42,516 nucleotides of DNA from Planctomycetota bacterium (GTDB lineage: Bacteria > Planctomycetota > PLA2), in NCBI GenBank assembly GCA_021776735.1, contig JAJFFH010000008.1:68490-111005 (forward strand). The letters run 5' to 3'. Made by a program: the position numbers and the translations under genes. The notes below the pieces were generated by a model that was given only the letters and a program-made list of their open reading frames with translations, had not been told where the DNA came from and made no database searches. Each line of letters opens with the position of its first letter. Positions within the stretch are counted from its first letter, which is position 1. Shown here in pieces: positions 1 through 42,516 of the stretch.

Positions 1-321
1 GTTCGTCGTAAGCGACAAATCCTCGATCCCGTCGATCGCCGCCAGCAGGCCCACGAGCTTGGGCAAATCCGCGCGCAAGAGCGGCTCGCCGCCGGTCAGG
101 CGCAGCTTGCGAACCCCGAGCCCCGCGGCGGCGCGCGCCACGCGCTCAATCTCCTCGAACGACAACAGGTCGGGCTTGGGCAGAAACTCGTACGCCTCCC
201 CAAAGACTTCCGCCGGCATGCAATACCCACACCGAAAGTTGCACCGATCGGTAACCGATATGCGCAGATCGCGTAGCGGCCGCCCCAGGGTATCGTGCGT
301 TGTCGCCCTCACGCCGCCCAT
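1..321 (-). CDS. moaA: GTP 3',8-cyclase MoaA, N-terminal part (runs off the window)
   Basis: The first 107 residues are visible, and the gene continues past the window's left edge. MoaA is a radical-SAM enzyme that makes the first intermediate of molybdenum cofactor synthesis from GTP. The reading shows LRISVTDRC followed by the CxxxCxxC cluster motif (CNFRCGYC, about residues 28-35) and MP, which is the MoaA signature. Further on are [12 protein letters not shown], the SAM-binding GGEP motif, and LSLTTN at the edge. The ATG at 319-321 gives the usual short leader before the [10 protein letters not shown] block. There is no gene immediately upstream; a repeat-bearing gap follows. The family call is secure from the motif spacing. 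The C-terminal second cluster cannot be checked. Confidence 0.93.
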
Positions 322-387
322 TATCCACGAAGCACGCAGGACTGGCCGCGACGGGGCAACGGGCATGACAGAGACGCAATCCCGATC

Positions 388-425
388 CGTTCGCGTTCAC
401 GAACGACGTTCACGTAGCGCTTGCC
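388..425 (-). repeat. Dispersed intergenic repeat, family R1 copy a
   Basis: Read on the minus strand it contains GGCAAGCGCTACGTGAACG, followed directly by a TCGTTCGTGAACG block. Similarity to the copy at 9528-9570 extends further upstream: both have a TTCCGCGT block before the core. Confidence 0.75.
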
Positions 426-490
426 AAGTACGCGGAAGTCGACCATTCGAACCACCCGCGACATGATCGCGACCCGACCCCGACCCCGAA

Positions 491-528
491 CCCGTTCACG
501 AACGACGTTCACGTTCACGTAGCGCTTG
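491..528 (-). repeat. Dispersed intergenic repeat, family R1 copy b
   Basis: Same core as copy a on the minus strand, but with the GTGAAC unit duplicated inside it. It is followed by GGGTTCGGGGTCGGGG-type simple sequence, as in other copies. Confidence 0.7.
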
Positions 529-644
529 GGCTGATGTGGACGACGGCGGCGCGGTCCGACCCGCCCCTGCATGGCGCGCGAATACTCGTGGGCCCTCCAG
601 ACGGGGGGCATTCCACATGAACAATTCTCTTACACCAGGAGATC

Positions 645-941
645 GTGACTGAAGCGCCTGCAGGCCACGGCGATCTCCTCAAGCAGCTTCGGCGCTGTGT
701 CGCATCGACGGTGCTCAACATCGGGGAGGGCGCGAACGGCGGGCACCACAAGGACAAGGCATCTCGCTTTGTCCTTGCTCGCGGCGAGTGCGGCGAGTGT
801 GCGTGTGCTCTGGATCTCTTGTGCGTCTGCGGGCTGGCGCCCGCCGACAAGGTCGAGTTACTCATGGAGACCGCACGCAGGGTTGCGGCAATGCTCACCG
901 GGCTCATTCGCCGCGAGCGGCGGTTGGCGGAGTCGGGTTGA
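645..941 (+). CDS. Four-helix-bundle protein (S23/IVP family), short N-terminus
   Basis: A 98-residue protein resembling the four-helix-bundle family found in 23S rRNA intervening sequences and as stand-alone bacterial genes. Key matches are QLRRCVASTVLNIGEGAN (compare the family QLRRAA-S-P-NIAEG block), then a Phe followed by ARGECGE and a hydrophobic helix to the end. The cellular role of the family is unclear. The GTG at 645 follows a CAGGAG ribosome-site-like sequence, and a TGA lies in frame at 618-620. The usual first helix (about 25-30 residues, W-K-A) is therefore absent, either through N-terminal decay or a real short form. Flanked by R1 repeats on both sides. Confidence 0.65.
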   Translation: MTEAPAGHGDLLKQLRRCVASTVLNIGEGANGGHHKDKASRFVLARGECGECACALDLLCVCGLAPADKVELLMETARRVAAMLTGLIRRERRLAESG

Positions 942-976
942 TCCGGTCCCGCGGCCGGGGCGCGGCGTCCCGCAAC

Positions 977-1020
977 CGTTCGCGTTCACGAACGACGTTC
1001 TCGTTCGCGTGCCGCCTGCC
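977..1020 (-). repeat. Dispersed intergenic repeat, family R1 copy c (degenerate)
   Basis: The minus strand carries GAACGTCGTTCGTGAACGCG, but the AGCGCTACGT half is eroded to a GGCGGCACGCG-like form. It lies between the four-helix-bundle gene and the deaminase gene. Confidence 0.6.
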
Positions 1021-1130
1021 GGATGCGCGGGAGTCCGTCATTCGGGTGATCCTCGACCTGCCTCACGCGGGTCCGCTGCCGCTCGCCCGACAAATGCTCG
1101 CCCGTCCGCTTCAGCGCGTAACATGCGGGC

Positions 1131-1646
1131 ATGGACCGGACCGAAAAAGAGTATCGTCGCGACGTGCATCTCCTGCGCATCTCCAAGATGTTTGCCGAGT
1201 TCTCGACCTGTCTGTCCCGCAAGGTCGGCTGCGTGATCGCCTCGAACGCGGGACACGTGATCTCGACCGGCTACAACGGCGCGCCGAAACGCACGCGGCA
1301 CTCGTGCGAGGCGGGCTGCTACTGCCAGGAACCGGGCCGCGTTTCCGGCACCTACCAGGAGCGCCTGCGCTGCTCGCACGCCGAGATGAACGCCATCTCG
1401 CAAGCCGCCTACGAAGGCGTCTCGACGCGCGACGCGCGCATCTACTGCGTCACGTTTCCCTGCTCGTACTGTTGCAAAGCCATCATCCAGGCGGGCATCC
1501 GCCGCGTAATCTACGAAGAGGACTACAACGACGCGCTCTCCAAGAAGCTCTTCGAGGAGGCGGGGGTCGAGTGCGTTTGCATCACTCCGAATCCGGAGCT
1601 GGAGCCCCTGCCGCCGATGCCGGACTTCGGCAACCGGGATTCCTAG
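1131..1646 (+). CDS. dCMP deaminase / ComEB-family cytidine deaminase
   Basis: A 171-residue zinc-dependent deaminase. It carries the HAEMNAI motif (zinc His plus catalytic Glu, about residues 84-90) and PCSYCCKAI (two zinc Cys, PCxxC), preceded by ISTGYNGAP, the substrate-loop signature of the dCMP deaminase family. The expected role is conversion of dCMP to dUMP for thymidylate supply, in the cytoplasm. Extra cysteines (CEAGCYC) before the HAE motif match the additional zinc-binding loop of this family. The ATG at 1131 is the first in frame and gives a standard length. The same fold occurs as ComEB in competence operons, but no competence genes are adjacent. A motif M1 copy lies 24 bases after the stop. 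Confidence 0.9.
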   Translation: MDRTEKEYRRDVHLLRISKMFAEFSTCLSRKVGCVIASNAGHVISTGYNGAPKRTRHSCEAGCYCQEPGRVSGTYQERLRCSHAEMNAISQAAYEGVSTRDARIYCVTFPCSYCCKAIIQAGIRRVIYEEDYNDALSKKLFEEAGVECVCITPNPELEPLPPMPDFGNRDS

Positions 1647-1669
1647 GGAAGATCCCGGCCAAAGAGCAG

Positions 1670-1682
1670 ACGGACGGCGATA
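1670..1682 (+). repeat. Motif M1 copy 1 (ACGGACGGCGATA)
   Basis: Intergenic, just downstream of the deaminase stop. The 12-base core is exact; the last base is A instead of G. Confidence 0.8.
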
Positions 1683-1790
1683 CCTACGGGCCGTTCCTTC
1701 TGCCCCCGCCCCCCCACACCCCCAAAAAGGGCAGCGTCCACTCTCCTGCGGAGTTTGTTGCATGCTATAGTTCGATCAGGAGGTGAAACC

Positions 1791-2717
1791 GTGACAAACC
1801 TGATCGTCGGAATCCACGGTCTGGCCAACAAACCGGACAAGGACGTGCTCGCCAGGTGGTGGCGGGACTCCATCGCCGAGGGCCTCGATCGCAACGAAAG
1901 CATCGATAGCCCCTCATTCGACTTTGAGATGGTGTACTGGGCGGACCAGCTCTACCGCTATCCGCTGCACCAGGACGAGGCGTACAACTTCGACAAGCTG
2001 TACAACGGCGAGCCCTACCGCGAGGCCGGGCCGGGCGAATTGACGGAGTATCGCGAGGGGTTTTTGGACTCCGTACGGGCGAAGGTGCAGGACTGGGGCG
2101 GGTCAATCGTCGACTATGCGCATCGCAAGTTCGGCATGGAGTCCGTCGGAAGCTGGTTGCTTGGAAAGCTCCTGAAGGACCTCGCGTTCTACTACGACGA
2201 GGAGCGCAAGATCGGCGACCCGCCGCGACTGGCGCGCACGGTGCTCGACGAGACCCTTGAGAAGGAGCTGGTGCCGCACGCGGGCAAAAAGATCATGGTG
2301 ATCGCCCACTCGATGGGTTCGATCATCGCCTACAACGTCCTGCGCGACCTCGGGCAAAAACACGGAAACGTCCACGTTGCCGACTTCGTAACCATCGGCT
2401 CGCCGCTGGGACTGCCTTACGTGAAGGCGCAGATCGTGCGGGAGCGCGGCTACGACCCGCGGGTGCGCACGCCGACTTGCGTCAAGGACCAGTGGGTCAA
2501 TTACGCGGACAAAAAGGATCCGGTGGCGCTCGACATCCGGCTGCGCGACGACTACACCGCAAACGCAAGCGACGTGCGCGTGACGGACGATCTCGTCTCG
2601 AACACGTACTGGACCCCGGGCAAGGGCAACAAGCACGACGAGAACCACCACAAGTCGTACGGCTACCTCCGCACGCCGGAGGTGTCGCGCCACATCCGGG
2701 CGTTTCTCGGTCTCTGA
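1791..2717 (+). CDS. Alpha/beta hydrolase (lipase/esterase-like)
   Basis: About 308 residues. It opens with LIVGIHGLANKPD, an oxyanion-hole HG motif, and has the nucleophile elbow AHSMGS near the centre, followed by FVTIGSPLGLP, a typical lipase strand. An acidic and His-rich tail (DENHHKSYGYL) holds the probable catalytic His. No signal peptide is seen, so it is probably cytoplasmic. I chose the GTG at 1791 because a strong AGGAGGTG ribosome site lies just upstream; an in-frame ATG at 1755 has none. The substrate is unknown. The gene stands alone, convergent with the acetyltransferase at 2723. Confidence 0.8.
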   Translation: MTNLIVGIHGLANKPDKDVLARWWRDSIAEGLDRNESIDSPSFDFEMVYWADQLYRYPLHQDEAYNFDKLYNGEPYREAGPGELTEYREGFLDSVRAKVQDWGGSIVDYAHRKFGMESVGSWLLGKLLKDLAFYYDEERKIGDPPRLARTVLDETLEKELVPHAGKKIMVIAHSMGSIIAYNVLRDLGQKHGNVHVADFVTIGSPLGLPYVKAQIVRERGYDPRVRTPTCVKDQWVNYADKKDPVALDIRLRDDYTANASDVRVTDDLVSNTYWTPGKGNKHDENHHKSYGYLRTPEVSRHIRAFLGL

Positions 2718-2722
2718 CGCGG

Positions 2723-3235
2723 CTAGACAGTCCCGTAGAACGCGCCGTGGAAAGTGAATTGACCCCGCGGCTGTTCGTGTCCAAGCGGCTTCACCATGAA
2801 GAACTCCGCGGGCTCGGCGGCGGGTGCATGCGACGGCGATTGCACGAATCCGAAGCGCGTGTAGTAGCCCGGGTCGCCCACCAGGATGCAGCCGTGGGCG
2901 CCCAACTCGGTGATGCGCTTGAGTCCGGCGCGAATCAGCCTTGAGCCGATGCCGACGCCCTGGTGGTCGGGAAGAACGGCCACGGGGCCGAGTCCATACC
3001 ATCCCGGCGCGCCCCCCGACTCTTGTGCGGGCGAAAACGCCACCTGACCGACCACGGCGCCCTGCAGTTCGGCAACCAGCGAGACCGACAGGGCGTTGGC
3101 GCGCCGAAGCTTCTCGACCAATTCGGCTTCATCGCCGTCGGCGTACGGCTTCCCGGCAAACGCCGCGCTGATCACGTTGCCGATGGCTACGTGGTCCTCG
3201 TCGCGCTCGGGGCGAATGATCGGATCCGGTGACAT
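2723..3235 (-). CDS. GNAT family N-acetyltransferase (YhbS-like)
   Basis: 170 residues. IIRPERDEDHVAIGNVISAAF is the N-terminal strand/helix of a GNAT fold. YGLGPVAVLPDHQGVGIGSRLI contains the acetyl-CoA loop (Q-G-x-G-x-G), and the C-terminal block GDPGYYTRFGFV is the YhbS-type acceptor region. It probably transfers an acetyl group to a small molecule or protein; the substrate is unknown. Its start lies 11 bases after the histidine kinase stop, on the same strand, so it is likely the third gene of the two-component operon. Confidence 0.85.
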   Translation of the reverse strand: MSPDPIIRPERDEDHVAIGNVISAAFAGKPYADGDEAELVEKLRRANALSVSLVAELQGAVVGQVAFSPAQESGGAPGWYGLGPVAVLPDHQGVGIGSRLIRAGLKRITELGAHGCILVGDPGYYTRFGFVQSPSHAPAAEPAEFFMVKPLGHEQPRGQFTFHGAFYGTV

Positions 3236-3246
3236 CTGCGACTGTC

Positions 3247-4926
3247 CTACTTCCTCGATTCAGGGTCTGTTGCGTTCGCCGGGCCTGTGAACTCGACCTC
3301 AAGGCCGCCCTCGGCGGCACGGGAAAACGACAGCTCGAAGCCGTGGCGGGCGGCGACCTCTCGCGCGATCGACAGGCCGAAGCCCTGTCCGGCGGGCTGG
3401 CGCGTGCGGGCCTTTTCTCCGCGGAAGCGTCGCTCGCCCAGTCGCGGCAACTCATCTTCGGGCACACCGGGTCCGTCGTCGATTACGCGCAGCCAGAAGT
3501 CTCCGGAGTGCGCACCGGCGGCAGCGGCGCCTCGCTCGTCACGATCGTCGCTGCGCGTGCCGAGCAGGATGGCGACGCGGCCGCCTTCGCGGTTGTAGCG
3601 CACCGCGTTGTGCACGACATTGCCGACCGCCTGTTCGAGGAGCGTAACGTCGCCGGTGACCACGACCGGATCGCCGGGCAGCGCGTACTCCAGCGCAACG
3701 CCACGCTTGTCGGCCACCGGCTTGTGGCGAGCGGCCACACGCCCCACGAGTTCGCCCAGATCGACGGGGTCGCGCCGGACCTGGGCGCCACCGGCTTCGA
3801 GCTTCGCCGCCGCGGAGAGGTTGTGCAGCAGCGACGACATGTAGTCGGCCTCGTGGCGCGCCGCGGCCACGCGATCGTCATCCGGCAGCGCTGACAGATG
3901 TCCCTGCAAGACCGTGAGCGGTGTCATGACGTCGTGCGTTGTGTTGGCCAGGAAACGCCGGAGCGTCGCCTCGCGCCGCTCGACCGCGTCGATGTGCGCC
4001 TTGACCTCCGCGCCGGCGTCGTTGAAGGCGCGCGCGAGCCGTGTGATCTCGTCTCCGCCGGTCACGGGCACCGCCACGCCGTAGCCTTGCGCGGCTGCTC
4101 CGCGCACATCGCGCTCAAGACGCCGGATGCGCTGCACGATCGGTCCCGCCGCGAGAAGCACGGCGAGCAGCAGGGCGCCACAGATCGCCGCTCCGGTCCA
4201 GATCAGATCGCCCGAACGGGTGATCGGCGTGTCCCCGGTACGGCGCGCGAGCACGACGCAGCACGGGCCTTCCCGCCAAGACATGCGCAGCCCGACCCAC
4301 ACTCCGTCGATCACCGTGTCGGCACCCGCCTCGAGTTTCTTGCGCGCGGCCTTGGGAAACTCCGGAGCGCGCGGGTTGCGCGACAGATAATCGGGTCCGT
4401 ACGCCATGAAGAGCACACGCGGCGGACCGCGACCTTCGCGAAACGCGCGCTCGCGCCAGTTGCCCGGCCCGCCGCGACCATGACCACGATGCTCGCCGGG
4501 CTCGCGCGGGCGGCGCGGCGCACCGTTCTCAAGCGGCGCGCCGGGCTCGCGCGGGTCCGCGCGGTCTGACGGTCGCGGCGGTCTTTCGTCGATGGGCTCT
4601 GTGCCCCCGCCCCCCTCATTCAAACGATTCCGCTCGGGCCGTTCCCCTTCACCGTCGGGCGCACCGCGATCATCCCCGCGCGGACGCCGGGTCCCGCCCG
4701 GGCGACCCGGACCACGTCGGCCCCAGCGGCGGCGCGGAAACGGAAAGTTCTCGGGGTACGCCTCGCACGCCTCGCGGCCGTTTTGATACATGCGCTCGAG
4801 GACGATGCCGCGCACGAACTCGATGTAGGCGCGCTCGTCGAGATCTCGACGCACCCAAACCACGCCGGCGACGACCGGAATCGCGGTCAGCCCGAGTGCG
4901 AGGGAAAGACGCAGCCGCAGACTCAC
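3247..4926 (-). CDS. Membrane sensor histidine kinase
   Basis: 559 residues starting at GTG (4924-4926), which overlaps the TGA of the response regulator, so the two are translationally coupled. TM1 is at about residues 8-25 and TM2 at about 243-264. A HAMP-like linker follows, then the H-box FLANTTHDVMTPL (phospho-acceptor His331), N-box VVHNAVRYN (Asn440), G1 DDGPGVP and G2 GQGFGLSI. The periplasmic part is odd: about residues 64-170 are an Arg/Pro/Gly-rich low-complexity insert with no recognisable sensor fold. The signal sensed is unknown. It should phosphorylate the OmpR-type regulator upstream. Confidence 0.93.
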   Translation of the reverse strand: MSLRLRLSLALGLTAIPVVAGVVWVRRDLDERAYIEFVRGIVLERMYQNGREACEAYPENFPFPRRRWGRRGPGRPGGTRRPRGDDRGAPDGEGERPERNRLNEGGGGTEPIDERPPRPSDRADPREPGAPLENGAPRRPREPGEHRGHGRGGPGNWRERAFREGRGPPRVLFMAYGPDYLSRNPRAPEFPKAARKKLEAGADTVIDGVWVGLRMSWREGPCCVVLARRTGDTPITRSGDLIWTGAAICGALLLAVLLAAGPIVQRIRRLERDVRGAAAQGYGVAVPVTGGDEITRLARAFNDAGAEVKAHIDAVERREATLRRFLANTTHDVMTPLTVLQGHLSALPDDDRVAAARHEADYMSSLLHNLSAAAKLEAGGAQVRRDPVDLGELVGRVAARHKPVADKRGVALEYALPGDPVVVTGDVTLLEQAVGNVVHNAVRYNREGGRVAILLGTRSDDRDERGAAAAGAHSGDFWLRVIDDGPGVPEDELPRLGERRFRGEKARTRQPAGQGFGLSIAREVAARHGFELSFSRAAEGGLEVEFTGPANATDPESRK

Positions 4927-5594
4927 GCCGGGGGCTCCAGCCGGTAGCCGATGCCCCAGACCGTCGCCACGCTCTTGCCGCACGCGCCGAGCTTCTTGCG
5001 CAGGCGCGACACGTGCACGTCGAGGGTGCGCTCGTTGCCCTCGCGGTCCGGGTCGAGAACGTGTTCGACGAGCCAGGTGCGCGTGATCGCCTCGCCGGGA
5101 CGGCGCGCGAGGGCGGACAGCAGATCGAATTCGACCCGCGTGAGCGGCACGTCGTCTCCTTCGACGGTGACGCGCCGCGCCGCGGGATCGAGAACGAGCG
5201 GGCCATACTCGACCGCGCCTTCGCGCTGCAGGACGGGACGCCGCAGGCGCGCCTGCACGCGCGCCAAGAGCTCGTCCGGCCAAAACGGCTTCGTCACGTA
5301 GTCGTCGGCGCCGAGCTTGAGCGCGCGCACTTTGTCGATCGTGTCGTTGCGCGCGGAGAGCACGAGCACGGGCACGTCGCTGTGCTGGCGCAAGCGTTTC
5401 AGCACGTCGAGGCCGTACGCGCCGGGCAACATCAGGTCCAGGATGAAGAGCCGGTACGGCGCCGGATCGACGAGCATGGCCTCGTCGCCGTCTTTGATCC
5501 ACGTCGGATCAAAACCCGCGCCCGTCAGGTGCTGAACGATCTGCCGCCCAAGCTCGACGTCGTCCTCGACAAGAAGAATGCGATCCACTGCCAT
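4923..5594 (-). CDS. OmpR-family response regulator
   Basis: 223 residues. The receiver domain has ILLVEDD, phospho-acceptor Asp53 in ILDLMLPG, the LSAR switch position and the TKPF lysine. A C-terminal winged-helix effector ends with DVHVSRLRKKL and the GIGYRL wing, typical of OmpR/PhoB. The ATG at 5594 follows a GAGGGG ribosome site; the longer upstream frame has no such site and lacks family similarity. First gene of the leftward operon with the histidine kinase and a GNAT gene. The gene at 5639 starts divergently only 44 bases away, so one shared regulatory region may serve both directions. This suggests, but does not show, that the regulator controls the EF-hand operon. Confidence 0.94.
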   Translation of the reverse strand: MAVDRILLVEDDVELGRQIVQHLTGAGFDPTWIKDGDEAMLVDPAPYRLFILDLMLPGAYGLDVLKRLRQHSDVPVLVLSARNDTIDKVRALKLGADDYVTKPFWPDELLARVQARLRRPVLQREGAVEYGPLVLDPAARRVTVEGDDVPLTRVEFDLLSALARRPGEAITRTWLVEHVLDPDREGNERTLDVHVSRLRKKLGACGKSVATVWGIGYRLEPPA

Positions 5595-5638
5595 AGCGTG
5601 CCCCTCAAATCTTAAGAAGTTCCTAGGATGAGAACACC

Positions 5639-6202
5639 ATGCGGCTATCTCAGGTGATCGGTCTTTGTCTGCTATCGGGCGTGGGTTGCGGCTTTTTGGG
5701 CGCCATGATCGGAACCCGCCTGGGCGACAACGTCCACCCGTCCCGAAGTGATCCGCATGCAACCGCCGAGGTCCGCGAGGAGCTTCGCCAACTGCGCCGG
5801 GCGATCAACAGACTGGTCAGTCCAGGGGTCCGAGGGGACGGAGACGAGCCCGCGAAGCCGCCGGAGTCCGATGCCCCCGGGCCCCCTAAACCAACTGAGC
5901 CGAGAGTCGACCCGGCAAAAAGAAGAGAGAACCTGGTCCGACAGGAGCGGGCGCGGATCGCACGCCACAAGCTCATGCAGGCCGAGTATCTCAAGAGGGA
6001 GACGCTTCGAAAACGCGCGCTGAAGCGGACCCGGGAGCGATTGGAGGCGCAAGAGCGGGCGATGCTGGATGCGGCGCGTGCCGATGACCTGGCGGGCCTG
6101 GTCGGCGCGTGGCTTCAAAAAGAAGACCTCGAACGCGCGACAATGCAGATTCGCAATTCGGCCGACAACCGGTTCCTGAGCAAGATGGCGGCCGGCGGAT
6201 AA
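5639..6202 (+). CDS. Hypothetical membrane-anchored coiled-coil protein
   Basis: 187 residues, not recognised. One N-terminal hydrophobic segment (about 4-24, Gly-rich, with two Cys) is followed by a short helix (EVREELRQLRRAINRL), a Pro-rich linker, and a long highly charged helix of Arg, Glu, Lys and Ala (about 100-165), probably a coiled coil. This is the architecture of an anchored extracytoplasmic scaffold or stress-sensor-like protein, but no family signature is visible. It is divergent from the response regulator and 53 bases upstream of the EF-hand gene, so probably the first gene of that operon. Confidence 0.65.
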   Translation: MRLSQVIGLCLLSGVGCGFLGAMIGTRLGDNVHPSRSDPHATAEVREELRQLRRAINRLVSPGVRGDGDEPAKPPESDAPGPPKPTEPRVDPAKRRENLVRQERARIARHKLMQAEYLKRETLRKRALKRTRERLEAQERAMLDAARADDLAGLVGAWLQKEDLERATMQIRNSADNRFLSKMAAGG

Positions 6203-6255
6203 AAATCTCCGACGGTTCAGAATCGCTTAAGAGCGGGCGTGTTCTAAGGGGTGTT

Positions 6256-8040
6256 ATGAGAACAACCCTCCTTCTCACGCTGCTCGTTTGGGCGGCTCAA
6301 GCCCAAGACAGTAACCCTCCCGGCTCGGGCGGCCCGCGCGGCCCCGGAGCGCCCGGCGGACGCCGCGGCTTCGACCGCGGACGCATCGCCGGCATGATCC
6401 TCGCCCGCGCGGCGGACGCCGACAAGAGCGGCGACGTGACCGCGGCCGAATGGAAGCAATTCGTCGCCTCGCTGCAAGCCGGCGAGGACGGCGCGATCGA
6501 TCCCAAGTCCCTGGCCGACGCGCTGCCCATGCGGCGTCGCGGCGGGCGCGGCGGCCGGGGTGGCCCGGGCGGCCAAGAGGGTCGCGGGGACAACAGCGAC
6601 CGGTTGGTGCGGCTGTTCGACAAGGATGGCGACGGCAAACTCAAGGTCGCCGAGTTGGACGAAGCGTACGCCGGGCTCGACAAGGACGGCGACAAGGCCA
6701 TCTCCAAAGAGGAGATGCCGCAAGGGTTTGGTCGAGGGGGGCGCGGGGGCCGAGGTACTCGCCGCGGACCCGCCGGCGCAATCGTGCGCCTCGCCGACAA
6801 GGACAAGAACGGCGAGGTCACCGCCGAAGAGTGGCGGGCGTTCGTTGCGTCGGTTTCAAACGCCGACGGCACCATCGATGTCGCCAAGCTCTTCGCCGCG
6901 ATGCCCAAGCCCGACGGGCCCCGGCGCGGCCCGCCTCCCGGTCGTGAAGGTCCCGGCGGCGATGGTCCCGGTGGCCCGGGCGCGCCCGGTGGTCCGGAAG
7001 GACGCGGCGGCAAGGGTCCCGGAGGCGCGCAGCAGGGTCGCAACCCCGCGCGACGATTCGGCCGCATGCTCGACAAGAACCGCGACGGCAGCGTGCAGGC
7101 CGCCGAGCTCGATGCGCTGTTCGCCGGACTCGATGCCAACAAGGACAAGAAGCTCGACAAGAGCGAGTTGGACAAGGCCGGTGCGCGGCCCGCGCGCGGC
7201 GCGCGAAAGGGCCCCAAGAAGAAGGCCAAAGACACGGACCACGGCAAGGACGACGAGGCAGGAACGGACGGCGATACGTCGAAGGATCGCGGCGCCACGA
7301 TGCGCGCGGACCCGCGCGACGAAGCCGGCGTCGCCGAATTCGTGCGAGCGCTCGTACTGAAAGAGATCGCGGAAGACGACGCCGAGGAATCGCCCGAAGA
7401 AGACATTGAAGAAGAAGAGGAGACCCGACTCGAACGCCGCGGCCCGCCTCAGAAGCGGCGCGGCAACGGACAACAGGGACCGCCCCGGATGCGACACGGC
7501 AACGGACAGCAGGGACCGCCCTGGATGCGACGCGGCAACGGACAGCGGGGATCGCCCCGGATGCAGCGCCGCAACGGACAGCAGGGACCGCCCCGGATGC
7601 AGCGTGGCAACGGTCAACAGGGCCCGCCCTGGATGCAGCGCCGACACCGCCAGCGGGGCTCGTTCCGGATGCACCGTGGTCGCCGGCAGGCTCAGGGACA
7701 GCGCGGTCAACGTGGCCGTCAGGGCCACCAACGCAGGCAACACGGAAACGCCGGCAAGGACGGCCCCGGAATCCCCGAGTACGTCCGCAGCATGTTGCGC
7801 GAGGAGATCCGCCGGATCGTGCGCGAGGAGATTCGGCGCGCAGCGCGTGGCATGAAGCACCAGCGTCGCGAGGGCGCGGAAGGCGCGCGCATGCGGCGCC
7901 GCCACGTCGATCGCCGACGGCCCCGGCACGACAACCAACCCGGCCACGACAAGGCCCCCCGCAACGACAGAGAAACCCGTCGAGACAGAGAGACCCGTAG
8001 CGACAAGAAAACCGACAGCGACAAGGGAGACAACCGATGA
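6256..8040 (+). CDS. Secreted multi-EF-hand calcium-binding protein
   Basis: 594 residues from the ATG at 6256, which follows AAGGGG; longer frames lack a site. The first 17 residues form a signal peptide ending AQAQ. At least six EF-hand loops are visible (DADKSGDVTAAE, DKDGDGKLKVAE, DKDGDKAISKEE, DKDKNGEVTAEE, DKNRDGSVQAAE, DANKDKKLDKSE), plus two degenerate ones (EDGAID, NADGTID), separated by Gly/Pro/Arg linkers. After an acidic linker comes a 12-residue repeat (NGQQGPPRM type) in six copies, then a short Arg/Glu helix and a very charged tail. It probably binds calcium outside the cytoplasm. Its stop overlaps the next gene's start (ATGA). Paralogous EF-hand proteins of this style are common in planctomycetes. 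Confidence 0.85.
   Translation: MRTTLLLTLLVWAAQAQDSNPPGSGGPRGPGAPGGRRGFDRGRIAGMILARAADADKSGDVTAAEWKQFVASLQAGEDGAIDPKSLADALPMRRRGGRGGRGGPGGQEGRGDNSDRLVRLFDKDGDGKLKVAELDEAYAGLDKDGDKAISKEEMPQGFGRGGRGGRGTRRGPAGAIVRLADKDKNGEVTAEEWRAFVASVSNADGTIDVAKLFAAMPKPDGPRRGPPPGREGPGGDGPGGPGAPGGPEGRGGKGPGGAQQGRNPARRFGRMLDKNRDGSVQAAELDALFAGLDANKDKKLDKSELDKAGARPARGARKGPKKKAKDTDHGKDDEAGTDGDTSKDRGATMRADPRDEAGVAEFVRALVLKEIAEDDAEESPEEDIEEEEETRLERRGPPQKRRGNGQQGPPRMRHGNGQQGPPWMRRGNGQRGSPRMQRRNGQQGPPRMQRGNGQQGPPWMQRRHRQRGSFRMHRGRRQAQGQRGQRGRQGHQRRQHGNAGKDGPGIPEYVRSMLREEIRRIVREEIRRAARGMKHQRREGAEGARMRRRHVDRRRPRHDNQPGHDKAPRNDRETRRDRETRSDKKTDSDKGDNR
7264..7276 (+). repeat. Motif M1 copy 2 (ACGGACGGCGATA)
   Basis: Inside the EF-hand gene, in the linker after the last EF loop, where it encodes TDGDT. 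Preceded by CAGGA. Confidence 0.8.
7465..7680 (+). repeat. Six tandem 36-base units inside the EF-hand gene
   Basis: Units start at 7465, 7501, 7537, 7573, 7609 and 7645. Each encodes 12 residues of the NGQQGPPRM(R/Q) type. Units 1-5 are close copies and the sixth has drifted. Being in frame, copy-number change would lengthen or shorten the protein without frameshift. Confidence 0.9.
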
Positions 8041-8360
8041 AGCGGATCGCACTCGTCCTCACCCTTTGCCTCTTCGGCCTCGACAACGACGCGTTCGCGC
8101 GCGGCGGCGGAGGACGCGGAGGCGGCCGCGGCGGAGGCTCCAGCCCCCGCAGCGGAAACCGCAACAATTCCCGGCAGAACCGGCGCCAGCGCGAAGAACG
8201 CAAGAAGCAGGCGGAACAGGATCGCCAGGAAAAGCGCGCCGCGCTGGTCGCCGAAGCCCGCCTGATCTACGCCAAGCGCGAACGCGAAGAGGCCTGGACC
8301 ACGGAATCCAACGAACGCCTCGCAAACGTGCTCGCGCGCCTGCTGCGCTCGCTCGCCTGA
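8037..8360 (+). CDS. Small exported Gly/Arg-rich protein
   Basis: 107 residues, not recognised. A signal peptide (about 1-22, ending DAFA) precedes a Gly-Gly-Arg stretch, an Asn/Gln/Arg-rich section and a charged amphipathic helix to the C-terminus (LIYAKREREEAW...). The start codon overlaps the stop of the EF-hand gene by four bases (ATGA), so the two are translationally coupled and probably act in the same extracytoplasmic process. A strong terminator hairpin follows 50 bases after the stop, marking the operon end. No enzymatic motif is present; a structural or polyanion-binding role is possible but unsupported. Confidence 0.7.
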   Translation: MKRIALVLTLCLFGLDNDAFARGGGGRGGGRGGGSSPRSGNRNNSRQNRRQREERKKQAEQDRQEKRAALVAEARLIYAKREREEAWTTESNERLANVLARLLRSLA

Positions 8361-8410
8361 TCGACCAAACCGAACCCGAGAACGCGGAGAGCAACTCGCT
8401 CTTTCGTTCA

Positions 8411-8437
8411 GAGGGCCCGCACCAGTTGCGGGCCCTC
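8411..8437 (+). terminator. Hairpin terminator after the EF-hand operon
   Basis: Perfect 11-base-pair stem GAGGGCCCGCA / TGCGGGCCCTC with a five-base loop, 50 bases after the stop at 8360. The 3' T-run is weak (GCTTGT). Confidence 0.75.
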
Positions 8438-8495
8438 GCTTGTACCTGACGTTTGCCCGCGCCCGGGTGGCCCACGCGGACAATCTCCCGCGCGG

Positions 8496-8523
8496 TTGTA
8501 TAGCATGATATCCGTGCTATCAT
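8496..8523 (+). promoter_or_regulatory. higBA promoter with overlapping operator
   Basis: TTGTAT (8496-8501), 16 bases, then TATCAT (8518-8523) fit a sigma70 promoter. The -10 is half of an inverted repeat ATGATA-N7-TATCAT (8505-8523), flanked by TAGCA/TGCTA, and is a likely HigA-binding operator. The higB GTG begins seven bases after the -10, so the transcript is probably leaderless. Confidence 0.6.
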
Positions 8524-8529
8524 GGGAGC

Positions 8530-8823
8530 GTGATCCAGTCGTTCGTGGACGCCGGGACGGAAGATGTCTTCAACGGTCGGGACACGAAAGCAGCACGGAA
8601 GTCTTGTCCCAGGTCGGCGTGGACGGCCGCCGCAAGGAAACTCGATCAGCTCGATTCGACCGAGCGGCTGGAGGACCTGCGGATTCCCCCGGGCAATCGG
8701 CTCGAGTCCCTTTCCGGAGATCGTCGAGGTCAGCACAGCATCTGCGTCAATCAGAAGTACCGAATCTGCTTTCGTTGGGCGGATGCGGGCCCGCAGGATG
8801 TGCAGATCGTCGATTACCACTAA
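8530..8823 (+). CDS. higB: HigB-type toxin (RelE-like mRNA interferase)
   Basis: 97 residues, full length for the family. Diagnostic blocks are MIQSFVDAGTEDVFNG at the start, LDDLR-like LEDLRIPPGNRLESLSGDR in the middle, and the C-terminal core YRICFRWADAG...VQIVDYH, which carries the conserved Arg and His of HigB. It is expected to cleave mRNA on the ribosome unless bound by HigA. The GTG at 8530 is the only sensible start. The antitoxin follows after 10 bases, in the toxin-first order typical of higBA. Confidence 0.9.
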   Translation: MIQSFVDAGTEDVFNGRDTKAARKSCPRSAWTAAARKLDQLDSTERLEDLRIPPGNRLESLSGDRRGQHSICVNQKYRICFRWADAGPQDVQIVDYH

Positions 8824-8833
8824 GGAGTACGCC

Positions 8834-9142
8834 ATGGTTCGAGTCCCCAGCAAACGGCAGCCGACGCACCCGGGTGAGATGCTGTTGATTGAGTTTCTGG
8901 AGCCGATGGGGCTCTCTCAGCGTGCCTTGGCCGTGGGGATTCGGGTCCCTTACCAGCGCATCAACGAGCTTGTCAACCGTCGGCGCGGGATCACGCCCAG
9001 CACGGCTCTTCGGTTGGCCAAGTTTTTTGGGAACACCCCCGGATTCTGGATGAACCTCCAACTGCGATGGGATCTGTTCCACGCTCAGGCTGCCGAGGCC
9101 GATGTTCTTCGCCAGATCCGGACCAAGAAGTTCGCAGGATGA
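8834..9142 (+). CDS. higA: HigA-type antitoxin (XRE helix-turn-helix)
   Basis: 102 residues. THPGEMLLIEFLEPMGLSQRALAVGI...RINELVNRRRGITPSTALRLAKFFGNTPGFWMNLQ is the classical HigA/VapI HTH domain. It should neutralise HigB and bind the inverted repeat at 8505-8523 to autorepress. The ATG follows TAAGGAG. The next gene, a peptidase-fold protein, begins 10 bases after its stop and may be cotranscribed. Confidence 0.92.
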   Translation: MVRVPSKRQPTHPGEMLLIEFLEPMGLSQRALAVGIRVPYQRINELVNRRRGITPSTALRLAKFFGNTPGFWMNLQLRWDLFHAQAAEADVLRQIRTKKFAG

Positions 9143-9152
9143 TTGATCGTCG

Positions 9153-9458
9153 ATGAGTTGGGCCGATCGCGCAAAGGAGCTGCTTCGGAACGGGAAGCAA
9201 GTCACCGTGCGTCCGCGCGGGCACTCAATGAGGCCCAAGGTTAGAGACGGTGATCTCGTCACCCTGGAGCCGGCCGAGACGGCTGGTCTTGTCGTCGGCG
9301 ACGTCGTCCTTGTGCGCGTCAAGGGAAACGACTACCTCCACCTGGTCAAGGCGATCGATGGCAGCCGCTTCCAGATCGGAAACAACCGTGGAGGAATCAA
9401 CGGTTGGGTCGGGAAGAACGCGGTTTACGGTCGCGCGACCAAGATCGATCGATCGTAG
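9153..9458 (+). CDS. S24/S26 signal-peptidase-fold protein
   Basis: 101 residues. The segment RPRGHSMRPKVRDGDLVTLEP is the S24/S26 (LexA/signal peptidase I) nucleophile block, with Ser in the SM-P motif. GLVVGDVVLVRVKGNDYLHLVKAI has the GDVV strand and a Lys at the position of the general base. There is no DNA-binding domain and no transmembrane anchor, so it is a stand-alone cytoplasmic peptidase-fold protein. It directly follows higBA with a 10-base gap. Two roles are possible: a processing protease acting on HigA, or an unrelated passenger. Confidence 0.75.
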   Translation: MSWADRAKELLRNGKQVTVRPRGHSMRPKVRDGDLVTLEPAETAGLVVGDVVLVRVKGNDYLHLVKAIDGSRFQIGNNRGGINGWVGKNAVYGRATKIDRS

Positions 9459-9527
9459 TCGCGCGAGCACGCGGGTTCGGGTCGCGGTTGTGTCGTGATC
9501 GCTCGAACGTTCAGTTTCCGCGTGTTC

Positions 9528-9570
9528 AGCAAGCGCTACGTAAACGTCGTTCGTGAACGGGAACGAGAAC
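9528..9570 (+). repeat. Dispersed intergenic repeat, family R1 copy d
   Basis: CAGCAAGCGCTACGT followed by AAACGTCGTTCGTGAACG and alternating GGGAACGAGAACG. Preceded by TTTCCGCGTGTTC, shared with copy a. Confidence 0.8.
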
Positions 9571-9658
9571 GGGGGGTTCGGACTCGGGGTCAGGAACGGT
9601 GTCGGGGTCGCACGCGAGCACTGATCCTTGTGCGTTGACTCCTGCCCTCTCTTCCTAC

Positions 9659-9737
9659 CTTCGTGTTCTTCGCGTCCTTCGTGTTGCCCTTCATCTCATC
9701 CTCCGTGGTTCTCCGTGGCCCTCCGTGTTTTTCTCTT
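9659..9737 (+). repeat. CTTCGTG / CCTCCGTG dispersed repeat block
   Basis: Degenerate repeats of CTTCGTG(T/C) followed by CCTCCGTGG/CTCCGTGGCC units and a T-rich end. Similar blocks occur at 41206-41240, 41325-41359 and 41446-41480. Reverse-strand translation gives the NTKDAKNTK / HGGPPR type of peptide often mis-annotated in such genomes. Confidence 0.75.
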
Positions 9738-9785
9738 CCATCCGTTCGCGCGGCGGTCGCCGAGCTGCCGGCGGTCACGGTAGGG

Positions 9786-9825
9786 GCAGCAAGCGCTACG
9801 TGAACCTCGTTCGTGAACGAGAACG
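9786..9825 (+). repeat. Dispersed intergenic repeat, family R1 copy e
   Basis: GGCAGCAAGCGCTACGTGAAC then CTCGTTCGTGAACGAGAACG, leading into GGGATTGGTATCGGGG simple sequence. Confidence 0.8.
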
Positions 9826-9904
9826 GGGGCCGGGATTGGTATCGGGGACGGGTTCGGAATCGGGGTCGGGTCGTGTGTTGGTCCGGATGCCGGATGGCAA
9901 CCAA

Positions 9905-9917
9905 CATCGCCGTCCGT
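9905..9917 (-). repeat. Motif M1 copy 3
   Basis: Exact ACGGACGGCGATG on the minus strand, preceded by GAGCGT, in the gap 16 bases downstream of the nrtR stop. Confidence 0.85.
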
Positions 9918-9932
9918 ACGCTCCCGCTGCGC

Positions 9933-10592
9933 TCAGAACGGAAACAGAATCCCCCGCTCCTTGAGGAGATAGGTTCTGCGCGAGGACAGGCGATACAACT
10001 GTGCGGGGCGGTGCGCGCCCGTGCGGCGTTTTTCCTGGGTTTCTTCCAATACGTCCAGGGCCAGCATCTTGCGGCGGAAGTTGCGTTTGTCGAGGTTGCG
10101 GTCGAGGAGGACTTCGTACACCGCCTGTACATCGCTCAGGGTGAACGGCTCGTCCAAAAAACGCAGCGGCACGGTCGAATACTCGGCCTTCGTGCGGAGG
10201 CGGTGGATGCCACGGCGCAACACGTCGTCGTGGTGGAACGCGAGCGATGGCGCGCGGCGGGCGGCGTGAAACGTGCCGTCCGGTGATTCGCGCGAGGTCG
10301 TCGCGACGGCGTAGTACGAGACCGACACCAACTCGCCGCGCGGATCCATTTTCGGGTGCGCGAACGTGTAGAGCTGTTCGAGGTAGACCTCTTCGGTGAA
10401 CCCGGTTTCTTCCTCGAGCACGCGGCGCGCGGCGTCCTCGATCGGCTCGTCCTTGCCCACGAAACCGCCCGGCAGCGACCACGCCCCGCGAAACGGCGCT
10501 TCCGCGCGCTTCCACAGCAACACCTGCAGGGTCTTGTCGCGGATCGCGAAGATCACGACGTCGACGCGCAACGGACGCTTGGCGAGCGCCAT
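9933..10592 (-). CDS. nrtR: NrtR-type Nudix/winged-helix regulator of NAD metabolism
   Basis: 219 residues. The N-terminal Nudix domain has GGFVGKDEPIEDAARRVLEEETGF. The box is nearly canonical, but the Glu of the R-E pair is Val. The C-terminal domain (about 145-219; TKAEYSTVPLRFL, FTLSDVQAVYEVLL, LDKRNFRRKML) is the winged-helix found in NrtR repressors, which sense ADP-ribose and repress NAD biosynthesis genes. The start codon overlaps the nadE stop (TGATG), and nadE is exactly the expected target, so autoregulation of the pair is likely. An ADP-ribose hydrolase is the alternative. No clear NrtR box was found in the short nadE upstream gap. Confidence 0.82.
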   Translation of the reverse strand: MALAKRPLRVDVVIFAIRDKTLQVLLWKRAEAPFRGAWSLPGGFVGKDEPIEDAARRVLEEETGFTEEVYLEQLYTFAHPKMDPRGELVSVSYYAVATTSRESPDGTFHAARRAPSLAFHHDDVLRRGIHRLRTKAEYSTVPLRFLDEPFTLSDVQAVYEVLLDRNLDKRNFRRKMLALDVLEETQEKRRTGAHRPAQLYRLSSRRTYLLKERGILFPF

Positions 10593-12199
10593 CAGACGTA
10601 CGGCGCTCCGCCCAGGAACCGCTCGACGATCGGGAACCGGCGCCCGCCGAGGCCGAACGCCTTGCCGGTCACCTTGAGCACCGGTGCGGCCTGCTGACGC
10701 TTGTATTCCTGGAGCGAGACGGCCCGCACGATCCGGCCGACCACCGCCTCGTCGAACCCGCGCGCACAGATCTCGCGCGGCCGCAGGCGCTCTTCCAGAT
10801 GCAAGCGCAGGATCTCGTCGAGCACCTCGTACGGCGGCAGCGAATCCTGGTCCGTCTGGTCCGGCCGCAACTCCGCGGACGGCGGCCGCGTGAGCACGCG
10901 CTCCGGAATCGCCGGATAGCGTCGCGCCAGCTCGTACACCTGCCCCTTGTACAGATCGCTGATCGGCGCCAGCGCCCCCACCATGTCGCCGTACAGCGTG
11001 CAATATCCCATCGCGAATTCACTCTTGTTGGACGGCACCAGGACGAGCGACCCGGTCTTGTTTGCAAACGCCATCAGCACGAGCCCGCGAAGCCGCGCTT
11101 GCAGGTTTTCCTCGGCGAGCCCAAACGTCCGGTCGCCCCAGAGCGCCGGGAGCCCGCCAGCTAATCGTTCGTAGGACTCCGTGATCGCAAACGAATGAAA
11201 CGCAACCCCGAGCCCATCCGCCAGCGCCGCCGCGTCCTCTTCACTCATGTCCGCGCTGAACGGCCCGGGCATCGCGATTCCGGTGACGTGGGCGGCACCG
11301 AGCGCGTCCACCGCAAGGCAGGCCACAAGCGACGAATCGACGCCGCCCGACAGGCCGATCACCGCGCGCTCGAATCCGGTTTTTGAAAAGTAGTCCCGGA
11401 TGCCGAGCACCAGGGCGTCCCGGACCTCGTCCTCGTCTCCCGTTTCCAACTCGGGCGGGTCAAGCTCTTGAGTAAAGTCAAGGACGGCGATGTCTTCGAC
11501 AAACGACTTGAGCTGAGTACATCGCCGTCCGTTTGCTTTGGTCGCGAAGGATCCTCCATCAAATACCAACTGATCGTTCGCCCCGACGAGATTGCACAGA
11601 ACCATGTTCACGCCGTTCTCGGCCGCGTGGGCGCGCACGAGTTCGCGGCGGCGCGCGGGCTTGCCGCGGGCGTACGGCGACGCGGAGATGTTGACGATGA
11701 TCTCGGCGCCCTGTTTGCAAAGATCGGCAACGGGATCGGAGCGATAGAGCGCGCCGTCCCAGATGTCTTCACAGACGGTGATGCCGACCGACACGCCGTC
11801 GATCATGACGGGGGCGCCGACCGGGCCCGGCTGGAAGTAGCGGTGCTCATCGAAGACGTCGTAGGTGGGCAAGAGGCGCTTGGCGACCGGAACGACATTG
11901 CCGTCGCGAATGAGCACGGCGGCGTTGTGGAGCGGTTTGCCGGGTGAAGGCGCGCGGACCGGGGAGCCGACGAGCAGCGGCGGCAGCGAGGCGTCGCCGG
12001 CCAAGGCCCAGAGCGAGCGTTCGCAGGCGTCGAGAAACGACGGTTCTTCGAGGAGGTCGCGCGGCATGTAGCCGCAGACGGTCAGCTCCGGGAAGACCAC
12101 GACGGACGCCTCGACTCCGCGCGCGGCCTCCCGGATGCGTTCGAGGTTGCCCGGAAAGTCCCCGACCGTGGTGTTGATCTGCGCCAATGCGATCCGCAT
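10592..12199 (-). CDS. nadE: Glutamine-dependent NAD+ synthetase
   Basis: 535 residues, two domains. The N-terminal nitrilase-type glutaminase (about 1-260) has MRIALAQINTTVGDF and the catalytic Glu (FPELTVCGY), Lys (VAKRLLPTYDVFDE) and Cys (GITVCEDIWD). The C-terminal ATP-pyrophosphatase synthetase (about 265-535) has GLSGGVDSSLVA and NKSEFAMGYCTLYGDMVG. It amidates nicotinate adenine dinucleotide to NAD with glutamine. The ATG at 12199 fits the family's exact start. The gene overlaps nrtR by one base. Two M1-type sequences lie between the domains: an exact one encoding ANGRRC and a one-mismatch one encoding DIAVLD. Confidence 0.96.
   Translation of the reverse strand: MRIALAQINTTVGDFPGNLERIREAARGVEASVVVFPELTVCGYMPRDLLEEPSFLDACERSLWALAGDASLPPLLVGSPVRAPSPGKPLHNAAVLIRDGNVVPVAKRLLPTYDVFDEHRYFQPGPVGAPVMIDGVSVGITVCEDIWDGALYRSDPVADLCKQGAEIIVNISASPYARGKPARRRELVRAHAAENGVNMVLCNLVGANDQLVFDGGSFATKANGRRCTQLKSFVEDIAVLDFTQELDPPELETGDEDEVRDALVLGIRDYFSKTGFERAVIGLSGGVDSSLVACLAVDALGAAHVTGIAMPGPFSADMSEEDAAALADGLGVAFHSFAITESYERLAGGLPALWGDRTFGLAEENLQARLRGLVLMAFANKTGSLVLVPSNKSEFAMGYCTLYGDMVGALAPISDLYKGQVYELARRYPAIPERVLTRPPSAELRPDQTDQDSLPPYEVLDEILRLHLEERLRPREICARGFDEAVVGRIVRAVSLQEYKRQQAAPVLKVTGKAFGLGGRRFPIVERFLGGAPYV
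11520..11532 (-). repeat. Motif M1 copy 4
   Basis: Exact, in the sense strand of nadE, preceded by AGCAA and encoding NGRRC in the interdomain segment. A one-mismatch copy (AAGGACGGCGATG) in the opposite orientation lies 28 bases away at 11480-11492. Confidence 0.85.
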
Positions 12200-12229
12200 G
12201 TGTCTGTTGATGATTGTATTCCGGGGATC

Positions 12230-12640
12230 ATGTATCGCGAGGAGTTCACCATCAAGACGAAGGGCGAGAACGACGTCGTCGACATCACGGGCGAGGTGCG
12301 CCGGGTGCTCGCCGCGTCGGGAAAAAGCACCGCCGTCCTTGGCTTGTTCACCCCTGGAGCGACCGCCGGCCTCACCACCATCGAGTTCGAGCCCGGCTGC
12401 GTGCAAGACCTGAAAGACGCCATGGAGCGGGTGGCGCCGCGCGACGGACGCTACGAGCACAACGAGCGCTGGGGCGACGGCAACGGGTTTTCGCATGTGC
12501 GGGCGGCGCTGCTCGGTCCGTCGCTGACCGTGCCGGTGGAGGACGGGCGGCCGTTGCTGGGGACCTGGCAGCAGATTGTGGTCGTGGATTTCGACAACCG
12601 CCCGCGCGACCGGCGCGTCGTTGTGACGGTGTTTGATTGA
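12230..12640 (+). CDS. YjbQ/UPF0047 family protein
   Basis: 136 residues. The family core is recognisable: FTPGATAGLTTIE (normally HTTAGLTINE), YEHNERWGDGNGFSHVRAALLGPSLTVPVEDGRPLLGTWQQIVVVDFD with the conserved LLGPS, P-E-G and LGTWQ blocks and the terminal RPR-R-V tail. YjbQ proteins are small trimeric proteins with weak thiamine-phosphate-synthase-like activity; their true role is unsettled. The His that normally begins the HTT motif is replaced (PGAT), and the D-N-D-HIK region is altered to GDGNGFSHVR, so metal binding may be modified. The ATG at 12230 is 30 bases from the divergent nadE start. Confidence 0.85.
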   Translation: MYREEFTIKTKGENDVVDITGEVRRVLAASGKSTAVLGLFTPGATAGLTTIEFEPGCVQDLKDAMERVAPRDGRYEHNERWGDGNGFSHVRAALLGPSLTVPVEDGRPLLGTWQQIVVVDFDNRPRDRRVVVTVFD

Positions 12641-12669
12641 CGCGAGCCGGCCCGGGTTAAACTGCGCCC

Positions 12670-13167
12670 ATGCAGCGCATCGGAACCTGGATCAAGCACC
12701 CCCAGTACGGCGTCGGGCGCGTCACGGATCACCGCGGCACGCGCTACCTCGTCACGTTTCCCGGCGGCGGCGGGCTCGTCGAGATCGAGTCGCGCGAGCC
12801 CGGCATCATGGAAGCGGACGCGCCGCACGAGGATCCGATCAAGGTCGCGCTGCGCGATGTCCTGGAAGAATACGGACTCGGCGGCACGGCCGAGCTCGCG
12901 GGTCGCTGGGAGGGCGGCGAGATCGTCGTCCGGTCGGCGAGCGGCGCGCAGGACCACCGCCTCCCCATCGACGCACTGTTCCACAAGGTCGTCATGATCC
13001 GCGACCGCCTGCGGGTCCTCGAGCAAAAGATCAACGCCAACAAGACGCTGACCGACATAGCCAAGATCGACTTGCAACAGTACGTCACGCGATGCTACGG
13101 CAGCCTGACGAGCCTGAACTTTCTCTTCGGCCGCGACGAGGACAAGTTCTCGGGGCAGCGTAGTTAA
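12670..13167 (+). CDS. Hypothetical protein with N-terminal SH3/Tudor-like motif
   Basis: 165 residues, not assigned. The start MQRIGTWIKHPQYGVGRVTDHRGTRYLVTF resembles the small beta-barrel of CarD-like, KOW and UvrD C-terminal Tudor modules (H-P-x-Y-G-V-G-x-V then a strand ending in F). The C-terminal third (about 95-150) is predicted helical, with HKVVMIRDRLRVLEQKINANKTL, and could mediate dimerisation. No catalytic motif is present. It is 29 bases after yjbQ on the same strand and may be cotranscribed. A nucleic-acid or RNA-polymerase-associated role is only an inference from the N-terminal motif. Confidence 0.6.
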   Translation: MQRIGTWIKHPQYGVGRVTDHRGTRYLVTFPGGGGLVEIESREPGIMEADAPHEDPIKVALRDVLEEYGLGGTAELAGRWEGGEIVVRSASGAQDHRLPIDALFHKVVMIRDRLRVLEQKINANKTLTDIAKIDLQQYVTRCYGSLTSLNFLFGRDEDKFSGQRS

Positions 13168-13242
13168 CATCCCGGACGTGTGGGTCAACGGGGGGGCGGG
13201 GGCCGCGCTCCGCCGTGCCGGGACTGCGTCGCGCGCGGACGC

Positions 13243-13998
13243 ATGGCGCGCGGGCGCACCGGAGCAACGGCGCTGACTCTGCTCCGCGCGATCCGTTTTT
13301 GGCCCTGCGCGATCGTCGCGACGATCGGGGTGTGCCTCAGCCTGCTCGTCACGGCTCTCGTCGGCCTCCAGCAGCGCGCTACGGCTCCGACCGGCCGCTG
13401 GTGGGGACACATGCTCCTGTTCGGGGCGGGGGTGCGCTTCGAAACGGCGGGCACGCAAGCTCCGAAGGGCCGCGCCTACGTCATTGTGCCCAACCATACG
13501 TCGATGCTCGACATCGCGATCATCAACGCGTGCGTCCATGTCGATCTGCGCTATGTCTCGCGTCCGTTTTTCTTCAAGGTCCCGATCCTCGGCTGGTCCA
13601 TGTACCTCGGCGGCCACGTCGCGCTGGACCCCAAAAAACCGAAGGCTGCCGCGCGCGTGCTCCGCAACCTGGGCCCCATGTTTGAGGCGGGCCGCTCGCT
13701 GGTCCTGTTCCCCGAAGGCACGCGCACGCCGGACGGCACCGTCCAAGCGTATCGCCGCGGCCCGATCTCGGCCGCCATCGAGAACGGGGTGCCGCTGCTG
13801 CCGGTGCGCATCGAAGGCCTCTTCGAGTCGCTGCCGCGCGGCCGTCTGCTCCCCCGCCCGAGCCGCGCCAAGCTCACGATCGGCGAACCGATCGAAACCA
13901 CCGGCCTGAAACCGCCGGACGCCAAACGCCTCACAAAACAAATCGAACAGTGGGCACGGGGGGGCGCGGGGGCCGAGACGACGCCGGACGGCGCGTAG
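13243..13998 (+). CDS. 1-acyl-sn-glycerol-3-phosphate acyltransferase (PlsC family)
   Basis: 251 residues from the ATG at 13243; a longer frame from 13180 is Gly/Arg-rich and unlike the family. It has an N-terminal hydrophobic helix (about 15-40), then the acyltransferase motifs: VPNHTSMLD (HX4D), SRPFFFKVPILGW, VLFPEGTRTPDG (FPEGTR) and VPLLPVRIEG. It would acylate lysophosphatidate to phosphatidate at the inner membrane. The C-terminal tail is Gly/Ala-rich and unconserved. Not clearly in an operon: the next gene starts 55 bases later. Confidence 0.9.
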   Translation: MARGRTGATALTLLRAIRFWPCAIVATIGVCLSLLVTALVGLQQRATAPTGRWWGHMLLFGAGVRFETAGTQAPKGRAYVIVPNHTSMLDIAIINACVHVDLRYVSRPFFFKVPILGWSMYLGGHVALDPKKPKAAARVLRNLGPMFEAGRSLVLFPEGTRTPDGTVQAYRRGPISAAIENGVPLLPVRIEGLFESLPRGRLLPRPSRAKLTIGEPIETTGLKPPDAKRLTKQIEQWARGGAGAETTPDGA

Positions 13999-14053
13999 AA
14001 CGGCAAGACGCTGGACGCAAGGACAGGTTGTACGGCGAAGAAACAGTGAAGCG

Positions 14054-14671
14054 GTGAAGCAAAAAACGCGTTACCCGGCCGCCTGCCTCGCGTTCGTCGT
14101 GATCTGGTGGATCGCTTGGGGCATTCGCCCTCTGTATCGCGACATCTGGCTGTCCGAGAGCGTCCTGATCGCGGTGGCCATTCCACTCCTGATCTACATC
14201 CACCGCCGGATCGGCCTGTCCAACCTCGCCTACACCCTGACGGCGCTGTTTTTGGCCTGCCACATCGTCGGCTCGCATTACTCGTACTCCGACGTACCGC
14301 TCGGTGAATGGGCGCGCCACGCCCTGGACTACAAGCGCAACCACTACGACCGCCTCGTCCACTTCCTGTTCGGAGTGTTGATCGCCGTACCGCTGCGCGA
14401 AATCCTGGTCCGAGGCGCGAAACTGCGCGCCCCCGGCCCAAGCGGCTGGATCACCCTCGCTATCGTGATGGCCGCAAGCACCTTCTACGAGTTGATCGAG
14501 TGGTGGTACCTGCTCGGCGCCGATCCGGATGCAGGCATTTCGTTCCTGGGCGCGCAAGGCGACATCTGGGACACCCAAAAAGACACGGCCCTCGCCTCCC
14601 TCGGCGCTGTCCTCACCCTGGGTACGGTCTATTTCACCGAAGCACGCCGCGCCGCCGTCGAAACCGAATAG
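14054..14671 (+). CDS. DUF2238 integral membrane protein (YjdF-like)
   Basis: 205 residues with about five or six transmembrane helices. The family signature is clear: LFLACHIVGSHYSYSDVPL, RNHYDRLVHFLFGVL (conserved His/Tyr/Asp/Arg), STFYELIEWW, and FLGAQGDIWDTQKDTALASLGA (conserved Gln-Gly-Asp-x-Trp-Asp-x-Gln-x-Asp). The function of this family is unknown; the conserved charged residues in the membrane suggest an enzyme or transporter. The start is GTG at 14054 without a strong ribosome site. Stand-alone; followed by a 500-base gap. Confidence 0.87.
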   Translation: MKQKTRYPAACLAFVVIWWIAWGIRPLYRDIWLSESVLIAVAIPLLIYIHRRIGLSNLAYTLTALFLACHIVGSHYSYSDVPLGEWARHALDYKRNHYDRLVHFLFGVLIAVPLREILVRGAKLRAPGPSGWITLAIVMAASTFYELIEWWYLLGADPDAGISFLGAQGDIWDTQKDTALASLGAVLTLGTVYFTEARRAAVETE

Positions 14672-14740
14672 CGCACACGCCAAGAACATGGGTCACCCCT
14701 CGGCCCAGACCACACATGGAACTGACCGCGGCCCCAGCAA

Positions 14741-14753
14741 ACGGACGGCGATG
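14741..14753 (+). repeat. Motif M1 copy 5
   Basis: Exact, intergenic, preceded by CAGCAA and followed by TT, 69 bases after the DUF2238 stop. Confidence 0.85.
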
Positions 14754-15066
14754 TTCATCGGAGCTCCACAATGGCGGTGTGTCGTCCGTGCCGAGCGGGC
14801 ACACGGCACAGTGACGTCGGCCGCTCCGCGTCTCCGAAACAAGACCGCCCAATCGTGCCATGGCCAACGGGGCGCGATTCGGTTTAGGTCCTGACGACGC
14901 AGGGAGTTCGGAACTCGCGGCAGAGTCTCCGGATCACTCCGGAAGTCACGCGCCCAAGCAGCAGGAGAGAGGCGAGAAAGCCCTGAGCCGCATGGGTTTC
15001 CGTTGTATCCAGACACGCTCGATCGAAAACCTACGACTCTCGGCCCTTTGCACAGCAGGATTCCCT

Positions 15067-15098
15067 GGCACCGTACTGGACAGGCACCGTACTGGACA
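15067..15098 (+). repeat. Two tandem copies of a 16-base unit
   Basis: GGCACCGTACTGGACA occurs twice, head to tail with no gap, 79 bases before the end of the DUF4388 gene. Perfect identity suggests a recent duplication. Confidence 0.9.
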
Positions 15099-15176
15099 GT
15101 TGACCACCGCGGTGATCCGGTTTGGCTGAGAACGCCGGTCCAAACGACCGGTATCCCAAGCGCGAGGCCTGCGCGT

Positions 15177-15887
15177 CTAGCCGTCGCCGGCTTCGATGGC
15201 GTCCAGGACTTCCAGCGGCGAGCGCTGGTCCTGCTTTTTGGCGTCGAAGCCGCGGGCGTGGTCGCGTTCGTCCTGGCGGATTACGCCTTCGAACAGGACT
15301 TGCGTCGGCTCCAGTTTGAAATGGCTGAAGCTGTCGCCCGGGACCGCGTTGGGCAAGAAGAAGTACGTGCCCACCGGGAAAGAGACGAGTGAGCAACAGA
15401 TGCCGATGAGTTGCACATAGAGCGCATCCCAAAGCTGGTCGTACTCGATGTAGCCCGCTTCCTTGCAACGGACACCGAAACGACGGGGATCGTCGTTTTT
15501 CTCGATCTCCTCGAGCTGGGCCTCGGTCATGTAGCCGAGGTTCAAAAGCACGTTGCCGATGCGTTCGGTGGCGTCGGTCGAGCCGCCGAAGACGATGTGG
15601 CCGCGCTTGAAGAACACCGATTTGGTCAACGGGCCCGTCGTGAAGCTCAAGATGCCGTTTTGGCGGTTGTTCCTCATGTAGAGAAACAGGTTGTTGAGCA
15701 TGTCATTCGTGTAGGTGCCGATCATCGACACGCCGCACGCGACCGGTCGCGTCACGCCCTCGCCCTGGAATGTGAGCGCATGATGCGAGATCGCGATGCG
15801 TGAGAACGATCCGTCCGCCAGACCGAGCGTCTTGCGCACGATCTTCGGCATCATGACCGTTATGGAGTTCCCTTCCGACACTGGCAT
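15177..15887 (-). CDS. DUF4388 (PATAN-like) protein
   Basis: 236 residues. The central part, DMLNNLFLYMRNNRQNGILSF...SVFFKRGHIVFGGS...ERIGNVLLNLGYMTEAQLEEI, is a DUF4388/PATAN-type domain, in which an N-terminal helix, a two-strand turn and a KRGHIVFA-like motif are diagnostic. Such proteins take part in two-component and gliding or polarity signalling in delta-proteobacteria and planctomycetes, but no general activity is established. The C-terminal part (about 120-236) has FFLPNAVPGDSFSHFKLEPTQVLFEGVIRQDE, also family-typical. The ATG at 15887 is preferred because the upstream frame is low complexity. Soluble; no signal peptide. Confidence 0.8.
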   Translation of the reverse strand: MPVSEGNSITVMMPKIVRKTLGLADGSFSRIAISHHALTFQGEGVTRPVACGVSMIGTYTNDMLNNLFLYMRNNRQNGILSFTTGPLTKSVFFKRGHIVFGGSTDATERIGNVLLNLGYMTEAQLEEIEKNDDPRRFGVRCKEAGYIEYDQLWDALYVQLIGICCSLVSFPVGTYFFLPNAVPGDSFSHFKLEPTQVLFEGVIRQDERDHARGFDAKKQDQRSPLEVLDAIEAGDG

Positions 15888-16115
15888 AACTCGCTGTCTC
15901 GCCGGAGCCCCGGCGTTCCCATTTCCGCTTCTCGTATCGGCATGAGACGGGTTCAACTTGACCATCCGCTGCCCGGACTTGCCAGGGCCGCCCCCCGCCT
16001 GCGCCCTCCTCCACCGCCCCGCGTCGCCCCCTCCCCGCCCGGCAGACTCCCCCTCCCCCCCGCCTCCCCCCCCTTTCTTCAGAGGCAGCCCCCCTCCTGA
16101 CGATAGGACGGCGGC

Positions 16116-18497
16116 ATGTTCCGCAACTTCACGCTCCTCGTCTGCCTGCTTTTCGTCGTCGCCGGCTGCGACCTGCTTCAGGTTCCGCCGCCTCCGGTGC
16201 CGCTCTCCGCGGTGAACCAGATCGAAGCGTCGGCCGCGCCGACCAGCACCGGCGGATCGCGCACCAATACGCGACTCGTCCGCGCGCTGCCGCCGCGCGC
16301 GCTCGCCAGCCTGCACCTGCCCAACATCGGCGCCGCGATCCGGCGCTTCAAGAAGACGGGCCTGTACAAGCTGTTCACGTCGCCGGAACTCAAGCGACTG
16401 CTGGGACCCAACGCGATCAAGTTCGAGGCGTCGCTGCTCAAGATCGACGGCGCACCCCCGCAGGCGCAGAAACTATTGAAGGCGCTGCAGGGGGAGTTCG
16501 CGATAGCCCTTGAGGATGTGCGTACGGACGGCGATGCTCTTGAGGTTCGCGTCGTGGCCGCCATCTCGGTCACCGGGGCTGAGGCCGAGGCGGAACAGCT
16601 CATCGAAATGCTCGGCATGTTCGCGGCGAACGCGAACGGCACGCGGGTCGAGAAGGGCACCGTGGAGCGCACGTCGTTTTCGCGCATCGTGACGACCAAG
16701 CCGCCGCTCGTCGTCGAGGTCGCGCTCTATCGCGACGCCGTGCTCTTCGGGGTCGGCCGCGACACCGTCACGGCGGCGATCCGCCGGCTGGCCACGCCGG
16801 GCAGCTCGTCGCTGGTCAACGACAAGAGCTACGCGGCATGCATGAAGCGTTGCGCGACGGCGAACGACGCGATGCGCGTTCACGTCGACATGGGCAGCGC
16901 GTACGCGCGCTACAAGTCGCACCTGCCCGAGGAGGCGCGCGAGCTCATCGCCAAGCTCAAGCTGGACTCGATCCGCGGCCTGGCCGCCTCGATCGGTCTT
17001 GACGGCGAGGACATCGTCATTCGCACGCTGGTCGAGTCGCCCGGCGGCAAGGACGCCTTCACGCGATTCGTCGGCTCGCAGGCCGTCGATCGCCAGTTCC
17101 TCGGCCGCATCCCGGGCGAGGCGACCGCGTTCTCGCTGTTCTCGCTCGACGGCGAGTTCGTGCTTGCCACGCTGCGCGACGTGTTGCCGACCACCGAGCG
17201 GCGCCAGCTCGAGGACGGCCTCGCCCACATTCGCCAGCAGGGCTTCGATGTTGAGCGAGACATCCTGGAGGTGTTCGGGCCGCGTGCCGCACTCATCAAC
17301 CTGCCCTACGAGGGCGCCGCCAACAATCCGATCGAGGCGATCTGGAACCACCTCCTCGGGGCCGCGCTCGTGTTCGAGATTCAGGATCCCAAGCGCGCCG
17401 CCGCGCTGCTGGCGCGCCTGCCCGAGCGCGGGGCCGGCATGCGTCGTCGCGAGTACGTCGCGGAAGGCACGCCGGCGATCGCCTACCGCCTCGAGGGCGG
17501 CCAGGTGCCGATGAACTTCGCCCTGGCGCTTGCGATCCAGAACGGCTATCTCGTCGTCGCCCCGTCGGAGGAAACACTGCGACGCATGCTGAAGCACCGC
17601 GCGCCGACGACGGTCGAACGCTACAAGGAACTCGTGCGCGACGCTCCGCGCAACGCGACGATCCTGAGCTACGAGGACATGCGCGGCGGTCCCGGCTTCC
17701 TGCTGCAGGGCTTTTTGGCCAGCCTCATCACGGGCGTCAACACGAACGTCAAGGCCGGCTTCGACTGGAACGCGCTGTCGACCGCGCTGGGCGGACTCGG
17801 TCACTCGGTCTCCTACACGGTCGCGGACAAGGACGGCGTGTTCAGCGAGACGCGTTCGCCCACGGGCGGCATCGGCAGCGCCGGCGGCGTCGCGGGCCTC
17901 GCCGTGGTCGCGGCGGTCGCGATTCCGAACCTGCAACACGCGCGCGTCCGCGCCAACGAGACGGCGGCCCTTGCAGCACTCCGCGCGATCCATACCGCAC
18001 AGACGAGCTTTCGCGGCTCGGCCTCGCGCGACTCCGACAACGACAGCGTCGGCGAGTACGGATTCCTACAGGAACTGCTGGGCCAGAACCGGCCCGGCGA
18101 AACGAACCGCCACCGCCGGCGCTTGAGCTTCGAGTTCGAAAAGGCCAAGCGCGCGCATCGGCGCCACGGCTACCACTTCCGCATCTATCTTCCGGCCGAG
18201 GACGGCACGCCGATCGGCGGGCACTTCAAGCTCAAGAGCATCAATCGCGTCGACGGCGACCTCGCCGAGTCGATCTTCTACGCCGTCGCGTGGCCGGCCG
18301 AACGCGGCACGACGGGCAACCGCGCGTTCCTGCTCGACTACCGCGGCCAGATCTACGAGACGAAGGTCCACCCGTACACGGGCACCAAGGGCCCGCGCGC
18401 CGACCTCCTCTGCGAGCAAAAACGCAACCTCGCGTCTCGCCCGCTCAAACGCGGCGAGCCCACACGCGACGGCTGCGACTGGACCCGGGCCCGGTAG
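16116..18497 (+). CDS. Large lipoprotein with internal pilin-like segment
   Basis: 793 residues. The N-terminal signal ends in a lipobox (VVAGC, Cys18), so it is a predicted lipoprotein. Residues about 55-580 resemble DUF3352-type planctomycete surface proteins: repeated alpha/beta units with ALPPRALASLHLPNIG and FVLATLRDVLPTTERR. At about 588-632 there is a hydrophobic helix, GLAVVAAVAIPNLQHARVRA, followed by NETAALAALRAIHTAQTSF. This closely resembles the N-terminal helix of type II secretion/pilin proteins (AIPNLLRARxxANEASA) but is placed internally, with no prepilin cleavage site. The C-terminal part YHFRIYLPAEDGT...FYAVAWP is the matching pseudopilin-like head. M1 copy 6 encodes TDGD near residue 137. 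Confidence 0.7.
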   Translation: MFRNFTLLVCLLFVVAGCDLLQVPPPPVPLSAVNQIEASAAPTSTGGSRTNTRLVRALPPRALASLHLPNIGAAIRRFKKTGLYKLFTSPELKRLLGPNAIKFEASLLKIDGAPPQAQKLLKALQGEFAIALEDVRTDGDALEVRVVAAISVTGAEAEAEQLIEMLGMFAANANGTRVEKGTVERTSFSRIVTTKPPLVVEVALYRDAVLFGVGRDTVTAAIRRLATPGSSSLVNDKSYAACMKRCATANDAMRVHVDMGSAYARYKSHLPEEARELIAKLKLDSIRGLAASIGLDGEDIVIRTLVESPGGKDAFTRFVGSQAVDRQFLGRIPGEATAFSLFSLDGEFVLATLRDVLPTTERRQLEDGLAHIRQQGFDVERDILEVFGPRAALINLPYEGAANNPIEAIWNHLLGAALVFEIQDPKRAAALLARLPERGAGMRRREYVAEGTPAIAYRLEGGQVPMNFALALAIQNGYLVVAPSEETLRRMLKHRAPTTVERYKELVRDAPRNATILSYEDMRGGPGFLLQGFLASLITGVNTNVKAGFDWNALSTALGGLGHSVSYTVADKDGVFSETRSPTGGIGSAGGVAGLAVVAAVAIPNLQHARVRANETAALAALRAIHTAQTSFRGSASRDSDNDSVGEYGFLQELLGQNRPGETNRHRRRLSFEFEKAKRAHRRHGYHFRIYLPAEDGTPIGGHFKLKSINRVDGDLAESIFYAVAWPAERGTTGNRAFLLDYRGQIYETKVHPYTGTKGPRADLLCEQKRNLASRPLKRGEPTRDGCDWTRAR
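16524..16536 (+). repeat. Motif M1 copy 6
   Basis: Exact, in the lipoprotein gene, preceded by GTGCGT; encodes TDGDA. Confidence 0.85.
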
Positions 18498-18541
18498 GTT
18501 CGGCGCAGTAGGTCCGGTTCAAGACCAACGGTAGATCAGGG

Positions 18542-18565
18542 GGCCCGGGGCCGTGGCCTCGGGCC
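18542..18565. terminator. Candidate bidirectional terminator hairpin
   Basis: GGCCCGGGGCC and GGCCTCGGGCC form an 11-base-pair stem with one G-T pair and a minimal loop, between the converging lipoprotein and msrA genes. No T-run on either side, so the call is tentative. Confidence 0.4.
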
Positions 18566-18567
18566 AA

Positions 18568-19305
18568 CTATTGCACCAGTGCGCGCAAGCGCGACCAGGC
18601 GCCGTCGGGAATCCGGTACTCGCTTGCCTCGGCGTCGAGCGCCGCGAGTTTCACGTCGCGCCGGACTCCACGGATGACACTGAGCAGGGCGTTCAGCCGC
18701 GCCGTGACCGTTGCGTCCGTAAACGCCTGCTCGTCGGGGAACAGCGTCCGGAGTTCCGCCATGAGCGGCTTGTCGCCGCGCAGACGATACTTTTGGTGAT
18801 AGTCCTCCGCGCGCCAAAACGTGGCCGCCGTACGAATCCTGGTGGACACCTTTTGCCCCCACCGCTTCTCGATCTCCTTGATCGACGCTTCGGCGATGCG
18901 CCGCTGGGCGGGGTCATGGGCAAACACGAACGAGGCGTACTGGATCGACCACGACGGGCGGACGGGACGATGGCTCTGCCAGTACACGTCGAGCAGATCC
19001 TCGTACGAGATCGTCTCGGGGTCGTAGTCGATCTGAATCGCCTCGGTGTGGCGTCCGAGGTCGTGATACGTCGGGTGGTCCTTCTCGCCGCCGGTGTAAC
19101 CGACGCGCGTGCGAACGACGCCCGGGAGACTCCCAAACCGGGAGTCCGGTCCCCAGAATCACCCAAGGGCGAACGTGGCGGTTCGCAAGGGCGCCTCCGC
19201 AGGCTTGGCCGCAACGGTCGGGGCGCCGTCGTGAGCGGTGCAGCCGATCGTCAACAAGGTCGCAAGCGACCAGAGCGTGCAGGTCCGGGAAACCGAGACA
19301 GGCAT
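18568..19305 (-). CDS. msrA: Probable selenoprotein MsrA (TGA at the catalytic Cys), exported
   Basis: Peptide-methionine (S)-S-oxide reductase. Read through TGA at 19159-19161, one frame of 245 codons runs from the ATG at 19305. Residues 1-48 are a lipoprotein-type signal (LLTIGC) and linker ending ATFALG; codon 49 is TGA; then FWGPDSRFGSLPG follows. The family motif is GCFWG, so TGA sits exactly at the nucleophilic Cys. Downstream are VGYTGG, GRHTEAIQIDYDPE (the catalytic Glu region), QYASFVF and FWRAEDYHQKYRLRG. No other Cys occurs after the signal, so there is no resolving Cys, as in some known Sec-MsrA proteins. A hairpin starts 12 bases after the TGA. TGA acts as stop elsewhere in the window. 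A nonsense pseudogene is the alternative, but the rest of the frame is intact. It lies 37 bases after the sigma/SUMF1 gene. Confidence 0.82.
19128..19146 (-). promoter_or_regulatory. Candidate bacterial SECIS element
   Basis: On the msrA sense strand the RNA is GACUCCC-GGUUU-GGGAGUC: a perfect 7-base-pair stem with a five-base loop starting GGU. It begins 12 bases after the UGA, close to the spacing and apical GGU of known bacterial SECIS elements such as fdhF. A lower helix GGGA/UCCC with a three-base bulge can extend it. Confidence 0.7.
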
Positions 19306-19342
19306 GGGTATCCCACAATACGCCGTGCCGGGCGCGCCGGTT

Positions 19343-21964
19343 TCACTTGAGCGGTGCGGCGAGCCGAAACGTCGTCCCGAGCCGCATCGGGCGGCGGCCC
19401 TCGCGCCGGCCCGGCCAGCCCCACGGCGAGACCTCGCACAACGCCCAGAGTTGCGACTGATCCACTCCGGGCGGCGGCGACGTCCCCTTGCGCCCCGGAT
19501 CCTGGTCCACGACGAAACCCAACTCGAGCACATCACCTCTGAGGCGCACGCGAGCCGCCCGTTGCCGGGCCCGGTCCTTGCCGCTCCAGCCCTTTCTCAA
19601 CTCGGCCAGGGCGGCGTTGCGCCGGTCAAGGAGCAAGAGTCCGACCGGTCGCGCCGCGGCGTCGAGCAGTGCCAGGTGTCCATGCCAATGCGCAACCCGC
19701 CACTCGCCGGGCTCGATCCGACCCGTGCGCCAGAATCCCGTATGTCGTCTTGTCTTGCGCGTGGCCCGCCAAAAATCATCGCCGTCCTTGGCTTCGCCCG
19801 GAACTCCGACGACAAGCGGCACGTCACTCCGCAAGATCCCCACGATCGTGATCTCGCCGGAACGGATCTTGCTGCGCTCCATACTCCACCGTGGCACGAA
19901 CGCGATACCGCGCGCCCGGCCACGCACGAACACGTAGGGCGCCGCGGCGCGGATGTGTTCCACGCGATCCACGCCCGCCATCCGCTTCATCGCGTAGCGG
20001 TGCGGGAGGTCTCTCCACTGCCCCGTGCCGGCGTCGTAGCAAACGCGGCGCAGGGAGTGCGACAACAGGTCGTATCCCGGACGATCGTGGCGCACGAGGC
20101 GCAGGCCCAGCGAGTCCGCGCGATTGCGATAGCGCAGGTCGAGGTCCGCGTCGCCGACGGTCGGCGTGCGCGTCGAGAGCTGCACGAACTGCCAGCGATC
20201 GCCGAACGACGCGCCCTTCGCTACGAGGGCGTAGTTTGCGAGCGGGGGCGAGGGTAGCGCCTGCACTCTCTTGCCCGGGTGCAGGTCGTAGAACGTGCGC
20301 GTGAGCTCCCACACGTTGCCCAGCAGGTGCCGCACGCCGGGCGGTCCGGCGCCGACGGACTCGTCATCGACCCGCAGCGGCCCGGCACCACAGCGCGGGT
20401 TGTCGGCAAACGCAAACCGGCCCAACTCCCGCGACCGATCCCACTGTTTTCCCGGATGCTGCAACGATCTTCCGCGACGTCCCCGGCCCGCACGCTCAAA
20501 CTCGTATTCCGACGGGAGCTGACAGCCCGCCCATTCGGCGAAAGCAAGCATCGCGGCGGGCGACACGCTGCGCACGGGATACGCGCCGAAGTCCCTGGCA
20601 TGGGCTTTCGCGCCCTGCGGCACCCGAAACGCCGTCGCGGCAGGCGCCCGGAGATCGACCCACTCGCGCCCGACCTGCAGCTTGCTGATCTTCGACAGTC
20701 CATACCAGTGCCGCGGCAGCCGCAGGCGATACAGCACAAGCCGCCGGCCGGCCGGCACCGGCTCGAACAGCTTGAGCCCGTACAGGGCGCCATACGCATC
20801 CAGGTCCTTTCGGACGCCGTGCTCCCGGACATATCCGTCCAGCGTCTGCTGCCCGTCGGCCACGACCGTGATCCGGTGTTCGGCGTCGAGGTAGTGCTTC
20901 CATTGCGCGTTCGTCACCTCGTAGCGCCCCAGCAGGAACTCCGGGATTGCAACCGGCTCCATGCCGTCCGCCACTTCATACGCAAGCGCCCGGCGCAGTC
21001 GATCGTTCGTGGCCCGGCGATCCATGTCGTCACGCGTCGCACCGGGCTCCAACCGACCCGCACCAACGCGCACAAACCCGTCCACCCCGGGCGGCGGCGC
21101 CTTCGCCTGCACCACGGCACCCGGCTGCCTTTTCCTTCGCACGTCGGCCAGAGGCATCGCCGTCCGTTCCTGTTTTCTTGTCGGTGCAACGTGTGGCTTG
21201 GTCGGCGTTTTCTCGGGCGGCGGCGCAACGGGTAGCACCGGCGGCTCGGAGATCGGATCCGGGACGGCAGGAACCGACGGCGATGTCTTTCCGGGCGGCA
21301 CGGCGGGCCTCGTCGGAAACGTCGCGGACGGACGCTGCCACCACGCCAGCAGGCCCAGCAACACCGCGGCGGCGGAAATGACCGTCGCCGTCACGACCGC
21401 ACCGATCGCCACAGGCGGTGCCGCGTCCTGTGCGAGCAATGCAAGCAAACCGACCGACCAAGCCGCGCGGTGGCCGTCGGCATCGGCGTCCAGACGCGCA
21501 CGCAGCTTGTCAAGACCGCGGCGCAAGCGCGTGCGCACGGTGGCCGTCGGTGTCTTGCTTTCCCGGGCGATCTCCGCGAGGGACTTTTCGTACAGGAACC
21601 GGTGCGCGATGACGGACCGGTACGGCTCGTCGAGGGCCAGGACAGCGGATACGACCCGGCGTTGCAACTCCATGCGCGACACGACCTCGTCCACCGGGGG
21701 TAGGCCGTCGTTTTGCGCACCGGCACGCTCGCGGGCGTTGCGGCGCTTGGCCGTGCGGCGGCGCGACAATGACAGGTGCCGCACGACCGACGCCAGCCAC
21801 GCCCGCAGGTTGCCCGGCCGCGGCGGTTTCTCTATGGCGACGACGAACGCGTCCTGCACGACGTCCTCGGCCGCCTGTTCGTCCCCGAGCAGGCTCCGCG
21901 CGAGGTTTTTCAGAAAGCCGGTGTGGCTTGCGAGAACGTCGGGCGCCGGTAGTCCGTCCGTCAT
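19343..21964 (-). CDS. ECF sigma factor fused to a membrane helix and a SUMF1/FGE-like domain
   Basis: 873 residues. Residues about 15-80 are sigma70 region 2 (ARSLLGDEQAAEDVVQDAF) and about 115-170 region 4 (LDEPYRSVIAHRFLYEKSLAEIARESKTPTATVRTRLRRGLDKLR). One transmembrane helix lies at about 184-208, followed by a Pro/Thr-rich linker (to about 265). Residues about 330-600 are a formylglycine-generating-enzyme-like domain (FLLGRYEVTNAQWKHYL, YPVRSVSPAAMLAFAEWAGCQLPSEYEFERAGRG, LLGNVWELTRTFYD, LGLRLVRHD). The last 270 residues have no assignment. The layout places the sigma part inside and the SUMF1 part outside the membrane, so the protein could link an external signal to promoter choice. 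No anti-sigma gene is adjacent. msrA follows in the same direction. Confidence 0.85.
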   Translation of the reverse strand: MTDGLPAPDVLASHTGFLKNLARSLLGDEQAAEDVVQDAFVVAIEKPPRPGNLRAWLASVVRHLSLSRRRTAKRRNARERAGAQNDGLPPVDEVVSRMELQRRVVSAVLALDEPYRSVIAHRFLYEKSLAEIARESKTPTATVRTRLRRGLDKLRARLDADADGHRAAWSVGLLALLAQDAAPPVAIGAVVTATVISAAAVLLGLLAWWQRPSATFPTRPAVPPGKTSPSVPAVPDPISEPPVLPVAPPPEKTPTKPHVAPTRKQERTAMPLADVRRKRQPGAVVQAKAPPPGVDGFVRVGAGRLEPGATRDDMDRRATNDRLRRALAYEVADGMEPVAIPEFLLGRYEVTNAQWKHYLDAEHRITVVADGQQTLDGYVREHGVRKDLDAYGALYGLKLFEPVPAGRRLVLYRLRLPRHWYGLSKISKLQVGREWVDLRAPAATAFRVPQGAKAHARDFGAYPVRSVSPAAMLAFAEWAGCQLPSEYEFERAGRGRRGRSLQHPGKQWDRSRELGRFAFADNPRCGAGPLRVDDESVGAGPPGVRHLLGNVWELTRTFYDLHPGKRVQALPSPPLANYALVAKGASFGDRWQFVQLSTRTPTVGDADLDLRYRNRADSLGLRLVRHDRPGYDLLSHSLRRVCYDAGTGQWRDLPHRYAMKRMAGVDRVEHIRAAAPYVFVRGRARGIAFVPRWSMERSKIRSGEITIVGILRSDVPLVVGVPGEAKDGDDFWRATRKTRRHTGFWRTGRIEPGEWRVAHWHGHLALLDAAARPVGLLLLDRRNAALAELRKGWSGKDRARQRAARVRLRGDVLELGFVVDQDPGRKGTSPPPGVDQSQLWALCEVSPWGWPGRREGRRPMRLGTTFRLAAPLK
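21155..21167 (-). repeat. Motif M1 copy 7
   Basis: Exact, in the sense strand of the sigma/SUMF1 gene, preceded by CAGGA; encodes RTAM in the linker. A one-mismatch copy (ACCGACGGCGATG, also after CAGGA, opposite orientation) is at 21273-21285. Confidence 0.85.
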
Positions 21965-22039
21965 GTCACTTCGTTATCGCCGCCGCGACGCCGAAGTGGC
22001 TCAACAAACACGGAAACCGAACGCGATACACTGCATGCC

Positions 22040-22464
22040 ATGCGAGCCGGAGGGCTGGTTCTCGTGGTCGTATTCTGCGTCGGGTGCAAAGCACGGGTGG
22101 GAACGCCGGTGCCCCGCGTCGCCGCAGTCGGGACGTACGGCAACGCCCGGTTCCGGGGCGAGCGACCCATCCTCGTCGAGACAACGTTGTCGCCAGGCTC
22201 GTCGGACACATTGAAGAGGTGCACGCGCTCGCGGTGAGTCCGGACGGTCGCCGGATCGCGTCCGGGGATTGGGAAGGCTGTGTGATCGCGTGGGACACGC
22301 GGACGTGGACCAAGTCATGGCAGCGGAGAGGCCACGCCAGCGAGATTACCGCGATCGGGTTCTCGCCCGATGGAAGGTGGATCATGAGCGCCGCACGAGA
22401 CTCCGTCTCCCGGTTGTGGGCCGCAGACACGGGCAAGTCGCGCTACGCACCTTCTTCGCGGTGA
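22040..22464 (+). pseudogene. WD40-repeat lipoprotein remnant, frameshifted and truncated
   Basis: Frame 1 (22040-22237) encodes a lipoprotein signal (LVVVFCVGC) and a short mature segment, then stops. A second frame, shifted by one, continues from about 22160 with LVGHIEEVHALAVSPDGRRIASG...VIAWDT and GHASEITAIGFSPDGRWIMSAARDSVSRLWAADTG, two clear WD40 repeats, and ends at 22464. A WD40 propeller needs about seven repeats, so the gene is both frameshifted (somewhere in 22160-22235) and 3'-truncated. Its end runs into the convergent DoxX gene. It is divergent from the sigma/SUMF1 gene. Confidence 0.75.
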
Positions 22465-22820
22465 TCGTCCGAGATGATGGCGGCAAGCGCGGCGCGGCGA
22501 TGCCAGCCGACCGTCGCGAGGCCGAGCATTACGGCGAGCGAGAACGGCGCGAGGTGATATTCGCCCGCGACGAGATGGGTTGGGATCGCCACAAACATGA
22601 CGGCGAAGCCGATGATGGCGCCGAGCGGAGTCGTCCTCGGCCAAAGGAGCAGCAGGGCACCGAAAAGCTCGGCGAAACCGACGACCGTCATCAGCCAGAG
22701 CGGGAGTTCATAGCGCGCAAATATCGCGACCTCGAAATCGAGGCGCAACAACTTCGCAGACGCTCCGGCCAAAAACAGCAGCGCAAGGCCCCACGTCAAG
22801 AACCGAACGGCTCGTTCCAT
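22443..22820 (-). CDS. DoxX family membrane protein
   Basis: 125 residues with four hydrophobic helices. The family features are a first helix with FLTWGLALLFLAGASAKLL, then YELPLWLMTVVGFAELFGALLLLWPRTTPLGAIIGFAVMFVAI, the Gly-Glu helix typical of DoxX/DoxD-like proteins. The biochemical role is not established in general; relatives take part in respiratory or redox membrane complexes. Last gene of the leftward Pcm-M48-zinc-knuckle group. Its 3' end overlaps the WD40 remnant on the other strand. Confidence 0.8.
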   Translation of the reverse strand: MERAVRFLTWGLALLFLAGASAKLLRLDFEVAIFARYELPLWLMTVVGFAELFGALLLLWPRTTPLGAIIGFAVMFVAIPTHLVAGEYHLAPFSLAVMLGLATVGWHRRAALAAIISDDHREEGA

Positions 22821-22889
22821 GCCCGATGAGCATGCGACGGCTGGCGACGAAGGTCAAGCGTTCGGCGACCCGGGCTGAGCGATCTGTTA

Positions 22890-23153
22890 TCAGCTCGCGC
22901 GGCGGGCGTGCTTGTCGTACTCCGGGCGGAGTTCGAGGCGGCGGCCGCATTCCACGCAGTAGTAATAGGTGCGCTGGTTCATCCGGACGCAAAAGCGGCG
23001 GGTGGTGCGGCGACATTGGGGACTGTCGCAATAGTAGCTGCGAAAGGTCATGGTGTGGCTCCCGGGGTGCTGGTGCAAGAGGTGCTGTTTGTCTGAGTGT
23101 TGTCTCTGGGCCTGCTGACGCGGGCCGGATTCTTTCTCGGCGTGCTGGCTCAT
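22890..23153 (-). CDS. Small zinc-knuckle protein
   Basis: 87 residues from ATG 23153, or 54 from the ATG at 23051, which has a GGGAG site seven bases upstream and may be the true start. The C-terminal part has YYCDSPQCRR and YYYCVECGRR, four Cys in C-x4-C and C-x2-C pairs, a plausible treble-clef or ribbon zinc site, with many Arg. The long-start N-terminal part is Gln/His-rich and uninformative. No family assignment. It lies between the M48 peptidase and DoxX genes on the same strand. Confidence 0.6.
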   Translation of the reverse strand: MSQHAEKESGPRQQAQRQHSDKQHLLHQHPGSHTMTFRSYYCDSPQCRRTTRRFCVRMNQRTYYYCVECGRRLELRPEYDKHARRAS

Positions 23154-23181
23154 CGAATTATCGTCCTTTGACGCGCCGGGT

Positions 23182-23823
23182 TTACCGCAGACGGCGTGCC
23201 GATCGGATGCGCTCGTCGATTGTCGGGTAAAGCACCGAGGACGATCCGCCCATTTTGTCGCCGACTTCGCCCAAAAGAGCCGGGTAATCGGGGTAGGCGT
23301 CCGTTGCGAGACGGTCAGCTCTCAATTCCGTAACCCGGGCAAGGGGCGCGCCGAAGAGCAAAAAAGGGACAGCAATGACCACGAGCGGGGGCACGGTCCG
23401 CCCCCATCCGAGCATCAGGCGCCCGGGGCCGTCGGTCGGCCCTTCCCACACGAGGTCCCCGCCGACGTGGTGTGCGATTTCGTGCGCAAACACGCGCTCG
23501 AAGTGTTGCGATTCGATCTCGTCACCCACATACAGGCCGTAGCCGCCCCACACGGGAACAACGCCCGCGGTCCATCCCGGGAGGGTGCGCACAAACCGCG
23601 GCGCGGGTGCGTTCATCCGTTGCGCCGCCGCGCGTGCCGCCGCCACGCACTCCTCGCTCGCAACCGGGGTCGCCGGACCGCGCCGGCAAAGCCAAGTGCT
23701 CACGGCCAAAAACAACACACCGCACGCGGTCGCCCATGCACCACCGGCGCCCAGCCAGAAAGCTAGCAGGAACGGGACGGCGAAGTTGGCAAGCAGGCTC
23801 AGGACGCGCAGGAGGGCGATCAA
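23182..23823 (-). CDS. M48-like membrane metallopeptidase
   Basis: 213 residues. Two N-terminal transmembrane helices (about 5-45) and another pair after the active site (about 140-160). The zinc motif HEIAHH (HExxH) is followed by ELRADRLA, giving the third ligand Glu and the Asp typical of M48 (HtpX/Ste24) peptidases. GWTAGVVPVWGGYGLYVGDEI before the motif fits the family's edge strand. It probably degrades or clips membrane or misfolded proteins. The start is TTG at 23823, overlapping the pcm TGA, so it is translationally coupled to a protein-repair enzyme. Confidence 0.8.
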   Translation of the reverse strand: MIALLRVLSLLANFAVPFLLAFWLGAGGAWATACGVLFLAVSTWLCRRGPATPVASEECVAAARAAAQRMNAPAPRFVRTLPGWTAGVVPVWGGYGLYVGDEIESQHFERVFAHEIAHHVGGDLVWEGPTDGPGRLMLGWGRTVPPLVVIAVPFLLFGAPLARVTELRADRLATDAYPDYPALLGEVGDKMGGSSSVLYPTIDERIRSARRLR

Positions 23824-24497
23824 GCCACGGACGCTCCGGTCATGGGCACGAAGCGCACGGCCGTTCCCATCTCGCGTCGAAAGCGGGTGCCGTCGCGCGA
23901 GATCGTCACAAGGCGCTGGTCCTGCGCGGGCCCGACGGGCGCGATCAGCCGTCCGCCGTCACGGAGTTGCGCGAGCAGCGTCTCGGGCACACCGTGCGCG
24001 GGTGCCGCCGTCACCAGGATCGCGTCATAGGGCCCGCCATCGGGCCAGCCGAGGCCGCCGTCACCGGCATGCACGTCGATATTGCTGTAGCCGAGCCGAT
24101 TCAGGGTCGCGGTCGAGCGCTCCGCCAAGACCTCGTCGATCTCAACCGTGTGGACATGCGCCGCAATCTCGGCGAGCACCGCGGCCTGGTATCCGGACCC
24201 GGTACCGATCTCGAGCACCCGCTCGCCACCCGAAAAACCCGCCATCTCCGTCATCAGCGCGACGATGTAGGGCTGGCTGGCGGTGCTGCCCCGCCCGAGC
24301 GGGACCGGATGGTCCTCATACGCCTCATGCCGCCGATCGATCGGCACGAACTCGTGGCGCGGGACGGTCCGCAACGCGGATAACACCAGGGAATCCCGAA
24401 TGCCGCGGGCCCGAATCTGGGTCCGCACCATCTCCAACCGGAGAGCATGCCAATCCGTGGTCGAGTCGGTGGGAAGAACGCGATACCCTTCGCTCAT
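23820..24497 (-). CDS. pcm: Protein-L-isoaspartate O-methyltransferase
   Basis: 225 residues from the ATG at 24497. The SAM-binding motif VLEIGTGSGYQAAVLAEIA is canonical, preceded by the isoaspartate-binding block PRHEFVPIDRRHEAYEDHPVPLGRGSTASQPYIVALMTEM and followed by YDAILVTAAPAHGVPETLLAQLRDGGRLIAPVG, all diagnostic of PCMT. It methylates isoaspartyl residues to start their repair. Its start codon is back to back with that of the LarA-like gene (shared CATATG), leaving no untranslated leader for one or both. The first gene of a leftward set with M48, zinc-knuckle and DoxX genes. Confidence 0.93.
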   Translation of the reverse strand: MSEGYRVLPTDSTTDWHALRLEMVRTQIRARGIRDSLVLSALRTVPRHEFVPIDRRHEAYEDHPVPLGRGSTASQPYIVALMTEMAGFSGGERVLEIGTGSGYQAAVLAEIAAHVHTVEIDEVLAERSTATLNRLGYSNIDVHAGDGGLGWPDGGPYDAILVTAAPAHGVPETLLAQLRDGGRLIAPVGPAQDQRLVTISRDGTRFRREMGTAVRFVPMTGASVA

Positions 24498-25649
24498 ATG
24501 CCGGTTCCGATAGCGGGCGAACCCGCCTACGGCCAATTCGCCTACGGCCAGAGTATCGTGACCCTCGATGTCCCCCAAGGGATATCGCTGGCCGCGCGTA
24601 CGCCGCCGTGCATGGACGCACTAGCACTCTACCGCAAGGCTGTCGCCGAGGCGGAATGGCCCGAGCGACTGCCCGCACCGGTCGCGGTGATCGTGCCCGA
24701 CGAAACACGGCCGGCCCACCGGGCCGCGGCGCTGGAAGCACTGCAGAGCATCCTCCCTTCCGACACGCTGGTGGTCGTCGGCGGCGGCCTGCACCCTTCG
24801 CGTCCCCTGAACACCCCCTGGCCGGTCACCGTTCACGATGCCGAGGCGAAAGACCTCGTGGATCTCGGAACGGCCCAGGATATCGCCGTCCGTTTGCATC
24901 CCTCCGTGGCTCGGGCGGGCACGGTGATTGTCGTCAGCGCGGTGATGCCGCACTACCTCGCCGGGTTCAGCGGTGGGCCGAAGGGCATCGTCCCCGGTGT
25001 CGCAGGCAAGGAGACGATCCTCGGTGTGCATGCAAGCGAGCCTGGAGAATCCTTTGCAAATGCAATCCGCGCCTGCGCCGCGCGCTTGCCGTGTCCGGCG
25101 TACGGACTTCAGCTGCTTGTGGGGGCCCGGGGGCCGTTCGATGCCGTGGCGGGACCGCTGCGAGTCGCGCACGACGAAGCCGTGCACCGCTACCGGGCGG
25201 CGTGCGCGCAGCCGCGGCCCGCGCCCGTGGACTGCGTGATCGCCGACGCGGGCGGCGCGCCGTTCGACGCGACGCTGTTGCAAGCGCACAAGGCGTATCA
25301 CGCGGCCGCGCAACTCGTGCGCGACGGCGGCACGCTCGTGCTCCTCGCCCGATGCGACGAAGGATACGGCCATCCGGAGTTCGAAGCGCGACTGCGGGCC
25401 GCGGATCCGATGGCCGGTCCGTTTCATCCCTACGCGCGCACGGCCAGGGTGTGGTGGGAAAAGGCGCGCCGCATCCGCACGCTCATCGTGACCGACCTCG
25501 ATGTCGCGCACCTCGGCGTCACGCGCGTCGTTCCCGACGACGTCCCCGGACTGCTGTTTCCGGCCTCCCCTCCCGGCGCCCTCCCCTCTGGCGCATCCGA
25601 TTCCAGCCTCCTCCTTGCTCCGGCAGCGCAGGAACTGTTGTTTTCATGA
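24498..25649 (+). CDS. LarA-like nickel-dependent racemase family protein (DUF2088)
   Basis: 383 residues. VIVPDETRPAHRAAALEAL is the N-terminal LarA motif (D-x-T-R-P), and MPHYLAGFSGGPKGIVPGVAGKETI is the central H-x3-G-x2-GG-x-K-x2-PG signature with the catalytic His. The C-terminal half (about 220-383) is the family's second Rossmann-like domain. LarA proteins racemise lactate or other 2-hydroxy acids with a nickel-pincer cofactor; the substrate here is unknown. M1 copy 8 encodes DIAVR near residue 130. The stop overlaps the glycosyltransferase start (ATGA). Confidence 0.82.
   Translation: MPVPIAGEPAYGQFAYGQSIVTLDVPQGISLAARTPPCMDALALYRKAVAEAEWPERLPAPVAVIVPDETRPAHRAAALEALQSILPSDTLVVVGGGLHPSRPLNTPWPVTVHDAEAKDLVDLGTAQDIAVRLHPSVARAGTVIVVSAVMPHYLAGFSGGPKGIVPGVAGKETILGVHASEPGESFANAIRACAARLPCPAYGLQLLVGARGPFDAVAGPLRVAHDEAVHRYRAACAQPRPAPVDCVIADAGGAPFDATLLQAHKAYHAAAQLVRDGGTLVLLARCDEGYGHPEFEARLRAADPMAGPFHPYARTARVWWEKARRIRTLIVTDLDVAHLGVTRVVPDDVPGLLFPASPPGALPSGASDSSLLLAPAAQELLFS
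24881..24893 (-). repeat. Motif M1 copy 8 (ACGGACGGCGATA)
   Basis: Inside the LarA-like gene on its antisense strand, preceded by TGCAA; sense reading DIAVR. Confidence 0.75.
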
Positions 25650-26776
25650 CGGCGTTCGCCATCATCGCGCTCCTCGCCGGCAGTGTCGCACTGTTGCGTT
25701 ACCTCATCGCGCTGCCGCTTCTGTTTCGCTACCTTCGGCGCGGACGCTTGCCATCGAACCCCACCGGGCCGACGCCACCGATGTCGTTGCTCAAGCCGCT
25801 GTACGGCGCGGACCCCGGCCTCACCGACAACCTGTTGGGCACACTGCAACAGGACTACCCGGAATTCGAAGTCCTGTTCCTGCACGAGCGGCCCTACGAT
25901 CCAGCTCTCTACAACGCCCACGAGGCGGTCGCCCATGTGCAGGATGTCTCGTGCCGGTTTGTCGAGGGGCGCGCGCCGGACATGGCCAACCCGAAGGCGG
26001 CGGTGCTGGTGCACGGCGAGCAGGCCGCGGGCTTCGACGTGCTTGTGGCGGCCGATTCGGACGTTCGGCCCGATCCGCACTTTCTGCGTGACATCGCGCA
26101 CGGACTCGAAAGCGCCGACGCGGTGTCGTTCGCGCCGGTGTTTTTCGGCATGCGGACGTTTGGCGCGCGGCTCGCGGCGCTGGCCGTCAACACGGACGGG
26201 CTCGTAACCGTCGTCATGACCAACGGCGACGCCATGACCGGCGCGACGATCGGCGTGAAACGCGAAGCGCTCGAACACATCGGAGGATGGCGCGCGGTAG
26301 GGGACCGGATCGCGGACGACTATTCGCTGGGCGAAAAACTCAAGCACGCCGGGTACAAGCTCGCCCTCGCCCGGCGCCCTGCACGTCTATACTTTCCCGG
26401 CGAGGACGGACGCGAGTCCTGGCGCTGGGCCACACGCTGGCTCCGCACGATCCGTTCCACCGTGCCGGGCTGGTATCTCGTCGGCGCCCTGCCCGCCTGC
26501 GCACCGGTGCTGCTCCTGCTCACTGCGTTCCTGACCCCCTTCACGACCGCAGCCCTATGGTTGCTCGTCATGGCGCTCGCGCTGCGCACCCAGATCGCCG
26601 TGCTGGTCGATTTACGGTACTGCCGCGACCGATCGCTGCTTGGCTCGCTCCATCTGCTTCCGCTGCTGTGGATCGCCGAACCCGTCGCGTACGTAGCGGG
26701 GCTTTTCGGACGCACCGTGACGTGGCGCGGGCGGTTGTACCGGTTGAAACGCGGGCGTGTTAGCCTGCCGGAGTGA
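25646..26776 (+). CDS. GT21-type ceramide-glucosyltransferase-like glycosyltransferase
   Basis: 376 residues. An N-terminal transmembrane helix (about 3-25) precedes the GT-A domain: MSLLKPLYGADPGLTDNL, FEVLFLHE, VLVAADSDVRPD (the first Asp motif), then DAMTGATIGVKREALEHIGGW and ADDYSLGEKLKHAGY. The C-terminal RWLRTIRS block and three more membrane helices give the ceramide glucosyltransferase/HpnI layout. It probably glycosylates a lipid at the cytoplasmic membrane, perhaps a hopanoid, as HpnI does, or a sphingolipid-like lipid. The ATG at 25646 overlaps the upstream stop, and its own stop overlaps trpS (TGATG). Confidence 0.87.
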   Translation: MTAFAIIALLAGSVALLRYLIALPLLFRYLRRGRLPSNPTGPTPPMSLLKPLYGADPGLTDNLLGTLQQDYPEFEVLFLHERPYDPALYNAHEAVAHVQDVSCRFVEGRAPDMANPKAAVLVHGEQAAGFDVLVAADSDVRPDPHFLRDIAHGLESADAVSFAPVFFGMRTFGARLAALAVNTDGLVTVVMTNGDAMTGATIGVKREALEHIGGWRAVGDRIADDYSLGEKLKHAGYKLALARRPARLYFPGEDGRESWRWATRWLRTIRSTVPGWYLVGALPACAPVLLLLTAFLTPFTTAALWLLVMALALRTQIAVLVDLRYCRDRSLLGSLHLLPLLWIAEPVAYVAGLFGRTVTWRGRLYRLKRGRVSLPE

Positions 26777-27759
26777 TGGCGAAAAAGCCCAAGACGGTCT
26801 TGTCGCTGTGCCGGGCCACGGGCGTACTGCATCTCGGCAACTACCTGGGGGCGGTGCGCGACTTCGTGGCACTGAGCGAAGACCCGAACGCGGAGTGCTA
26901 CTTCGGCATCGCCGACCTGCACGCGCTCACGTCGCTCACGGATCCCGAAAAACTGCGCCCGGCGACACGACAGGTCGCCCGCGACTACCTTGCCGCAGGC
27001 ATCGATCCGCAACAGTCCGCCCTGTTCCTGCAGTCCGACGTCAAGGAGACGAACGAACTGTTCTGGCTCCTGTGCAACGTAACGGCGACCGGCGAACTCC
27101 TGCGCTCCAAGACGTACAAGGAGATGTCGGACAAGCAGCCGGAGAACGTCAACGCCGGACTGCTCATGTACCCCGTGCTCATGGCGGCCGACATCCTGGG
27201 GCCGCAAGCGGACCTCGTGCCCGTCGGCGACGACCAGATTACGCACCTGGAAATGGCCCGCAACATCGCCAAGCGTTTCAACCACCGCTTCGGTGAGACC
27301 CTGCGCATGCCGGCGCCCTACCGCAAGAGCTCGATCCGCGTCCCCGGCCTCGACGGCAAGGGCAAGATGTCGAAGAGCGACGGCAACGGATTCGGCATCG
27401 CGGAAGAACCCGAAGCCATCTGGGAAAAACTCCGCGTCGCCTACACCGACCCCGCCCGGCAACGGCGCACGGATCCGGGCAATCCCGACCTCTGCCCCAT
27501 CGCCACGATCCACCGCTTCGTCTCGCCCAAAGACGATGTCGAAAAGATCGAGGACGGATGTCGCACGGCCGGGATCGGCTGTATCGATTGCAAAAAGATC
27601 CTGCACGGCCATTTGAGCGACCTGCTCGCCCCGGTAAGAGCCCGCAACCAAAAGCTGACGGACGGCGATGTCTCGGATGCGCTGGCGGCGGGCGCCACCA
27701 GGGTGCGCACGCGGTTTCAGGAGACGGTGGCAACCGTCCGCGAAAGGATGGGGCTATGA
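26776..27759 (+). CDS. trpS: Tryptophanyl-tRNA synthetase
   Basis: 327 residues, normal length. The class I signatures are present: TGVLHLGNYLGA (HIGH-type) and GKMSKSDGN (KMSKS), with the Trp-specific MYPVLMAADIL and LVPVGDDQITHLEMARNIAKRFN blocks. It charges tRNA-Trp. Both its ends overlap neighbours (TGATG with the glycosyltransferase, ATGA with the dioxygenase). M1 copy 9 lies in the variable C-terminal part, encoding TDGDV. The pairing with tryptophan 2,3-dioxygenase in one operon couples use and breakdown of the same amino acid. Confidence 0.96.
   Translation: MAKKPKTVLSLCRATGVLHLGNYLGAVRDFVALSEDPNAECYFGIADLHALTSLTDPEKLRPATRQVARDYLAAGIDPQQSALFLQSDVKETNELFWLLCNVTATGELLRSKTYKEMSDKQPENVNAGLLMYPVLMAADILGPQADLVPVGDDQITHLEMARNIAKRFNHRFGETLRMPAPYRKSSIRVPGLDGKGKMSKSDGNGFGIAEEPEAIWEKLRVAYTDPARQRRTDPGNPDLCPIATIHRFVSPKDDVEKIEDGCRTAGIGCIDCKKILHGHLSDLLAPVRARNQKLTDGDVSDALAAGATRVRTRFQETVATVRERMGL
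27658..27670 (+). repeat. Motif M1 copy 9
   Basis: Exact, near the 3' end of trpS, preceded by AGCTG and followed by TCTC. Confidence 0.85.
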
Positions 27760-28793
27760 GCAAACCGGTCACGTACGAAACCTACCTGCGCCTCGACAAC
27801 ATTCTGGATGCGCAGGAGCCGATGGGCCCGGACGGCAAACCGCGCCCGCGAGCGCACCACGACGAGATGCTGTTTGTCGTCGTGCATCAGGCGTATGAGC
27901 TGTGGTTCAAGCAGGTCATTCACGAGCTGACGAGGGCGTGCGACCTGCTGGCCGACGATCCCGTGCCGGAGCCGGCGATCCCGCGTATCTGCTCGGCGCT
28001 CCGGCGCGTACACGAGATCCAAAAGGTGATGCTCGCGCACCTCCCGGTCATCGAGACCATGAACCCCGTGGACTTCCTGGCCTTTCGCGATTCCCTCGGC
28101 AACGCATCGGGCTTTCAGTCCGCCCAGTTCCGCGAGCTGGAGATCATGGCCGGGCTCCGGGACGAACAGCGCGTCAACTACCAGGGCGATACGTTCGAGC
28201 GCCGTTTTCGACCTGAGACCATCGCGCGTTTCGACGCGCTGCGCAGCCGGCCGAGCCTGCGCCAGGCGCTCAACACCTGGCTCGAGCGCACGCCGTGCGA
28301 GCCGGGCTTTGTCGCGACGTACCTGATGGCGTTCGACGGCTACGTCGATGCGCAAACGAAGACGCACAAGGACAACCCGCAGCTCTCGGACAAGGAGCGC
28401 GCGAACGCGGTAGGGATGCTCGAAAACTACCGCCGCAACGGCCACGAGTTCCTTGAAGGCGACGACGCGGACATGCACGCCGCCTGCCTGTTCATCGCCG
28501 CGTACCGCGACGAGCCGCTGCTCGAGCGCCCGAACCGCCTGCTGGACTCCCTGCTCGAGTTCGAGGAGCTTTGGAGGCTCTGGCGCTTCCGCCACGCCCG
28601 CATGGTCGAGCGCATGATCGGTCTGCGCGTCGGCACCGGTGGCAGCAGCGGCGTCGCGTACCTGGACAAGACCGCCACCGAACGCTATCGCATCTTCACG
28701 GTGATCCTTGAGTCGCGAAGCTTCCTGATCCCGCGCAAGCTCCTGCCGCCCCTGAAGGAAAAGGGCCGCTACGGCTTCGCCGCCGACGCGTAG
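27756..28793 (+). CDS. kynA: Tryptophan 2,3-dioxygenase
   Basis: 345 residues. Heme dioxygenase opening the indole ring of L-tryptophan to N-formylkynurenine. The N-terminal YETYLRLDNILDAQ, HHDEMLFVVVHQAYELWFKQVIHEL (active-site His and substrate-binding residues), SGFQSAQFRELEIMAG and the C-terminal RHARMVERMIGLRVGTGGSSGVAYLDKT motif (proximal heme His and the GTGGS loop) are all intact. The start ATG overlaps the trpS stop. No kynurenine formamidase or kynureninase is in the window, so the rest of the pathway, if present, is elsewhere. Last gene of the rightward operon that begins at 24498. Confidence 0.95.
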   Translation: MSKPVTYETYLRLDNILDAQEPMGPDGKPRPRAHHDEMLFVVVHQAYELWFKQVIHELTRACDLLADDPVPEPAIPRICSALRRVHEIQKVMLAHLPVIETMNPVDFLAFRDSLGNASGFQSAQFRELEIMAGLRDEQRVNYQGDTFERRFRPETIARFDALRSRPSLRQALNTWLERTPCEPGFVATYLMAFDGYVDAQTKTHKDNPQLSDKERANAVGMLENYRRNGHEFLEGDDADMHAACLFIAAYRDEPLLERPNRLLDSLLEFEELWRLWRFRHARMVERMIGLRVGTGGSSGVAYLDKTATERYRIFTVILESRSFLIPRKLLPPLKEKGRYGFAADA

Positions 28794-28937
28794 CGCGCTA
28801 CTTCTCGTGGCGCTCGTAGCGCGCTGAATGGTGCGGGATAGCCAAGCCGCCACTTCGACGACTCCATGGCTCGTGCCCGTCGATCATCTCACCGTGTCCG
28901 CCCTGCGGCTTGGCATCACCTGCGGCGCGAAGCGTCG

Positions 28938-29179
28938 TCAGGTGCGTCCGATCCCGTCCCAAGATCCGAGGCCTCCAAAGCGTGTTCGGATGTATTCCTT
29001 CGTGCTCTCCGGCGGCAGCTTCACCGTGCCCGGCCCGCTCCGCACGAAAAAGTCGCCGTCCGTTGCGGACTCCGTCCCCTTCCATTTGAGAAACACGGGC
29101 TCCGGGCTGCGCTGGCAGCTCACCACGCAGACGGTCCTGCCCTGCACGATCTGCACCTTGGGATCGATGCAGGTGCCGG
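28938..29179 (-). pseudogene. 3' remnant of an AlbA_2/Schlafen-like gene fused after hsdR
   Basis: In a frame shifted relative to hsdR, the sequence reads DPKVQIVQGRTVCVVSC, then EPVFLKW, then DFFVRSGPGTVKL and TKEYIRTRF before ending. This order (a strand, F-V-R-S-G-x-T, E-Y-I-x-x-R) resembles the C-terminal tail of AlbA_2/Schlafen-type ATP-binding regulators. Only about 75 residues survive, with no start codon. The junction is at about 29180. The family is a tentative call. Confidence 0.45.
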
Positions 29180-29802
29180 CCGTAGGCGAGGAGCGGCTCG
29201 CGCGGGTCGCGGTCGGTCTTGTACTGGCGGATGGCGTCCTCGACGTCCTGTCCGCTGAGCGGGTTCTTGAGTTCGGCCGTGAAGACGGGCAAGCCGTTCA
29301 GGAAGAGCACCAGGTCGAGGCTCTTTTTGTTCTTGGTGCTGTAGTGCACCTGGCGCACCACCGCGAAGAGGTTTGCCGCGTGCAGCCGCCGCGGCTCCTC
29401 ATTGAGGCCGCTCGCCGGGCGGAAGTAGGCCAGTTGGAACTTGCAGCCAGAATCCTTGAGGCCGTTGCGCAGCACGTCGAGCGCCCCGCGCCGCTCGACC
29501 TCGGCAGCGAGACGCCGGAGGAACTGTTCCCTGACTGCCGCGCCGTGGTGCTGCTCGAGCTTCTTCCACGCCTTCGGCTGCGTGGCGAGGACGAAGTCCA
29601 CCACGTCGCGCGGCAGCAGGCAGAGCGCGCGGTCGTAGTCCTCCCGTGTGCGCTTGCGGTAGCCACCCGGCGGCGTAACGCCGTAGGACGGCGATGTCTC
29701 GCGGACGGCCGTCGCGTCGCCCGCGCAGGCATCCGGACCGTGCTGGAGCAGCCCGCACTCGATCGCCTCCTCGAAGGAACGCTCGGAGATCTCGGGACTC
29801 AT
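29180..29802 (-). pseudogene. hsdR: Truncated type I restriction subunit HsdR (N-terminal part)
   Basis: About 207 residues of a protein that is usually near 1000. The start MSPEISERSFEEAIECGLL and the nuclease segment LDLVLFLNGLPVFTAELKNPL (PD-(D/E)xK: Asp, Glu-x-Lys) followed by DVEDAIRQYKTDRDPREPLLAYG are typical HsdR. The homology then stops near 29180 and foreign sequence follows out of frame. All motor (DEAD-box) and coupling domains are missing, so it cannot translocate or cut as HsdR. Its start overlaps the hsdS stop (ATGA). A near-M1 sequence (TAGGACGGCGATG) is at 29684. Confidence 0.85.
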
Positions 29803-30500
29803 GCGACCTCGTCCCGCACGTCGATCTTGCCCGTCACCGCAGCGGAGATGAGCGCCGTGCGGAGTTCCTTGAGGCGCTCGATGGCCTCGAGCACCTTGGC
29901 GGCGAGGGCATCGATCCGCGCCGTCTCCCGGTCAAGGAAGGCGGCGATGGCGCGTTGCTCGGGTTCGGGGGGCGACGAGAAAAGGACCGTGCGGATCGCG
30001 TCTCTGCCGAGGCCGAACCGGGTAATGCCATTCGCCGCAACGTGGAATTGATCGCGTGGGCCGACGGCTGCGAATGCTCGACATAGAAACGCACCTTCGT
30101 AGTCGGCGCCGGGACGAATGTGCGCGAGGTGATAGCCGCACAGCACGCCGGGAAGATCCTCCGCGACAACCGCAGGAACAGCAATATCCGTCCAGGATTC
30201 GGAGTCCTTCGTGATGAGCACATCGCCAGCACGAAGCGAGAAGCGGCGCACCTGCTCACGGGTTGCGGTTGCCGACATGAACTCCAGCACTCCGGTGATG
30301 CGCTCGTTGTAATACACGTCGGTGTAGTTACAGAGTCGAACGGCCTCTTGGCCTTCGACGGACTTCTTGTCGACGTTGCTGAGCTCCACAGACGCAAGCG
30401 TCTTCAGCCGCTTCACCTCCCAATGCGCCGGAATCTCCCCCAGCCACTCGACGCCGGAGTCCTTGTACTCAGTGTACGCCCTGTAACGTTGCGCACTCAT
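29799..30500 (-). CDS. hsdS: Half-length type I specificity subunit HsdS
   Basis: 233 residues; HsdS is normally near 400-450 with two target-recognition domains. Here there is one: YKDSGVEWLGEIPAHWEVKRLK opens a repeat unit, a single recognition domain follows (LSNVDKKSVEGQEAVRLCNY to FSSPPEPEQ), and the conserved coiled-coil EQRAIAAFLDRETARIDALAAKVLEAIERLKELRTALISAAVTGKIDVR ends it. Half-HsdS proteins can dimerise, so it could still bind DNA, but the partner subunits are damaged. The ATG at 30500 overlaps the abiEii stop. A deletion between the two halves of a full gene is the simplest origin. Confidence 0.85.
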   Translation of the reverse strand: MSAQRYRAYTEYKDSGVEWLGEIPAHWEVKRLKTLASVELSNVDKKSVEGQEAVRLCNYTDVYYNERITGVLEFMSATATREQVRRFSLRAGDVLITKDSESWTDIAVPAVVAEDLPGVLCGYHLAHIRPGADYEGAFLCRAFAAVGPRDQFHVAANGITRFGLGRDAIRTVLFSSPPEPEQRAIAAFLDRETARIDALAAKVLEAIERLKELRTALISAAVTGKIDVRDEVA

Positions 30501-31407
30501 CGCCACGGACCTCCGGGCGGCCAGCTCCCTTCGGACTGCACGCCCCGCCTTACATCCGTTAGGACCGGCGACAGGAATGCGTCGAGCACCCGCGCACAAT
30601 CGGTCCCGAACTCTTCGGGCACCGCGATCCTCGCGCGGCGCGCGAAGGCGCGCATCTGTGCCGGACGGGACGGGTTCTCCCAGTACTCACGCGTCAGCGC
30701 GATGGGCGCTGTCTCCGGGATCGGCGTGTGGCGCCGTTCGAACGTCCGCCGCACTGCCTCCGTCAGCGTGGCGCGGTCGAACCGGAAGCAACTCGCGAGA
30801 TGGTGCAGGTCGAAGAAGTCCTTGATCCGGCTGTTCCGGCCGCCGAGCACCACCATCGCCTCGAACTTCTCCGCGATCACCGCCTCGCGCGGGTAGGCGA
30901 GCAGCTCGGGCGTGGGGAAGTCGAGCAGCGTCGGGTACGCGCAGGCCTCCGGAGCCGGCCAGACCGCGTCGCCCAGACCCATGTCGATCTGCAGCGTCAG
31001 TCGGGCCTTTGCGACGCGTGCGATCATCGTAGCCCGCGTGCCAGCGTACTCGTCCTGCGCCCGGATGGCCTCGATGGCAATGCTCGTCTTGTCGAAGACG
31101 ACAGCATCCGGCGGAACGGGAGTCCGACGATGGCGCGGAGGTCCTCGCGGATGGCCTCGAACCCGCCGTCCCCGCGACGCAGCAGATCGAGGTCTCGTGT
31201 AGCGCGATAGGGCCGATCCGACCAGAGCCGCAGAAGCATCGCGCCCTTCAGCACGAAGCGGTCGCGGCGATCGGAGACGGCGAGCCGATAGAGAAAGCGC
31301 TCGAGACAGTAGCTCGTGAGCAGTGTCTGGTAGTCGTCCCCGGTCTCCTTCGCACGATTGAGCAGGCGCGCGGCGACGGAAGCGGCGAGGTTCTTCTTGC
31401 CGCTCAT
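30497..31407 (-). pseudogene. abiEii: AbiEii nucleotidyltransferase toxin, frameshifted
   Basis: The start (MSGKKNLAASVAARLLNRAKETGDDYQTLL...FVLKGAMLLRLWSDRPYRATRDLDLL) is the AbiEii/AbiGII nucleotidyltransferase motif with GAMLL and the R-x-T-x-D-x-D-L metal site. At about 31131-31145 the homology jumps frame: the continuation PVPPDAVVFDKTSIAIEAIR...YPREAVIAEKFEAMVVLGGRNSRIKDFFDLHHLA to the end at 30497 lies one base off. Without correction the product stops at 31024, losing the C-terminal half. A real indel or a sequencing error could explain it. It overlaps abiEi (ATGA) and hsdS (ATGA). Confidence 0.85.
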
Positions 31408-32006
31408 GCGATGGCATCCAGATACGGCTGCATGACACGCGAGACTCGGCAGATCCGCGCGAAGCGGGCCAGTTCGTCGGCGCGCCCGCGGTGCTTTCGG
31501 CTGAACTCCCGCAGCGCCTCGACGGCAACGTCGATGCCGACCTTGTTGCGGTACTTGAAGCAGCCGGCGACCGTCTTGGCGGGGGAGGTGATCCGGAGCG
31601 TGACGCCCTCGACGCTGTGCCGCTCGACCCCGGCGGCCAGTGAGGCCGGCGAGAAGCGCGCGATCCGCAGTCGCGGATAGTCGAGCCGTGGCCGGCGCGC
31701 CTTCTCCGACAGCGCGATCCACACCTCCGCCGGGGACTGAGTCGTCAGCCCGTGGAAGCGCAGCGCCGTGAGCAGGCAAAACACCGCCTCGGGTACGCGC
31801 TTGGCGACTTGTGCAAGGGTGTGCTCGGCCGTCAGCTCGTGGCGGGCCGCGACATAGATCCCGCGCGCCTGCCGGATCACCAACCCATCCCTCACCAGCC
31901 GTGAGAGCAATGCCCGCGAGATGCCATGGGTCTCGAGGTCCTTGGGGCGTACGAGCCCCTTCTCCTCGATCAGGCGCAGCGCTCGCTCTCTGGTCGTCTT
32001 TCGCAT
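31404..32006 (-). CDS. abiEi: AbiEi-type antitoxin (winged-helix)
   Basis: 200 residues, apparently intact. The N-terminal winged-helix (MRKTTRERALRLIEEKGLVRPKDLETHGISRALLSRLVRDGLVIRQARGIYV) is the AbiEi_4 type, followed by the C-terminal antitoxin domain with VFCLLTALRFHGLTTQ, VWIALSEKARRP and VEGVTLRITSPAKTVAGCFKYRNKVG. It should bind its own promoter and neutralise AbiEii. It overlaps abiEii by four bases and is preceded by a promoter with an inverted repeat. Since the toxin gene is frameshifted, the antitoxin is probably a leftover. Confidence 0.9.
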   Translation of the reverse strand: MRKTTRERALRLIEEKGLVRPKDLETHGISRALLSRLVRDGLVIRQARGIYVAARHELTAEHTLAQVAKRVPEAVFCLLTALRFHGLTTQSPAEVWIALSEKARRPRLDYPRLRIARFSPASLAAGVERHSVEGVTLRITSPAKTVAGCFKYRNKVGIDVAVEALREFSRKHRGRADELARFARICRVSRVMQPYLDAIA

Positions 32007-32014
32007 AGAGAATC

Positions 32015-32057
32015 ATATTACGAAATGTCGGAGGTTATGCACAAGTCCCGACGTTTC
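32015..32057 (-). promoter_or_regulatory. abiE promoter and candidate AbiEi operator
   Basis: On the minus strand, TTGTGC (32044-32039) and TAATAT (32020-32015) are 18 bases apart. The inverted repeat GAAATGTCGG / CCGACGTTTC (32022-32031 and 32048-32057, one mismatch) flanks and overlaps it. AbiEi proteins bind inverted repeats in this position. The -10 is eight bases from the abiEi ATG, so the transcript is nearly leaderless. Confidence 0.55.
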
Positions 32058-32138
32058 GACCTCCCGACCGGAGCATGTCGGCAGATCCGCGCAAGCACAA
32101 AACACCGGCACGTCTGAGCATGATGCCGGTTATCTGAG

Positions 32139-33917
32139 TTATTGGCGCTCCGCCCCCCCCGTCACCTCCGCGAGCATCCGCACGATGTCCTTCTCGATGC
32201 CACGAATGTCGGCCTCGATCTCCTCCAGCGGGCGGGGCGGGGTGTACCGGTAGAAGTAGCGGTTGAAGTTGATCTCGTAGCCCACGAAGCCGATCTGGCC
32301 GTCTTTCGGGTCGCGCTTGCTGGTGTCGATCCACGCATCGGGGACGTGGGGCTTCACCTCGCGATCGAAGAAGGCCTCGACCGTCTCCGCGAGCGGCACG
32401 CTCTCGGTGTCGCGGGGCTCCGGATCAGGCGCGGGGTTGCCGTCTTTGTCGTAGCAGATGGCCGCCGCCTCGTCGCGCTCCGAAAGGGCGGACAAAACGG
32501 CTTCTCGGGCGGAGGCGGGAAGCTTCACGCCGGCCCTCTTCGTCGCGGTATCGAGTGCCCGCTCGAACTCGGCGCGATCCTTGAGGATGGTGTTCGGGAG
32601 CGCGCGCAGGAGCTTCCGGATCTCCTCCTGCAAAGCCCGTCCCTCAACGTGCTGTTTGGCGCCAGCGGCGCCCTTCTTCTTCGACCGCGCCAGCGCCTGG
32701 AAGCTCTTCTCTTGTTCGAGTCGGGCGATGCGCTCAGGCGTAGCCTGAAGGTTAAGCCGGAGCGGGCGCTCGACGGTGATCTTGCGGAAGCCGAAGTGCG
32801 TGGTGGGGAAGATGCGACTGACGACGATGTCCTCGGTCTTGCCGTCCTTCGCGACGGCGCGGGTATCGCCATCGCGGAAGTCGGCAAGGATCTTCAAGAT
32901 GTCCTGCGACCGCTCAAGCGGGATCTCACGGCGCTTGTCGCCCAGGTTCTTGCGCATCGGCACCCAGAACGAGGTGGCGTCGATGAGTTGCACCTTGCCC
33001 TTGCGCGCCCGCGCCTTGCGATTCGTCACGACCCACACATACGTGGCGATTCCGGTGTTGTAGAAGAGCTGCTCGGGCAGCGCGATCAGCGCCTCCAGCA
33101 GGTCGCTCTCCAGAATGAACCGGCGGATCTCGCTCTCGCCGCTCTTCGCGTCACCCGTGAACAGCGGCGAACCGTTCATGATGATCGCGATACGCGAACC
33201 GCCTTCCTTGGGATCCTTCGCGCGCGCCAGCATGTGAAGCAGGAAGAGGAGTTGACCATCGCTGATGCGCGGCAGTCCTGGAGCGAATCGGCCTGCCGCG
33301 GTCCGGATGGCCTTCTTGGCGCGGATCCCCCGCTCGTCGCCCGCGAGCATGAGGTCCACCATGAGATGGACGACGTCCCGGGGCGTGAAGTGCTCCCCGG
33401 GATTCTCGTTGAGCGCCTCGTTGAACTTCCGGATCAGCTCCTCGAAGATCGTACCCATGGTGGGGTTGTCGATCTTGTTCGGATGCAGGTCGATGTTCTT
33501 GAAGCGCTCCAGCACCTGGAAGAGCAGCCCCGCCTCGTCGAGCTTGCTGATGGTGTTGTCGAAGTCGAACTTCTCAAGCACCTCGCGCATGTTCGGACTG
33601 AAGCCCGCGATGTAGTTGCGCAGGTTGGCGGCGAGGTGCGGTGCGTCGGCGAGGAGCTTCTCGAAGTCGTAGCGGGATGTGTTGTAAAAGGCGAAGCTGG
33701 CGATCTTGCGCAGTTGCGGATCGAGGTTTTCGAGCTTCTTGCCTCTCAGCTCGGCCTGCTTCCCGAGGACCTTTTCCTTGGTACCGGCCAGCACGCAGTC
33801 GAGACGGCGCAGGACGGTCAGCGGCAGAATGACATCCTGGTACTTGCCGCGCTTGAAGGTGTCGCGGATGAGGTCCGCGACGCCCCAGAGGAAGCTGACG
33901 ATCACGCTATGGTTCAC
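32139..33917 (-). CDS. hsdM: Type I methyltransferase subunit HsdM lacking its catalytic core
   Basis: 592 residues starting at GTG 33917 (MNHSVIVSFLWGVADLIRD). N-terminal HsdM blocks are intact (KYQDVILPLTVLRRLD, MGTIFEELIRKFNEALNENPGEHFTPRDVVHLMVDL). The text then goes from GIRAKKAIRTA straight to AGRFAPGLPRISDGQLLFLLHMLARAKD. In HsdM this interval carries the SAM-binding DPACGTGG motif and the catalytic NPP(F/Y) motif, roughly 90-130 residues. Both are absent, by an in-frame deletion near 33290-33303. The later parts (NGSPLFTGDAKSGESEIRRFILE, LFYNTGIATYVWVVTN, KGKVQLIDAT) and the C-terminal recognition-linked region are normal. It cannot methylate DNA. It may still be made, since the frame is open. 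Confidence 0.9.
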   Translation of the reverse strand: MNHSVIVSFLWGVADLIRDTFKRGKYQDVILPLTVLRRLDCVLAGTKEKVLGKQAELRGKKLENLDPQLRKIASFAFYNTSRYDFEKLLADAPHLAANLRNYIAGFSPNMREVLEKFDFDNTISKLDEAGLLFQVLERFKNIDLHPNKIDNPTMGTIFEELIRKFNEALNENPGEHFTPRDVVHLMVDLMLAGDERGIRAKKAIRTAAGRFAPGLPRISDGQLLFLLHMLARAKDPKEGGSRIAIIMNGSPLFTGDAKSGESEIRRFILESDLLEALIALPEQLFYNTGIATYVWVVTNRKARARKGKVQLIDATSFWVPMRKNLGDKRREIPLERSQDILKILADFRDGDTRAVAKDGKTEDIVVSRIFPTTHFGFRKITVERPLRLNLQATPERIARLEQEKSFQALARSKKKGAAGAKQHVEGRALQEEIRKLLRALPNTILKDRAEFERALDTATKRAGVKLPASAREAVLSALSERDEAAAICYDKDGNPAPDPEPRDTESVPLAETVEAFFDREVKPHVPDAWIDTSKRDPKDGQIGFVGYEINFNRYFYRYTPPRPLEEIEADIRGIEKDIVRMLAEVTGGAERQ

Positions 33918-34378
33918 TGCGTTCGGGCTCCGTCATGGCTTGAGTTCTCTGCGGCGTGTCTGGGCTGTCCAACTACTACTCATGCGGTTGCGCATAAGAC
34001 GAGAGCCTCGCGGGCTCGTGCAGTCTATCTCGAATCCGAGGAGCGCCGTGAAAGCGGTTTGTCGCACCGGTTTTGGACGTGGTGGGGATCGGGGGCTGTC
34101 GGGACAGACCGCACGGACGCTGCTGGATAGGACGAGCTGCGTGTTGGCCTGCGGTCGCGTAGAAGCTTCGGATCACGAGTCTTCTCCGAGGTGGTCCGCG
34201 GAGAGCCGCGGCACAGAGACTCCTTTCTCCGGATCCTACGGGGCAACGCTCACCTAACGGCGGGTGCCCGGAACGGGACACCGTCTCTTTTTGCTACAGC
34301 GCTGCGGGCCAAGCGCCGATGACGCTCGTTGAAGGGTGTGCTCTCGTGCGCCCGGAAACAGATTGTAAGGAGATTCCG
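33918..34378. other. Intergenic gap between hsdM and the export lipoprotein
   Basis: 461 bases with no supported gene. The 5' part should hold the hsdM promoter (leftward) and the 3' part that of the polysaccharide export gene, whose ribosome site AAGGAG is at about 34367. I found no convincing -10/-35 pair and no repeats. Confidence 0.5.
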
Positions 34379-35119
34379 ATGGACCGTATCAGTGCTTGGC
34401 TGGTCGCACTGGTCGCCCTTGCCGGGTGCCAGAGTCCCGCCTTTCTTCAGGCCGAATTCGCGAAGGCGAAGTCCCTTCGTGTCGTGCCGGAATACCGGAT
34501 GGACGCCGGCGACAACATCACCATCAAGGTGCTGAACCTCGAGGACGACGCGGACAACATCATCACCGCGACGATACGCCCCGATGGGAAGGTCAGCTTC
34601 CCGAAGCACGGCGATATTCTCGCGGCGGGCAAGACGACCGAACAGCTCGCCGCCGAGCTCGAAACGGCCTTCAAGGAGACCCTGGGCCTCCGCGAACCGC
34701 GCGTCTACGTGGCCGCGAACCGCTTCGACTCCAAGAACGTCACGATCCTCGGCGAGGTGCGCCGTCCCGGCCGCTACGCCTACACCGGCCAGATGCGCGT
34801 CGCCGACGTGCTCGGCCTGGCCATCGACGCGGACGCGATCCGCTCGGCGCCGAACCAGACCCTGCTCTTCCGCGAAATCGACGGCAAGACGAAGGTCTAT
34901 CACGTCAACCTGAAGGACTTCTTCGCCAAGAACCGCTTCGAGACGAACTTCTACGTTCGTCCCGGCGACGTGATCTACGTGCCGCGCAATGGCTACGCCA
35001 AGGTCGCCGACAGCGTGCAGCGATTCCTGCAGCCCATCTCGGCGATCTTCGCCGGCATCGGCCTCGGCACGCGCACGGTCAGCCTGTTCGCTCCGGCCCC
35101 CGGCGGCGGCGGCGGCTAG
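34379..35119 (+). CDS. Polysaccharide export lipoprotein (Wza-like, SLBB)
   Basis: 246 residues from the ATG at 34379 with an AAGGAG site. A lipoprotein signal (LVALVALAGC) precedes the Poly_export domain (YRMDAGDNITIKVLN...TATIRPDGKVSFPKHGDILAAGKTTEQLAAELETAF) and an SLBB domain (VTILGEVRRPGRYAYTGQMRVADVLGLA, NFYVRPGDVIYVPRNG). The C-terminus is hydrophobic and Gly-rich. Wza-type proteins form the outer-membrane channel for capsule or exopolysaccharide. No polysaccharide cluster is adjacent, so it may serve a distant locus. A strong terminator follows. Confidence 0.9.
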   Translation: MDRISAWLVALVALAGCQSPAFLQAEFAKAKSLRVVPEYRMDAGDNITIKVLNLEDDADNIITATIRPDGKVSFPKHGDILAAGKTTEQLAAELETAFKETLGLREPRVYVAANRFDSKNVTILGEVRRPGRYAYTGQMRVADVLGLAIDADAIRSAPNQTLLFREIDGKTKVYHVNLKDFFAKNRFETNFYVRPGDVIYVPRNGYAKVADSVQRFLQPISAIFAGIGLGTRTVSLFAPAPGGGGG

Positions 35120-35138
35120 ACGTTTCGAATCGAGACAC

Positions 35139-35169
35139 CAGGGCGCGGTCCACCACGGACCGCGCCTTT
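35139..35169 (+). terminator. Rho-independent terminator
   Basis: Ten-base-pair stem GGCGCGGTCC / GGACCGCGCC with loop ACCAC, followed by six T, 19 bases after the export lipoprotein stop. Confidence 0.92.
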
Positions 35170-35195
35170 TTTCGTCGTGCAATGTCGATGGGTAA

Positions 35196-36980
35196 ATGGG
35201 TATGCCCGTCCGCAATGCCACCACCAATGCCAGACTCGCGCCGGTCGAGACCACGCAGCGCGACACCGTCCACGCCGGCGGTGTCGAAATCGACCGGACT
35301 CCCGTCACGAACGGACGCTATCTGCGCTTTGTGGAGGAGACCGGCCACCGGCCGCCGCAGTACTGGCCGAACGGCGCGTGCCCCAAGAGCCTGGTCGACC
35401 ACCCGGTCGTCGGCATCGACTTTTTCGACGCGGCCGCCTTCGCGCTCTGGGCGGGTGGCAGCCTCCCCACCGAACTCGACTGGTGCCGCGCCACCGGCCT
35501 CGCCGAACCGCGCGCGTACGTTTGGGGCGACGGCTTCGACGCGGCGTGCTGCAACACGATGCGCAGCGATCTGAAGGGCACGACCCAAGTCGGCGCGTAC
35601 CCCGAAGGCACGGCACCGAGCGGCGCGGTCGACATGTGCGGCAACGTCTGGGAAATGACGTGCACGGAAGCGGACGAGGAGCAGTCGATCAAGGTCAAGG
35701 GCGGCTCCTGGTACGACTTTCCTGCACACGCCAAGATCGACACCAGCTTCAGCATGCGCGCGCACAAGCCGGGCAACACCGTCGGATTCCGACTGGTGTA
35801 CGGCGGCGCCCTCGGCCTGCCGGCGTTCCTGGACACGGTACTCGTCGCGCAGTGCATCACGTTTCGAAACACCCGGACACAGCAAACGGACGGCGATGTC
35901 TCCGGCGTAGACGGCGCGACGGACTCGCTGGGAGCGTTCGGCGAGTTCGAATCGATCCTCGACGAGCTGCGCGCCGAAGCCGAACCGCTCTTGCGCGACG
36001 TCGAGCTCGAGCAGGCCGAGGAAATGGCGCGACTGCTCTCCGACGACGCCTTTTCGCTCTTCGACGCCGCGCCGGAAATCCCGCTGCCGGACGAGGACGC
36101 CGACGAAGAGGTTGCGTCGCGCAACCCCAAGGTGGCGGCGCGCGAGATCGCGTTTACGCTGTGGGCACACGGAACCGAACTCGTGTCCCGGCATCCGAAA
36201 ACGCTCTTTCTCGCCGCGTGCATCGCCGTCGGCTGCGTCGTCGGCCTCACGCTCGCCTCCCTGCGCGCCAACGGGGACAGCCACACCGACTCGCGCGGCA
36301 AGAGCCTGCACATCGCCCGGCGGCGTGGCGCCCTCAACGGAACCGGCACGTCCAAAACATCGCCGTCCGTACGCTCCGGTACGAGGGATCCTTCCAAGCG
36401 GGCCAAAGGCGCGCGGCCGAGTACGAAGCTCGACCGCGCTCTCAAGGATCTGCTGTATGGCGCCTCTGACGTGCGCGACGAAGCCGAGCGCTGGCTGGTG
36501 TGGCACGGCGACGAATCGTACGACCGCGTGCGCGCGGCGCTCAAGACCAACATCAAGGCTGACGTTCGGTCCGCGTTGCTGTATGTGCAGGCGGCGATCG
36601 AGGAGCAGCGCCCGGGCGCCGCGGGCAAGCCCGTCGTGTTGCGCGACGCGCCGCGATCGGGTCTGGTTTACTTCCTCGACCGCATGGACGACAGCGCGGC
36701 GAAGCATGTTCGCCTGCTGCGGCGCACGGGTGCGGCCGAGGGCGTGCCGGTCACGGTCGTGATCCAGGGGCGCGAGAACGCGCGGGCGATCGCGCACGAG
36801 TACGCCAAGACGCTGCTCGCCGTGCGCGTCTACCCGGACGAGGGATCGCTCATGCGCGCCCTGCGGGTGACGCGCCGGCCGGTCGTCATCGGTCTCGGCC
36901 GCACGGGGCGCAAGAAGTTCGTCCTGGTCGGCACGGTGCCCCGCAGCCACCTCGCCAAAAAGACCGCCGAGCTAAAGTAG
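35196..36980 (+). CDS. SUMF1/FGE-like protein with membrane helix and thioredoxin-like C-terminus
   Basis: 594 residues. The FGE-like domain is N-terminal (about 20-210): DRTPVTNGRYLRFVEETG, HPVVGIDFFDAAAFALWAGGSLPTELDWCRATG, GAVDMCGNVWEMTCTE, VKGGSWYDF and TVGFRLV are its canonical blocks. Then come an acidic linker (about 235-310), one transmembrane helix at about 332-356 and a basic linker. The last 150 residues (SGLVYFLDRMDDSAAKHVRLL...RALRVTRRPVVIGL) have a thioredoxin-like or VWA-like alternation of strands, without CxxC. The order is opposite to the sigma/SUMF1 fusion at 19343. Two M1 copies lie in its two linkers. Confidence 0.78.
   Translation: MGMPVRNATTNARLAPVETTQRDTVHAGGVEIDRTPVTNGRYLRFVEETGHRPPQYWPNGACPKSLVDHPVVGIDFFDAAAFALWAGGSLPTELDWCRATGLAEPRAYVWGDGFDAACCNTMRSDLKGTTQVGAYPEGTAPSGAVDMCGNVWEMTCTEADEEQSIKVKGGSWYDFPAHAKIDTSFSMRAHKPGNTVGFRLVYGGALGLPAFLDTVLVAQCITFRNTRTQQTDGDVSGVDGATDSLGAFGEFESILDELRAEAEPLLRDVELEQAEEMARLLSDDAFSLFDAAPEIPLPDEDADEEVASRNPKVAAREIAFTLWAHGTELVSRHPKTLFLAACIAVGCVVGLTLASLRANGDSHTDSRGKSLHIARRRGALNGTGTSKTSPSVRSGTRDPSKRAKGARPSTKLDRALKDLLYGASDVRDEAERWLVWHGDESYDRVRAALKTNIKADVRSALLYVQAAIEEQRPGAAGKPVVLRDAPRSGLVYFLDRMDDSAAKHVRLLRRTGAAEGVPVTVVIQGRENARAIAHEYAKTLLAVRVYPDEGSLMRALRVTRRPVVIGLGRTGRKKFVLVGTVPRSHLAKKTAELK
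35886..35898 (+). repeat. Motif M1 copy 10
   Basis: Exact, preceded by CAGCAA, encodes TDGDV in the linker after the FGE-like domain. Confidence 0.85.
36358..36370 (-). repeat. Motif M1 copy 11
   Basis: Exact on the minus strand, preceded by GAGCGT; the gene's sense reading is TSPSVRS in the basic linker. Confidence 0.85.
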
Positions 36981-37643
36981 GCTCATTGTCACCGCCATGG
37001 CCGCGCCGGACGCGGTGGCGAGCAGGTTGGTCCAGTCGTTGCCGCGGGAGCCCAGTTTCGGCTGCACGAACAGGCCGATCACGCTGTCGACGACGTGACC
37101 CGAAAAACCGGCGACCGCGATCATCCAGAAAGCATCGCCGTCCGTTCCTGCTGTCGCCCAGGCTGCTACGGGAACCAGACACGCCGCGATCGCGGCCGCG
37201 AGGGTGCCGACGAGACTCATGCCGCCGTCGGCGCCGGGCTCCATGCGGCGCCCGAACAGGAGGGCGCGCGGAACGCCGCCGAAACGATGTCCCAGTTCGC
37301 TCGCCGCCGTGTCCGCAAGGGCAGTCGCAAGCGCCCCGGCCGCGGCCATCATGGCCCAGGGCGCGCCCGAGATCGCGGCGACGGCGGCCACCGCGCCGTT
37401 GCCCGCGGCCTGCCACGGCGAGCGGCGGCGCGCCGTCCGGTCCGAGACGAGCGTGCCGACGATGAGCAGTGTGGCGAGCATGGCGACGCCGGCCCAGCCG
37501 AGCCCGAACGCGAGCGGGAGCGCGATGGCGGCTCCGGCGGCGGCACCCGCGGGAGTCATGGCCCGAGTCAGCGCGGCCACAATCGCGATCGCGGGCACGA
37601 CGGCCAGCGGGGCCCAGCCGTCAGCCGGGGTCACAGCAGCCAC
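36972..37643 (-). CDS. DUF92 family membrane protein (phytyl-phosphate-kinase-like, VTE6)
   Basis: 223 residues, about six transmembrane helices. Family blocks are ALTRAMTPAGAAAGAAIALPLAFGLGWAGVAMLATLLIVGTLVSD, GNGAVAAVAAI, ALADTAASELGHRFGG (the conserved D-T-x-x-S-E-x-G active-site region) and GFSGHVVDSVIGLFVQPKLG. DUF92 includes plant and cyanobacterial VTE6, which phosphorylates phytyl phosphate to phytyl diphosphate. The start is GTG 37643, inside the end of the next upstream gene (stop at 37631), so the two are coupled. M1 copy 12 lies in a loop. Confidence 0.82.
   Translation of the reverse strand: MAAVTPADGWAPLAVVPAIAIVAALTRAMTPAGAAAGAAIALPLAFGLGWAGVAMLATLLIVGTLVSDRTARRRSPWQAAGNGAVAAVAAISGAPWAMMAAAGALATALADTAASELGHRFGGVPRALLFGRRMEPGADGGMSLVGTLAAAIAACLVPVAAWATAGTDGDAFWMIAVAGFSGHVVDSVIGLFVQPKLGSRGNDWTNLLATASGAAMAVTMSLL
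37133..37145 (-). repeat. Motif M1 copy 12
   Basis: Exact, in the sense strand of the DUF92 gene, preceded by CAGGA; encodes TDGDA. Confidence 0.85.
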
Positions 37644-38284
37644 CAGAACACGGCACCGGCCGCGCCCGCCACGTACAGATTGTCCTCGCCCGGGAGCGGC
37701 GCCGCCTCCGCCACGGCTCCGGCCAGCGCTGCCGCCACCGCCGGACCGAACGCTTCCTGAACACCGAACGCGCGCAAGGCGAGACCCGCACAGACCGCGG
37801 CTGCCAAGAACCCGGCCAGCGAGCCGCTCAACGACTTGCGTGGGTTACCGGGAACAGGCGGGCGCCGCCACCGTTCGCCGACGGCGGCAGCGATCGGATC
37901 GAGGACTGCCAAGACGATCCAGGCACCCATCGCCGCGTGAGCGGGCAGAAACACGACGAGCAGCAGGACCGCCAGTGGATAGGTGGTCAGGCCGCCCCAC
38001 CGGCCCTCCCCGGGGCGTCGGTAGGCGCGATCGAGGTCGAATTGCGGCGCCAAGATCGCGTTGTAGAGCAGGGCGGCGGTCGCCAGGACGGCACTCCCGG
38101 TGCGACCGAGCCACGGCACCAGAAGAGCGCAGGCACCAAAAACAAAATGGACCGCGCGGCGGATGGGGGCCGGGCGCAAGCCGCTCACGGGGCCGGATTG
38201 GGGTTGCGGGTCCGGCTTTCGAATTGACAAACGTGGCACGCGGCTCAACAATCTGGAACAACCCAAGGTGGGCCGAGCCATCAT
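37631..38284 (-). CDS. Phytol/dolichol-kinase-like membrane protein (VTE5/CTP_transf_1-like)
   Basis: 217 residues from the ATG at 38284; a GTG at 38188 would drop a basic, unconserved N-terminus. About six hydrophobic helices. RAVHFVFGACALLVPWLG is the first helix with the conserved R-K/R-x-x-H-F region, YNAILAPQFDLDRAYRRP is a loop, and LAVLDPIAAAVGERWRRPPVPGNPRKSLSGSLAGFLAAA is the diagnostic D-P-x-A-x-x-G...K-S-x-x-G-S block of phytol and dolichol kinases. It would phosphorylate a prenyl alcohol with CTP. Next to a DUF92 gene this gives a two-step alcohol-to-diphosphate salvage module. Confidence 0.78.
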   Translation of the reverse strand: MMARPTLGCSRLLSRVPRLSIRKPDPQPQSGPVSGLRPAPIRRAVHFVFGACALLVPWLGRTGSAVLATAALLYNAILAPQFDLDRAYRRPGEGRWGGLTTYPLAVLLLVVFLPAHAAMGAWIVLAVLDPIAAAVGERWRRPPVPGNPRKSLSGSLAGFLAAAVCAGLALRAFGVQEAFGPAVAAALAGAVAEAAPLPGEDNLYVAGAAGAVFWWLL

Positions 38285-38380
38285 AGCGGGGCGGCCGCGG
38301 GGACCGGGTGTTTCTTGATCGAATCACGGGCCCGACGCGGATCCCGACCCTCCCGCCATTAGGTAGGAAGAACCGGGCCG

Positions 38381-39742
38381 ATGAGCGATGCATTCGACGA
38401 ACCCGACCGGGGCTTTCGGGCTCCGCGCATTCCCTTCCACCTCCCCTGCGTGGTGCTGGGCGCCTTGGGATACCTCGCGACGATGGGCGTGGACTGGGCC
38501 CTGTCGCGCGCGTGGGACGTCGAGTCGGCCTTCGGCTCGACCCTCGATCTCCTGCTCGCCCAGCTAGCCCAGATCCCGGTGGTCGGTCGGGCTGCGGCAG
38601 GCGCCCTCATGAACGCCCTGGGCACGGCTCCCGCGGCGGCGCTCACCTGGGGCAAGGCGTCTTTGGCCGCGTTCGCGTTCTTCGCCGTCTGGGCCTGGTT
38701 CGGCGCCGGACTCTTGAGAACCTGCGCGCTGCGCCTGACGCGCGACGAACCCTGCTCGATCAGGGAAGCTCTCTCGTTCGGCGGCAAGCACTGGACCAGC
38801 TACCTCGCAGCCCCGGTCCTGGTCGCCGGGTTTTGCGCGGTGCTCGCCGGCCTCAACATCGCCGCCGGCTTCGTGATGAGTCTGCCGTTCATCGGCTCGT
38901 CGATCCTGGCGTTGATTCTGTTCCCGCTTGTCTTGCTGTGCTCGCTGCTGCTCATCATCGCCATCGCCGGCGGACTCGTCGGCCTGCCCCTGATGTGGTG
39001 CGGCCTCACCGTGGAACTCAACGGCGCCCTCGACGGCGTCTCGCGCGCGTACTCCTACATCTTCGCGCGCCCCTTCCGGTTCCTGTTCGGCTACTTCCTC
39101 GCCTTCGTGCTGATGGGCGTCGTCGTTCTGATGGCCGGCAAGTTCGAGACCACGGTCAAGACGACCCTGAAAGCCGGCATCGTCAGCAACGACCTCGACA
39201 AGGTGGTCAGCAAGCCGCCGCCCGACGCCGATATCCTTCAGCGCCCCGCCCAGAACTCCGATCGTATCCGCCGCGAGGCCGCCGGTATCCGCGACATCCG
39301 CAACATCAAGAGCGCGTCGTGGACCGACTGGATCGGCTTTTTGTGGATGTGGCTGTGGCTCTGGATCTTCCTCCTCGGTTTCAAGGGTTACGCGATGTAC
39401 GTCTTCCTTGGCGGATCGATGTCGCTGTACCTGCAACTGCGCCACGACGTCGACGGCACCGAAGAGCGCGAGATCTACCCCCACAGCGAGGAGGAGTGGG
39501 AAGCAGGTGAACTCCCGCCGGAAGCAAAGTGGGTTGGAAGCGAAGCCGAGACAGGAACGGACGGCGATGCCTCCTCAGCGTCTTCCCCCGAACCCGATCC
39601 CGACCCCGTCGAACCCAAAAAGCCCGACGCCCCCGCCCCCCCCCAACCCAAGCCCGAATCGGACGCCCCGGACACAACGCCGAAACCGCCCGGCGACGGA
39701 GACAAACCCGACGACGGTGGCAAACCCGACGACGCCGGCTAA
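38381..39742 (+). CDS. Multi-pass membrane protein, unassigned
   Basis: 453 residues, ATG 38381. About seven hydrophobic segments: LGALGYLATMG, AALTWGKASLAAFAFFAVWAW, YLAAPVLVAGFCAVLAGL, SSILALILFPLVLLCSLLLIIAIAGGL, FLFGYFLAFVLMGVVVLM and IGFLWMWLWLWIFLLGF. A hydrophilic stretch (about 265-305) precedes the last helix. The C-terminal 70 residues are an acidic Pro/Asp/Glu tail with no structure predicted. It is not recognised; it has the look of a planctomycete DUF of the GDPD-membrane-domain or DUF4013 type, but I see no decisive motif. M1 copy 13 sits in the tail. Confidence 0.65.
   Translation: MSDAFDEPDRGFRAPRIPFHLPCVVLGALGYLATMGVDWALSRAWDVESAFGSTLDLLLAQLAQIPVVGRAAAGALMNALGTAPAAALTWGKASLAAFAFFAVWAWFGAGLLRTCALRLTRDEPCSIREALSFGGKHWTSYLAAPVLVAGFCAVLAGLNIAAGFVMSLPFIGSSILALILFPLVLLCSLLLIIAIAGGLVGLPLMWCGLTVELNGALDGVSRAYSYIFARPFRFLFGYFLAFVLMGVVVLMAGKFETTVKTTLKAGIVSNDLDKVVSKPPPDADILQRPAQNSDRIRREAAGIRDIRNIKSASWTDWIGFLWMWLWLWIFLLGFKGYAMYVFLGGSMSLYLQLRHDVDGTEEREIYPHSEEEWEAGELPPEAKWVGSEAETGTDGDASSASSPEPDPDPVEPKKPDAPAPPQPKPESDAPDTTPKPPGDGDKPDDGGKPDDAG
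39557..39569 (+). repeat. Motif M1 copy 13
   Basis: Exact, preceded by CAGGA, encodes TDGDA in the acidic tail of the membrane protein. Confidence 0.85.
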
Positions 39743-39769
39743 CACCGGAACCCAAAGGATCTGGATTCC

Positions 39770-41065
39770 GTGTACGTGGATCCCGACCGGCTGAGCAGCG
39801 CGCGCATCCGCCCGGCCCGTTCCGCGGAGGACCTGGAGCGCGCCGTCGATTTCCTCGGCACGCCGCGGGTGCGCGAGATCGCCGAGGGGCATCCCGAGGA
39901 GCGCGGCGCGGTGCGGCTGTGCGAAATCGACGGCGAGCTGATTGGCGCGCTGCTTCTCGACCCCACGCCGTTGCGCCTGCGCGGTATCGAGATCCGCTGC
40001 GCGCGCATCCTCGAAACGGGAGGCGAGGACGGACGGCGATGCTTTCGCGAGACCGGGGATCGCGAACTGTTCGTGCTCTTGCTCGAAGAGGCCCTGGGCT
40101 ACGTCTGGATCAAGCGTTATCCGATCGTGTTCGTGCACGGTGAGCTTGCGCTGTATCCCGCCCACGGCTTCGTGCCCTGTTTTTTCCACCCGCGCGCCTA
40201 CGCGCCGACCGCCGCCGCGATCAAACTCACAGCTACAGGCCGCGTCCGTCGCTTCAAGGCCGACGACGTTCGGGCTGTGCAGCAGTTGCGCTCGACCAAC
40301 CGCGACGACAAACCGCAGGTCGTCGCGATGGGCGTGCCGGCGTTCCACCACTTCTGCGTCGAAGCGCCCGACCGCTCGATCCGCGGCTACCTGAGCCTGC
40401 AAGCCAAGCCCGAATCGCGCTGGAAGCCGCCGCTGTTCTTGCCCGAGGTCGGCGTCGCCGATCGCGCCGCCGCGCGCACCGTGCTTCGCCACTGCGCCGA
40501 GGAAGCCGCAAAGCTCGGCCTCGAGGAGTTTCACTTCCCGCTCGGCCCGGGCCACCCGATTGCACGCCTGTGCCTGGAACTCGGCGGCCGATCCGAACTG
40601 CACGGCATCTCGGGCAACCCGTTTCACGACGAAGAGATGATCCACGTTGTCGATCCGTCCGAGCTCGTCAATGCGCTGGGGCCGTTCTTCGAACGCCAAC
40701 TCGCGCGTAGCTACGCGCACGAAACCGTCGCCGAGATCCCGTTCGCCACCGGCAGCGGGGCGTGGATGCTCCGCGTAGAAAGCGGTCGCGTGGTCCTCGA
40801 TCGCCTCGAACGGCGCGCCGAAGACTGCATCGAATTGCCCGACTGGAAGTTCGTGCAACTGCTCGCGGGCTACCGCAGCGTCACGGAACTCGACGCACCG
40901 CTCACCGCGGAGCAGGAAGACGTGCTGTCGATGTTGCTACCGAAGACGTGGCCCTATTCGCTTCCCGATCCCGATGTCTGGGACGACGCGGAGCCCCCCA
41001 CGCCGTACGCGCCCGCCGCGACGGAATCGGTCGCCGGCACAAGGCTCCCCTGGGCACCGCGCTGA
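39770..41065 (+). CDS. Eis-like acetyltransferase (GNAT with SCP2-like C-terminus)
   Basis: 431 residues, GTG 39770. The N-terminal part (SARIRPARSAEDLERAVDFL, VRLCEIDGELIGALLLDPTPLRLRGIEIRCARIL) is a GNAT-like fold, and a second acetyltransferase-like segment follows (RRFKADDVRAVQQLR to HGISGNPFHDEEMIHVVD). The last 120 residues (ATGSGAWMLRVESGRVVLDRL...VQLLAGYRSVTEL...VLSMLLPKTWPYSLPDPDVW) resemble the sterol-carrier-like domain of Eis/YhbS-type enzymes. The classic Q-x-x-G-x-G loop is weak, so activity is uncertain. M1 copy 14 encodes DGRRC near residue 88. It starts 27 bases after the membrane protein stop. Confidence 0.7.
   Translation: MYVDPDRLSSARIRPARSAEDLERAVDFLGTPRVREIAEGHPEERGAVRLCEIDGELIGALLLDPTPLRLRGIEIRCARILETGGEDGRRCFRETGDRELFVLLLEEALGYVWIKRYPIVFVHGELALYPAHGFVPCFFHPRAYAPTAAAIKLTATGRVRRFKADDVRAVQQLRSTNRDDKPQVVAMGVPAFHHFCVEAPDRSIRGYLSLQAKPESRWKPPLFLPEVGVADRAAARTVLRHCAEEAAKLGLEEFHFPLGPGHPIARLCLELGGRSELHGISGNPFHDEEMIHVVDPSELVNALGPFFERQLARSYAHETVAEIPFATGSGAWMLRVESGRVVLDRLERRAEDCIELPDWKFVQLLAGYRSVTELDAPLTAEQEDVLSMLLPKTWPYSLPDPDVWDDAEPPTPYAPAATESVAGTRLPWAPR
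40029..40041 (+). repeat. Motif M1 copy 14
   Basis: Exact, preceded by GCGAGG; encodes DGRRC in the Eis-like gene. Confidence 0.85.
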
Positions 41066-41084
41066 ACGGCGCCGAACCGTCGAG

Positions 41085-41123
41085 CCGTTCACGACCGACG
41101 TTCACGTAGACGTAGCGCCTGCC
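41085..41123 (-). repeat. Dispersed intergenic repeat, family R1 copy f (divergent)
   Basis: On the minus strand GGCAGGCGCTACGT, then a GTGAACG block and GTCGTGAACG; several positions differ from copies a, d and e. Confidence 0.65.
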
Positions 41124-41205
41124 AGTTTTTCCGACCCCGAACCCGACCGCGCGACGACGCCGCGCCTGCCACGCCCCACGAACCTGACTCCTCTTCTCTT
41201 CTCCT

Positions 41206-41311
41206 CTCATTCTTCGTGAGCTTCGTGTACTTCGTGGTTTTTTCCAAGTAGACGACACCGCGGTCGACCAATCGGGACGGCGGTTACGCGAACATCGCCG
41301 TCCGTTTGCTG
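41206..41311 (+). repeat. Direct repeat A (about 106 bases)
   Basis: Starts CTCATTCTTCGTG, passes GTACTTCGTGGTTTTTT and CACCGCGGTCGACCAATCG, and ends in the minus-strand M1 motif and TTGCTG. About 86% identical by eye to copy B, 240 bases away. Confidence 0.85.
41293..41305 (-). repeat. Motif M1 copy 15
   Basis: Exact, preceded by CAGCAA (minus strand), at the end of direct repeat A. Confidence 0.85.
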
Positions 41312-41324
41312 CTCTCCGGTTCAT

Positions 41325-41359
41325 TCTCCGTGGCCCTCGGTGGCCCTCCGTGTTTTTTC
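41325..41359 (+). repeat. CCTCCGTG-type repeat block
   Basis: TCTCCGTGGCCCTCGGTGGC then CCTCCGTG and a T-run, as at 9700-9737. Confidence 0.7.
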
Positions 41360-41445
41360 TTCGGGCGGTTCGCGCCGCGCCCGTTCGATCCTGCCGCGCG
41401 CGTCCCCGACAGCAGGCGCACAGTCCTTCCTACTGAAACTTCCTC

Positions 41446-41552
41446 CTCATTCTTCGTGCCCTTCGTGTACTTCATGGTTTTTTCTCGGGTAGGCCACGCC
41501 GCGGTCGAGCAATCGTGACGGCGGTCGCGCGGACATCGCCGTCCGTTTGCTG
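41446..41552 (+). repeat. Direct repeat B (about 107 bases)
   Basis: Second copy of the unit at 41206; differs at about 14 positions and by one inserted base. Confidence 0.85.
41534..41546 (-). repeat. Motif M1 copy 16
   Basis: Exact, preceded by CAGCAA (minus strand), at the end of direct repeat B. Confidence 0.85.
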
Positions 41553-41657
41553 TTGTAGCGGGCTTCGTCCGCTCAATCACCTCGGTCTCGGGTTCGGGAT
41601 CGGCGGGGTCGTTCTCGGAGTCGGGGTCGGAGAAACAAGAACGTACAATGGGGATGC

Positions 41658-41873
41658 ATGACACCCGAGCAGGCGCGGGCCTTCAAACGTCGGTATGAAC
41701 TCGCTGCGGAACGCGAGCGAGAGGAGTTGCGGCGTACGCCGATAGACGTGAAGTTTCGGCAGCTCTGTTCGCTGATGGCTTCGGTCGAGACGATGGGCTG
41801 GTGCGAACAGCTCGCCGAGGGCGACGAAGAAGTCCGCCGCCGCTGGCAGCGCCTGCGAAAAGCCCATGAGTGA
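41658..41873 (+). CDS. Small partner protein of a nucleotidyltransferase
   Basis: 71 residues, highly charged and probably helical (ARAFKRRYELAAEREREELRRTPIDVKFRQLCSLM...GDEEVRRRWQRLRKAHE). Not a named family that I can state with certainty. It overlaps the start of the nucleotidyltransferase gene by eight bases, the usual layout for a small antitoxin followed by a toxin of the nucleotidyltransferase type. A regulatory or antitoxin role is an inference from this layout. Confidence 0.75.
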   Translation: MTPEQARAFKRRYELAAEREREELRRTPIDVKFRQLCSLMASVETMGWCEQLAEGDEEVRRRWQRLRKAHE

Positions 41874-42432
41874 TCCGCTCGCACCGTTGGTCGGGGCGTT
41901 GCGCGACACCGCGGGGTGGCTCGACGATCGCGGCTCCGGGGTGATCATTGGCGGAGTCGCCGTCGCGCTGCTTGGACGACCGCGGGCGACGCGCGACGTG
42001 GATTGCATCCTCATCGCGCCCGGGGACGAGTGGCAGGAGCTCATCGACTCGGCCGTTCCGTTTCGGATACGTCCGCGTATCGACAACGCACTCGAGTTCG
42101 CTCGGGAATCGCGCATGCTGCTCTTGCGCCACGAGCCCAGCGCCGTGGAAATCGACGCCATGCTCGGCGCCGTCACGTTCGAGGAGGAACTCGTCGCCCG
42201 CGCCGAGCGCATCGAAGTGGCCGGAGTGTCCGTGCCGGTGGCGAGTGCGGACGACCTGATCGTCATGAAGGCGATCGCCGGTCGCCCCCGGGACCTCGCG
42301 GACATCGAGGGGCTACTGGACGCGCAGCGAATCGACGTGGAGCGCGTGCGCGACGACGTGCGACGTTTCGCCGAACTGCTCGACGAGCCCGAGATCGTCA
42401 ACCGACTCGACCGGATTCTCGACGCGCGCTGA
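41866..42432 (+). CDS. Nucleotidyltransferase (AbiEii/MNT-like)
   Basis: 188 residues. GVIIGGVAVALLGRPRATRDVDCIL is the pol-beta-superfamily core (GG-x-A-x4-G-R-x-R-x-T-x-D-x-D), the site for two catalytic Asp, here in the R-x-T-R-D-V-D form. The central MLLLRHEPSAVEIDAMLGAVTFEEELVARAERIEVAG and the C-terminal DDLIVMKAIAGRPRDLADIEGLL are the DUF6036/AbiEii-like partner blocks. It may transfer nucleotides to tRNA or to another macromolecule. The upstream 71-residue gene overlaps its start. Confidence 0.85.
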   Translation: MSDPLAPLVGALRDTAGWLDDRGSGVIIGGVAVALLGRPRATRDVDCILIAPGDEWQELIDSAVPFRIRPRIDNALEFARESRMLLLRHEPSAVEIDAMLGAVTFEEELVARAERIEVAGVSVPVASADDLIVMKAIAGRPRDLADIEGLLDAQRIDVERVRDDVRRFAELLDEPEIVNRLDRILDAR

Positions 42433-42516
42433 CCCCCGGCCCCCGCGCCCCCGGGGGGGGGGGGGGGGGGGGGGGCCGGGCGGGGGGGGCGCGGGGTGGT
42501 AAGGGGCAGGGGGGCC
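42433..42516. other. Poly-C/poly-G run at the window end
   Basis: CCCCCGGCCCCCGCGCCCCC followed by 23 consecutive G (42453-42475) and further G-rich sequence. Extreme G-C runs abutting each other at the end of a sequence are typical of an assembly or sequencing artefact. Confidence 0.6.

Follow-up and report, generated by a model that had tools for sequence, protein, structure and literature searches.

A 12-base word, ACGGACGGCGAT (M1), occurs in 1,520 exact copies in the 5.97 Mb genome of a bacterium of the phylum Planctomycetota, and its distribution suggests that it probably works as a DNA uptake sequence; we therefore describe it as an uptake-sequence-like signal. The copies are split between the strands (762 forward and 758 reverse), and the reversed pattern, counted genome-wide as a control, is found in 1 + 0 copies. 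Both the abundance far above chance and the balanced orientation for which the first-pass annotation of this DNA had argued hold at the scale of the genome. The window, which is the whole 42,516-nt stretch that was analysed, contains all 16 exact copies listed in that annotation, 13 of them extending to the 13-mer ACGGACGGCGATG as claimed; the eight plus-strand starts stand, and the eight minus-strand starts each lie one base higher than written. With up to one mismatch to M1 allowed, the window has 20 sites, compared to a shuffle mean of 0.78. Its sites of M1, of the variant M1b and of a second, G-rich word (M2) are the following.

1670..1681, plus strand: M1 core, AGCAG type, intergenic
1703..1713, minus strand: M2 G-rich word GGGGGCGGGGG, in the orientation opposite to that of M1 at a distance of 33 bp
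4604..4614, minus strand: M2 G-rich word, inside a gene
7264..7275, plus strand: M1 core, CAGGA type, in an EF-hand protein gene (TDGD)
9906..9917, minus strand: M1 core, AGCGT type, intergenic
11480..11491, plus strand: M1b variant AAGGACGGCGAT, in the NAD synthase gene and in inverse orientation to M1 at a distance of 41 bp
11521..11532, minus strand: M1 core of AGCAA type, read as NGRRC in the NAD synthase gene, where 41 of the 44 homologues displayed align without a gap
13192..13202, plus strand: M2 G-rich word, intergenic
14741..14752, plus strand: M1 core, AGCAA type, intergenic
16524..16535, plus strand: M1 core, TGCGT flank, in a DUF3352/DUF2950 gene (TDGD)
19778..19789, minus strand: M1b variant AAGGACGGCGAT, in a sigma-70/FGE-sulfatase gene (KDGD)
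21156..21167, minus strand: M1 core, CAGGA type, in the same sigma-70/FGE-sulfatase gene as the 19778 site (ERTAM)
24882..24893, minus strand: M1 core, TGCAA flank, antisense in a lactate racemase-like gene (IAVR)
27658..27669, plus strand: M1 core, AGCTG type, in a class I (W/Y) tRNA synthetase gene (TDGD)
35886..35897, plus strand: M1 core, AGCAA type, in an FGE-sulfatase-domain gene (TDGD)
36359..36370, minus strand: M1 core, AGCGT type, antisense in the FGE-sulfatase-domain gene of the 35886 site (TSPSV)
37134..37145, minus strand: M1 core, CAGGA type, in a DUF92 membrane protein gene (TDGD)
39557..39568, plus strand: M1 core, CAGGA type, in a gene without a Pfam match (TDGD)
39630..39640, minus strand: M2 G-rich word, in the orientation opposite to that of M1 at a distance of 73 bp
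40029..40040, plus strand: M1 core, CGAGG flank, in a gene without a Pfam match (DGRRC)
41294..41305, minus strand: M1 core, AGCAA type, intergenic
41535..41546, minus strand: M1 core, AGCAA type, intergenic, in the same orientation as the site 241 bp away

The genome is a 71-contig assembly and the sole genome of its genus (g1) that was examined. Most of the M1 statistics are based on a 1.198 Mb sample, corresponding to 20% of the same genome, in which exact copies number 307 (155 on one strand and 152 on the other), about 100 times the 2.9 predicted by an order-5 Markov model. This count, at a density of about one site per 3.9 kb, is far from the near-Markov value that had been named as grounds for dismissing the word. 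M1 is also the top-ranked word among 10- and 12-mers in a 423.5 kb sample of the genome. Across 59 related genomes, four of them from the same family, there were 0–11 copies each, which is near chance, and the 13-mer, present 1,202 times here, reaches no more than 5 copies in any of 391 other genomes of a phylum sample. Among the genomes searched, abundance of M1 is thus restricted to genus g1, represented by one genome. The nearest organism-named homologues of the window's NAD synthase belong to Planctomycetota or Planctomycetes, and the most similar NAD synthase overall, 79% identical, is encoded on a 4.6-kb JGI contig. An exact 20-mer search among genome contigs, in a database that may omit very near genomes, returned one match, to Dyella, which we took as chance.

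Around the invariant core lies a weak frame of approximately 45 bp, with purine- and A-rich positions from about −24, mostly AGCNN or CAGGA directly 5′ of the core, and GTYYYYG on its 3′ side. The three 5′ flank types proposed earlier are present, with sampled counts of 58 for AGCAA, 43 for AGCGT and 35 for CAGGA, and can be refined in that AGCNN is the main type. Both core and frame are asymmetric, and the word is non-palindromic. Since the consensus was built from exact cores, the invariance of the core rests instead on counts of single-mismatch forms, which in the 1.198 Mb sample are near the order-5 Markov background, except for AAGGACGGCGAT (M1b, AAGG), found 49 times where 2.0 are expected, and for some slight excesses, such as M1 with a final G (12 against 3.0 expected). 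M1b keeps the pyrimidine tail, with the AG box shifted by one base, and 48 of its 49 copies lie in genes. By analogy with the double dialects of Simonsiella, for which coding flexibility has been suggested (excerpt of PMC3630211), this variant may give coding flexibility.

Sites with 0, 1 and 2 mismatches to M1 number 307, 114 and 349 in the sample, corresponding to 1,090x, 11.3x and 2.1x the composition expectation, and to 6.4x for a load of 1 when the AAGG variant is left out. Four control words, one reversed and three permuted, had 0–3.6x at load 0 and 0.5–2.1x at load 1, with no cliff. For the uptake sequences of H. influenzae and N. gonorrhoeae, published drops are 92- and 82-fold from load 0 to 1, and 9- and 7-fold from load 1 to 2 (PMC1939737, in excerpt). 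The index of that paper, (observed−expected)/expected, is not identical to our ratio, and we therefore claim only that the M1 mismatch cliff resembles those of the published Haemophilus and Neisseria sequences.

The 307 sampled copies comprise 152 between genes, 149 within genes and 6 at gene edges, in a sequence that is 87.3% coding and 12.7% non-coding. M1 is accordingly seven-fold denser in non-coding DNA (p about 2e-56 for the intergenic excess, with the 6 edge sites left out); the intergenic fractions are approximate, because genes were called with our own codon-usage script and no standard gene finder. The spaces between convergent genes are the densest, with 1.67 copies per kb, followed by those between tandem (1.01) and divergent genes (0.55). 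Inside genes all six reading frames are used, with TDGD preferred (79 of 149 copies), and the window alone includes readings as TDGD, NGRRC/DGRRC, ERTAM, IAVR and TSPSV, in agreement with the earlier suggestion that the word is independent of frame. An artefact of TDGD calcium-binding protein repeats was ruled out by the antisense copies and the six frames. Genic quintiles with low codon bias have a higher density of M1, so that the word occupies places which tolerate it. Genes of atypical codon usage carry more sites, not fewer, and thus gave no evidence of a depletion in foreign genes. Along the sequence, counts per 10 kb (118 bins) are more even than Poisson, with a variance/mean of 0.78, and 600 kb of one contig has 18–27 sites per 100 kb with no gradient.

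We then considered how individual copies arose. The M1 site in the NAD synthase gene falls in a variable loop and is ungapped in 41 of the 44 displayed homologues (66 sequences were aligned and 45 displayed, including the query). It is the one case examined that bears on the claim that many copies occupy linkers between domains. In 17 best-homologue pairs with relatives (31–72% identical; best matches, and at most putative orthologues), nine are ungapped around the M1 site and eight have a gap within five residues of it, including one in which the relative lacks the whole M1 stretch. No M1 copy was found inside internal repeats of the sample (28 pairs of at least 150 bp and at least 85% identity), and flanks were unique in the 114 contexts compared, sharing just the weak frame; on both grounds we rejected a mobile repeat as the source of M1. 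The long conserved flanks that the first-pass annotation had named as a sign of such an element were not found. A hairpin or RNA element was likewise ruled out, as the 114 contexts gave no consistent signal of base-pair covariation across the core. Among neighbouring copies in inverted orientation, 15 pairs are less than 160 bp apart, and in five of these, four of them between genes, the offset is 12–25 bp.

Pairs of M1 sites follow an orientation rule. In the 1.198 Mb sample, pairs closer than 200 bp comprise 16 opposite and 0 same-orientation cases, the former an excess over 8.0 expected. Within 1 kb we counted 40 opposite and 11 same-orientation pairs, compared to 40.3 and 37.9 under random placement, and within 2 kb 78 and 36, compared to 79.9 and 76.1; none of 300 random placements gave as few same-orientation pairs as observed. 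Overall, opposite pairs are at expectation, and same-orientation pairs are missing within 1–2 kb. When strand labels were shuffled in a way that kept the gene-relative preference, 0 of 5,000 shuffles reached 40 opposite pairs (mean 24.2), and forty control 8-mers, pooled within 500 bp, gave 701 opposite and 1,023 same-orientation pairs. Adjacent M1 pairs within 500 bp are convergent in 14 cases and divergent in 12. The earlier argument that a balanced orientation excludes polarity signals is not supported: M1 is balanced overall yet has orientation-dependent spacing, and therefore behaves as a directional signal.

The G-rich word M2 (GGGGGCGGGGG), with 69 copies in the same sample, obeys this rule with respect to M1: 17 M2–M1 pairs within 500 bp are opposite and 1 is in the same orientation, where 8.9 and 8.7 are expected. 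Six control G-rich 8-mers showed no such bias as a group, with two leaning opposite at some distances, and M2–M2 pairs are too few for their orientation to be judged. Deletion between direct repeats, which we considered as a cause of the same-orientation exclusion, is insufficient because the unrelated M2 obeys the same rule against M1. This argument is weakened by other G-run words of the genome, with TC, CGC and CC spacers, which have no clear orientation rule with respect to M1.

A second abundant word was found in another genus of the same family, g2, represented by two genomes of two species (G001 and G004). A de novo word search of G001 identified GGGGCTCCGGGG, which has unique flanks and occurs 646 times there (326 + 320; control 24) and 546 times in G004 (265 + 281; control 22). 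It is abundant solely in these two among 60 genomes searched, with 4 copies in the window's genome, 0 in two further relatives (G002 and G003) and no more than 22 in any other. The word uses all six reading frames and is non-palindromic within an asymmetric frame; related forms of it have TCC, CGC or CC as the spacer. Over approximately 11 kb of G001 aligned to G004, six of eight G001 sites of the word group are kept (three of four for the CTCC form), and one site is present only in G004. The 107 g2 words in 260 kb of genome follow the orientation rule as well, with 27 opposite and 8 same-orientation pairs within 1 kb; the CTCC form alone gives too few pairs for a count. On this evidence from sequence, the g2 word resembles a dialect of an M1-type signal, although as a G-run word with variable spacers it could be another kind of thing. 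No comparable word was found in samples of G002 and G003 (214 and 369 kb), and the repeats of G003 are mostly clustered.

Competence genes, which the first-pass annotation had named as a check on M1, are present in the window's genome: ComEC, DprA, three PilM, seven secretin and 18 N_methyl pilin matches. This does not discriminate between genomes with and without the word. ComEC rings were found in 24 of 26 genomes searched, and relatives without any such word also have PilM, secretins and pilins; since they have most of the machinery, it permits uptake and does not prove it. DprA had no match in G003 and G004, nor did ComEC in G004, a genome that carries the g2 word and whose assembly is 77% complete. 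The ComP_DUS receptor family (PF16732) had no match in the window's genome. For Pasteurellaceae, another minor pilin is predicted as the receptor (PMC12616744, in excerpt). A text-pattern search of the 1.198 Mb sample and three loci yielded 13 pilin-like starts as receptor candidates, at least two of them doubtful and none singled out.

Taken together, these observations partly support the analogy with DNA uptake sequences drawn in the first-pass annotation, as regards count, balance, mismatch profile, intergenic excess, use of all six frames, the lack of a mobile repeat, competence genes and a second word. In the mechanism we favour, M1 on free DNA would be recognised by a protein on the surface of the cell, probably a minor pilin of the type IV class, and DNA of the same kind bearing the word would be preferentially imported and then recombined. 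The bias in uptake would itself have made the copies, with transformation restoring lost ones and spreading new ones; such molecular drive, which we infer, fits the sharp mismatch cliff. The reader would be directional, each orientation acting as a signal of its own that is required roughly once in every few kilobases, and if it is one-sided, a second copy in the same direction would be redundant while one in the opposite direction would be independent, which may be the cause of the orientation rule. One study found Neisseria transformation to be insensitive to DUS orientation (excerpt of PMC3388099), and set beside the orientation-dependent spacing of M1 this counts against the uptake reading. 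A more far-reaching picture, which we put forward tentatively, is that this planctomycete family might have its own self-recognition code, with genus dialects (M1 and GGGGCTCCGGGG), directional reading with an exclusion zone of 1–2 kb per orientation, and M2 as the remnant of an older dialect replaced by M1.

Two other explanations share the feature of direction. M1 could be a polar recombination signal of the Chi type, read in one orientation by a helicase-nuclease that enters from a DNA end and switches to recombination. The polarity of the word, the different word in another genus and the lack of same-orientation neighbours within 1–2 kb, with opposite ones independent, could all be explained by such a reader, and E. 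coli Chi is likewise non-palindromic, dispersed and of similar density. However, known Chi sites have 5–8 bases, compared to a 12-base M1 core with single-base variants mostly at background and about 30 bases of weak frame; M1 is enriched in non-coding DNA; and Chi of E. coli K-12, the one yardstick tested (115 sites in 450 kb), clusters in the same orientation, which M1 avoids: at distances up to 1 kb, same-orientation pairs of Chi number 34 where 17.2 are expected, and opposite pairs 11 where 12.1 are expected. We regard this reading as unlikely. Much the same applies to a chromosome-architecture site bound by a directional nucleoid or SMC-type protein: even spacing, orientation-dependent exclusion and lineage specificity are what such a site could show, but known sites of this kind are far fewer, half of the M1 copies are inside genes, convergent and divergent pairs occur without preference, and 600 kb of contig has no gradient, making this, too, an improbable account.

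An iterated word kept by a methyltransferase and mismatch repair, and not by uptake, would be comparable to cyanobacterial HIP1 and alternate HIPs, highly iterated lineage-specific words which differ between lineages and replace each other; in the excerpted source they are palindromic and tied to methyltransferase sites (PMC4390886), whereas M1, M1b and the g2 word are non-palindromic with asymmetric frames, and we consider this explanation very improbable. The close inverted pairs, some with short offsets, and the excess of M1 between convergent genes would suit a family of miniature mobile repeats or transcription terminators. This is the reading to which we give least credence, given the unique flanks, the absence of copies from repeats of at least 150 bp, the lack of consistent pairing covariation across the core, the presence of half of the copies in genes in both orientations, and a NAD synthase site that is mostly ungapped relative to homologues.

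Compared with established systems, M1 as a putative uptake sequence is close in form to the USS of Pasteurellaceae, which has a short core within a longer discontinuous motif, about 1,500 core copies, close inverted pairs at gene ends and a steep mismatch profile; for the USS, an origin by substitution is reported (excerpts of PMC1939737, PMC7811141 and PMC12616744). M1 differs from it in its unrelated sequence, its occurrence in another phylum, its same-orientation exclusion over 1–2 kb and its lower density, with one site in 3.9 kb where the USS has about one in every kb. The DUS of Neisseriaceae is similarly a word of 10–12 bases in permissive and intergenic locations, with dialects that follow phylogeny, two of which in one genome give coding flexibility (PMC3630211, in excerpt). 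M1 is unrelated to the DUS and its genome has no ComP_DUS match, and the g2 word has no obvious sequence in common with M1, unlike the dialects of the DUS. Self-DNA uptake by sequence is described as known only from Neisseriaceae and Pasteurellaceae (excerpt of PMC12616744, 2025), and our search, which most subscription papers and all bioRxiv preprints lay outside, found no literature on uptake sequences in planctomycetes. Within the literature searched, M1 is a candidate for the first uptake-sequence-like signal found outside Pseudomonadota.

If this is true, M1 would be a case that arose independently in a different phylum, where one family has two dialects, indicating that such codes evolve repeatedly and offering a comparative handle on the joint change of receptors and words. 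It would also point to gene exchange by transformation in planctomycetes, where our literature search found no such study. The orientation rule of M1 is a measurable property that can be checked in known uptake-sequence genomes.

The longest gap between M1 sites (25.8 kb) might be taken for a foreign island, but its gene lengths and order look like those of a nuo-type operon. An origin in phages was rejected: 113 viral stretches contain a 15-mer of the word, with one copy each in the 80 listed. The 1.198 Mb sample has only four same-orientation M1 pairs at distances of up to 500 bp, and the window's intergenic sites at 41294 and 41535 are one of them.

In addition to M1, the window genome (G000) holds a second dispersed word, M2, consisting of GGGGGCGGGGG with an A patch upstream and a C after it. 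We counted 69 copies of M2 in a 1.198-Mb sample of G000, and M1 copies near M2 were found in the orientation opposite to it. The M2 copies in the window, each 11 bp long, start at the following positions.

1703, M2 copy
4604, M2 copy
13192, M2 copy
39630, M2 copy

At one M1 site of G000 (contig C20, position 551651), the word lies within an 11-residue stretch that is missing from the homologue in a relative, a protein 72% identical.

Genus g2 of the same family (G001 and G004; for example loci L183 and L185) has its own highly iterated word, GGGGCTCCGGGG, with related forms carrying the spacers TCC, CGC and CC. G003, from a third genus, contains repeats around CAACATCTGACG that are for the most part clustered, some of them ~30 bp apart.

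L199 7085-7190, CAACATCTGACG repeats
L199 17562-17772, CAACATCTGACG repeats
L206 9488-9883, CAACATCTGACG repeats

G000 itself carries repeat arrays with an offset of ~100-110 bp in several places, some related to one another, and no M1 copies were detected within them. Separately, tandem arrays of the hexamer GGGTTC were observed, two of them close to contig starts.

C20 83542, 504182, 519806 and 531666, ~100-110 bp offset
C42 137125, ~100-110 bp offset
C20 ~378, GGGTTC array
C42 ~113, GGGTTC array
C11 ~103048, GGGTTC array
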